A DNA stretch of 64,000 nucleotides from Caenorhabditis elegans (Eukaryota > Nematoda > Chromadorea > Rhabditida > Rhabditidae). The notes under the pieces are model-generated. The model made no database searches. It saw only the letters and a list, made by a program, of their open reading frames with translations, and had not been told where the DNA came from. Both the position numbers and the translations under genes were made by a program. This document shows positions 1 to 64,000 of this stretch, piece by piece. Each line of letters opens with the position of its first letter. Position 1 is the stretch's first letter. The stretch is taken from the NCBI RefSeq assembly GCF_000002985.6, contig NC_003279.8, forward strand, positions 10,788,001 through 10,852,000, in the 5' to 3' direction.

Positions 1-240
1 TAATTTATACCAAATTGACAGATGTAGAGCTAAACTCCTCAAAATTTTCTAAAGTTCTTATAATTTTACTGTTGTCTGCGTTTCAAGGCCTGAAATATTG
101 TAGGCACTATCGTAGGATTACAACCGGATTTGTAACTTTGATTATCTGAAAAGGAAAAATATTAAACTTTTCTTTCAGGATTTTTCGCAATTGCCGGCGT
201 AATAATTGCTAAAAGTCGACTTTAACTTCAATATATTTTA
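1..240. other. Gene-free left edge
   Basis: AT-rich sequence with no supported gene. A TCTGCGTTTC motif occurs near position 77. The sequence just before 241 ends in a splice-acceptor-like TTTTAG, which matches the intron end that precedes the homologous marc-6 exon. Confidence 0.4.
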
Positions 241-764
241 GCATTCCGAATCTGAAACTAGTTCCCAAATGCCATCTCTCCTTATCATTATAGTCTTCTT
301 GCTGGTATTCTTGGAAATTGGATTTTTCCCTGTAATGTGTGGATGTTGGATGGATGTTTGTACACTTCCATTATTCAATATAACATTATCACAAAGAATT
401 GCAACATTTGCCACAGCTCCATTCATGTCAATATTCCTTCATTGGATGGTTGGAATGATTTATGTATTTTATTCAGCGTCATTTGTGATTCTTCTTCGAG
501 AAATCCTTCGTCCTGGTGTACTATGGTTTATGAGAAATCTCAACGATCCCGACTTTAATCCAATTCAAGAAATAATTGATCTACCGTTCACGCGGCATTT
601 CCGAAGACTTGTTGTATCTACAACTCTGTTCTTTTCAACGATTCTTCTGACATCCTACATCCCGCTCAACATAATCTCATCACTTATTCCACATCTTCTA
701 CCCTACAGAAACTCCACTTTCTGAACTCTCGCTGGAATTGATGTTTCTTCAAGAATTCATCACA
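241..764 (+). pseudogene. Truncated partial duplicate of marc-6 exon 5
   Basis: This stretch is a second copy of part of the large membrane-spanning exon of marc-6 (15000-16216), same strand, about 14.7 kb upstream. Positions 279-650 match 15190-15560 almost base for base. Before that, 241-276 align to about 15011-15045 at roughly 75% identity and contain stops in the marc-6 frame. About 140 bases of the exon (15046-15189) are missing between the two blocks. At 706 a 19-base deletion relative to marc-6 shifts the frame, giving a stop at 722-724, while recognisable homology continues to about 764. An open frame of 151 codons (269-724) survives and would encode several marc-6 transmembrane helices, but without the RING-CH domain. 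Most likely a pseudogene fragment; expression of the short ORF cannot be excluded. Confidence 0.85.
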
Positions 765-1136
765 ATTGTGTACTCTCACATGGCCCCTCCGTAAATAACA
801 TGGCGGGAATATTGCATGCGGAGTGGTTGCGAAAGTGCGTGCGGCTGTTGCGTTCCTTGACCACGCCCAACTTCATTCCATTCTTTTTCGCGCGCAATCC
901 TCACTTTCAGCTCTAATTTTTCAGAGTTTACAGTTCTTCAGTGAAAAAATATTTGTCTCGTCAAAACGTTTTTTTCAAAATTTTAAAATTGTGTCAAAAA
1001 AAATTAATTTTTTCGCAAATTTCAAACTTTTAGCCTATCCGAATCCGTTGCTGGTCACTTTGTTTACGTTATCGATTTTTGCTTCCATCTCTCAATCCTC
1101 GTGACTTTAACACAATTTCTAACTTTCAGGGGAGAA
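765..1136 (+). promoter_or_regulatory. Probable promoter and outron of spt-16
   Basis: This gap before spt-16 is locally richer in GC than most intergenic sequence here and contains a CCACGCCC Sp1/KLF-like box at 861-868. A splice-acceptor-like AACTTTCAG ends 6 bases before the ATG at 1137, which suggests the start is trans-spliced. No gene is seen in the gap. Confidence 0.4.
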
Positions 1137-4901
<3,765 letters not shown>

Positions 4902-5591
4902 ATCCTGTTTGTATAATTTCCTCCGTTTTATTCTTTTGTTTTGTTTTTCAACTATTTAAATCCCCAAGAATTTTCTTCGCATCTCAATCAATCAATCCGT
5001 CCCGTTACACCCCCCATTTTACAACAATTTTACAACTAAAATCTGTCAATCCCCTTATTTTTCTTTCCCACTCAAAATTTGAGTCGATGCTAAAATATTT
5101 TTGATTTCAAAATCAATTAATGTCAAATGAAGTTTCATGGAGGCACGTTTTTACATAATTTTGTCGGTTTTCTGAAAATGTTTCCGTTTCTACTTTTTCT
5201 GATTAATATTACAACAACAAAATTATACAGATTTCTAAAAAGGAAAAGTTTTGCCAAATGGGTCTCGCCGCGCAGACGACAGGTTACTGTAGCTCGTGTT
5301 GATCTTCGAGCCGCTTTAGAATATTATGCAAAAGCGTCATAGACACGAGTTACCGTAGTCCTCGTGGCGAGACCCATTTGGCGAAAAGTTTTAATTTTAG
5401 ACGTCTGTGTAATAAGCAGTTGCTTGAAACATGAAGATCGTATGCAGAGGGTGGAGCATTGGAATGCTCTTGACATGCCACGTGTCTTGCACTTAGCCCT
5501 CTGATTGCGGTGGATTTGTGGGTTCGGTGAGTGGGAATTTTGCTGAAAATAATTTTTTAATTGAATAAACTCGCTAATTTCCGATTTACAG
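4902..5591. other. Intergenic gap with palindromic repeat
   Basis: This contains the spt-16 3' UTR region, a hairpin repeat (listed separately), and a more GC-rich block at about 5420-5530 with a CACGTG E-box near 5480 that may be the promoter of the next gene. An open frame at 5127-5342 is AT-rich and overlaps the hairpin; I do not regard it as a gene. Confidence 0.4.
5251..5385. repeat. Palindromic repeat, GCCAAATGGGTCTCGCC arms
   Basis: The left arm TTGCCAAATGGGTCTCGCC and the right arm GGCGAGACCCATTTGGCGA are inverted copies about 95 bases apart. Internal parts (CGTCATAGACACGAG against CTCGTGTTGATCTTCG) also pair partly. This is the structure of a short non-autonomous foldback element. 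Confidence 0.7.
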
Positions 5592-8500
5592 ATGCCGAAA
5601 CCACCTGGCCCAGTGGCAAAACGGTTAAAACTGAAGGATGATTCAGTTTCGGGTTCCGATTCAGCATCTACGAGAACGAGTCGAAAAACACGTGGAAAAA
5701 TGATGAGAAGTAATGAAAAAATAGGAACTTTGACGATGGATGAAGCCATTAAAGCTGCTGAGAAGATTACAGGATTTCAGAAAATTGGTAATATTATTGT
5801 TCCGCTGAATAGAAGGATCAGAAAGAGGCAGAGGTTTTGCAAGACTGTGGCGCGGTTCGATGCATTTCGATTTATGGAGGGTTCTGTAATACACGTGGAC
5901 AAGTTTTAACATAAAAATAGATCCAATTTTTAATCAGAAATCGATATAATAATTTAGAAAATTATTTTTTCCAACTGAAAAGATATTTATTTTTGTTGAA
6001 AAATTTGAAAAATGCCCGAAATTTGTCGTTTTCCGTTAAATTATATTTTACGGCAAATTTCAGGCATAACTTGAGGTATTTTTTCAAACGTTTCAACAAA
6101 ATAAATACTTTTCAGATGATTCACAGAGATATTCTAAGTCAAAAAATTAGAATCGACTTTTACCTGAAAACATATGAATATTTTTAGTGAAAAAACTATA
6201 TTCACATTTGTCCACGCGTAGTACAAAATCCTTCGTAAATCTACATGATAAAACTGTGCCGCAGACTTGCAAAACGCTCCACTTTTTTTCAGATTTTAAA
6301 CTGAAATTAGAAATTCACAGCTCAATTCATATCGATTTTTGAACAAATTTCAAATTTCCAGATCTCCGCCTAACACATCGTCGAGATTCCGATGCTGCAA
6401 ACTCGATGAAATGGATATCCACATTTGATGAAGATGACGTGGTTATTCAACGAAAACTCTGTATGATATGTAAGCAGAGTCCGATGGATGCTTTTTTCAA
6501 ATCTCATGTTGCTCAAGCTCATCCAGCTACACCATCGGAAGCATCAGAAGTGATGAGAAGACTCAGTGACGTCAGATATTCAAGATTTTGTCAAAATGGA
6601 CAAATTTCGAAGGAATCTATTCAAAAGATGTTCCCAACGATTTCACCGATTCTTCTGATCAATTTTCTTGCCGGCTTAGGATTTATAATATGTCGGAAAG
6701 ATTATAATAAGAAATCTGTGAATTTTGAGAAGAAATATCAGGGATCCGATGTTCGTGGTGTCTCAAAATCCGAAGCCAATGAAATTCTGAACTCTTTAAA
6801 ACAGAATTCCATTCGATTTCTGGATGAACTTGAATTCAGTGCTGAAATTGTTACGAATGCAAGAATGCTTGATCCTTCAACTCAATCTACAGTTCAATGC
6901 CATATTTGTGATAAAATTTCGAATCTGAAGAATTTCACGCGACACATGCAAATTCATAGGGATTCCTTGGAAATTTTGGGAATCAAATATTCATTGGATG
7001 ACGTCATTGAAATATTTAAAAGAATCACTGATGTTCGAAATACGTTGTACTACGCAGCACAACCAATATCACAATCAAAAATCATGGAAATTTGTGAAGG
7101 AAATGTCGAAGTTCAGAGGAAACTTGTTTCTTTTCTTCTTGACGCTGGATTCGTGGTAGCAGACACTTCGAAATATGAATCATTGGCTCAAAAGATTATT
7201 GTAATGGATCCGGAGATGCCAGAATTGATTGAAGTGAAAGAAGAACCAGAGGATTGCGATGAGAAATATGAACTACCGATTCTCGAAGTGTCGGAGCCTG
7301 GAAGCTCGGAGCCCAGTGAATCTAGAACGAGAAGTCGTTCTAGTAGTGTAACTGTAAGTTACTTGTGGCGCGGTTTTGATCAAAATCTTCCAGTTTCCTT
7401 TTTCAGCTTTCCAACAAATTGTTTTCTATAAAAATGTAGTGACACCTAGATTTTTGCAATCAGATACTGGCAATCTGTGAATTTTGCAAATACAGCGTCG
7501 CACTGAAAAAGAGAGTCATTTCGCAACCTTGCGGCACGGTTTTTCCTCCTTTTTTCGCCCGTTTTCCACAGGAAAAGAGGGAAATTGAAATTTCGAGGTC
7601 AAAAATTAAATGTTCTAAAATCGTTGAAAATGGTCGTAGAGAGCTGTGCTTTCAGCTTGCATTCGGTATTTATGTACTAATTACGAATTCAGTATAAAAA
7701 CCCGATTGATAGTGGAAAAATTTTTATTTTTAAGGCAAAAACCTCATTTTTTTGACAACATTTTTTCTGCCTCGATTTTCAGAAGGAAAATCGAACATTT
7801 TTGGAATAAATTTTACTTTAAAATGTAGCCAGAAGCTTACTCTACAATACTTTCACCTCAAAACCCAAGATTTCTAAAAGAGAACAGCGCACGAAGCGGT
7901 GGTTTGAGGATTGCACCCAAAAAAACACACCAAGGGGGAGATGCGGCGGGTGAAAGAGCGCGCACCACGGTTTGGAGCTCTATAAAATAGGTTTAAAGTG
8001 CTCAGATCGAAATGATTTTTAGGTGAACAGACGCGCCTCGTCGAGTTGTATATTCTCCTGGAAAATCTCGTGAAATAACAAAAATAGCAAAAAAATGTCC
8101 GAAATGGGACATTTTTTGACATTTGCGGAGGAATTGCATTTTCAAAAACGACCTCCCGTGGCACACTCGCCATTTAAGAGGAAATCAAGGCTGAAAAAAA
8201 GGGAAAAACTGGTGGAAAAGAATCCTAAAATAAAGAACTTTTTTTGCAAAATTAACTGATCGATAATAAGAAAACACCTTTAAAAAACCTTCAAAAATTT
8301 CCATTAAAACTAAAAAATATCGCAAAAAAGTTATTTCAGAGTGACACGAGCTCCATTTCGTCCACGAGTTCAACCGAATCCAGAATAATTCTCCGACCGT
8401 GCAGCTCTCCATCGGATGAACAATTCCCATATTGTGTACTGAATGCGATTCCAGAACATTTTGAAGTAGAACACGCACTTTTTGATATTTTGGAAGCAAT

Positions 8501-9900
8501 GACAGACGATTCGGAATTTAAATTAGAAAAATCTCAATTTGGATTCCTTCTTGGATATACTATGTATTGTCTTGTAGTTGCTAATGGAAGCAAACAGAAT
8601 GTTATTTCACGTTTGACACTCGGGGACTTTCGGAATTCAAAAATTGATGAGCAATCTGGACTTCATTATTTCTCGTTTTCAACTAAAACTACATGCAAAA
8701 AACTCGATACTCTGGAGTACCTATGTGCTGATGAACGAATTTGGAGAGCTCTAGAGATATTTGAAGTTGCAAGAGAAAGAAGAGCATTAGAAATGAAATG
8801 GAGCACATTGAATGAGAATTCTGCTCCATTTTTCTTTTCATTTGTCTCACCGTCTCCAATTGTCAAGGATACAAACTACTGGTTGAGCATATTTCTTCGA
8901 TCTTGTGGTATTGATTGGCTATGTAAGAGCAATAATATATGCTCGGCAGCCTGGTCGCTAGTGTTTCGAGATTCCAATAAAACATCTCATCAACAGTATG
9001 CGATCACTTATTTCAAATTGTTACGAGAAAAAGAACGAAGTCAGATTCAATTTCTTGATGGTGGTCTTGCTGGACATCCGACTTATCGCAAAATTTCGTC
9101 TGTAGTAATTTCAAAGAAACGAAAGAACCATATAGTACCGCATGAAAAGATTCGAAAAAAACAGAAAAGATATAGAACACCGGAACGTATAGGAATACCG
9201 AACAGGCCCAGAGGTGGAGATCATAAATCTTTGGATTTTAAGAGAAGAACCGGGAGATATGTTGAGCCTGAAAGCCCAGAAGATTCAGATGAGACTGATA
9301 AGGTTCAAGAATCTGTGATTTGTCATGTAAAGGAAGATCCTATCGATTCCACGTATTTTGATAGTTGTGAATGGTAATTGAAATTTAATTTTTTAAATTT
9401 CGATAATTCGGCAATTTCCGGTCTCGACATGACAAATTTTTGTAAAATACGAATTGTGTGCGTCTTTGAAGAGTACTGTAATTTCAAACCCTAGTTGCGG
9501 ATATTTTTGAAATTTTTTGATTTTTAAAACTCAACTTTAACAAAGAAAAACTTTCACGAATCAAAAGAAAAACGATTAAAAATCGAAAAAAATTCCACAT
9601 TTACAAAAGTTTTGAAGTTACAGTACTCTTTACATAAATTTATCGTGTCGAGACCGGGTACCGTATTTGTGAATGATTTTTTTCGGGAACAAAAACTTTT
9701 TGCCTTCCGAGCAACTAAAAAAAGTTTATTTGTGTAGTTTTTGACTCGCGAATTCAATTTTTCCAATCCCCATTCCCAACATAATAATTATTTGTTTCAG
9801 TATCCCAACTCCTCTGGAAATGACGTCACACTCGTCTTCTCAACTATATCAACAATATCGTGTGAAAGTCGAAGGAGATGTGACTCTAACCTGCCTCTAA
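5592..9900 (+). CDS. Two-zinc-finger protein with tyrosine-recombinase-like C-terminus
   Basis: I join four exons: 5592-5787, 6362-7353, 8340-9373 and 9801-9900, giving 773 residues. A TTTACAG acceptor abuts the ATG, so the start is probably trans-spliced. Two C2H2-type fingers are visible: C99, C102, H114, H119 and C245, C248, H260, H264. A serine-rich linker spans the exon 2/3 junction. Residues ~450-650 have a pattern reminiscent of tyrosine recombinases: ANGSKQNVISRLTLGDF aligns with the box-I arginine motif but has K481 where the catalytic Arg would be, H613 sits in a box-II-like TSHQQYAI, and LAGHP (H642) matches the LGH motif, with no following Tyr. That would make it a domesticated, inactive recombinase or DNA-binding protein; this is inference. 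The final small exon is preferred over reading into the intron, which stops at 9377. Probably nuclear. Confidence 0.75.
9420..9671. repeat. GTCTCGACACG palindromic repeat, copy 1
   Basis: The arms carry GGTCTCGACATGACAAATTT on the left and a GTGTCGAGACCGGGTACCGT type sequence on the right. Nested inside are GTGTGCGTCTTTGAAGAGTA and its inverted partner TTACAGTACTCTTTA. The left half overlaps the last intron of the zinc-finger gene. It belongs to the same family as the repeats at 14576, 17842 and 21523. Confidence 0.7.
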
Positions 9901-11636
9901 GCCTGTGTCTCTGCTTCTCTTCTCTCTCTTTCTCTCGTTGATAATTACGTTGCTACGGGTTACTTTATTTACATGTTCGCTGTCAAGTCATATGATTGCA
10001 TTTTTTGTTTTAGATAATATTATTATAATGCTTTAATAAATTCATCTCATTGTTTATTCATTAAATTTTTTTGAATTTCGTTAACTGACCGGTTGAAAGT
10101 CCGGAAATTAATTTATTATGATAATGAGTTTTTTTTTAAAGAAAACATGAGATAAATTGGTGATTTGCAAGAAAAAATCAATTCTTAATCAAAACCTTGC
10201 AAATTCTTCTCATTTTTGATTACTGGTAAAAACTAGAATTTCTCGTTTCCATCAGTTTATTCAATGATTCTAAAAAATTTACTGGAAAAACTGTATTCAT
10301 GAGATAAAGTTGAGCGTTTTTTACAGAAAATGATCCAAAATCAAAAAAAGTCTATAAATTACAGTACCCCTTTAAAGGCGCACGCCACTTTTGTAAAACG
10401 TCTCCTGCAACGATTAATTGTTTTCGTAGAAAATGTGTGCGCCTTTAAGCAATTACGGTAGTTTTTCACAATTTTTGTATGTTTTTATTTTATTTTCTAA
10501 TGAAAAAGTACCCATGTTTACCGATGAGGAGTGCGCGAATTTACTAAATAATAATTTATTAAATATAAATTCACTCAAATTTAAATTTTGATTTAAAAAA
10601 ATTAAAATCTGAAGAAATTCCAGAATTTAGAAATTATTTTAAATAGTAAAATTCTATTTTTCGTTAAAAATAATCTTTTCTAGGCTATAATGCACTTTCC
10701 TTCTCTATCCTATCACCATCCTGTCTCTCATTTCTATACACTCTCTCACCCGGTTTCCCTTTTTCTCTCTGCGTCTCCGATTTCCCAACACTCTTGCTGG
10801 TTGGTGGCTGTATCACGCTTTGAAGCTTCGAATACTCTAATTTTCAGCATAAATTTCAAAATCAACATGAGAAACTTATCGATTTTTGTTTTGATCACAG
10901 TTTCAGCTTTAATTTTAACTATTTTCTCAATTTTTTCACCGACAAAAATAGTTTTGCATTAAAATTTAGTGTTTTTCATGATTCTCCCACCAATTTTCTA
11001 ATTTTTTCACATTTTTAAAAAACATTCCAGTAGCTTTTCAAACTCGTGGACCCCCTTTGAAGAATTAAAGTTTATAGCTGGAAAGCTTGATTTTGGATCA
11101 TTTTCGCGAGTAGAAAACATTCAAATCGCTATTTTATCGTTTATTTAAAGCATTTTAGGTGATTTTTGATTTATTCACTGGTGAAAACTTCCGGAAAACG
11201 AGAATTTGTAGTTTCTAATTTATAATTAAATGATAAAAATTGGTTTTTGCTTAAAATCCTGGAAAATTGATATAAATTTGCGACTTTAGCATTAAATAAA
11301 GAAAAAAACGAAAATCCTCTAAAACAGGATTTCAGTAGAAATCCTGCAATTTTTTCATAGGTATTTACAATTTTCTGCTATATTTATCGATTTTAGAACA
11401 TTTCCGCTCATTCGTTTTGTATTTAACATTAAAAACGACAATTTGTCTACAACCTTGCCAAAAATTCAAAATCTTCTCCTCCGGGAGTATTTGAGCCACG
11501 TAAATCTACAGAATGTCGAATTAGAAGTATAAATTTCGGAATCCTGAACCTTTTTTTTGAAATATCGGCTTTAAATACTCGATTTCCTCTATTTTTAAAT
11601 ATAAAATTCCATTAATTTTCAGAATCCTCAAACCGA
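9901..11636. other. Intergenic gap upstream of marc-6
   Basis: This 1.7-kb gap is AT-rich. It contains pyrimidine-rich blocks at 9895-9945 and 10690-10810, the second with CTCTGCGTCTC, which look like promoter or outron sequence. There is one small inverted repeat (10362-10460). The open frame at 10690-10962 lies on the CT-rich block and has no coding character. Confidence 0.4.
10362..10460. repeat. Short inverted repeat with CTTTAAAGGCGCAC arms
   Basis: CCCCTTTAAAGGCGCACGCC and TGTGCGCCTTTAAGCAAT are inverted copies flanking about 40 bases. They match the inner part of the GTCTCGACACG palindrome family seen elsewhere in the window. Confidence 0.6.
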
Positions 11637-14600
11637 ATGGAAGTTGAACATGAACAACCACCGGAACATGAAGCCGGTAGTGTAGATGCTTCAAATCGAC
11701 CATCAACTTCTTCTGAAAATCCAAATCCAGAAGAACCGTGTCCACAACCACCTTCTGATCCAATAATCGATGATAATGATGATCATTGTCAGTTTTTGAA
11801 GTTTTTAATTGATAAAATCCATATTTTTCCAGTAATGTGTCGAGTATGTCGTGGAAATGAGGGAAGTCTCTATTATCCGTGCTTATGTACAGGAAGTATT
11901 AAATATGTACATCAAGAATGTCTAGTAGAGTGGCTCAAGTACAGGTAATGGTGATTTTCAATTAAAAATAGCTGAAAAAATGCCTAAATTTAGCCAAAAT
12001 CTGAGATTTCACCAATTTACAGCGGCTGGAATTTGATTTTTATTCAATTTTCCAATTTTGTTTGCCAATCGGCAAGAAAACGGATAAAAACCACTCAAAA
12101 ATAAGTAGAAATTTAAAATAATTAAATTCTGGTCGCTATGACACGAAAAAGGTGACAAAAGTTTTAGATTTTGGCAAGTTTTCGGGATTTTTCTTTCGAA
12201 ATTGAAAAAAAAGCAACTTTCGGGTAGTTTCTTAGATTTTTAGAAGAAATTTGAAAATTTAAGATCTAAAAAATAATTTTAAAAAACCAAAAAAATTGCT
12301 TCTAAAATGTAAAATTGAAGATTTCAAGCCAACTAGTTTTTGTTAAATGTTTTTGGTTTTGAAATTCTGAAAAAGTCTGTTAATGAAATTCAGCCTTTTC
12401 TAGTCAGTTTGAATTTTTTAAAATAAATTTTGATAATTTTGCCTGAAAAATACGATATCTGGAATATTAACGGCCGATTCTCAAATTGTGTGCGCCTGTA
12501 AAGAGTGCTGTAGCTCCTGATTTCTTGTTTCTCTCTAAAAATCAAACAAAAATTTAAAAATGTTAATTTTTTCAGTAAAAAAGAAGTATGTGAACTGTGT
12601 AATCACAAATATTCATTCCAACCAATTTATCGACAAGATATGCCAAAAGCTCTTCCAATTCTTGAAATATTACGTGGAGTTTTGATATCAGGAGCAATAA
12701 TGGTCAGAACATGGATTATATATACAATTGTAATGACTACATGGCTTGGAATTGTACCATTAACAGCCGCCCGTATCTATAATTGCATCTTCTATTTATC
12801 ATTTCATGACATTGTCAATGCACCATTCCAATTGTTCAAAGCTGAACATTTTTTCAATGATATTCTGAAAGGAAGTCTACTACTTCTCGTTTTTGTGTGT
12901 ACATTCATCTCGCTTGTCTGGCTCCGCGAGCAAATTATTATCGGTGGACCACAACACTTTTTGAATATTGAAGCGGAAGAGAATGAAGGAGAGGATGATG
13001 TTGTTAATGAGAATAATGAATCGTCGGATGAATCGGAAGATGATGAAGAAGATGAAGATGATGAGGAGGATGACGACGAGGATGATGAAGAAGAGGAAGA
13101 AGATAGTGAATCTGGATATGAAGAGGATCCTGTTCCAGAATTTCGTGAAGAAGGTGAAGCTTATGTGGCTCGGAGGAGAGTACCATTTGAAGAAAGAAGA
13201 CGTGATATTCTTGAAGCTAGACATGGATTCCGGCCGCAGATGGTACTGTAGATATAGGAATTTTGCAAGACCGCGGCGCGGTTTTTTTTCCTGAAAATAT
13301 ATTGAAAAACGAAAAAACTTCATCTAGGTTGCCTGAAGACCGCTAACTTTGGCGAATTTGAATTGCCGCGCTTTTGCCTCGAAACTCCGCCCATTTTTCC
13401 GTGCCGCACTTTTGTTTCTACGAATTCTTCGTCTTTCCTGAAGTTTTCAAGTGAAAAATAAGTGTCTTGTCTACAGGGACATTATTAAATGCTTATTGCT
13501 AAATGTTTCACTTGAAAATTTCAGGAAACAAAAATTCTATTTCAGAATTTACCTGCCAGTAATTTCAATAATTAAATTTCGTGTTTCTTTTGTGCTTTCA
13601 CGGATTTTCTGACTATTTTGGCTTTTTTATTATCAAATTGCTTTTTTTCCTAAAATATGTAAGCCACAAAAAGAGATTTTTTAGAAAAAAAAACATTAGA
13701 ATAACCTTAAACTGAAAAAAGTTGATAGCTTTGTAAAATTAATTGTTTGGTAAACCGCGCCGCAACCTTGCAAAATTCACAGATTAATTCAAAAATTCAC
13801 TAATTTTATTCATTATTTTAGCCAAATCTGGGTATATACGATGACATGAGAGATGATGAGAATGAAGTACTCGAAAATGATCATGTACTTCAAAATGTAC
13901 AAGAAGATCGTATTCCACCACCAATGGAGCCGGAGCCAATAGTTCCACGAGCAGCTGCACGTGCAAATCGACGAATTCGTCGTCAACGAGAAAATGAAGA
14001 AGCAGCGGCGGCAGCAGCAGCAGCTCAAGAACAAGGTGGAGCTGGAGATCAAGAAGATAATTGGAGAGAATGGGATCGATTTGGTGATGAACTGACATGG
14101 CAGAGATTATTGGGACTTGATGGATCTTTGATTTTCTTGGAACATGTATTCTGGGTTATATCATTGAATACACTTTTTACTGCTACTTTTGGTAAATTTT
14201 AATTGGAGTAGCGAGTTTTAAGCGGAATTTTCCCTTTTTTTAACAGTTTTTTTATTTAAAATATCTATAAATTTAGAAAGCGGAGACTAAAAATGATTAC
14301 CTAAGAAATAGTCAAAAAAAAAGTTTTTTTTGGATGGATTTTTGATATTTTTAATTTGTTTTTTGTTGAAAAAATAACTTTCAAAAAATTTACATTATTC
14401 CAAATAAACAAGAAACATTTTTATAAATTGCAATCTCAAAAAAATTTAAAATTTTGAATATTCTTATTTGATTATTGTTTTTATTCTGAAATTAACGGTG
14501 AAAAATTGTGAAAAACAAACAAATTAATTAATTAAAAATCAAGTTTTATTTATTTTACACGACTATTTTTGTTAAACGTGCGCCTTTAAAGAGTACTGTA

Positions 14601-17600
14601 GATAGAAAATTCTTATTTCTAGCGTTGAAAATTCCACAGTAGAAATTACAGTACTCTTTGAAGGCGCACATGTAACGAAAATTGTCTGGTCGATACCGTA
14701 TACCGGTACCGTATTTTTTGCGTCTAGGTAATAATAATAATTGCAAGTTTTTCAAAAAAGCAAATTAAATACATTTAAAAAGATAATTTATCAATTTTTA
14801 AAGAAAAAATTGAAAAATCGAAAAAGGAAATTTTGGAAAAAATCTGAAATTTCCCCAGCTTCAGCAGCTTCAGCTTCAGGCAGCTTTTTTGATTCTTTTA
14901 GGATAATTTCTTAAATTTTCCTGCTCAAAAGTTCCAAATTTTCCGCTTAAAAATCGCTAAGAACCGAACAAAATTTATTCAAACTGAATAACTTTTCAGC
15001 GTACTTCCCATTTCGCATTGGAAACTGGTTCCTAAGTGTCATCGGACTTCATGGAAAAATTTCATATTTCCCATCAATCGTAGCGATGCTTCTTGGATAC
15101 ATTCAAATAGCCATCATAACCTACGTCATTCACCAAATAATGCTCCAATTCAAAATGAAAATGATGTATCGATTCCTTGGAATAATGTTCCTTATCATTA
15201 AAGTCTTCTTGCTGGTATTCTTGGAAATTGGATTTTTCCCTGTAATGTGTGGATGTTGGATGGATGTTTGTACACTTCCATTATTCAATATAACATTATC
15301 ACAAAGAATTGCAACATTTGCCACAGCTCCATTCATGTCAATATTCCTTCATTGGATGGTTGGAATGGTTTATGTATTTTATTCAGCGTCATTTGTAATA
15401 CTTCTACGAGAAATTCTGCGTCCTGGAGTACTATGGTTTATGAGAAATCTAAATGATCCCGACTTTAATCCAATTCAAGAAATGATTGATCTACCGTTCA
15501 CGCGGCATTTCCGAAGACTTGTTGTATCTACAACTCTGTTCTTTTCAACGATTCTTCTCATCTTCTACATTCCTCTCAACATAATCTCATCACTTATTCC
15601 ATCACTTCTACCCTACAATGTTTCAATGAGCGCAGAGACTCCACTATCAGAAATCTCATTGGAACTACTGATACTTCAAGTAGTGATGCCTGCAATCTTA
15701 GAACATGCAAATGGTCGTGGTTTTATCAAGTATGGAGTCAGATTTTGGTGTAAAGTAGTTGGAGCTGCGTTGGATTTGGATCAGTATTTGTTGTCGGATA
15801 ACAATAACAATAATCAGAACAATAATAATAATAACAATGATCCATTGAGAGCAGGAAATAATCAAGCTGGTGGAGGTCTTGCAGCTGAGCATCAAGCTCT
15901 TCTCCTGCTCCGCGAGCCCCGAGCCTACGAGCCATACAATCGACCATCACTATTCGGAGTTCGTGTATCGATTCTTCTTGTTCTAATGTCTTTGACAACA
16001 ACTCTATCAAGTGTTGTTGTATTCATTGTACCTGCTTCAATTGGACGTTTCATTATTCTAATGGTTTCGGGACAAACGAATGTTCATGAGATGTACACTG
16101 TTTCTCTGGGTCTCTATGTTTGTTGGACAATCGGGAAGTTTGGAGCAGTTGTGACGAAGTTTGTGAGAGGAGGACCACACTTGTTCAAGAGAGCTGTTGT
16201 TCATTATTCTTACTTGGTACGGTAAATTATTTAATGTCGATTTACGGAGTACCTCGTGTACTCCTCGTGGAGAAGGTGTTGATTGTTTTTTTTACCAAAA
16301 AAGCTTGATTTTGAACAGATGTAGCTAATTTTTCTTGAATTTGACAGTCGAATTAGAGATTGGAGGCAATACCGAATCCGCAATTTTTCCGCCAAAAACA
16401 CGGTACCCGGTCTCGACGATTTTTGTAATTTCGTATGTGACAAAAATTATCGTTTTGAGACCGATTACCATATTTTTAGCCCAAAAATTTACTGTTCTAA
16501 ATTTCAGAAAAAAAGTGGTTCAGACAAAAACTGTAAAATCTTCTCCTCGTGGAGTACACGAGCTGCGTGAATCGACACGGGCCCATTCAACACAAGGATG
16601 CCGGTTTTTGGAAAAAAATTTCAGAAAATTTCCAAATTTTCCATAATTTCTTAATTTACAAAAAAAACCCATCCATTCAAAATTTAAAATTGAAAATTAA
16701 TAAAAAATTTTCAGGGAATGCGCCTGTTTCTTGTTGCAATTCCAATAATTATCGTCTTGCCACTTTTGATGGGTACTTATTTCCAATTGGTTTTCTTCAC
16801 TCCAATGCGATTGGGATATCAACAGGTAACACTTTCAGACTGGATTTCTGAAAATTCTGAGAAAAAATTATTAAAAAATTAGCCTAAAATCATAAGTTTT
16901 CAAGTCTTTTTGTCTTTTTAAAATGATTTTTACGCCGAAAAAACGTTTAAAATTCATATTTTAATCAATTTCGGCATTATAATCGTTGAAAGCAACGAAA
17001 AACAAGACAAAAATACGAAAAAAAGGGGTGGAGAGTTTTCAATTTCAAAAGAAGCATTTTTCTGCGTTTCCATAATAATTTTTTTAAAGTTTCAATTTTC
17101 AAAGTTTATGATTTTTCGCTGCAAAAAGTATATAAATATATTCTGGCCACAAAAAAAGAGTAGAAAATCTTCAAATCATTTCAAAAAATCATTTCAGACA
17201 GCACTAATGTTCCCATATCAAGACTGGGCAATGGGCGTTGTTCAAATCAAAATCTTCGGTGTAATTGCTGTAATGGGACCCGATTGGTGGCTGAAAACAG
17301 AACTCGATCTACTTGTGCAACGTGGAATTGAGAATTTTGCGGCGTTACACGTTTTCGTGAGGATTGTCGTCCCATGTATACTGTATCTATCGACTTTTAT
17401 CGCTTTTCCGGTTGTTGTGATCAAGTTTTACGCGTTTATTTCAGGTAAAATGGATTCTAGAAGGATTTCAGAATTAATTGGATCCTTTAAATTGAAAAAA
17501 TCTCAAAAATGGCCATGTGTTGATTTACGCAGCTCGTGTACTCCCCGAGGAGACCCCAAAAAACCTGGATTTCAATCATTTTCACTTTTTTATTGGTTTT

Positions 17601-18383
17601 TATCAGCTGAAAACCTTATTTAAAAAATTAAATTTAGATTTGTCAAACAAAAATCATGCAGATTAAATAAATTTTTATTCAAACAAATTGAGGAAAGGAA
17701 AAAATTCATAATTTTTCGAGAAAGTTTGGAGAGAGAAAGTAGTAAAAAATATCATATTAGTCCAAAATTGACCAATTTATTCGAAAAACTGTAAAATGTT
17801 CTCCTCGAGGAGTACACGAAGTGCGTATATCGACATATGCACGCCAAAAATACGGTACCCGGTCTCGACACGACAATTTTTATTAGAAAAAGGTGTGCTC
17901 CTTTGAAGGGTACTGTAGTTTCAAAATTTCGTCACATCATACTTTCATATTTTTTCGTTAAAATTATCGCATTTAATTTTTAAAAAATCGCGAGAAGCGA
18001 AAACTTGAAATTACAGTAACCTTTAAAGGCACACATCTAATAAAAATTGTCATGTCGAGACCCGGTACCGTATTTTTGGCGCAACAGTTTTCAAAATAAA
18101 AAAAAAAATTTTCAAATTTTTTCCTCTTTTCATCTAAAACTGCGACCCCGCTCTTCTCACTAAATTTTCTAAATTTCCAGGCGCTGATCCAGAATTCACG
18201 ATGCTTCTTCTTCGTTTCTCGTATCCAGCATTCTTGTTCATAACCTCAGCCGTCGTCTTCATCAGATGGCAAGTTGTAAAGTTCCGCGAGTTGGCGGAAA
18301 AAATCAAAAATGACCGGTATCTGGTGGGCACACAACTAGTCAACTACGAGAGAAACGGCGTTCGAGCCACTGCTGCTCAGTGA
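11637..18383 (+). CDS. marc-6: MARCH6/TEB4-type ER membrane RING-CH E3 ubiquitin ligase
   Basis: MARCH6/Doa10 ligases ubiquitinate ER-membrane and cytosolic degradation substrates. I join eight exons: 11637-11787, 11833-11944, 12576-13242, 13822-14191, 15000-16216, 16715-16825, 17198-17444 and 18181-18383, giving 1,025 residues. A complete C4HC3 RING-CH domain is visible at C53, C56, C67, C69, H77, C80, C93, C96. It is followed by hydrophobic helices, a long Asp/Glu-rich cytosolic loop (about residues 215-260), an Ala-rich loop, and many more transmembrane segments, including the Doa10-typical block starting with [11 protein letters not shown]. An Asn run (NNNN) lies in exon 5 at about 15800-15840. 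The first intron is only 45 bases, divisible by three and open. The third and fifth donors (GTACTG, GTACGG) are weak, so those junctions are the least certain. Introns 4 to 7 hold many repeats. Confidence 0.93.
14576..14716. repeat. GTCTCGACACG palindromic repeat, copy 2 (degenerate)
   Basis: Within marc-6 intron 4, GTGCGCCTTTAAAGAGTACT and its inverted partner AGTACTCTTTGAAGGCGCAC flank about 55 bases. The right outer arm survives as TACCGGTACCGTATTTTT. Confidence 0.65.
16238..16585. repeat. Mixed short repeats in marc-6 intron 5
   Basis: Two fragments lie here. One is an inner-arm-less version of the GTCTCGACACG family at 16385-16482 (ACGGTACCCGGTCTCGACG and, inverted, CGTTTTGAGACCGATTACCA). 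The other family carries a CTCCTCGTGGAGTACACGAG core, at about 16245-16280 and 16545-16580, with further copies at about 17520-17560 and 17790-17840. Confidence 0.55.
17842..18081. repeat. GTCTCGACACG palindromic repeat, copy 3 (best preserved)
   Basis: In marc-6 intron 7 the left arm begins CGCCAAAAATACGGTACCCG and the right arm ends CCGTATTTTTGGCGC. The inner pairs GTCTCGACACGACAATTTTT / AAAAATTGTCATGTCGAGAC and TTGAAGGGTACTGTAG / ACAGTAACCTTTAAAGG complete a 240-base palindrome. No transposase is encoded, so it is a non-autonomous element. Confidence 0.75.
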
Positions 18384-19063
18384 TAAATATCAAACTTTTT
18401 TCCCAATTTTTTCCAGTTTTTCCGTGTGAATCTTTCTCATAAGGTTGTTTATTCATCTCTCTTAATATCTACATTTTTCTCATTTCTTCACACAACTTTC
18501 GTGTAATTTCGGTGATTTTTTCCCATTTTTTGTGTAGTTTTTCTTCCTTATCCTACATCAACGGTGACTTGTAACTTTTTTCCTGAATCAGTGAAAATCA
18601 AGCAATTACCCTGGTCTCACCACGACCGGGAATTAGTAGCTACCGTACCCACTAGAGCTACTTGGCATATTTGTGGTTACGGTAGCTGTAAAGTTTCAAT
18701 CGTGTCAAGACCCGGTACCGTACCTTTGCGTCAAGAGGTAACACCGTACTTCTCCAAATACTTGTTTTTTCTACCATTCTCGCTAGTTTTCCCAACTCTT
18801 TCCCAGGATTTTCTCTGTTTCTTTCCTATCTTCATATTCTTTTTTGCTGTTTTGGCTATCATGATATACTATAAATGTGTAATATTATTCAAATTATATA
18901 GAAATGAATGAAAAATTCAGATTTTAAACAAATTTCACGTGAACTTTTACACTACATAATCTTTCCAAAAAAAATACAAAAAAAGCTAGTTGATGAAGGT
19001 TAGATAAATCAGTTCTGAATTTTACAATCGTACCAAATCGAAGGATTTGTCTGTCCAAAAAAG
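18384..19063. other. Intergenic gap with repeat remnant
   Basis: This holds the marc-6 3' end, a repeat remnant at 18630-18735 (GTGTCAAGACCCGGTACCGT next to an inverted GCTACCGTA/TACGGTAGC pair) and a TC-rich block at 18770-18860. The start of the MSP-domain gene follows. No gene is supported here. Confidence 0.4.
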
Positions 19064-20224
19064 ATGACAATTGAAATAAGTGTCTTGATCGGCATCACCA
19101 TTGCTGGATGGATTCTCGCTGGATGTGGTGGAAAGAAGAAAAAGGATGGAAAGGTAATATTTTTAAACGTTTATGTATGCTTCCTAGGACCGAAAGTTTC
19201 GTGTCCTCGGTAGTATAGTGGTGAGTATCCGCGTCTGTCACATGCGAGACCCGGGTTCAATTCCCGGCCGGGGAGAAACCTTTTACACTTTTATCAATAA
19301 AAGCTTTATTTTTCAGTCTTCAACAGCCTCAGCAGCGGCCCCGAAAGCCGATAGTAAGATGAAACCGCCTGTGGAGAATGTGAAGTCGAAGAAGAGTGAG
19401 AAGAAAGAGGAGCCGAAGAAGGAAGAGGAGCCGAAGAAGGAAGAGGAGAAGAAGGAGAAATCGAAGAAGAGTGAGAAGAAGGACGATAAGAAGGAAGAGG
19501 CAAAGAAGGAAGACGATAAGAAAGATGAGAAAAAGGATGAAAAGAAAGAAGATAAGAAGGACGATAAGAAGGACGATAAGAAGGAAGAAAAGAAGGAAGA
19601 AAAGAAGGAGGATGAAAAAGAAAAGGGTGATGATAAGAAGGAGGACGAGAAGGATGATAAGAAGAGTGGTAGTAAGGATGCTGAGAAGAAAGAAGAGAAG
19701 AAGGAAGAGGAGAAGAAGGAGGAAAAGAAGGAGGAAAAGAAAGAGGAAAAGAAGGAAGATGAAAAGAAGGAGGACGAGAAGAAGGAGGAGCCGAAACCCC
19801 ACAGTGAGTTTTACCTATGAAAGATTAACGAAAACTTGAAATTTTCAGTCACTATCGATCCACCCGGTGATCTGATGTTCAAGGCCGATCAGCAAGAGCA
19901 GAAGAAGCTGAAACTCACGAATACTCACGACAAGAAAATTATGTTCAAGATCAAGACTTCGGATAATCAGGTTTATCTGTAAGTTGTCTAGACTATTATC
20001 AGAATTTGATATTATATTTTTTCAGTATGAATCCGGTGTACGGAACTGTCGAACCGGGAAAATCTGCTAATCTTACACTCACTCGAAACAAGGCACCAGC
20101 AAAAGAAGCTAAGCTTGTCATTGTGAACAGTGTGTTCTCTGGTGATGATAAGGATTTGGCCAAATCATTCAAGACTGGAAAACCGACTGGAGGACAAGTT
20201 ACTATCATGTTGAATGGCAAATAA
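19064..20224 (+). CDS. Membrane-anchored MSP-domain protein with Lys/Glu helix
   Basis: I join four exons: 19064-19153, 19317-19803, 19849-19978 and 20026-20224, giving 301 residues. Residues ~4-21 (ISVLIGITIAGWILAGC) form a single N-terminal membrane segment followed by Lys/Gly. Residues ~45-190 are almost entirely Lys, Glu and Asp in EKKEEKK-type repeats, which predicts a long charged single helix or disordered linker. Residues ~194-301 (ITIDPPGDLMF, then VYGTVEPGKSANLTLTR) are a clear Major Sperm Protein/VAP fold, usual length ~110. VAP proteins have the MSP domain first and the membrane anchor last, so this is the reverse layout. The first intron carries a tRNA gene on the same strand. 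Function is unknown; a membrane-contact or cytoskeletal linker is a guess. Confidence 0.88.
19204..19275 (+). tRNA. tRNA-Asp (anticodon GTC)
   Basis: A full cloverleaf is visible. Acceptor stem TCCTCGG pairs with CCGGGGA (one G-T), with discriminator G at 19275. The D-arm contains TAGTATAGTGG. The anticodon stem CGCGT/ATGCG closes the loop CTGTCAC, with anticodon GTC at 19237-19239. The T-arm is CCGGGTTCAATTCCCGG. There is no intron and no encoded CCA, as expected in eukaryotes. It lies inside intron 1 of the MSP-domain gene, on the same strand. Confidence 0.97.
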
Positions 20225-20606
20225 ATATTTTTTTGTACCGTGTTTTCTTATTGCACAGTGAAAATTTATATTTTGTGACAATTGTGGCTCCACACAATTT
20301 ATTTAACACATTTTTTGCAAAACTCCGAGGCCCCTGAGCCTGCGATTTTATCAAAAAGACAGCAATTTTCTGTTAAAAGCCGACAGACTACAGTACTCAA
20401 TTAGAATCGCGGTGAGACCCAGTGGGCAAACAGTTGGTCGCTCCTTTAAGCCTTATTAGGATTTACTTCGATTTCGACATTTTCTCACTTTTTCGAGGTT
20501 TTTCATGATTTAAAGTGTTGTTTTTACCAAAAATGTTTAAAAACTTTGAAAAAAAAACTCTTCTTAAGCTAAGAATATTACTTTTCCAGGTTTCAAAATC
20601 GAGAAA
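20225..20606. other. Intergenic gap
   Basis: Short gap between two same-strand genes. It contains a repeat-like AGACTACAGTACTCAATTAG/GCGGTGAGACCC segment at 20385-20440. A TTTTCCAG acceptor ends at 20589, 17 bases before the next start codon, suggesting trans-splicing. The spacing would permit an operon, but I have no direct evidence for one. Confidence 0.4.
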
Positions 20607-22384
20607 ATGGACAGTGGCGACTTTTCTCCAATGCAAAGCAATTTTTCATTAGGATTCATGTCGTTTGAAGACATCCCTGAAGACGTAATGAATTTTAAGC
20701 GATTTCATTATTAATTTCAGTTGAATTTTAGGCGCGAACCACAGAAATGATAGACAAAATAGTTTTTGAGGAGGATAAGGAGTACGATCATACTCAAGAT
20801 AGTTTTCGATACGGACGGTGAGGCTTTCCTTTTAATTTTCTTTCAAAATTCAGTTTTTTTCAGAGTCACTACCGGCGTCTCGTACAACTTGGTGACTGGA
20901 AAAATCCCGAAGACCGTGTTCGAACAGGTGAAAGCCAAAGACGACGAGAATGATAACGTGGAATTCGAAATGGAGCACTTGGAAGATAAAGAGACAGCTC
21001 ACAAGACACAGACATTCGATGAGCTTTATGAAAGCCAGATGCCGAAATATTTCGATTATCAGAGCAATTTCTCCGATGTCAACGGGATTTGGACACTACT
21101 TTTCGACCAAAATCACTATGAAAAGATGTCGACATTTGAGTTACAAGCGGCAATTTGTGCAGCTTTGAACTCTAAACATTTTATGATGATTTGTGTAGGA
21201 ATCGATGCATTTAATGCTGTAACTGGAGTTGAGATGTCTGCGAAGGATCGAGTTGTGTTTAGAATGGCTCTGACGAGAGCTGTTGCTGGAGAATTTCAGC
21301 CACCATTGGTTAAAGTTTGTAGAAATTTCTCTAAATTGAAAGTAAATTGAATTTTCCAGGTTGCTCCGAAGCAGCTCACCGGAGTTTCTCCAATGAAACG
21401 TGACATTTCAGAAGTCACTTCATCAATCGATGTTCTATTTGTTCCTGTGATTGGTGTGACTGATGAGGTCGAAAATAATCGATTTTTGATTGTTGTGAGA
21501 GTTAAAGGTACTTAATAGTTGATTACGGTACCTGGTCTCGACACGAATATATTACAATGGGTCTCGACACGAATATATTACAAAAACATGTTGTGCGCCT
21601 TTTCTGCGATTTTTTTACATTTTGAGTATCCGCTTAGATCCACAAATACAAAAAGTGGAGACCATTTAAAGGCGCACACCATTTTTCAGATATTCGACCG
21701 TGTCGAGACCAAGTACAGCGCTTTTGTTTTTAAAAAAAAAATCTCAAAATAATCTATTTTCAGAAATCTCGGATAAAGTCTATCAAATTTCATCGGGAAG
21801 AATTTACAATGAGCAGGAAGGACGTGTAGTCGAAATGTCGGATATGAATGAGGCTTTCCATAAATTGATTGTTGAAAAATCAATTTCTGATATTCAAACC
21901 AGACGCGGAAGCATGTTTATGTTGGAACCTGAACCGTTTCTCGAGGATTCGGCGGTTATATTTACGGAATCAAATGAGATTCCTAGTGAAAATCATGAAA
22001 TTTCTAGAGTTCATGTGAAAAACTGCACTGAAAGGTATTAAAAACGAGAAAACAACAAGAAATTTGCGAATAAAAATTTAATTCGTCTTCTCCAGTCTCT
22101 TTCCAAGAAAAGAGTAGTTTTTAAATCACCTACGATTGTCTTTTAAAAAACACCCAAAATTGTCTGAAAATCCAAAAAACATCGAGAAATAATGAAAATC
22201 CACTTTCAAAAACTCACATTTTTCGATTTTGGAAAAAAACTTTACTCATATCATCTAATTTTCCAGATCTCTCTCCCAATCGCTTCTCAATCTTCTCGAC
22301 ATCCAGAACATCGGCTGGATCTTCTTCGGCACCGCTCTCTCCTTCTGTATTTATAATAACGCCATCAAACCTCTTGTTAAATAG
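20607..22384 (+). CDS. Tail-anchored protein of unknown function
   Basis: I join six exons: 20607-20684, 20732-20817, 20864-21314, 21360-21507, 21764-22034 and 22267-22384, giving 383 residues. I do not recognise a named domain. The N-terminus is acidic, the middle is a mixed soluble region without obvious motifs, and residues ~355-377 (IGWIFFGTALSFCIYNN) are one hydrophobic segment followed by a short basic end. This is a classic tail anchor, so the bulk probably faces the cytosol from the ER or outer mitochondrial membrane. For exon 2, the second of two nearby acceptors (at 20731) is used because the first leads to a stop. Intron 4 holds a palindromic repeat. It converges on the kinase gene downstream. 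Confidence 0.85.
21523..21725. repeat. GTCTCGACACG palindromic repeat, copy 4
   Basis: The left arm TACGGTACCTGGTCTCGACA is followed by a direct 25-base duplication of its GTCTCGACACGAATATATTA part (about 21535 and 21560). The right arm is GACCGTGTCGAGACCAAGTA. The inner arm ATTTAAAGGCGCACACCATT is near 21665. It sits in intron 4 of the tail-anchored gene. Confidence 0.65.
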
Positions 22385-22701
22385 ACAATCTGTATCATTT
22401 TTCGTTTTGTTTTCTTCTTTTTTTCTGTGAGTATAAATATTACTATTAGTTGTTTCGATTATTCTTAATTTTTTTAAATAAATAATTTTTTTAACTGGAT
22501 AAAATCATAAGTGGCTTTGCTGCAAGATTCTTCTTCTTCATAGCTCAACGGTGGACGAATGGGACTTGCATTGGACAAGCCAAATAACCATCAAAACTGG
22601 CGAAGGACTATGATTGACACTTCCACAATTTTTAATTGAATAAAAACTTTTCTCAATAAACTTTATTCTCAAAACTATTCATAATACATGTAGAAAGTTC
22701 A
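22385..22701. other. Convergent 3' gap
   Basis: The gap between two converging genes. An AATAAATAATTTT tract at about 22475 could serve the plus-strand gene, and a minus-strand AATAAA at 22662-22667 could serve the kinase. A more GC-rich block at 22500-22640 has no splice signals that would make it an exon. Confidence 0.4.
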
Positions 22702-24773
22702 CTATTTCTCAATGGCTGTCATTGCACCTTGATCTTGCCCATGTGCAGCAGTCATAGTCGAGCTTTTGCTCTTCTCACGCGAGTTTGACCGTTTCATTTT
22801 CTTGCCAATCTTCGACATCATCTGTAAGAAATCATGAAATTTAAAACATTTTGACAAAAACTCACTCCGCCTGGACCAGTATCTCCTCCTTGAGCCTTGA
22901 CAAACGACTTCATCCACTTGCAAATGTCCTTCATTGGGAGACGATCCTCATACTTTTCCGGCCAGCATTTCGTCTTAAAAGTTATTGGATTACGGTAACT
23001 ACATTAATCTGAATTGATTCTTACCAAGATGAATTCTGCAAACTCCTTGTTTACCTCCGGGCTGAACGGCATACGGTATCCTTGGAGAACCTTCATTGCC
23101 ACCTCAATAACCTTGAATCCAGGATATGGCTCCTTCCCATCCTCGGTGATTTCCCATGCCATCACTCCAAAAGCGAAGACGTCAGTCTTTGGAGTATAAA
23201 GACCCGAACGAATGGTCTCTGGAGGCAACCAACGGATTGGTACCTTCTTTTTCAGATCCATCGTGTAGTCCGCACCTTCACGGGACAGTCCGAAATCAGC
23301 GATCTTGACCTGAAAGTTGTTTGTTAACTTCTAGATGCATCTAGATCCGTGATTATTTTCACTCGGGAATCGCTCGCCCACTATGGGGGAGTCTACGCAA
23401 GGACAACGCAAGGACAAGGACAACATTCTAATGGAATGGAAACGATTGCCCGACTGCACCAATTCTAGTTCAAGCGAACAATAACTTTTGTATTCTGTAT
23501 TCCTTCACGTCTCCCAGCGAGCGTAATAAATTATTATTATTATTATCTAGGTGAATCTACAGTACCTGTCCACCACCATAAAGGCAGTTACGAGCAGCGA
23601 CATCCCGGTGCATCAGGTTCTTCTCGTGGATGTAGGCGAGACCATTGGCAGCTTGGTAGATCAACTCGTACTTCTTGATCATCGGGAAATGGAGCTTCCC
23701 AAGGGCAGAATCGAGTGCTCCACCATCAGCCAACTCCATGATCACGTAAAGAGGTTCCGTGCCAGCTGCTACTCCGAAGAATTTGACGACGTTGATATGC
23801 TGAAATAAATCATTGAAAAATGTAGTGCAGGGGAATATAATGTGTTTATTTCTGAACTAATTAGCAACGCCCCGATTACTATGATCTCAAAGTTTTTTAT
23901 CTGCGAGAAAATCAGAGACTAAGGCTTATTTAAACTAAGGGAAAATCTTTACAGCTTCCCACAGATTCCTTAAATCCACGTGGATCCACAATGACTTTTT
24001 CGAAGCCCTGTGATACATCACTACTACTACTACTACTAATTAGCGTTCGCTTTGAACCAGCAGCTTGGCCCGAAATTACCCAAGCAGAGCAAGACTATTC
24101 CAAGAATCATAAGGCTTTCATCTCAAACTCACATCAAGATTTCTCATCAATCGAGCCTCCCGCATAATCTCCTTGATCTGCTCCTTCGTCATACTCTCCA
24201 GCTTTGCAGTCTTCACAGCGACAAGTACAGGCTGATGATTTGCATCCAGAATCTTCAGGAGCTTCCCCTTCCATACTTCTCCAAATGCTCCCTCTCCAAG
24301 CTTCTTCGTCAACTCCACATCCTCATGGTACAGCTCCCATTTCTGACGCTCCACAGCCTGCTTCAGCACAGCCTTGACAGTTCCATCCTTGGTCGAGAAG
24401 CTCTCTTTGGTCGACACATAGTGATTGACGAGTTCGATGATTGTTGGGAAGCCAATCTTATCAACGTAGACTTTGTGATCACTCTCACGAACAACAAAGT
24501 GATTAGCCTGGAAAAGAAGAAGTTTAATTGGAATCCCGGGAAAGATAATCACTAACAGAAGTCTTCTTTTCACCTACAACTGACAACACGAACTGCCTCT
24601 TTTCTCCTTTAACAGGCTCCGATGTTCTGAGCAAGAACTGACCGGGTTTATTAAGCATCTCCTGAAACAAGACAATAGTCTGAATAACCATCAGTAGCAC
24701 AACTCACCTGAATGTCCTCTCTCGGCAGCAATCCGTGATAGTACTTTTGATGAAGTAGATCCTTATCAGTCAT
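22702..24773 (-). CDS. Cytoplasmic SH2-tyrosine kinase, nematode Fer/Fes-like
   Basis: Seven exons on the minus strand: 24708-24773, 24557-24661, 24133-24507, 23566-23799, 23025-23309, 22866-22973 and 22702-22821. They give 430 residues, all introns phase 0. An SH2 domain occupies residues ~10-100, starting YYHGLLPRED, with the phosphotyrosine-binding R34 in FLLR. The kinase domain is complete: glycine loop GEGAFG 128-133, K156 in VAVK, E174 in the C-helix, catalytic HRDVAARN 246-253 with D248, and DFG at 265-267. So it should be active. The tail is short and basic/serine-rich. There is no F-BAR region, which is typical of the expanded C. elegans SH2-kinase family, many of them expressed in sperm. 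I cannot assign which member. Intron 4 contains a LINE fragment. Confidence 0.95.
23345..23544 (+). mobile_element. 5'-truncated LINE 3' end with (ATT)n tail
   Basis: A compact, GC-richer block ending GCGAGCGTAATAAATTATTA and then further ATT repeats sits in kinase intron 4, in the opposite orientation. It is flanked by ATCTAG at 23339-23344 and 23545-23550, a possible 6-base target-site duplication. The short ATT-type tail and 5' truncation are usual for CR1/RTE-like non-LTR elements. The exact family is not identified. Confidence 0.6.
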
Positions 24774-25814
24774 GATATCAGCTTGTTTTAATCTTGTTAA
24801 GATCTAACGAAGCTTGTGCAAAGTGTGATTGGACACAATCAATGCAAGGATTTATATCAAATACTGAATTCCGAATTCTGAGACTGATTGATTTTTGGAG
24901 ATTTAGGGCAGAGATAAAATTATGATTTGCCACGCAGTAAACTTTGGAAGTTTGTGGAGGTTTTATGAGTTCACGTAAATGGTTCACATTTTTGAGATAT
25001 TTTTGAAAAATGATTAAATTTCAAAAAAGAATTTCATAGAAGAAATGAATACGTTCAAAAATGCGGTCTTTACTTCGACAGCTGGATTACTAGAGTGAGA
25101 AAGTCAGACATGGTGCATCGACCTTTGTAGTTAAAACTTTTTTGATAACATTACAAAGAACTGAGATATGAACTGCTAAACATGAGAAGTAACATGGTGC
25201 ATCGATATGGCGCAAACTACAATTGTTTAGATTTAAAAACTCGAACCTTATCTGTCATTTATTTTATGAGAAAATTTTGAATGATAAAATATTTTTCATC
25301 CATTGCTTTAAAGTTTGAAAATTTTAATTTTCTGATAAGTTAAAAATCCGAAATATTGACCTCCAGATTATAGCTGTACACATGGTGCATCAATAGGAGG
25401 TGAATTATTTTCTTTAGTTTTTGGTTAAAAGTTCATAATTGTCTTTCAATTCAACCGAGATCTGGCTTTCAAAGAACAGCAGTATACATGGTGCATCGAT
25501 CGGGAGTAAGCATCTTTGTTCATTGTTCACGACTAATCTTGGTTTCCGTTAGTTTTATTGAACGAATGCGCACTTTCCAGTTCTTACAAGCCGAAATGTA
25601 TTTACTTTTATCATAAAAATTGCTTTTTACTAAATGCAAACTTCCACATCACATTTTCATTCTTTGCCCTGTCAATTCCACCGTGCAAAACTAATTACCA
25701 TTTGCCAGTTGTCCCATTTGAATTTTGAATTTTGAATATTGAATTAGCTAATATGGGAGATCGGAACCGAATAAAAGCCGATGAAATTGAAACGAAAAAG
25801 CAAACACCATCAAA
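24774..25814. other. Divergent intergenic gap with degenerate repeats
   Basis: Lies between the minus-strand kinase and the plus-strand secreted gene, so it should hold both promoters. Four ACATGGTGCATCGA-like motifs are described separately. An AATAAAAG TATA-like box at about 25770 lies 45 bases before the secreted gene's ATG. Confidence 0.4.
25108..25499. repeat. Four dispersed ACATGGTGCATCGA motifs
   Basis: ACATGGTGCATCGA or a one-base variant occurs at 25108-25121, 25192-25205, 25380-25393 and 25486-25499. Each is preceded, 20-40 bases upstream, by a weaker GAGATATG- or AGATTATAG-like stretch, consistent with decayed tandem copies of a unit of about 85-105 bases. Confidence 0.6.
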
Positions 25815-26887
25815 ATGTCAGCTATCAGTCTTCTTGTCCTTCTTCTAATGATCTTTGCCGCTCAATTGTGCAAGAATCCACTTGAAAATGGTACGTAAAT
25901 CATTTAATTTAGTGTAGTTAATTTTATAAGAAATAGCTTGGTTTTGTTGGATACTTTCTGCAAAACTCTCTAAAAATCTATATAGGCTACTGTTTTAGCT
26001 AGTAGTTTAGCCCCTAACGTATCCTATTAAAGAAATTTTGCACAAAAATGTATTGACTTAAAATTTAATTTTTTTTCAATAAAACAATTTCTAAAAAATC
26101 ACCGATATAATTATGGAATATCGGAAATTCCCAAAAATATCGCTGAAAAACACTAAATATGAACTGAACACTTTCAGGAGACAATTAAAAGTTCTCCGAG
26201 TTGAGTTTCACAGTTAATATTTTTAATGGAAATTTCAGTTATAAATTTGCAAATAGCACATTTCAAAGTTTGAGTATAGATTGACGCATTTTTTAGAAAG
26301 TAGTTTTGACAGGGACATTAAGTTTTAGTGGAGTTTTGGAAAATCTTCGTAGACAATAATAAAAATTTGTGTAGGTTCTATAATTTCATCATTTTACTTT
26401 CATTCTGGTATGATAATGTTCAATTTTATGTTTACCAGCTACTTCTCAGTACTTAAAAAAATAAAATAAAATATATATTCGGCTTTCCGAAATTCCCTGA
26501 AAATTTCAGAATGCGGGTGCATCAGACAACCAACATTTGAATTCAATTGGCTTCAAACCGAATATCCAGAAATAGCCAAACAATACACCGAAGACCAATT
26601 CCTTGCCCCAGTAGTCACTTATCCAGAATGCAAATCCATCGTTACCACTTGTCCAAATGGTTATTCGGTTGCCGGTTTCATTGTTGAAACCAAAAAAATA
26701 TTGGTGAACTCAAATGTAAGTGAATATAATTGCCATTAACTTTTATTTCCATATATTTTAGATTTACCCAAATCCAAATACTGTCCTTGGAATAAAATGT
26801 GAAGCTAAGAAATGGTATTATGACGGACAAGCAGAAACCTATGATGATAAGCTCAAAATTACATTTTTCTCCTGCAAGAAAGACTAA
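25815..26887 (+). CDS. Small secreted cysteine-containing protein
   Basis: I join three exons: 25815-25890, 26510-26715 and 26762-26887, giving 135 residues. A hydrophobic signal peptide (residues ~1-18, SAISLLVLLLMIFAAQL) is followed by a short mature protein. Its cysteines occur at ECGC, PECKSIVTTC, GIKCEAKKW and FFSCKK. The pattern of a CxxxxTCP-like centre and C-terminal cysteines is reminiscent of nematode C6/DUF281-type secreted domains, but I am not sure of that match. No membrane segment follows the signal, so it is probably extracellular. Intron 1 is long (619 bases) and contains nothing recognisable. Neighbouring genes run on both strands and suggest no operon. Confidence 0.8.
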
Positions 26888-29359
26888 TAATAGTTGAAAC
26901 TTTGGAAAATGGGATTCTCGTTAATGAATTTATTTTCTCAGCGCTGTCTCTTACTATTTTGACGGTCTGTAAGAGTAGAAAAACACTCTGGAAGTTTTTT
27001 ATCGAAACATAATCTTAAACCTTTTTGCTATTCAATTCCATCAAATAGTAATTTCATTTTTTCGAAAACATTAAATATTTTCAAATTCTCTCAAATTGTT
27101 TCCAGGTACATATAAAATCTATGTTTTATTTTATAGCTCAAAAACTAGCCCAAATAGTTTCATTTTCGACAGAATAAACGCCAAAACGAGTTCTAAAAAT
27201 TTAATTTCCAGAATTCAGTGAAGTTCAATTTTATCAAAATATGTAGATTCCAGTTTTTATTAGTTTAAACTGTCCATAGCATTCCCAAAATATAAAATTT
27301 AAAATATTCAATTAACGTAGCATTTTCAGCAAATCTACAACACCCTTTCCTTTTATTTGGTTTGACTGTGCTACCTCTGCCAACGATTGCGTAAAAGAGG
27401 TGTGACGTCACAGTTGACCTCGCCTTGGTTGCCCCCCTCCACAAATAACCTTTTCATATCGAGATAGCAGTAGCTGCACCCTTTTTTGATAATGCTGTTC
27501 AATGATTTTATCAGTAGTATGATATCTGATTTATCTGTAGCAAAGAGTTTGAACCGATTTTTTGAAAAGTGTTTTACGATTTAGATCTATCAAACCTTCA
27601 AAGATACCTTAAATTGAGCCTAAAAAACTATTTATATTGTTAAAGCAATAGAGGTTTAGTACATATATTTTAAATATTTTTTTTGAGAAATCTACAGCAA
27701 TTTTTCTTAAACATTTAAATACAAATATTTGGAACATAATTCTGTCATATCTAATTTATATCTATGTAGTCTGGAAAATAGTCCAATATGACTGAACATC
27801 ACATTATAACCATTCCCAATTTTTTTAGATATTCCAAAATTTTAGTAAAAGTTTTGGCATATAGGCAAATTTTTCCAAAATCTGGACATATTTTTGAGTA
27901 ATTGATGCAGATTTAAACTTTTTAAATGGTGAAATGCAAACAAATAAAACGGAATTAAAATATTAAAATCGTTTAAAAATATTCTTTGCTCCACTTCCAA
28001 ATCTAAAATGAATCTGAATTATGAGTTTCCACCACTGAAATAAAACTGTAACGTTTTTTGTGGGTTTTAGGATGTTTACGCTTACCTGAATATTATGCAA
28101 TAATTTTAGAAAATTTGAAATTTCTTTTGGTGATTTCAGAATTTCAGATATTTTTTACAAAAAGATAAGCTTTTCCTGAAAGCCTTTAAATTGCTTACCT
28201 AACTCTAACCATACTGAAAGCCATCAAAATTTTGGCCAGAAAGTTGAACTATTATGAGTAGGTTGATAGAAAATCCCTTCTGACTCTTTCAAAGAAGTCA
28301 CGTTCTTAAAAAAAAACCACCTCGTGATAAAGCTCGGATCCGCTCTCATTTTTTCCAACCAAATCGCTTTTATTTTCACGGCTCTTTCCCTCTCGCTCAC
28401 TCTTCGTTGACCTCGGTCTCTTCACTCCCTTCAAGCATCTTGGCATCTCTGCGTCTGTCCCTCTACACACGGGGGTTCTCTCGTATGCATACCACTCTCT
28501 CTTATAATGGTTTTGCATTCAAGCAATGAATCTTCTTTTTTTGTTTTTAACTCTTTTATGTTTTAAAATAAATTGTTTCGATTTGACATGTTTAATTTGA
28601 TATGCATTACACAGACAATGACTATAATTCAATAGTATGTGTTTTTAACTGAAAGGTTTCCAACTTTGAATGAATTATAAACAATCAATAAAGGGGAAAA
28701 AATCACACTAAACATTTTTTGAAGTTTTCAAAGTGGCAAATACTCAGTTTTCGGTCTTTTAGTAATTTTGGAAGTCATCCGAAAAATGTAGTTTTTTCCT
28801 AAATAAGTTGATATTCTAATTACGTTAAAACTATTTGTATTAAAAAGTTATTGGAGTTCAAACAGGCAAAAATACTCGAAATTTCTCAAAAGTCTATAAC
28901 TTTGAAATTTTACCAAATTAAATTGATCTTAAAAATTCAACTTTGCGCCAGTGGCGATTTTCATGAACTTCCAGTCAAAGTTTTAGCAAATTGCCATATT
29001 TTTGAAAAGCATGAGATTTTAAGGAAATTCAGAGCTAAATTGTTTTAACACATATAATTAAAACAAAATTAAAGTATAAAAATCGTAGAATTTTTTGATC
29101 GATTTCAAAAGTTAGGAGTGGCAAAAACTGAGTAAATGCCATTTTTTGAGAGAGAACAAAGTTTTCAGAAATTTTTTTGAAACGTTTTCCTATGAAATTT
29201 GGTCATTTTGGCATTTACCCCACTGGCGCTATTCCAACTTTAAACAATTTACTGTATTTAAAAAAATTATGAAATATCCCCGCTGCTTCTACTCCCTACT
29301 CCATCTTTTAATTTTACTCTTGTTCTCCATTTTTCAAAATGCACAATTTTCAGTCAAAA
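26888..29359. other. 2.5-kb intergenic gap with possible regulatory islands
   Basis: Mostly AT-rich without gene evidence. Two GC-richer islands stand out: 27355-27440, with bZIP-type sites (listed separately), and 28310-28510, a pyrimidine-rich block with TCTCTGCGTCTGTCC that resembles a C. elegans promoter. The minus-strand open frame at 28306-28518 is a shadow of that block. The end of the gap has a CAATTTTCAG trans-splice acceptor. Confidence 0.4.
27386..27410. promoter_or_regulatory. Paired bZIP-like sites
   Basis: ATTGCGTAA (27386-27394), a C/EBP-type half-palindrome, lies 8 bases from a perfect CRE, TGACGTCA (27403-27410). They lie in an unusually GC-rich island within AT-rich DNA. 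Regulatory function is inferred only from the motifs. Confidence 0.35.
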
Positions 29360-31109
29360 ATGGATGTTGTTTTTGAAACTGTGAACTGCCTCGAGTCAAA
29401 TAGAAAGATCATCATTGTCAAGCTACCAGATGGATCTTCAGAAAAGTTCTTCTTCAACGTGACAAAAAGAGCCTTTGAGAAGATTGTCTGCGTAGATGGT
29501 AAACCAGTTCAAATGGACAGTGACCTGACTCCCCATCACTCGGTATGGTGCCCACACATTCATAAGAACATCATTTTCGCCTACAACCACTTACTCCGAA
29601 TGAACCTCCAATATCTTTTCGACTCGGAAACCCTGAGTTTTCACGAAACGAAATGCGATCAATGTCATCTGGATCCGAAGAAATCGACCAATGTCAAGCA
29701 GATTTTGCTCGTCGCGGCGAGCCCAAAAATAAGAAGACCAATTGTTCTCACTATGAGCCAGGAAGGAAGAGTTTTGAAAATGTGTTATGATGAAATTGAG
29801 AAAAATTATGTGGATATGTCACCAACTGAAATTAAAGCCTTGACACAACTGAAGGATGGTTAGTTTTTAAAAATTAAAGAATTGAAACAGTAAATTTGAA
29901 AAACGGAAACGCAGAAAAATGTCAACCTGAATTTTTTTTGCATTTTTTCACCGACTGCAAAAAATGCAATAATTTAATGAGCTGACAGCCCGTCTGAAAG
30001 CATTTCTAAACAGTTTTTCGAGTTCAAAGTGGACCTCTAGTTTAAAATTTTTGTAGGTATCTACATAAAAAACGTACTCGTTCAAATCCCGAATCAGGCC
30101 CAAATACACGTAGAAGCGTTGGACAACTGTCCATTCTAAATCCTAGCTGGATTACTAGTTGAACAAAATAATGAACATTTGACTAACATAAAAAAAAGTG
30201 GAAAAATCAATAATTGGTTCTGCCCATATCTTGGTTCGATTTGAGTGATTTTCTTTAAAACAAATTTTAAAACGAAATAACAATTGAATATTTCAGTGAC
30301 CGCAGCAATGGAAGATCTTACACTGGACAGCAAAGTAATGGAAAGTGACCTGATCCCATTGGTCAAGGAAAAGAGTGTCTTCTTACCACATGACAGTATT
30401 CTAATTGCTAAGAACAAGAAAACCAACAAAATCGGACAATATGTATTCGATAGATATCATCATCAATTTCTTGAGGTAGTCATGTCCGACATCGAAATTA
30501 AGCAAGAAATGCCAAATATCGCGAAGCTTATCAATGTGACAATGAGCACAAAAACTGAGCAAGCAATCAGTATCAGATGTACCCCTGGAATTGGAGAACT
30601 GAAGAAATTCCATTATAATCGGGAGACAGCATCATTTGATCCAATGGAAGAAAAGGCAATTGTTGAGAGTGATGAGGAAATTCAGAGTTTTATTGAAGAG
30701 ATTGAAAAAACGCAGGGTGAGATTAGGAGAAGAATGTCTAATAATGTGAAAAAGATTTTTGCAGATATTGTATGCAAAAAGATCAAAGCAATCCTCTGGT
30801 TTTATCATAATGTGAAACCATTTTTGGCAAAGAAACTTGAGAATCCTGTCAAGAAAAGTTAGTTTTACATACATACTTTAACTGTTTTTTTTTTCACCTA
30901 AAACTGAAATATTTTCAGATAATGACTACAAACGTTACGTTTTCAAACCAGTGGAGCCGGAAGAAAAAGTCGATGATGAAATGGATTCGGTGTCCGAACC
31001 AGAATCTGATTCTCTCTCGATGAGCTCCTCTAGTCGGAGCAGTAGCCGTAGCAGCCTGTCGAGCGATGACTCTTTCGAGATGGTCGTCGATATTGATTTT
31101 GTTGAGTAG
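29360..31109 (+). CDS. CxH-CxxC repeat protein, array member 1
   Basis: I join three exons: 29360-29858, 30297-30857 and 30919-31109, giving 416 residues. The ATG at 29360 is chosen because a CAATTTTCAG acceptor lies directly before it; an upstream in-frame ATG at 29339 is in the outron. Residues ~1-45 are a partial module (KLPDGSSEKFFFN). Residues ~54-160 are a full module: C64, H66, C99, C102, then a QEGRVLKMCYDE strand. Residues ~175-285 are a module that has lost its cysteines. The C-terminus is acidic then serine-rich (SSSSRSSSRSSLSSDD), ending DFVE. No signal peptide or membrane segment. I do not recognise the family; CxH plus CxxC spacing suggests zinc binding. Polyadenylation signal AATAAA at 31122. 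Confidence 0.82.
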
Positions 31110-31138
31110 TGGCTGAAAACTAATAAAATACCCTTATA

Positions 31139-32551
31139 CAGTGCGCGTCAATGTTATAGGACCCCCCTCATTTTTTTCGATATTGGGAAACTGAAAAAAT
31201 TCCATGAAAAACTTTTGTGATATTTGGATTCAGCATGTCAAAAAACCTAGGTTCCTGTGTTTTCACGAGTTTATCATTAAAACTATAGACACACGGCAAA
31301 TATTTCAAAAATTAGGCCGCGTCACTGCTATAGGACCCCCTGGGATTTTCGAAAATTTTCACTGAAAATCTCGATTTTTTCACCATTTTCAAAAAAATAA
31401 GATTGAAAACTGGTTTAAATCTGGTTATTAGCTCAACCTTGTTCTGTTTTCCAAACTTTTGTAATGATCGGAATCTTCAATTTAACAATTTTCTCACATT
31501 TTTAGACGTTGAAGCTGAACGAGAAGCTCACAAGTAACTTTTGAGCTTGAGCTTACATTATCTCATGAAACACGTATTCAAGAATATTCCTGTCAATTTC
31601 TGTCTGATTCCGTTCACAAATAGTCCTTTTGCAGCATTTTTAGTGCTGAGCTTTTAGCCTGTTTTCAGTGTGCTTCTTGATTATGAGCTCATATCTAAGC
31701 TATTCCTTGACACATTTTTTAGAAAGTAGTCAGGGAATGAAGCCCACATTTTTCACTACAAGTACCATAAACGTTGCTTGCTCCAAAAATTTCTGGTATA
31801 GCCTACACGTGAGAAAAGTTTGCGATGGGTTATAAAAAATCTTGGAAATGTACTGTGAATTGAGAATATGAATTCCGTCAATTGTAGGCTATGCCAAAAA
31901 TGTTTGGTGCAAGCAACGTTTATGGTACCTGTGGTGAAAAATATGGGCTTCATTTTCTGACTACTTTCCAAAAGATTAATCAAGCCATAGCTTAGATATG
32001 GGATCATAATCAAGAAGCACACTGAAAACTGGCCAAAAGCTCAGCACTAAAAATGCTACAAAAAATACTATTTGTGAACGGAATCAGACAGAAATTGACA
32101 GGAATATTCTTGAATACGTTTTTCATGAGATATTGTAAGCTCAAGCTCATAAGTTACTTGTGAGCTTCACGTTGAGCTTCAACGTCTAAAAATGTGAGAA
32201 AATTGTTAAATTGAAGATTCCGATCATTACAGAAGTTTGGAAAACAGAAAAAATTGAACTAATAACCAGATTTAAAACAGTTTTTAATCTTATTTTTCTG
32301 AAAATAGTCAAAAAATCGAGATTTTCAGTGAAAATTTTCGAAAATCCCAAGGGGTCCTATAGCAGTGACGCGGCCTAATTTTTGAAATATTTGCCGTGTG
32401 TCTATAGTTTTAATGATAAACTCGTGAAAACACAGAAACCTAGGGTTTTTTGACATGCTGAATCCGAATATCACAAAAGTTTTTCATGGAATTTTTTCAG
32501 TTTCCCAATATCGAAAAAATGAGGGGGGTCCTATAGCATTGACGCGCACTG
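31139..32551. mobile_element. 1.41-kb near-perfect palindromic element, TA duplication
   Basis: The ends are CAGTGCGCGTCAATGTTATA on the left and its inverse on the right, each flanked by TA (31137-31138 and 32552-32553). The two arms, about 670 bases each, are inverted copies along their whole length, for example the CCGTGTGTCTATAG/CTATAGACACACGG pair. Only about 75 bases near 31806-31878 are unpaired. The TA target and CAGTG terminus fit the Tc1/mariner superfamily. No transposase is present, so it is a non-autonomous foldback element. The arms differ at only scattered positions, suggesting recent formation or repair between arms. Confidence 0.85.
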
Positions 32552-33203
32552 TATAACCACTTTTCAAAAAAATATATTACCCTCTAAAACAAACAGACAA
32601 CACTTTTTGCTCACTTTTCGAGACATTATGAATGTGTGCAAAAAGAATTGTTAGTTTAAATCTTCTTTTGACCCTTATCCATGTTATCTCAAGTTACCAC
32701 AGAAGTCATATGCTCTTGTAGAATACAGTCCCCTGTACATTGTGAAAAAATGTAGATATCTTGATGTATCTTCCTAAGCTACACGATTGTTGGTTAACAT
32801 TTTTCGATTCAATAAATTTATCCTGCAGATTAAATGTAATAAAACTGTAACATCAATAAAAAGCTTCAGGTCTAGCAGACAGCAGTTCAGCAGACACACT
32901 GAAATAACATTTGTTGTGCGAAAAAATCCCGACTTTTTGTAGATCAAACCGTGATAGGACAGCTTGACACCACGTAGCATGTTTCGAAAATCTTAAACTT
33001 AACATTAAGCAATTGAACATTTGGTTGATATTATATCTTGGGAACTTTGGAAGAATTTAAAACGTAATCCCCACAAATGACAGTCCATCTTGAAGCAAAC
33101 CGAATCCGATCCCAAAAGGACCGACATAATTGTTCGCTCACTTTCAATTGATTTTCCTCCTCATATGCATCAAGGATTCTCGTATTGTTCAAAAGGTTCC
33201 ATT

Positions 33204-33768
33204 CAGGGGTGTGCGGATAACCGATTTTTTCGGCTAACGGATAAATCGGCTAATGCCGATTTTTTGAGAACCGGCTAACGTATAATTCGGCTAACGGCTA
33301 ATTTCAAAATTTTCGGCTAACGGCTAATTCGGCTAATCTCAGTCATTCAAATCGGCTAATTTTCGGCTAATTCGGCTAATTCGGAAAATATTCATTTGGT
33401 TAAGCTTTTTTTGTCCATTCTGTTAATTCAGGTTTTGGGTTAATTTTTTCACTGTTATTGAGCAAATTCAGGGATGAACGACTGTTCAAATAGGAAAAAA
33501 TCATACAAATTCACCACATTTTGTTTTCCAAAAAAATATGTTAGTTGAATTAGCCGAAATAGCCGATCGGCGAATTCGGCTAACATCGGCCAATATCGGC
33601 TAATGGATAACTACGTATTAGCCGAACTGCCAAAAAGTCGGCTAACGGCTAATTCGGCTAATCGGTAAAAAGGTCGGCTAACGGATAATTCGGCTAATAT
33701 TAGCCGAGTTAGCCGAATTAGCCGATCGGCGAATTCGGCTAACATCGGCTATTATCCGCACACCCCTG
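33204..33768. mobile_element. hAT-like non-autonomous element with 8-bp target duplication
   Basis: The termini CAGGGGTGTGCGGATAA and TTATCCGCACACCCCTG are perfect inverted repeats. GTTCCATT flanks both ends (33196-33203 and 33769-33776), a perfect 8-base target duplication, the hAT signature. The interior is largely made of short CGGCTAA/TTAGCCG repeats in both orientations and carries no reading frame for a transposase. Confidence 0.9.
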
Positions 33769-34799
33769 GTTCCATTGCTATCGATTCTATATTTGCATGG
33801 AGACATCATAAAGAGTGTAAACCTAGATAATATTTGACCTTTAACCGTTACCTTCTCATAGAGGGAGTTGCACAATGAGATAGTGAGCAGAGAAACGGGT
33901 GACGTGGCAACTATCTTTGCACACGGATGGGCTCGGAATTTCGGGGGCTCGGAATAAATTGACAAGTTAAAGACTTGAAAAAAAGAAAAACATGTTGATA
34001 AGTAGTTATTTTAATGTGAAAAAGCAAAAAAGGAAAATCGAAGATTAGATAACCTATTTTTTAAAAAAATTCAATGAACATCCGAAGTTAGCAACGAAAA
34101 AGTGAAACCTACAAGTTTTTAAGCCCTGCAGTTGAGTTTTACTGAAAATTGACAAAATGTTCAGCATTTTTTGATGATTACTTTTCAATTTCCAGAAGTT
34201 AAGCTGATACGACGCTATTTTATGCAATCAGGATATTCAACAATATTTCAATAGGGATCTATAAAACAGATAATCATGTTTCAATTACTCCCAAACTCAT
34301 TAACATCTGATATTTATTTATTTATTTTGATACGATTAGTTAATCGTGTAAGACATGAAATACCATACATATATACAAAATACAAAAGCATACATATATG
34401 CAAAAGTCTTTCGAGAACTACTGCTACAACCCACTCCAACCAGTTGACCTCTCTGCAATTTGGCCAGTTGTCCACCGCCTCTCATAATCCAACCCTATAT
34501 TCAAATACGACACGTCGTCTATCGGACCATCATCTCCTCTTCTTTCTCTTTTTGCGCGTCCTCAATAACCTGCGTCTCTTCCTCTCCACACTATTTCTAC
34601 GGAGAACCGTGTCGATCGAACGCTGCACACCATCGGCCCCGTCCTAGTCTGTGTGCTGCGCAGAGTGGGCTCATTCGAGATGCAGATCGACCTGCTCAGC
34701 AGTCTTCTTTTTCCGATTTGTTTTTGATATTTTCTTTTATTATGGTTTTTTCTTTCATATTTTAAAAAAACATGTACTGTATTTTCTTTCCCTTTCAGT

Positions 34800-35165
34800 C
34801 TCTACTTTGATAGCGTATAACTTGGCAGACTTTGGTTTTCACAAAAATTGTTCAACAGATGAAATATTAAATATAAATTTAGAAGTATTCGATTAATTAA
34901 AAAATGGTTTAATTCAACAAATTTCAACCGAGATAAAGTAGAGTAACAGGGTACAAAACTAGTAGGGATAGTCTCGCTCCTCATGTCTCTACTTTAACAT
35001 CCCATATCTCGGTTTTCACAAAATTTATCAAAAAGACTTCAACTACAAAGCTGTAGGAAAAGAAACAATCAATATTTTTTTACTTAAATTTTTTTGCTAG
35101 GACAAAAGACAGTCGAATTATGAGCTCTCGAAGTAGAGTGATAAGGCGCAAAACTAATAGGATCG
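34800..35165. repeat. Decayed repeat copies (CGAGATA... / GTAGAGT...AAAACTA)
   Basis: GTAGAGTAACAGGGTACAAA (about 34938) and GTAGAGTGATAAGGCGCAAA (about 35134) are related direct copies. TCTCTACTTTGATAGCGTAT and TCTCTACTTTAACATCCCAT are related inverted pieces. ACCGAGATA-type motifs recur at 34929, 35281 and 41105. They look like degraded members of the family that gives the ATGGTGCATCGA motifs at 25 kb. Confidence 0.45.
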
Positions 35166-35380
35166 ACCCTTCCCCTTTTTTAGTTTCTTGGCTCGTATTA
35201 CAAATATCAAAAATATTAAATTACCACATTTTAGGAAAATAAACAAAAAATATTTCATTAGTTGACAATTTTTGCCAAGAAAACCGAGATATACGCTGTC
35301 AAAGTTGAACAAAATAACTTTTATTTTTCAACTTTTTCAACTAAACTTACATTTCATTTCAGATCGACCTCACACTTGAA

Positions 35381-38300
35381 ATGTCTGTATCTACTCTTCT
35401 CAAGACCGAATCCCATCCAGAATCTGTAATGGAAACTGATCTGACTCTACTCTACTCTCGTAGATGCAAAACCAATGATATCATTATTTTCTGCAAAAAC
35501 GCCGCTCGTAATGGAGGAGTCTTCAAGTACCAGCTCAAAACTGAATTGTTGCCATGGAGACGTGTTGAGTGTGTCTGCTGTGAGTACAAGGAGCAACGAC
35601 TTTTGGAAAAGATGGTAGAAATGATGAAGGACATACCATTAGAGTTGGAGCCAGAACTCGAAGTTGATGAACGCAGATTCATGAATGTTAATTTGGAAAT
35701 TATGTGCTCCGAGTACTGTGAGCAATGCGACGAAATGACCATTTTTGCGAAGGACACTGATGAGGAATTCCCAATGACATTCAATCCCAAAACACAGTCA
35801 TTTACCTACTCGAAATGCAAAGAATGCATTGAGAATACCAAATTTGCGATTCGCCGTCACTACTTGAATCAACAAATCTCCAAGCTTGCTGGTACTCCTT
35901 TACCATACCAGGATCGGAAGGGAAAGGAGCTTATCAGTTTGCAAGTTACCTGGCTGAACAAGGAACAAGGAAACATGGAGTATTTTGTGAATCCAGATGG
36001 AAATATTTCCAAATACCAATGGAATGAGAAATTCCAGTATTTTGATCATGTTAGAACGTTGGATGTGGAAACATTGGCTTCAGGATCAATCAACAAAATG
36101 CTCGGAATTGTTGAAGAAAAGTTCAGTACTGCATTTGCAGCTCGTATGCGTTTGATCCAAGTGAACACGGAGCAGCTATTGTGGGGTAAGTGTCATTCTT
36201 TGAAAATTTTGAAAAAAACCTTTTTAAACACAGTTGACACAGTTTAAAACACAGTTTAAAAACACAGTTGAAGCATAAAACTTTTAAACTTTCAGCTGGA
36301 GAACGAATGAGTTCATCCCAACTGGGCTCACTTCCACCAGTCTCAAAGCCAGAAAAGAAGCTCGTTGTTCTTCAAGATGGCACAGAATGTCTTGTAATCC
36401 GCAAGGATCGTGTATCGTCGAATGGACTCTATAAGTTTGATACTATTTCCTTTAAAGATGGAAGTGTGAAACCATACCGTCGGAATGATACCACCCGTCA
36501 ATATGAGCTCTTCAAAAGTGAATATTTTGAGGCGTTTGGTCTCTTCTCAGTGGAAACAGAAGTAGAAGAATCTGAGAGATATTCCTTGGATTGGGATCTT
36601 ACTCCAAAAACCATTGTCTCTTGTACCCATAATGATCGTACCCTCTTCACAGCTTTCAACAACTTCACTCAGACAGATGGATTCTATTTCTACAACAGCT
36701 CAACAGGCCATGTTCATGAGCATTCCGGATGCTCCACTTGTAAAAGCTCAGTCATCGATTCATCCCAAGTCATTGCCTCTTCAATCTCTCCATTCACAAG
36801 ATGCGCGATCATCTTGAAAACAAATAAAGAAGGTCGCTTCATAAAGGTTGGATTGAATGAGTGTAGTAGAAAGTATGAAGCCATGGCTCCACTGAAAGTA
36901 ATGAATGTCCATGTACCAGTACCACAATCGAATGGATGGAGGAAAATCCAAACTGTTGAAGATGTTCTGAATGTGTATGGAAAATATCAGGTGGAAGCGA
37001 ACAAAAAGATGGTTGATGAAGCAGTCGAAAAGCACCGAGAGGCCATTTCTTCTCTTGAAAAGGAATGCAACATGCACTTGGAGAGTTTGAAAAAGATGAA
37101 CGACTCGAGAAAAGAATTTGAGGTTCTGAATGCAGAATTGGAGAAGAAGGTGTTCGATTTGAAGAAAGTCCTTGAAATGGAGCAGGGGAAAATTGCAGAA
37201 ATGCTTAAGAACAAGGAGAGAGAAGCCGCGCATAAGAAGCAACAAGAGATGATAAATGGTAGGTTTGATCTGAAAATGAAGGGGTACAAGGGTTCTTTTT
37301 AGACTTTTAGGCTTGGAATTTCGCCAATTTTTGAAAAAACTTGACTTCAACCATTTGATTTCCAATTTCAACTTTTCGTCACTGTAATACTAATTTTCGT
37401 CAACTTTTCCTAGCTATAAGATTCTTTAGTCAACTTTGGCATACTTTTGCCACTCCGTTGTAAAATTGATTGAAATGAATATAGTTTGGTTTAAATTAGC
37501 GGAAGTTGACGAAAGTTGGCCGTACTTTACACTCAACTTTCGCCAACAATCCTAACTTGTTGACTTATTATTAGCGTCTAGTCAACTTACACCAAGATTT
37601 CGCCAACTTTTACAAACTATTGAAGCTTCTGTGGATGCTAGAAGAAACTGAAATTAGTTGGAAATGGCAAGCATTAAATACTAATTTTTCAGCTCCCCCA
37701 GTCTTCGACTTCAACCTCTTCCCAAAATGCTGTAGCTTCTGCCCACATATTGGCCAATTCGTCATCACTGCGTTCGACGAGGTCACCAAGTCTACAAGAA
37801 GCTACATTTTCAGCCCAAAAACTGCTCATTTCCACTATCAATCCACCTGCGAGCTATGCCCACGAGTCATCTGCTATTCAACTGTTCTTCCAAATTGGAC
37901 AATTATGCCGATGCAATGTGAGAGGTCTAAGTGGCCCTGCCTACTTTTGACAAACCAAGAAGGTCGACTGATTAAAGTTGCATTTGATGCAAAAATCAAT
38001 ACATTCATCGCAGTTAAACCATCTCAAGTTCTAGAAGAAATTGTAGAAGTTCAAAATTCTGGAATGACTACCAAAAAAACATTGGAGATTCCTTCTTATG
38101 ATACAACCAGACCAGTTTTGTATCCAAATTTCCGAGTCTATTGCTCTCACATTAAAGACGTCCTCATCAACGCCTACAACTCTCACGCTAAATCGAATGC
38201 CTTCTACTATTACAACAAAATCACAGGATCCTTCGAAGAACATGTCGGCTGTGATCATTGCTCAAAGTCAAGCTTAAACCACAGTATCCCATCACTACAA

Positions 38301-40245
38301 AACGTTATCACATCAACCAGTCCTTATACTGATAACGCAGTCATTCTGGTGTCAAGCAAGGATAGAAGTCTCAATATTCTTGGATTCCGCTCGAATAACA
38401 TGGGATTCGCCAATTTTCCATACAATGTCGTCATGCTGAAGGAGGATCTGAAAGGTTCTGAGGAACCACTAACCGATTTGACTGTGGAATCGTTGGTGGA
38501 AAAGGTGGAAACATTGGAAGTGACCAAGAAGGTTGAGGTGGAAGATGATAGTGATTGCTTAGATGAAGATGAAGATGAGGAGGAATATGAGGATGAGGAT
38601 GAGGAAGAAAGTGAAGAAGATGAAGATGAAGAGGAGGATGAAGATAGTGAAGAGGATGAGGACGAAGAGGAATATGAAGATGAAGAGAGTGAGTATGAAG
38701 ATGAGGAAGAGGATGAGGAGGAAGAAGAAGAGGAGGGAAAAGAAAACAACGAAGAAAAGAAAGTACAGAATGAAATTAAACATTGTTAGTTATTTTCTCC
38801 GACTACATAGAAAAAACTAACATGACAACACCTTTTGCTCCCTTAACTATACTCATTTTAAGACATTTTAAGATTTTTTAATTTCTAAGTTTCTACGTCT
38901 GATGGTACTAGTGAGTCTTCATTTAGGACTGAAAGTTTGAATCTAGAAACTTGTTTCTTGGCTGAGTCTTTATACAGCTCCGAATATCTCCTTTTTTTAG
39001 TTTTTCAAAACAAACAAGTATTTCCCTAGCTTACAATTAGGCCTTTTGGCTTACGTGCCGATTTCCTTAGGCCCAGGCCTCGAATTTAGCCCTAGATATG
39101 CAACCTGTTCTCTGCTATTCGCAAAGTGAAAATTCAAAAAAGTGCGCAATACGTGTTGTCAATTTATTTATATCTCTAATCAATAAATATATACACAAAG
39201 TTAGCATGGCTTTAGCCGCAAAACCGATATCAAATAGTTTTATTGATAATTTCATCATTAATAATATTCCTAAACTTTGGGTCAAACAAACTTGTCTAAT
39301 TCACTTTTCCTTTCAGATATCAAACTTGTCAACTCGAAAGCAGCCATATTTGATCAATTAGCAATAGCATTCTCGTTAGCAAAACCTGAAACTCAAAGCA
39401 ACTTTAAAGAAATGTTCAGCAACAAGAAAGCATTCAACGAAAGGGTGGGTGTGGAATTTGACAATAACACCTGGAAAAAGATGCAATCGGTGCTAGCGAA
39501 GGTGACCAGAGAAGATGACGTTGAATCGACGACTACTGCTCTTGAACCATCTGATATTGAAGATAATGAAGATGCTGAGTACACATCCACCGCACTGGAG
39601 CCTTCTGATTTTGAGGACAACTGTGATTTTGAATCGACTGCTACTGCCGTGGAGCCATTGGACTTTGAAGAAAGTCTTTCTATGGATGTTACTCAACAAA
39701 ACGAATCGTTTGAGGGCGTGGAGCATGTCGAAGCTGAAGATGACACACAATCCACTACAACTGCTCTTGAACCATCTGATATTGAAGACAACTGTGACGT
39801 TGAATCAACTACCACTGCTGTGGAACCATTGGACTTTGAAGACGATAATTCTCTGGATATCACCCAAGAGAGCGATTCTCTTGAGCTCATGGAGCATGTC
39901 GAAGCTGAAGATGACACAAAATCTACCACAACTGCTCTTGAACCTTCTGATATTGAAGATAATGACTTGGAGCTTGTCTCTGATCTATCTGATGATAATA
40001 GTAGTATTTCAATGATCTCTTCCACATCCACTGCTATTGAATTCTCAATCGCCGACGACTCGGGAAGTTCAATGGGAAGTGATATTTCCTATTTGGATAG
40101 AGATATGGATTTTGCTTCTGATAAAGAATCTCTGGTTTCTGAATCGAATTATCAGGATTTTATGGATCCAACTATTCATGCTTCATTCACTGCGTCGCAA
40201 ATCGCCGAAGCCGATCAAAATTTTCCAGGATGCATCTTGTCTTAA
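35381..40245 (+). CDS. CxH-CxxC repeat protein, array member 2 (long form)
   Basis: I join four exons: 35381-36185, 36296-37258, 37693-38784 and 39317-40245, giving 1,262 residues. A TTTCATTTCAG acceptor lies upstream of the ATG. Exon 1 has two divergent modules (FCK..CVCC; MCSEYC..CKEC). Exon 2 has one module (SCTHNDR to CSTC, with YFYNSSTGHVHEH) and then about 90 residues of coiled coil. Exon 3 has two full modules (FCPHIGQ to CELC; YCSHIKD to CDHC) and a long Glu/Asp tail. Exon 4 is an acidic STTTALEPSDIED repeat domain. Exon 3 can also end in place at a TAG (38787-38789), so exon 4 could be alternative or a separate gene. All introns are phase 1. No signal peptide. Unrecognised family, probably intracellular. 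Polyadenylation signal near 40387. Confidence 0.75.
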
Positions 40246-40575
40246 TTCTATTCTTAAAATGTTTCCTCCCTAAAAATTATCATGTACCCCTTCATCCACA
40301 AATTTGTTTCTGTATTTTTGCTCCTTTCTGAACTTGTTTTTTTTTCTGTAAAAAAACTTGAAATTTAATTCCAAAAAGATTTTTCAAATAAAGCACCTCA
40401 CTCATAATTGAAATATTTGAAGTTTAAAAGCTGGAAAATATATAATAATAATTTATGACGTGTTACTCACAAGGAAGATAGATCAGCAAAAAATTTTTTT
40501 TGGGAACTTTGAGCTTCGCGGTATTGCTCAAAACGGGGGAATAGTTCAACAATTTTCGTTAAAACCCTATTATAG
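40246..40575. other. Convergent gap
   Basis: 3' flanks of the plus-strand array member 2 and the minus-strand cysteine-rich gene. It contains the AATAAA at 40387-40392 and nothing else recognisable. Confidence 0.4.
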
Positions 40576-40944
40576 TCAAGCAACACAAGCATGGTTAACA
40601 CATTTCTTGCAGAAAATGCCGCACATTCCAAAGGTTTTTTCAGACTTCTTGTTAAAATATATCTGATGGCACTTTCCAAATGCACAATTATGACGTGGCC
40701 CGCACTGGTTGTCGTTGGCACATCTGGTTATATCCTTTCTCGGAGCACACTTTCCATCAATACAATACTCGATCATCCAGTTACATTGAGCTACAGATCG
40801 GCAGCTTTTTATCACGTCAGGAAGGGTGATGCACTGTTTGTTGATGCATGTTCTATTATCGGAACAATCTTTTGTGCTTGAGCACGTTGCGTATTCTTGA
40901 CTTTTGACAAGTAGAATTGCAGATAAAAAACATGGAAGGATGTC
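40576..40944 (-). CDS. Cysteine-rich secreted protein (terminal exon; 5' end unresolved)
   Basis: The minus-strand exon 40576-40944 reads open from a CAG acceptor at 40945-40947. It begins with a signal-peptide-like DILPCFLSAILLVKSQ, then about 100 residues with regularly spaced cysteines: CSSTKDC, RTCINKQC, KSCRSVAQC, YCIDGKC, RCANDNQC, NCAFGKC, MCGIFCKKC. The repeated C-x5-C...C-x4-C layout resembles the EB-type cysteine modules common in nematode secreted proteins. A short first exon with the ATG must lie upstream (higher coordinates); I could not identify it. A TATATAAGC box on the minus strand at 41511-41520 and GATA sites nearby mark a possible promoter. Confidence 0.7.
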   Translation of the reverse strand, partial: DILPCFLSAILLVKSQEYATCSSTKDCSDNRTCINKQCITLPDVIKSCRSVAQCNWMIEYCIDGKCAPRKDITRCANDNQCGPRHNCAFGKCHQIYFNKKSEKTFGMCGIFCKKCVNHACVA

Positions 40945-43909
40945 CTGAAATTATAAAATTTTGTAAGATTTCGTGCACTTGAAACTTTAAGCTTATATCT
41001 TGGTTGCTATTGGTTTTATAAAAACTTTTTCAACTAACAAAATACTTGCAAAGTATTTTTCTATATTTTGGATATTAAAATTTTTTTGATAAAACTTGAG
41101 ACAACCGAGATACAAGCCGTCAAAAATTCACCTGTCGAAACAGTTACAAGAAACAGTTAAAACAAGTTTTATTGAATTTTAAAATAAATATTCTATAATG
41201 TTTTTACTTGAAAATAAAATTACAACTGAAACTAACGTTCCTATTTGCTTTTAAAATTACATGAACTTTTAGCTCAGGTACGCTTTACAGTCTGAAATTT
41301 ACAATGCGAATTTATTTAAAAACTTTCCAGAAGAAGCTTCATTGCTTCTAGATATTGAAATAGAAAACAAATACTATAAGACATTTCTCAAAAAATTGAA
41401 AATTTATACGAAGCGTCTAATCGAATTATGTAATCGAGTTCAGAGCTGGCTGGGGTTTGTATCATTTTTTGATATTAAATGAAAAGGATAGAGCCATCAG
41501 ATAGGTGATGGCTTATATACAATATGAAGTAGGCGGAGAATCAATAAGATAAGTAAAAATGACGGGGGATAGGAATGCAATCATAATTGAATGGTGTAAA
41601 AGATAACAAAACAACATTAATAATGTGAGGATTGCGAGTGAGTCACAGGGCAAAGAGTACGATCGCGTACATTATGCAAATTTTGATAAATCGAATAAAT
41701 TTTGATTGTCGAAGGGCATTTTAGGATCAGCGACTTTTTTGACGCCTTATATCGATATCAATGGTGGGCATTTGCGTTTCAAAAATTTTTTTTCTGGAAG
41801 TTTATCGATTTCGACAGATTTATCAAATTCAGATGATATTATGTATTTCGCTCACCATTTTTTAATGCTTGGCATCGCAATTTGTTTGAATTATTTTTAC
41901 AGAAAGTTGTCTCCTGTTTCTGAAATAACTGAAAAAAATGCTTCTCTAAATTATAAATACATTAATACACAATTTTTTCCAAAGTTTGCAACATTTGTTC
42001 ACTTTATTATACACTTATTGCTTGTTTATCATATTAAATTTTTAAAATAATTTCTATAAAATTGACATTTACTCGTGAATTCCCTGCGACGTGGCGACTG
42101 ATTTTTTCAAAAAAAAAAACCCCTTTATTGGAAAATTGAAGATTCAATCAGTTCTCAATTAAGAAAACTTTGATTTTCTTATCATAATAAAATGTAAGTT
42201 TTATTTATTTGGGGCGGTGTTTACAGAGTAGCAACATGCTTGAAGAAAACCATCAATTGAACTTTTCAGGTTGTAATGGAATATATGCTACGCTTATGCT
42301 AGGCATAAATATCAACTTCAATGAGTTTGGACTTTTCGGAGGTTAATCAAGACGTGGATTTTGGACTTAAAAGTTGTGGAAGCTTATGTGTAGTGTATAC
42401 CGTCGGAATTGCCAAGACATCCTTCCTGAACCCTCTCTTCCTCTGAACAGCCAATAAACCGTTCTGAAAGTAGTGTAAAAAGGAAAAAGACAAACAGGAT
42501 ACAATTTTGAAACCCGGCAACTGCCGCAATTGCCAATTGCGCCGCGCACCCCTGGTGTAGATGTGGTGTATCGCGACGTACCATTGAATTCTGTATTGAT
42601 TATTGATTCTGACGGAAATCCATAATCAACGATACGTCATCGATACAATGCTAATTGTAAAAAATCTGATTTCAACGCGTGGGCCGTAGAGTTGGCATGG
42701 TGCCAACTGATAAGGAGAGAGGAATACTGGCAAATTTTTTGACAAGGTTTTTCCAGATTGGAACAGATTTGCCAAAGAAATAGGTGTAATTGTCCTTCCT
42801 AAGCAAAATCATGGGTTTGTCGCGCTCTTTGTTGGCGTTTTCCAGAAATTGTTCTTTAAAGTGTATAATAACACCCCTTTCACTTCCTTTGAATCAATAC
42901 CCCATTTCTATTGGGCATAACATTTTCCGAGGCACGTTCCTCTCTCGTTCGTTTCCTCTTTCTCCGTCACTCGGAAACCACCCAGTCATGCTTGTTTGAA
43001 TTGAAATAGAGCGCGTTTGCTGAGGGCTTATTAAAAAATCGAAGAAAAATATTGACTGTTGTATGAGACTTTAAGAAGTGAATATTGATTATTTTGCTTT
43101 CGTATATCAGTGTAAAACTTGCGCTTATCAATAAATTTTCAATTTCTTCTTTCAATGTCCTCTTTGCATCTTTTTCATTTCGTTTGTTGCATGTTCATTT
43201 TTAAAAGCCTGTTCTCCGCATTCAATGTGTGTATGTGTAATATATTCAAGTGTAAAGACGACGGAAAAATTAAACGTTCATTTCTTTGAATATTACAAAA
43301 CCTGAATACTTGTTCAAAGAAAACCGAATCTTCTCAGACAGAAAGCTGTGAGATTTTTTCCTAATTTTTTCTTACATTTTTCTTGAAAGTTATAAACGGC
43401 AAGTTTACCAACATTTTTTAATTTTTTATTCAAAAATGTTAAAAACCAAGATATGGGCGGTGTCAATTGAAATTTAATTTTAAAAAATAACTCCGCCCTT
43501 ATCTTGGCTATTATGCGTTTTCTGTTCAATTTTCTCATGGTAAATGGATTTTTTAAATCATTCAAAGTAATAAACATCTGGCACAATTTTGGAAATTAGA
43601 GAAAAAAAATGTTTAAAGCTAAGATTTGTGCGAATATTTTTGATGGCCAATTTTAAAATTGAAAAATTATTGCCAAAAAATTTTCCTTATATGTACATGT
43701 TTTATTAATATAACTTTAAATTCAAAATTCCAAGATGTTTTCCCATATTTTTTCTGATATGGATTTTTCTGAAAATGTATGTCTAACTTTTGATTTTTTC
43801 AACTATTGGAATTTCTTAAAATCGTATATTTTTATTTTCTTACCTATACCTTCTCTTGAAATTTGAAAAAATATTTTCAGAGTCGGCACTCCCCAACTTG
43901 AATTCAATC
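40945..43909. other. 3-kb intergenic gap
   Basis: This contains the probable promoter of the minus-strand cysteine-rich gene (around 41440-41600, with TATA and GATA-like sites), a short hAT-type end at 42512-42554, a GC-richer, promoter-like block at 42680-42985 and an inverted repeat at 43440-43510 (CCAAGATATGGGCGG / CCGCCCTTATCTTGG). An AT-rich open frame at 41706-42050 lacks splice or start signals and is not called. Confidence 0.4.
42512..42554. repeat. Fragment of a hAT-type element end
   Basis: CGGCAACTGCCGCAATTGCC followed by GCGCCGCGCACCCCTG matches the terminal pattern (short inverted CGGCAA/TTGCCG units ending CACCCCTG) of the 33204 element's relatives. No opposite end is seen nearby, so it is a solo remnant. 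Confidence 0.5.
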
Positions 43910-46620
43910 ATGGATCCTCCATTAACCCAAATCAATTTTGAACTCAACGGACCTGCTAAGAATCACATTATCAAATTTCTAAACGAATCGACAGGAAGAA
44001 TCAAAAATTACGTATACAACGAAGCGACGGACTGTTTTGAACCAACTGAGTTAGATACAAATGCTGGCGAGCAGGAATTAAGTGAAGTAGCAGACTTGGA
44101 AAAAGAAAGATTTGCCCTCGATTCGGATTTAACTCCGATAGAACTGATACAATGTGAACATGACGAGAGTCTCATATTTTCTGCATTCAATCATTTCAAC
44201 AAAACGGAAGGATTCTACGTCTATAATAGCTTCACGAATCATATTCACGAGCACGTGGGCTGTAAGACTTGCCCAAGAGCACCTATTGTGCTCAATCAAC
44301 TAATTGGTTCTCCACAGGATCCGCTGCTAATTGCCTTGAAAATTAATAGAGAAGGAAGACTAATCAAGGGAAATGAATTTGATGAATTTGGCCCTTCAAA
44401 GATCCTCAAAGAAAATGAAAGAAAACATGAGCATGTGCAGATGCTGAGTATGATTGAGCAGTTGAAGTTCAACCTGAATACACATAATTTGATATTGAAT
44501 GACCAACTTAAGAAGAAAAGGAAAAGAGTTAGTGAATTGGAGCAAGCACTCAGAAAGAGGAATATGAAATCAGGTGAGTTTATTGGAAAAGTTCAAATAA
44601 AACGTCTGAAGCTTTGTCTTGAAGCCCAGCTAAAATTTAATAATTCAGACCATTTCAAATTTTTTAAAAGTACTTCCAACTTTAAAGGTTAAGTAGAGTC
44701 GCAAACTTGGTTGCTTCAAATGACAGAAAATAGACCGTAATGTTTGAATAAAACTGTTTAAAAATGTTTCAAAAATCAATGAAACGGTCGAATTATTTTT
44801 GAATTCCCGCGCAAATTATGAACGTCATTTTTGATATTCGTTTTCTGGCTAAATACATTGGTTTTTCTTGATTATTTCTTTTATATTTAATTTGAAACAC
44901 CGTTTGCCAATGTTTTTAGTCATTTTACAGTGAAGGAAACTTGATAACCCGAAATAAACTGACCTACAACTCATCAATTTAATACTTTTTTCTAGTTTTC
45001 TTTCGGGGAAAATGCTTGAAAAGTTGGCAAACTACTGTGTTGCAAATCAAATATAGAAAAAAAATCAAGAAAAACCAATTAATTTAGCCAGAAAACGCGA
45101 AAATATCAGAAAAAGCGATTTTTGAAAAAGTGAAAAATCCATCCATTAGGTTCTATTTTCTGTCAATTAAAGAAAAATCCTTAACTCCATCTTTAGAATT
45201 CTGTTCAATTTTGCTATATAAAAATGTTGGGTAGTATATAATTATTTCAAAATTGCATAATTTCTTTCAAAATTGCATAACATTTAACTGGAATAAATTT
45301 TTGACAAACAATCTCATCTCATAAATTTTTCTCCCAATTTCAGAACTTGCCACCGACTTTGATCTCTACCCGAAATACATCAATTTCTGTCCGCATACCA
45401 ATCATTTTTTCATCACTGCATACAATAATGTTTCCAAGCGTATTGGTCATTACGTGTTCAATCAAAAATTTGGACAATTGCACAAGCAACACTATTGTCC
45501 GAAATGTACACTTTTTGATAAGGGCAACCGAGTGAACGCAGAACAAGTGATAATGCCCGTTGTAACTTCGAGCGGTGAATGGCCAATCGTGTTGTGTACT
45601 GATAAGGAAGGCAGATTGTGCAGGGACAGCTTCTTGAAGCCCGAGGGAACATTTTTGAAAGTACCCGGGCAAACTCTTGGTGCAACAATGGATATTAATG
45701 AGATAAATACTTCATTGAAAGCTGATGTTGTTCGTGAGCCAATAAGAACGAATGACGTCACTCTTTACCCAAAATATAGTTTCTATTGCGACCACGTGAA
45801 ATCAATTATAATCAACGCATTGAACGAAGAAACCGAAGGATACTACTACTACAATCACACCAGCGGAATTATTGAAGAACACGAGAACTGTGAAGATTGT
45901 CGTGGAGTATACCCAATCCATAACTTGAGCCATCGACTAGTCATAATGTCAGCCAGAAGCCCATTCTACAGTCCACCAATTTTATTGATGATAAATAAGA
46001 TTGGAGAGCTTGTGATTCGCGTTTTTCATTTCAAAAGTTCCCGTTTCACACTTGTACGCCCGCTTGTTTTTTTGAAGAAAGAGTGTGAAACTTATGTGCA
46101 AAATTCCAAGAAAGAATTAGTTTTGGTTCTCCACAAAGCAATGAAACAAGATCCCTCTCTTCTCGATACTTGTATCAAGAGGTGCCAATTTCCACATCAG
46201 TTTGTGGATGTGAATCCAGGCGATGTCACTAATATGGTGATAGCTCAAGTTCACGAGGAAATCGACGGTTTGAAGGATCCAGAACTTGATGAAATTTGCC
46301 TGAAGACTTGCCAGTTTGTATTTGAAAACATGAAGCCTGATGATTCTGCTGAAAAACAAGTGGAATCTTCGGAAGAGCCTGCTAACCCAATGGACATTGA
46401 ACAATCTGAAAAAGACTCAGTTGAAGATCTGGAGGCTTCACGTGACTGCAATCACAAGCCTGATGTTCAAGAAGACGCCTCCAGCGATGGCACTGAACAA
46501 GATTCAGATTTAGATGATGATATCTCAGTGATATCAGGAGCCGGCTCTTCGGACAGTGGTTTGTCCGATTTGAATGAAGACCTGAAAGCTATGGGAATGA
46601 ATATTCCAGAAAATCAATAA
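43910..46620 (+). CDS. CxH-CxxC repeat protein, array member 3
   Basis: I join two exons: 43910-44573 and 45344-46620, giving 646 residues. The ATG at 43910 lies 29 bases after an ATATTTTCAG acceptor, consistent with trans-splicing. Exon 1 is a clear paralogue of exon 2 of array member 2: a DLTP-initiated module with QCEHDES to CKTC and YVYNSFTNHIHEH, then a coiled coil (ILNDQLKKKRKRVSELEQAL). Exon 2 parallels exon 3 of member 2, with two modules (FCPHTNH to CPKC; FCDHVKS-like YCDHVKS to CEDC with YYYYNHTSG). An acidic, serine-rich tail follows (SDLDDDISVISGAGSSDSGL), which replaces both the Glu/Asp tract and the STTTALEP domain. The intron is phase 1. Polyadenylation signal at 46791. Confidence 0.85.
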
Positions 46621-48985
46621 TTCTTTGTTTAGTGTTGTACTTATGTAACCTTCCATTGTATTTTTTTCATTATTTTTCCCAATACCTCAAATTCTATTAC
46701 TCAGGAATCTTTTACTCATAACTCAGGAACATTTTTTTTTCTTTTTGGCATTACTTTTTTAAAAGATAACAAACTTTGTTTTTAATCAGAAATAAAATCT
46801 AAAAATATGGAGAAGTAAAAGTGTTTTTTTTTCAAATTTTCAGAACATTTGTAAATAAGCTCAAGAAATTAGTTTTCTGGATGGGGACACTATGGGCTCG
46901 AAAACTTAATTATCAAAAAAAATCTACAAAAAACTCACAGTTATTAAAGTTGAAAGAGCTCAGTTTGATGTAACCTCAATTGGCTAATGGTAGATTTATT
47001 TATTTTTTCTTTGGTTTAGATAATTTTTGAATTAATTTCAAGTTTTTTTTAAATAAAAAGTTGTTTTGTTGTTTCTATCAACTTAAAAAAAACGTTTTCT
47101 TCAGAAAAAAAACATTCTAGCTAATTAAAACTATTTCCAGGCACCTTAACTTACAAAACTTTTACAGTTCTTCTTTTGATACCACGAAATAAAACTATTA
47201 CATACATTAGTTAGTAAATTCTCCATAATTCTTCAATTTCCCTAACTTTTCTATGAGTCATTTTCAAATATTCGATCTCTTAGTTGCATTACTAGCCAAA
47301 TCACGTGCTAACATCACTTTTTAAAAGCATTTCAAAAGAATCTCAAATATGAGTCAGTAATTGTGTCAGCTATACGATCTCCAGGGGATCTAGATCACTT
47401 GAACTTTGAGGCTAAATGTGCCAAACGAAAATAATGTCACGAGCTTCATCACTTTACGAAAAAGCTGATTAGTCATACTGATTAGGGTTTTTGGATAATA
47501 ATTTCATTTGCAGGATAAAACTATTTGCCTTTTGGAAAACAGAAGAGCTTAGAAATTGAGCAATTACACAAAGTCGGAAATGTTGAATGATATGATAAAT
47601 CTTTCAGATAAGTTCCAAAAAAGTGTCACAAACTGATAGTGAGCATGTTTCAAATTGTGGTGCCATAGCAATTTTCCCACTGGCGTACTTTTAAAACGTC
47701 ACAACCTGTACCAATCAATATATGACTCCCACGACATCTCCACTCTTCTCCGATGAATCTGCAGACTTGGGAAAGACAATAAATGAGCACAAGGTCATAT
47801 TGATTCCCATAACGCTCAATATTTTTTGCGAAATAACTGTTGATCGACCCAATAAATTGCCATTCCATTACAGCTAGTCTGCCTGTGCAGTCACTCGCTC
47901 TTTTTCGCAATATTTTTTTCTTTTTTTACTGCTATTTATGATTTCTTGTCTAATTAAAAAAAAGTGCACAGTTTGAATTTTCAGTAACTTTAGTTTTCAT
48001 CCTTCAAAAAACAAAAAAAAAAAGATTTTGAAAATCACAACTTTTTTTTTAATCCCTGAAATTTCCTGAAAAATCCAACATTTATTTTGTTAGTTGATAA
48101 TATTTTTTTTTAAATGAAATTAGTGATAAAGGACAACTAAATTGCCAAAGTTAGTATAAAATTTACCTTTTACACTCCATTCGGTGCTCAATGAGCACTT
48201 ATCCTCCTCTCTTGCACAATGTACATCTGCTCCAAAAAAAAGTATCGAACGAGTGAATTGCACATTTTGGGAAGATTGGAGGTTAAGCTGTAAATACAGC
48301 CTCCTTTATGCCTCTTCATTTTATTGTCCTCTCTTTACATCTCTATTATAATGTGGTTGATTTTTAATTTACATTTTCAAATGATATCTCTCTAAAGTAG
48401 GTTATAACTTTGTAGTTTGTAGTTTCCTTGTAATTCATTTTTCATTACTATCAAATTATCGATAACGAGAAGTTAACTATCTTATCTCATGCCAATTTAA
48501 TTAACCTCATAATAAAAAAAACATAAATTAATTTTATTTTGATTTTGCGAATAAAAAAAGGGGAGTAGTGAAATTTCATTTATTTATTTAATTCTCTCAA
48601 AATTTCCCCAAACTACAAAATTCCACAATGAAAATTCTTGAAATATTCTCACTATCAGACATTTTTGTGGCTGCTCAAAGTTCCGAAGAAAGGACAAAAA
48701 ATTAGCTGAAATCTCAAATTTGTAGCTGAGTTCAACGCTCCAACCCAGAAAAATTGTTTGCCACTATTTTTTGGATTAGTTGCTCTTTTTGGGTAATTTT
48801 CGGACAATTAAATTTTTTCTCCCCCTTTTTGAACCCGCATAACACATTGCCATATTTTCGTTTCTTTTCTAGAACTCATTATAGAAATTATACATATTTT
48901 TCAAAATCTTCCAACTACACGTCTCAATTTTGCCTGTTCGAAAATAATCTTAAAATGCTTCTTCATTTTGCCAGTTTTTTTCAGA
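46621..48985. other. 2.4-kb intergenic gap
   Basis: AT-rich with poly-A/T runs. An 86-codon minus-strand open frame at 47650-47910 sits in a GC-richer island. A second block at 48170-48345 is pyrimidine-rich and may be the promoter of the next gene. Nothing is firmly identified. Confidence 0.35.
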
Positions 48986-50877
48986 ATGTCCACAGAACTT
49001 ATCACACAATTTGACAAAGCCCTTCAACTAAATGTGGTCCTAGTCCGTGACAAGAAAACGGATCCTTTCAAGAAATTCGTCTTCGACTCCAAAACCAGCC
49101 AGTTCAAAGAAGCCCCAAAATCCGTCAAAGTCATTGATCTTCTTCCTCTGTATGAATCCGACTGTGATCGTCACAAAAAGCTGATCTTCTGCAAAAATTT
49201 GATGAAGAATCGGCAGATATTCAAGTACGCCTATAATACCGAAAACGGGAAGTTTCAAAGAGTGCAGTGTACGTGCTGTGAATATAAAAAAGAGCTTGTG
49301 GGATGCCATTTGAAGACTATAAAGTTGCCAGAAAATGATGAATTAGTTGACGAAGACAGCGGAAACTTTCTCTGGATTCAGCCAAAATATTCATCAATCT
49401 GTGTTAAAACTAACAACATGGCTGTGATTTCTAGAACTTTCCCTGAAAACTTCAAGCTCGACGCTTACACTTTTGACCCTGAAACTCAAAAATTCGAGTT
49501 ATCAAACTGCAAATGCGATGGATGCTCAAATATCGACTATTCACTGAGCTCTTTTGAATTTGGAGCTCAGGGAATTGGATATCAAAGGACTCACAGAGAT
49601 CAGAATGGACTTCCTCTTGTCTGTTTATCAATTACTTATAAAAATGATAAGACAGGAGTTATGGAATACTTTAGTGATCAGAATGGATTTATTGGAAAGT
49701 ATAGGTTTGAAACAGACTGCTTTAGATTAGTAGAAGAGTTGGATGTGAGGGTTCATAAATACTTGGAAACTTCGAGAATTTCTACAAAAAAACCAAGATT
49801 ATTGATTGATGATCAGCTATTTATCCATTACAAAGATAATTGTAAGAAACTTGACATGCCAATCTACTTTGGATATCATTTTGAAGAAGGGAAAACTCGC
49901 AAATACTTGTTCAACAACCGAACATTACAATTCGAACGTATTAAATGTCCAGATTGTATATTTGATTCGAGGAAAATTGTGAGATCAAGAGCTCTCACTA
50001 CTGATCTGGCAGTGATCAGATGTGATCTAACGAGCAAGATTATCAAATTGAAGAGGAAGCCGATGGGAAGAGTTGAGAAGTCAATTGAAACGAGACATGG
50101 ATTTTTGCCGTTGGGAAAAGCACCGATTCGATTTTTGAAGTACTTGGCAGTAGAAGGTTAGTTGGTATTCCATGGGACTTACTCCCAAAAAACACATTGA
50201 AAATTATTAATTTATAATATTAAATTATTACTAAAAACTTGTTAAGACGGTGAATTTTTGAGCAACCTTTTCAAGCTTTTTATTGAAAGTAAAGCTATCT
50301 TCAGAAAGTACACAATTTTCTCTACATTTTTTTCAATATAAATTTCCGAATAAAAACAACTTCTCTGCCTAAAAATGGCCCTTGTTTTTGGGTTTTTTTC
50401 AAATTAAAAATCGTATACGTACGCTCTTAAAATTTGTTTTTCAACAAAAAAAGGCAACTTTGTTCTCGAATTCAACAATTTTTTGAACGTTCCACACGAA
50501 AAATTAAATATTTTCTGACTTGAATTTCAAAACACTCATCGAAAATTTACAAGAAAACCTTTATTTCAGATATCTTGAAACACTACACTCCAATCCGTCG
50601 AAATCCTTGTGATCCTCAATATTTCCAATCATTCGATTCCAAAAACGAGGAAAAATGGTTTCTACTCAATTATTCCAATTTGTGCGAAAAAAAGAATAAT
50701 ATCAGCGCAATGATCATCGGAATGGATGGAACTATTCGAAATGTTGTACTTCAAGATAAAATGGAAAAAGAGCTGGAGCAATTTGAAGATGAAACTTCCT
50801 GGAGTCAAGATAGTGATTACTCATTTTTAAATGAAATTGACAGAGAATTAACAAATACTGATAAGAAAAATGTTTAA
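48986..50877 (+). CDS. CxH-CxxC repeat protein, array member 4
   Basis: I join two exons: 48986-50156 and 50570-50877, giving 492 residues. A TTTTTTTCAG acceptor ends one base before the ATG. The N-terminal half parallels exon 1 of array member 2: DCDRHKKLIFCK to CTCC, then a PETQKFELSNCKCDGC module, then GVMEYFSDQNGFIGKYRFE, which matches GNMEYFVNPDGNISKYQWN in member 2. A last module (LFNNRTLQFERIKCPDC) is followed by a basic strand LKRKPMGR. The second exon ends in a short acidic tail. The intron is phase 1. No signal or membrane segment. Function unknown. Polyadenylation signal at 50996. Confidence 0.85.
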
Positions 50878-53120
50878 TTATCTTTTTGAAGCTTTATAGC
50901 ATTTCTACCTAATTTTAATTTTGACAAATTTTTTTGTAAATTTTTAAAAACTTAAATGTATTTATCAAATCATATACATCTCATTCATTTTTCCCAATAA
51001 AGAATCCAGAACATTTCTACCCTTTTACAACCCGTGCTTATATTACTTTTTTCCAACATTTTCTCTCATAATTCATAAGCTACCTCCTGCAATGGCTCCT
51101 CTACTCTCTCATTGTCACACACATTATCTCCCTCTCTTTCACAAGTCCAAGCTTCTTCTGCTCTCTCTCTCTCTCTCTCTTTTTGGAAAACTCACGCAAA
51201 CGCTCACAGAAACTCACAAATCTACATATACGCCTTCTGATTAAAGCGACAGCAGAGATGTTTTCTCTCGTGTTGTCTAACATCTCTTTTATTTATTTTT
51301 TGCGTGAAAGCTGGAGCTGAGAGAGAAGAAAACGGATTCTTGTTTCGCGCATTCTTTTCGAGAACCCCAACAAACATTTTTTGACGCCAAGAACCCTTGC
51401 TAGCTGGAATTCAAGTTCCTGGTAGGCTCCAGATAGGCCTGGTAGGTACGTAGGCACCCCTGCCTGCTGATTATTTTTTTGCATTTAGGCGCGAGCTCTG
51501 GTGTTTCCCGTTTATACAGTGTAGGCTTACGCATTTCAATTTGTGTAAATTTTAGCAATTCTAATTTGATAGTAGTCATGTAGAAGGTTGCTTCGAGGCT
51601 CACTTTTAAACTTTCCTTTTTAACTTTGAAACAGGTGCCATTTTACAAAAAGTTTAGCTACAAAGGAGCACTTTGAACTAGTTAAAATTAGATCTAAAAA
51701 ATTCGAAAAAATCAAAATTTTAATTGATAGCGTTGGGTTAAACAATTCTAGAACGTATGCCTTTCCCTAAACATTCTCAAAACCTTTAAAAATCTGCAAT
51801 GCTATGTAAATCTACTATTTGAGCAATTTTATGTGAGTTCACATCGTGCAGGCTCAAAAACCTATGCCTACCTACGCCTAACTACTGTCAAATTACACAT
51901 GTATAACTTCAAAAATTTGAAACAATTTTTTTACAATTATCTTTTTCATTCTATATAAATCCGCAGATTTCCTGAAATTCTACTCCACGCTCTCTTACCA
52001 CCTTTCTATGTTTCTCTATATCTCCACCTCTCCGCCCTTTCCAAAAGCAAGCTCCGCCCCTTTAATGCGCACCGCCCTTCCATCCATCACGTACTTCTTC
52101 ATTCCTTCTTCTTCTACTTTGATAATATTTCTCCCTGCTCTCATGTTGCTATGGTTTCTTTGTCTCTTCTGTGCTCCGCGAGCTCTCATTGATTTCCTTC
52201 GTTTCTATTTTCGACTTTTCATTAAGCTTTTCATTCCTTTATCCATCTTAGTTAGGCTTAAACTTTTAATATTCTTTTGAGCCACCCATGCATGCTTCCA
52301 GAAAACTGAAAAATGTGATATTTGATTTAATCTGACATTAATTAAATTTAGCATTTATCTGAAAATTTATCTGAAATGTTTCTCCTGTCATTTTATATCG
52401 TTCATTAATTTCAAATGTTTTAAATTGGTTTCTAAATAATTTAATTTTCCTATTTAATTTTCCTATGTATTTCTCATACTTTTATTTCTAGATTTAACTT
52501 GTCAATTTTCTTAGTACATTCTTTCTATAACTCACAATCTGAAACAGAACATATTTTAAAGTAATGAATTACTTTTCTTCACTTTACCACTTTTCCCAAT
52601 AAATTATATTGATGAAAAATTGTCTGAAACAATTTCAAATTTCTACAAAACGGGAAAAGCATTTAAAAAACAATATTTCACGGGGAAAACTACTAATAGA
52701 ACATTTCTCTACAATCTACATCTATATGAGCAACGCCAAATTTCCAACTATCTCATTATAATCCCCTTGAGATAATATAGTTGGGGAACACCTAATTAAA
52801 TCTGAAAAGTTCAAAACATCAATTGGAACTGCACTATTTTCATCTAATAGTAGCCTAGAGAGTCCAAGGATCAACTCAACGAACAGTTCAAACTATATAT
52901 AATCCCATTGAAGACGCAGACAACGAGGCACTCTTGCTGTCTGCGTTTCTCACACTATTAAAGGGTATTAACTTTCTACTTTCATAACTTGCCTAGATAC
53001 TTATCAATTTTTTTCATGACAGCCTTTTTGGAATTTCCAGTTAATCTTGATTTGCTGTCTTGTTTCTCAGCATTAAATTCTCAATATATTAATTTAAAGC
53101 CTGAAATTTTCAGGTAAAAA
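50878..53120. other. 2.2-kb intergenic gap with promoter-like blocks
   Basis: Pyrimidine-rich blocks occur at 51095-51185 (a CT dinucleotide run) and 51990-52260. A hairpin carrying GCAGACA/TGTCTGC at 52912-52948 lies about 200 bases before the next start. A TCAG acceptor ends at 53114. No gene is supported; the open frames at 51101-51603 and 52008-52280 follow the CT-rich tracts. Confidence 0.4.
52912..52948. promoter_or_regulatory. Hairpin made of two TCTGCGTYT motifs
   Basis: AGACGCAGACA (52912-52922) and TGTCTGCGTTT (52938-52948) are inverted copies around a 15-base loop. TCTGCGT[CT]T also occurs near 77, 10770, 28448 and 34582, mostly in pyrimidine-rich upstream regions, so it could be a promoter element. 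Confidence 0.35.
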
Positions 53121-56100
53121 ATGAACACCAGTGAATACCAAAATCCTCCTTCAAAATACTCAACATCAACCCAAACACCCCAGCTACCAAAAGTAGCCCG
53201 CATCGTACCAAAATATTCAGTCGTTTGCGAGAATTCACTTGAAGTTGTTCTCTTTGGAACAGATAATGGAGTCTTTGGAAAGTACATCTTCAAGAATAAT
53301 GAGTTTCTAAAAGCTCCAGATTGCGTTTGCCAATCTTGTTTGCGGGCTGATGACATCAACCTCTTTACTGATTCGGTGGAAGTTCAGGGATTGAGAGCAA
53401 CTGACAAATTACACAGAGGCATTGATGGACAACGGTTGATGTGTATTGGAATATCATGGATTGGATGTAAGCAGTCAGGAGTTATGGACACATTTGTGAA
53501 TATACATGGAATAATTGGAAAGTACCGAAAAACACCGGAAGGCTTGATACTGAAAGACGAAAACAAGGCCATTGCGCTTCTACCAAATTTTCCGATTCAG
53601 AATACTCAAGCAATTATGGAGAAGGATTTGCTTCTTCTCAACACCAAAATATGCCCTCATGTATCCCAAAAAATCTACTTCTGCAAAACCACAAAATCAG
53701 AAAGTGTACACCAAGTCGTTCTCAACAAATTAACCCTCCACTTTGAAATTATCAAATGTTCAGTCTGTACTTATGATAAAAACTTGGAATTGGAGTATTA
53801 TGACAAGAAGACGAAACTTTATGCGGAAACGGTGAGATGTGAGACGACGGAAAAGTTTGCAATTGTGCGATCAGCTAAAAATGAGAATATTTTTCTGTCG
53901 ACTTACTGTCCGAAGACACTTGACCTAAAACTCCAAAGCCCAGTTGCAATGGAAGAGAGAAAATTGACAAATTCAGGTTGGTGTTTTGAATACGTTCTTG
54001 CATGTTTATTTGATGAATTGCGAATTTTTCATAACTTCGAATTTTATCTTTCAACTCTCTTTTTCTATAGCCTAATAGATATTGGGTTGGAAGTTGGTGG
54101 GGCAAGGGTAGTATCAAGGTACTGTCGTGACACGGAGGTGTAATGTAAGATTGTTGTAGGATTACTGTAGTTTTTGAAAAAAAAAGCGAGTTTCAGTCTT
54201 TTGAAGATGTGTTAAGTTCTTGTGAAAAAATAATAAAAAATATGAACATTTATCTGCAGTATTTTCCAGTAAATCACAAATTCCAGTCAGTATTTGGTGT
54301 ACTTTTTAATCATTTCAATAAAATTGAACATTGATTCCAAATAAACCAAATTATTTTTTTATACTTTACGTATGGTATATATGAACTGTACAAAATAACT
54401 TTAAAATACGATAATTTCAGAATCAAATAATTGGTACAACACATCAAAAAGTTGCGAGGAGAATATCCTCGAAAAAATGTGCCCAGCCAATGAAAATCAC
54501 CAAACTCTTGTTGCCACGGAAGGCGCAACTTTTGGCACAATATACTGGATGATGAATGAGAATTATAAAATTGATCCATTCAAAATTGCGCCAACAATTC
54601 CTGGAACTGGAACATTTCTCACCATCTTGTCCAGTTTGGACGTTTTTAAAAGCCGGAAAGTGATTGCAAGCAAGTTTACTTTATTCGGTGAGTTTTCGAA
54701 GAGTTTCAATTTTTAAAAAACTGAAAAGAATTGCAGAGAACGTGACTCCTAAAGACTTGATCGATCACAGATGTGAGGATTGTGAGAACAACGTGCGTCC
54801 TACAGACGCATGGCTTGAGTCTGATAAAGGTAATCAATTGAACTGATCACAATGTAGAGTAGAGTAGAAAATTTGGTTAAGCTAATTGTTTTTCAGTCTA
54901 CCATAGAAGCCCCGTAGAACTATTAAAAATTTGAGTAAAAATAATTAATTTTCAAATCTAAAAATCTGAACATCTGCTTCAAACATATTCGTTTAGTACT
55001 ATTTCGATGCAACTAATTTGCTAAATATTTATATTTGTAGCCAATTTCTGAACCAACTGAACATTTTCTGATAAATCTTGAGCAAGAAATTGGCTTCAAA
55101 AGTCGCAATGAATATTTTTAAGGAAAACCTACTCTACGCAATCAAATGCATCCGGATTACCACCCGACTTACAAAAAGAATTCCGAATATGAAGATGCAC
55201 AGGAGGATTTTGATGATATTGAGCTGAAAGTTTTCCAAAAATTGTGTAATATGGAGGACAACTTGTTCAAGCAGATAATCGATTTTGAAAAACCAAAGGA
55301 ACAGTTTACCGCACCACCACACCCACAAATGACTCACCGTGTTGCCCAACCTCATTATGTTCCAGTGGAATATTTCAATCACACGATATCAGACTTGCTT
55401 AGACAAATATCAGGTCTGCAGCATGAGCAAGCTATGCAAAATGGACAAATGCAGCATATGGCCAATGAAATTCGAAGCATTGGAAATGCAGTTTGCAGTC
55501 TACACTCATCACAACTACAACAGCCGCCTAACAGTGCCGCAAGCATGTTTCCGTACCCGATTCATCCGATGCCTTCAACCTTTCCACAGCAAGCACCTCA
55601 TGCTCCAAATGCTCCTCAAATGACAGCCAACTCAATGCAAAGCATCGCAGAGCTCATACTCGCGCAAAGAGGAATCGCACCAAGAAGAGAAAGACGTCTC
55701 ACAGAAGGTCCTAAAAAGTATAACAGAGTGATCCCACCTTCACCCCGAATTCCAAGTTCAACTGATAAAAAGGAAATGCTGAAAAAATCGAATGATCGGT
55801 TTGATAAGCTTAGAGAAGAAGTTTCCGATGTAAGGACACAATTGTCTGGTTTGGAAGGTACGTTGTTTCTGTCAGACATTTTCAACTTTCTAGAGCACCC
55901 CGCAAGCTTTTTCTCGCACACTCTCAACCTTCTGTCGCAGAAATTTGTATAAGTATAATCACGTGCAGACGACTATACGATCTCTAAGGGATCCTTGATG
56001 CTTTGAGCTTGAAGCTTTTGATCTTCAAACAGGACAGAAATCAAATTTGGAACTATCAAAAGGCATTTAGCGCTCAAAAAATAACGGCGAAAAAAGATTA

Positions 56101-56380
56101 GAAGCGCGTTAGCTACCAAGAAAATAAGCTCGCCAGAAAAGTATAAGCCCCTATATTTCCAGACACTACTTTCAAAAAGCCGAAAAAGCTGCACTTCCTT
56201 GAACCAGACGAAGAATCAGAGAGTGAGAATTGAAATGATAAATCTCAGTTTAATTCTCAAGTTTCAGGCGACGAGAACGGCAATGATGTGGACGAATTTT
56301 CAGAAGCTGATGATGATGATGAGGACGTGGATCGAGAAATGAAAGTTCTTGTCGAGTCACTCAAAAACCGCGTTCAATAG
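53121..56380 (+). CDS. CxH-CxxC repeat protein, array member 5, with extended C-terminus
   Basis: I join six exons: 53121-53976, 54421-54687, 54737-54829, 55123-55857, 56163-56222 and 56268-56380, giving 707 residues; all introns are phase 1. Exon 1 holds the family modules: FGKYIFKNNEFLKAPDCVCQSC, then GVMDTFVNIHGIIGKYR as in members 2 and 4, then ICPHVSQ to CSVC. Exons 2-3 carry a short further module ending CEDC. Exon 4 is different: Gln/Pro/Met/His-rich, ending in a coiled coil (DRFDKLREEVSDVRTQL). The end is acidic (EADDDDEDVD). I could not tell whether exons 4-6 are one gene with exons 1-3 or a downstream gene starting at the ATG at 55146; matching phase supports the join. Function unknown. 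Confidence 0.7.
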
Positions 56381-56787
56381 TTTTTTACCCCAAAACTCAA
56401 TCAAACTACTCTCAAAAATTGAAATTCCTATATCTTTTGATTTCAATTGTGCATGTTTTTTCTTATCTTCTTCCTGTGTTCTCATCCCCAATTTTCTGGT
56501 TTTCATATGGAAATCTGTGACAAAACGATTCCATATCCTCAATTACACATAGAAACCCCATTTTTACTGTACGTTTCCAGCTACCTTTCCTTTCATAGTA
56601 TCCTAGTTTCACTTGAATTTCCTGCTTTTTCGTCCTGCTATAAAAAGTTATACAACTGGGAAATAACCCCGGGAAACTAAATTAAACTTATTTAAAGAGT
56701 TTATAATCTCTGCTTTTTACTTTTCACTTTTAATTTATTTTTTTTTAAACTAAATTTTCAAGCATTTTTAGCAACTGCAAACCAGCC
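56381..56787. other. Short intergenic gap
   Basis: 407 bases between same-strand genes. A TTTTTAG acceptor ends 17 bases before the next start codon, which would fit SL trans-splicing, and the spacing is at the upper end for a C. elegans operon. No other feature. Confidence 0.4.
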
Positions 56788-57620
56788 ATGTCCGAGATCG
56801 TCGAAGTTCCAGATTCTCCGCCAAGATCTCCGGAAGTCGAGTGCCCATTCAGTGAGGGTGAGGAAAATTTATCTGAAACCCTGATAATTTTTTTTTCAGA
56901 AGGTTCCTCCGAAAAGTCGATGGAGACTAGAAAGCGGGTCGCTGAAGAGGCTGAGGGGAAAGAAGGCGACGATGATGGTTAGTATAGTTTGAATATTTAA
57001 ATTGCAGACAAACTCGGAATGCATTTAAATTTATTAGAACAAACTGGAAATTATTTTTGGTAAATTTTCAAAAAGTTCATCCGTTTAGTTTTTGAGTGAT
57101 TTCAGTTTTTACCGAAATTTTTCTATGTTGAACTAAAATATACGACATTCTTCTGTTATTTGCAAGACGTCGCCAATGTTTTCGAATTAGTTTTCAATTT
57201 ATTTTATTGAAATATTACTCAAAAAATATGTTTGGCGAGTTTTAGAAAATTCTGACAAAATTTTTTGTTGATATATTTTTACTATAATATCTCATAAAAT
57301 AATTATAATCGTCTAATTTTCAATGAAAAATCAAGAAATACAGACAACATATATTTTTATATCAGCATAAAATTTCAGTTATCGAAGTTCCACCACCAAA
57401 GAAGGTGAAGCCATCCTTTGAAGAAGTTCATCAGCTCATTGAAGACGACACGTACGACGAGGAAGAGCTCAAGAAAGCCAATGGAGGATCCGTTGTTGAG
57501 GAAAAGGGTTCCACTGAAGTTGAAGCTCAAGATGAGCAAGTTGCCGAGAGTGAGGAGCAACCAAATGAGCCGGAAGAAGAAGAAGAAGAGGCTGATGAGG
57601 AAGAAAATGACGAGGAGTAG
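56788..57620 (+). CDS. Small acidic protein
   Basis: I join three exons: 56788-56857, 56900-56977 and 57379-57620, giving 129 residues. The N-terminus is Pro/Ser/Glu-rich (DSPPRSPEVE). VPPPKKVKPS in exon 3 resembles a nuclear localisation signal. The last ~40 residues are mostly Glu, ending EEADEEENDEE. No cysteine module is present. Both introns are phase 1, as in the neighbouring array genes, so it may be a relative that keeps only the acidic tail. Possibly nuclear; function unknown. Confidence 0.8.
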
Positions 57621-58799
57621 ATTTTAAATTGTCTAAAGATTCTCTTTATAATTATAATCAAATACCACTAGATCTTTCCATTTATTCTCAAGATCTCATC
57701 TATCATCATATTAGCGTATGAATCGTAAAATCTCAAAAAATGTTTGTTTGTTTTTTCTGGACCTTTTTTTTTAGCTCAAGCTCAAGCAAAAAGCTCAGTT
57801 TGCTCGCTTTTTGTTTATTATTTTCAAATAGCTCACAGTTTTCAACGTCTCGCAAACAGTTCTTTTTTTATTCTAAACCATTTTTCCCTCATTTTTACAC
57901 TTCAAATGTCGATTTCTATAGCTTTTTTGGTTGTTCTGGAGTTAAAATTTAAATAAACTAGATATTGGCTAACCTACATTCGATATGTTCTTGAGATCAT
58001 TAGATGTCTAGAATATTAGGTCAATTGACAAGAGGACTTTCTTACATATTGTCACACTATAACAGGTGCTGTAAGAGGAGGCGATGTCTCAAATGGTAGA
58101 CTGTTGTAAAAGGAGAATATCGTGAAGAGATAGAGATGTACCAAAAATAAAGAATCGTAAACTTTCCGATCGATCAAAATACATTCCTTCCCATCTACAT
58201 CGTTAATGCACTCCCTCCAGACTCCACCCATAAAAAACCAATCAATATTTACTCTAGACATCAATGTCTCTCAATTTCCTATTGTGTCTCTAATTATTGG
58301 AATATTTTCCAGCGTCCGAGAGCGCACAACAATCTGGAAACACAAAATGTAGTCATTCAGTCTTCAATTGTTTCTATTGTTTGGTCGAAGGCCCCTTTCT
58401 CATGTTTTATTCTTTTATTTTTCCTTTATCAGTCTTTATCTCTGTTTACGTAAATAGGAATTACTTTTTGCCCTCAATGTCAGCTAAATTATTTTACTCC
58501 GAAATTAAAAATTGCCTTATGAGCAGTCTGCTGAAACTTTTCAGACCTTGTTTTAAACCAAAATTTCCACATGTCAAAAAAACCCATATTTTTTCTTAGT
58601 AGAGCATCAACCCAATTTTCGCTACTCCAAGATTATCTTCCTGTATAATATAATTTGCACAAAACCGGCCAAAAAACTGAACAAATTTTAAATTGAAAAA
58701 GCAAAATGTGTTGTTCATTTCCATATCCTCGTTTTTTTTTATCTTTTATATTTCGATTCATACCAAATATATTTTCAGATTGATTCAAAATTTCTCAAA
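57621..58799. other. 1.2-kb intergenic gap
   Basis: Pyrimidine-rich, AT-rich sequence with no convincing gene. An acceptor-like TTTTCCAG at 58305-58312 opens into a short open frame to 58599 that lacks conserved motifs; it could be a non-coding 5' exon. A TTTTCAG acceptor ends at 58780, just before the start of array member 6. Confidence 0.35.
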
Positions 58800-61700
58800 A
58801 TGATCACTGGATATTGTGGTTTCTGCAAGACCGACTACGTCGGAGTGGATCACGGAAATAAGTGCTATTACAAATACTACTACGACTACGATCTCGAGGA
58901 GTTTATGCCACTGAAGTGTCTCGACTGCCAACCAAAAATCACCGAGAAGAACCTTTTTCCACAAGAAGGAACATTTTGGGATCCGAAGATGCAAAAAGCC
59001 GTGATGCCATTTCATAATGTTGTGACAAATTGGATTGAGTACTACATCTATGATATCAAGGAGAAGTGTCTCGAGCAAATTGAACCAGTGGTTCCACCGG
59101 TATCCTATGATCCAACTCCAGTGGGCGATCGGATTTGCATTGTGGACTCGAAAACTGAAACTATCTTGATTCGTCGTCATCCAGAACATGGTCATGTTTG
59201 TACTCAACAATTCATCAATGGAGAGTATCAAGATGTTCCAAATACAAAAGTGAATACTCTTCAAATGAAGGAGCTAAAGCGGTACGGTCAATGTAGAAGT
59301 CTCACTCATTATCTCAGGCTTCCAATTCTCAATACAAGCTACTGCTTTAAAAGCGATCAATATATCGTTCGGGTGCCGGGAAGAAACAACGAGAAGCCGA
59401 AGGAATTCTATTTTGATAGAGAATTCAGCTGTTTCATGCCATCACTTTTAACTGTACCAGAGGACATTCTATACCCTGAGTACTCGGTTTGGAGTGAATC
59501 CCTCAAGAAACATGTCACATTTACCGCAGTCTGGAATGGAAGAAGCGAGATAATTGAGCAGTACGTGTATAACTGTGAACAAGGACAATTTGAACAAGTA
59601 CATGTACCGGAGCTTGTCTACGATCCAAATCATGAAGTTCCAATGAACATTTTGTTTATACAAATGTCAAAAGACAGACCAATTGTGATTATGAAAGATG
59701 AAGATGGAAATTTTGTGAAACAAGAGTACGATTCATTGATTGACTGCTTTGTAGCAATTTCACCAAAAGACGCAAAGATTCTTCCACGCGAATACGACGA
59801 GAAACTTATATATGGAAAATACGGTGAGTAAACTTGTTTAAAAAATTAAAAATTAGATTTATTTTGAATTTTTCAGGTATGGCCATTTATTCCATTAAGC
59901 CAGAGCCAGTGAAGAAAGTTGGTGGGCCATTTGGAGGTGTCAAAGGAGGATCATTCGAAGGACTTCCAGAAAGACCAGAAAATGGATTTTCATTTGAAAC
60001 TGAAAAAGAGCAATCTGCATCGACTGGTTCAGAATCACACGATGAGCAGGAAACTGTAATTGAAAGCGAATCAATAACTGATTTCCTTTCACGAATTCTA
60101 GGTAAGCCTATTCTATTTGATCTTATTAGTATTACTATCTAATTTTCAGGAGAAGATTGGCTTACTCCAAAGCCGCTATCTACAACTTACCAGAAACCAT
60201 TGAAAAAATCCAGTGTCCATGATGAATCTGCTGACGAGATTGACCTTATATTAGCTAAGAAATCGAAGCGCACAGCTGTACCAACTATTTCTAAATCTGA
60301 TGAAGTTGAGAATGTAGATCCTCCAAAAGAATATGGAAATCTCGGTAAGCTTTATATTAGTGCCCCTACAGTACTCCCACTGACCTTAACTCCAATTCAC
60401 TCACGAGACAAAAATTAAACTTGAAACATGTCTTTTTCTCGTTGTTGTCCCAAAGTTTCATATTTAAAGTTTATATGTAAAGGCAGAAAAAAGTTTGGAC
60501 TTTTGAAATTAACATTACTCTAACTTTAAAATTTTGAGAACTTGCTCAAAGACTGAATCAAAGCCGAAATATGCAGATAGTCACATAACTATCGGCTGCA
60601 ATTTGATGCAGATTCTGAGCAACTTAATGAAATGTTTGACCAAAATTAAGTTTTATTTCAGAAAGTACATATATTTCTCAAGACACAAATATGGCTAAGT
60701 GGCTTATATACAACTAACATTTTAATTTTTCAGAAGTAGATCATGAAGCCATGCTTCACCAGAGACCACTGAGGAAAGTTGCGGTTGTCCAGCGGGAATC
60801 CGAATCTGCTTACGAATCTGAGCAAGGATCAGATGGAGAAACATCGGAAGAATCATTTTTAGAAAGAGCTTCTTTATTTGACGAATATGATAGAATGATT
60901 GAAATTCTGGCAGAAGAATATGATACACCTGGTTAGTTTTTTTTCTTTTGACGGTATGGTTACTTGACTTAAGAATAGATAATGCAAAAAACAAGAAGTT
61001 CCAAAATTACCAAAAAATATTCGCTTCATTTTTCAGACGAGCAAACTCCATGCACCAAATTTGAGGAATATCCTGACGAATCTGATGAAGAATCCGATCA
61101 ATCAGATGACGAATCTGACTTTTCTTATATGGCGGCACCTTCTGAATCTGAAGATAGCTATGATAAACTGGTTGAGAATTTTTCGCAGGATTATCAAAAA
61201 CTTGGTATGTTATTGAAAAAGGTTCCCACTGAAATTTTCGGAAAACTTCGGATCTAGGAAAAAGCCAGGACTGAAAAATTTCAGGGCATTACTAGTGGAC
61301 ATTTTGCCAACTAAATTAAAATTTTTATGATGAAAATTGTTTTTCGGATAACGTGATCTTGGAAATAATCTTGAAAATCTTTCACAATAATTTCTGAAAC
61401 TTTGCAAAATAATTATGACCTAATAATATTTTTAAATTATACTAAAATCTCCATTTTCAGTCCGTAAAATGTCATTCACCAAAAATGGAGATCAACAAAG
61501 GCCCTTGAAGAAAGTTGGTGGACCATTTGGAGGAGTCCAAGGAGGATCGTTTGGAGGATTTGCGGAGACCAAAGGCAATGGATTCTCTTTTGAAAAAACT
61601 GCCGAAGTTGAATCCAGCAAAGATCAACCAATGAAGAAATTTAATTTTGATGTTCAAGACTCGGATCAATCAGGTCTCAAATCGAAAGTTGTATCGGATT

Positions 61701-62008
61701 CCTATGAGTATGATAAAGTCATGAAGACTCTTCAACAAGAATATGATCAACTTCGTAACATCCTATCAAAATATCAAAAGCCGCTGAAAAAAGTTGGCGG
61801 ACCATTTGGAGGTGTTAAAGGTGGATCATTCGAAGGATTGCCACAAAGGCCAGCCAATGGATTTTCGTTCGAAACTGAGAAAGTTCAATTGGATGTTCTA
61901 TCTGATTCGGAGGAATCTGATGAACAGCAAACTATAATTGCGACTATCGCGAAAACATCCAGTATTTTGTACGAAGAGTTCATGAAATTAATTGAATTTA
62001 AATTCTAA
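58800..62008 (+). CDS. CxH-CxxC-like repeat protein, array member 6, with GGPFGG tail repeats
   Basis: I join six exons: 58800-59823, 59877-60101, 60150-60344, 60734-60931, 61037-61204 and 61461-62008, giving 785 residues; all five introns are phase 1. Exon 1 (341 residues) is a divergent set of modules: YCGFCKTDYVG to CLDC with YKYYYDYDLEEF near the start, then modules that keep the YYIYDIKEKCLEQIEP and YVYNCEQGQFEQV strands but lose the CxH. Exons 2-6 are acidic and repetitive. The motif KKVGGPFGGVKGGSFEGLP, with NGFSFE following, occurs three times (about 59915, 61510 and 61787). Separately, YDKLVENFSQDYQKL-like segments recur near the ends of exons 4, 5 and 6. A TTTTCAG acceptor lies 20 bases before the ATG. 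Polyadenylation signal at 62085. Function unknown. Confidence 0.83.
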
Positions 62009-62432
62009 CTTTTTTTTGTAATTTTATTTTAACTTTCTTGTAAAGCGTCTTGTTTGTTTTAATTAATTTGGAATACGATTCCAGAATAAATGTGATTTAA
62101 AGTAAACATTTGTTGTAAATTAGGATACATTAAGGTGGCCAAAGAATTCGCTTTTGTGAATGGTCCTTTCTTGAAATAGTGACACTACGTGCTGAATCGC
62201 TGCCATTTCAAGAAAGTGCAGCCGACGGCGGTCCAGGTCTACGATGGAGCATTTTTTATATCGTGGCAGACCTTCAAGTTGGCGAGTTTTGCACATTTTT
62301 TATTTTATTTTTCAAAACCGGAACATCCATAATTTGCTTTGAAGAACGCCTAACTTTTTGCATTCCAACCAAAAAAACTAGGGTTACTTTCAAAAATTGA
62401 ATGTATCGAAATTTTTATTTATCAGTTACGAA
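62009..62432. other. Convergent gap
   Basis: 3' flanks of array member 6 and the minus-strand saposin-like gene. A small inverted pair, TTTCTTGAAATAG and CATTTCAAGAAA (about 62167-62215), could form a hairpin. No gene is seen; the open frame at 62179-62400 has no coding character. Confidence 0.4.
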
Positions 62433-63233
62433 TTATTGTGAAGAGCAGAATGCCACGCAAATGAGCTCTCTGAATGGACTCAAGAATGTCCAAAATGTGT
62501 TGTAGGTGAAACGAACTGGGAGATTGATCAATGTATAGCAAGGATCGTCAATATTTCCAGGGAACTTGGAGCAGGTGTTCTGAAATAGTTTTGAAAGAAA
62601 TAGTAAAATTCAACTAGTACTCTAAGTCGGAGTACCTTCAGTGAAGAAATTGCTAAAAACCTTTCCTATAGCGCCCAAATTCCCAAATTTAAAATTGAAA
62701 CTTTTCAAAAAATAAATTTAAATATTTTAAATATTAACAAGAAGGAAAAATTTAGTGAATATTCAGTTTTTGCCACTAATAATTTTGAAAGTCGACCAAA
62801 AAATCAAAATTGCTATAAATCTCTCAAAAACTTTGATTATAAATTTTTCGAAACTCTAAGAACAATTTGACACACACACATTTACAAAGACTTCGCCGGA
62901 ACTTGTATCACCGGAGACAAAATATCTCAAACCTTCGTGAACTCGACTAGTTTTTTCTCGTTTTTCAAAAATTTTTTATGTGCTGTGTTATGTTGTATGG
63001 GCCGTTTGGAGACATTTAAAGCAGATACCTTACGTACAAGTTGTTTTTTTAAATCTAAAAACACAACTCACCTTGATAACCAAATCCGAGAGTACGAAAA
63101 ATGAGTCCGCATTTTCAGGGAGCCACATGTCAACGTAGACATTACACTGTGAGCATGCCGTTTCCCAAAAGTTTTCGGCTACATAACCCTGGATTATTGT
63201 ACCAAGAATTAAACAGAAAATGACAATTTTCAT
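62433..63233 (-). CDS. Saposin-like small secreted protein
   Basis: Two minus-strand exons, 63072-63233 and 62433-62579, join in phase 0 to give 102 residues. A signal peptide (MKIVIFCLILGTIIQGYVA) precedes a mature region of about 80 residues with six cysteines at 27, 30, 57, 68, 95 and 99. CxxC at the front, two central cysteines about ten apart, and a closing CxxxC is the saposin-B disulphide pattern. C. elegans has many such proteins (spp, caenopores) acting in gut digestion or antibacterial defence, but which member this is, and whether it has that activity, I cannot say. The ATG at 63233 is chosen because the hydrophobic signal starts there; an upstream in-frame ATG at 63329 would bury it. 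Confidence 0.82.
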
Positions 63234-64000
63234 GGTTACAGGGAACGGAGAGATCTGTGTTCTGTTAAACAACAGTGAATAATGGGAAAAGAGATTTTGT
63301 TGGATTTTTGATAAATATGGTAATTTCATGAATATTCAATCACTTTCCTCTTTGCACGAAATCTGTGGAATTACTATTACTTTTTTCAAGAGATTTTTGG
63401 AGAGATTTTTTAAATATTATGGATAAGTTTCTGGACCTACAAGTTCGTAATAATAAAAAAAAATTTAGAATCCGAATCTATGAAAATTCCACCAAAATTA
63501 AAAATTATTTTTTTGCAAAAATGTGCAGTCATATGTATGTGAAAAATGAATTGGAAACAAAAACCCATCTAGCGCGCGGCTAAAATACAACTTGTAGGTC
63601 TTGTAAAGAAAAAAAACTTGTAAATCAGCATAGTCAAAAATACAAGAATATGCCTATCAAATTATAATAGTTTGTACGGAAGTATTTTTTAAAAACTTGA
63701 TAAAAATATATAAAAGCTGATTTTTTAAAAAATTCAAAAGTATGGGAAAATCATATGGAATCATTCTTTTTTATCTCAAAAAACTGTTCAGCATAGTCAA
63801 AAACACCAGCAAATACCAAACAGAGTATATTAGCTTTTACGGAAGTATTTTTTAGAAAATTGATAAAAATATATAAAAGCTGATTTTTTCAAAAATTCAA
63901 AAGTATGGGAAAATCATATGGAGTCATTCTTTTTTATCTTAAAAAACTGTTCGGCATAGTCAAAAATACCAGCAAATACCAAACAGAGTATATTAGCTTT
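63234..64000. other. Right-edge gap with tandem repeat
   Basis: Upstream region of the minus-strand saposin-like gene, then AT-rich DNA and, from about 63626, the 163-bp tandem repeat. No gene is supported. Confidence 0.4.
63626..64000. repeat. 163-bp tandem repeat (minisatellite) running off the window
   Basis: Three starts of AG/GGCATAGTCAAAAATAC occur at 63626, 63789 and 63952, exactly 163 bases apart. The units share TTTTACGGAAGTATTTTTTA, AAATATATAAAAGCTGATTT and AGTATGGGAAAATCATATGG. Units two and three differ at only a few bases, while the first is more diverged. The array continues beyond the window. Confidence 0.85.

Follow-up and report, generated by a model that had tools for sequence, protein, structure and literature searches.

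The SEPA-1 family of C. elegans has been described with 11 members, including sepa-1, vet-2, vet-6 and ZK1053.3, and C35E7.1 (vet-2) is present in the published list (PMC6534287). Among these proteins, SEPA-1 has been studied in detail as a receptor for the selective autophagy of germ granules; it was reported to self-oligomerise, to bind PGL-3 and LGG-1, and, in somatic blastomeres, to deliver PGL granules to autophagosomes. Mutants of vet-2 and vet-6 showed less removal of PGL-1 from UV-damaged germ cells; the effect of vet-2 was modest (p<0.05), and SEPA-1 itself was dispensable in gonads in the same paper. In addition, vet-6 has been named among very early transcripts, and C35E7.5 was given a cluster label identical to that of sepa-1 and vet-6 after Hsp90 RNAi. 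A second described system is the 'uncharacterized cysteine motif' (UCM), found at the N-terminus of CEH-86 and in three C35E7 ORFs; in the text available from that source, the limits of the motif were left undefined, no similarity beyond Caenorhabditis was reported and SEPA-1 was not mentioned (PMC4448998). No paper connecting UCM with SEPA-1 was found in our literature search.

Here, we analyzed a window of 64,000 nucleotides, which we infer to be the cosmid C35E7 region of C. elegans chromosome I. Between positions 29360 (first ATG) and 62008 (end of the last stop), six genes on the + strand contain a common repeated module, in agreement with an earlier note on this DNA. All gene models were made by hand from GT-AG introns and open frames and are thus predictions from sequence alone, and gene names, both here and for the second cluster described below, are putative, as they were assigned from position rather than from an annotated record. 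G1 (29360-31109, +, 416 aa) has three exons (29360-29858, 30297-30857 and 30919-31109) and consists of a half unit, a CxH..CxxC module (29519-29845), a cysteine-free module in exon 2 and an acidic/Ser tail; C64, H66, C99 and C102, previously noted as its ligand positions, are the same in our model. G2 (35381-40245, +, 1262 aa) has four exons (35381-36185, 36296-37258, 37693-38784 and 39317-40245), with five Cys-type units followed by an acidic repeat tail; its third module, G2m3 (CTH..CSTC), lies at 36592-36912 (+), and modules G2m4 and G2m5 at 37710-38444 (+). Since exon 1 resembles G4 and CEH-86 and exons 2-3 resemble G3, G2 may be two genes rather than one. G3 (43910-46620, +, 646 aa; exons 43910-44573 and 45344-46620) is related to G2 exons 2-3 and contains an N-terminal cysteine-free half unit, three Cys modules and an acidic tail. 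G4 (48986-50877, +, 492 aa; exons 48986-50156 and 50570-50877) carries three cysteine-containing units and one cysteine-free unit, and G5 (53121-54846, +, 410 aa; exons 53121-53976, 54421-54687 and 54737-54846) carries two units. A series of ORFs downstream of G5 (55146-56380) was left out of the member count; these ORFs were tried as part of G5 and dropped because the reading frame failed. Finally, in G6 (58800-62008, +, six exons, 785 aa), the N-terminal unit is of the C4 type (CGFC..CLDC), two modules lack the CxH/CxxC set, and GGPFGG repeats are found at the C-terminal end.

To assess chance similarity, we used a profile made from the seven Cys modules of G1-G3 (the Cys-only profile) and scored it against 2787 six-frame ORFs, which represented the window plus loci fetched after single-protein searches. 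Matches were obtained for G4 (E 3.7e-9), G6 (1e-8), G1 exon 2 (2.1e-4) and G5 (7.2e-4); G2 exon 1 reached 0.15 only, and the best non-family ORF scored 0.91. The bare pattern C-x(1,3)-[CH]-x(26,42)-CxxC occurred in 16 of the 2787 ORFs, 13 of which we counted as family ORFs, compared with a mean of 4.6 and a maximum of 10 ORFs in 50 shuffles. It is therefore just modestly enriched, and the proof is carried by the profile. A shared module of about 100 residues, as claimed before, was thus found, and it is better described as ~50-residue units, with two sheets per module. A 50-residue unit profile made from ten window units gave three units in G1, five in G2, four each in G3 and G4, and two each in G5 and G6, which agrees with the earlier estimate of two to about five copies per protein. 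The N-terminal C4 unit of G6 was picked up by the pattern search in addition to its two profile units. Several of the units counted in G1-G6 lack cysteines yet retain the strands, as had been suggested. Pairwise identity of the modules to the first module was low (12-31%), and the earlier reading as a tandem amplification is supported. Module and unit profile searches of the 20 kb to the right of the window revealed no unit above chance.

No Pfam family scored over its curated cut-off in any of ten array ORFs or in any of ten further ORFs (eight from the second cluster, the CEH-86 locus ORF and G2 exon 4), the best sub-threshold match (E 0.0014) reaching 19.4 bits where the cut-off was 25. Sequence searches of solved structures gave no meaningful match, either with the module alignment (best E 0.45) or with one cluster protein (best E 1.4). 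The proposal that the family was unrecognised therefore holds with respect to Pfam, but profiles join it to both UCM and the SEPA-1 family, of which vet-2 = C35E7.1 is a member.

Whole-genome single-protein searches placed the strong relatives, among the matches listed, in the array itself, in a second cluster and at a single locus on chromosome II. The second cluster contains nine genes around top-1 (chromosome I, 13.24-13.31 Mb). With the Cys-only profile, eight of the nine scored between 1.4e-13 and 1.6e-7 and the ninth 0.0046 among the 2787 ORFs; the unit profile found eight of the nine on the first pass (best 7.1e-16), and the remaining gene joined on the second pass. In the reverse direction, a profile of the two G6 modules recovered all nine genes (1.2e-23 to 1.1e-11, 2787 ORFs) and led back to G3 (1e-7) and G1 (1.4e-6) and weakly to G2 (0.007) and G4 (0.04); G5 and G2 exons 1-2 were not among its matches in the same ORF set. 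Pairwise similarity was weak (G2 modules matched one gene at E 0.22, and G3 exon 2 matched two genes at 4e-4 and 2e-3), and the link between the array and the second cluster thus rests on profiles. A separate match at 8.14 Mb of contig C3 (E 0.26) was rejected, being outside the family by the Cys-only and unit profiles and reaching 0.62 at best with the G6 profile.

Within the second cluster, a KIX match adjoins a family ORF approximately 3 kb from a topoisomerase I match. We take top-1 to be M01E5.5 and SEPA-1 to have a KIX domain. This neighbourhood fits the published assignment of sepa-1 to M01E5.6, and the family gene beside the KIX exon is our sepa-1 candidate. It was the weakest second-cluster match of the Cys-only profile (the value of 0.0046 above), scored 7.9e-15 with the G6 profile, joined through iteration as well, and showed 38% identity to a cluster neighbour (E 6.6e-52). 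As the KIX match at this candidate was the only one on chromosome I, none was found in the array, which differs from the candidate in this respect. G6 is the window gene closest to the second cluster and is therefore probably vet-2 (C35E7.1), a name taken from the published family list.

The chromosome II locus (2.429 Mb), with a homeodomain-like WFRARR stretch downstream, is a candidate for CEH-86. It matched G2 exon 1 at 3.7e-22, G4 at 3.5e-21 and the unit profile at 4.8e-8; G5 was connected to it via G4 only (7.8e-13). Thus, the array module appears to be UCM, with the CEH-86 locus and the three published ORFs identified by inference, and G1, G3 and G6 extend the motif. HOCHOB, another cysteine-bearing and so far Caenorhabditis-specific motif of PMC4448998, was considered and dropped, as it is described there as two homeodomains joined by a cysteine linker, not as beta sheets. 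Taken at the level of sequence profiles, these comparisons show that the array genes share a common ancestor with the nine-gene cluster and with the CEH-86 candidate locus.

An AlphaFold2 model of G2m3 with short flanks (36586-36918) predicted two four-stranded beta sheets in series (pLDDT 87.7), resembling propeller blades. This prediction raises the possibility that each protein is one closed small beta-propeller of about six blades, serving as a generic interaction platform unrelated to autophagy. The two module halves resembled each other distantly when family-wide profiles were compared (P 6.6e-5, probability 64%), as such a propeller would suggest; however, they were not convincingly alike in the ten-row profiles alone (P 0.045, probability 1.2%), and on balance we regard a closed propeller as rather unlikely.

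The model also bears on the cysteines, for which a four-ligand Zn-binding fold had been proposed. In its DSSP string, CxH lies in the turn between strands 1 and 2 and CxxC follows strand 4, so that by topology the two pairs should stand at opposite ends of a regular meander, and a single four-ligand zinc site per module is doubtful. Some of the residues do co-vary: of the 34 units that have the first Cys, 22 also have the last one, and none of the 11 units lacking the first Cys has the last (p 2e-4, relatedness of units not corrected). This co-loss, together with the first recognition of the motif beside the homeodomain of CEH-86 and the suggestion of several metal-binding fingers (PMC4448998), would agree with a DNA- or RNA-binding zinc-finger family. 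Nevertheless, we consider such a family unlikely, as the predicted pair of beta-meander sheets contains no finger, the first Cys showed no clear association with the first Cys of CxxC (p 0.07; 1.0 without gapped rows), and in many second-cluster units the strands are retained although the ligand set is incomplete. Among the units, two versions can be told apart, one bare and one with potential metal ligands (CxH or CxxC ... CxxC).

The profile match to the second cluster and the presence of C35E7.1 in the family list make the array look like a cysteine-rich wing of the SEPA-1 family. The two share the unit, by profile in both directions, the two-module layout and the chromosome, whereas G1-G5 are more cysteine-rich and have two to five units. 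The array genes would therefore be SEPA-1 relatives, a group already recognised in C. elegans, and not an unknown kind, and we consider it probable that they represent the C35E7 wing of this nematode family, built from ~50-residue beta units that are each predicted as a four-stranded sheet. The modules would most likely be self-assembly and cargo-binding repeats for clearing germ-granule proteins, providing the surface for both activities, and the cysteines, where present, might brace the units through metal binding. The array genes, presumably expressed around the oocyte-to-embryo transition, may supply variant receptors or condensate organisers, and binding of their products to PGL-3 or LGG-1 is putative, by analogy with SEPA-1.

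The earlier note had suggested a lineage-specific immunity or germline-conflict family instead. In this reading, the proteins would be toxin/antidote-like or pathogen-facing, and their ancestry shared with SEPA-1 would be incidental to their role. The tandem array with low identity between copies, the acidic or repetitive tails and the restriction of reported UCM similarity to Caenorhabditis are all compatible with it. However, the studied relatives work in P-granule autophagy, infection is absent from the titles of the 15 papers found with the term C35E7 (one of them, on deep-sea fauna, apparently unrelated), and in a paper titled with innate immunity C35E7.5 carries the label of a developmental cluster. 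In these sources we found no support for immunity, and we consider an immunity or conflict family very unlikely; the germline relevance survives as germ-granule handling. Beyond the SEPA-1-family reading itself, we tentatively suggest that UCM and the SEPA-1 family could form one superfamily with a new beta-blade unit and a separable metal-brace version, in which the array would be the cysteine-keeping branch with condensate receptors for different cargoes and CEH-86 a receptor module joined to a homeodomain.

Although SEPA-1 is well studied, the second-cluster proteins fit no Pfam family over cut-off. Joining the UCM genes to them defines a repeat for which the fold of one module is predicted with confidence. 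Approximately 16 C. elegans paralogues (the six array genes, the nine second-cluster genes and CEH-86) become available for the study of cargo choice, and the cysteine-bearing branch is a place where the role of metal is testable. Finally, a long inverted repeat lies directly 3' of the G1 stop. It fits the 3'UTR of C35E7.6, which has served as an ADAR reporter, and G1 is therefore possibly C35E7.6.

The window spans 10788001–10852000 of a 15,072,434-base contig, presumably chromosome I of C. elegans N2. The array consists of six + strand genes (G1–G6, 29360 to 62008), whose models were drawn by hand from splice signals and have frames open throughout. The repeat array described in the earlier note is real, and the residues named there for its first member, G1, match our gene model exactly. 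Nine copies of the ~100-residue CxH..CxxC module could be aligned over 114 columns, with 12–31% identity to the first one. We searched 2787 six-frame ORFs with a profile of the seven cysteine-bearing modules of G1–G3 (Cys-only profile); these ORFs came from the window and from loci fetched mostly after single-protein matches (among the few exceptions are 20 kb right of the window), and all E-values apply to this set rather than to the genome. For G4, G5, G6 and G1 exon 2 the E-value was about 7e-4 or lower; G2 exon 1 scored 0.15 and the top non-family ORF 0.91.

Whole-genome searches with single proteins (seven contigs, 100,286,401 bases), in which match counts are lower bounds, revealed strong matches in at least two places besides the array: a second cluster at 13.243–13.308 Mb on chromosome I, with nine genes after merging of neighbouring ORFs, and a locus at 2.429 Mb on chromosome II. 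The second cluster surrounds the sole topoisomerase I match (13,295,039–13,295,728). Direct matches between it and G1–G5 were weak (E 0.22 for G2 modules, 0.02 for G4, 4e-4 and 2e-3 for G3, and 5e-5 for a second-cluster protein against G1); those of G6 reached 4.8e-20. In the 2787-ORF set, the Cys-only profile recovered eight of the nine genes (1.4e-13 to 1.6e-7) and, at 0.0046, the ninth, a sepa-1 candidate. A two-module G6 profile matched all nine (1.2e-23 to 1.1e-11) and, within the array, G3 (1e-7), G1 (1.4e-6), G2 (0.007) and G4 (0.04); G5 was absent among its matches in this set. Profile comparison of sequences shows the array and the second cluster to be homologous, and a fold was predicted for one module.

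At the sepa-1 candidate, a two-module ORF that bears array-type units (13,298,963–13,300,732 of the chromosome I contig) adjoins a KIX exon (13,298,550–13,298,780, E 1.1e-11); of seven KIX matches, no other lies on this contig. We infer that both belong to one gene, and the combination would then be unusual. Downstream of the chromosome II locus lies a homeodomain-like WFRARR stretch, and the locus is probably ceh-86. Repeat-like translated stretches were seen beside this locus and in the sepa-1 candidate.

CEH-86 and three ORFs of cosmid C35E7 have an 'uncharacterized cysteine motif' in common, for which no similarity was detected outside Caenorhabditis (PMC4448998). The SEPA-1 family has 11 members, including vet-2 (C35E7.1), vet-6 (F44F1.7) and ZK1053.3, sepa-1 being M01E5.6 (PMC6534287). 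Contrary to the earlier note, the family appears to be a recognized one: the motif was already noticed in print, and the array is probably a wing of the published SEPA-1 family, of interest to nematode germ-granule specialists. A literature search found no paper uniting CEH-86 or the motif with SEPA-1, which is absent from PMC4448998, and the link may already be in print. What this analysis adds is the profile-level union of the cysteine-motif genes with the SEPA-1 family, together with the predicted unit fold.

The published role of these relatives is autophagic P-granule clearance (SEPA-1, PMC12005284; SEPA-1 family, PMC6534287). SEPA-1 self-oligomerizes and binds PGL-3 and LGG-1 (PMC12005284). 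PGL-1 removal after UV was impaired by mutation of vet-2 (p<0.05) or vet-6 (p<0.001), and sepa-1 itself was dispensable for it (PMC6534287). Very early embryonic transcripts include vet-6 (PMC4267929), and Hsp90 RNAi lowers C35E7.5, sepa-1 and vet-6, which carry a common label 2 that we read as a cluster number (PMC5659845). The modules may form an assembly and cargo surface. The region of SEPA-1 for PGL-3 binding and self-association is reportedly about residues 39–160, which on the sepa-1 candidate would presumably cover the first module. For the immunity role put forward in the earlier note, we found no support beyond array-like evolution.

A tree of 29 modules had firm support at 5 of 26 inner branches. 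In the second cluster, seven of eight first modules grouped together (92/93), as did the full set of eight second modules (82/85), both below the firm-support level; G2 and G3 paired firmly at two of three module positions (100/96 and 96/84). These groupings suggest an old origin for the two-module layout, with G2 exons 2–3 and G3 being duplicates.

AlphaFold2, given one module and an alignment of ten rows from the window, yielded mean pLDDT 87.7 and pTM 0.77 (pLDDT range over five models, 76.0–87.7). Strands were predicted at 5–13, 18–25, 30–37 and 42–46 in the first half and at 54–56, 64–67, 74–79, 85–91 and 96–99 in the second, which we read as two four-stranded meander sheets resembling propeller blades. 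The halves were distantly similar in family-wide profiles (P 6.6e-5, probability 64%) and not alike in ten-row profiles (P 0.045, probability 1.2%). A profile of the ~50-residue half, or unit, matched family ORFs one to four times each, and cysteine-bearing units alternate with bare ones in the second cluster. Among 51 units in an iterated alignment, 34 had the first Cys and 33 the first Cys of CxxC. Of the 34 units with the first Cys, 22 also had the last Cys, as did none of the 11 lacking the first (Fisher p 2e-4; 45 units having a residue at the first position, gaps scored absent). The second ligand (H or C) was likewise associated with the last Cys (11/1/11/22, p 6e-4), these p values ignoring kinship among units. 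The first Cys showed no clear association with the first Cys of CxxC (p 0.07; p 1.0 without gapped rows). The predicted topology would put C13/H15 at one end of the first sheet and C49/C52 at the other, which conflicts with part of this covariation.

In the G6 tail (59906–61880), a GGPFGGVKGGSFEGLP-type repeat recurs in three similar copies, which may be disordered assembly motifs. An inverted repeat at 31163–32528, with fragmented arms of about 680 nt (88–95% complementary), begins 54 nt past the G1 stop and is the only long one found in the whole window; it is consistent with the 3'UTR of C35E7.6 that has served as an ADAR reporter. Degenerate cggctaattcggctaa repeats were seen by eye at 33200–33770, and a cysteine-rich, possibly secreted minus-strand ORF (40576–40950) lies between G2 and G3. 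Left of the array, an SPT16-like gene (1242–4901), presumably an F55A3 gene, and a FER-type tyrosine kinase (23004–24573, minus strand), probably C35E7.10, named FER kinase in the literature, were recognized by eye, and a tRNA-Asp gene is located at 19204–19275.
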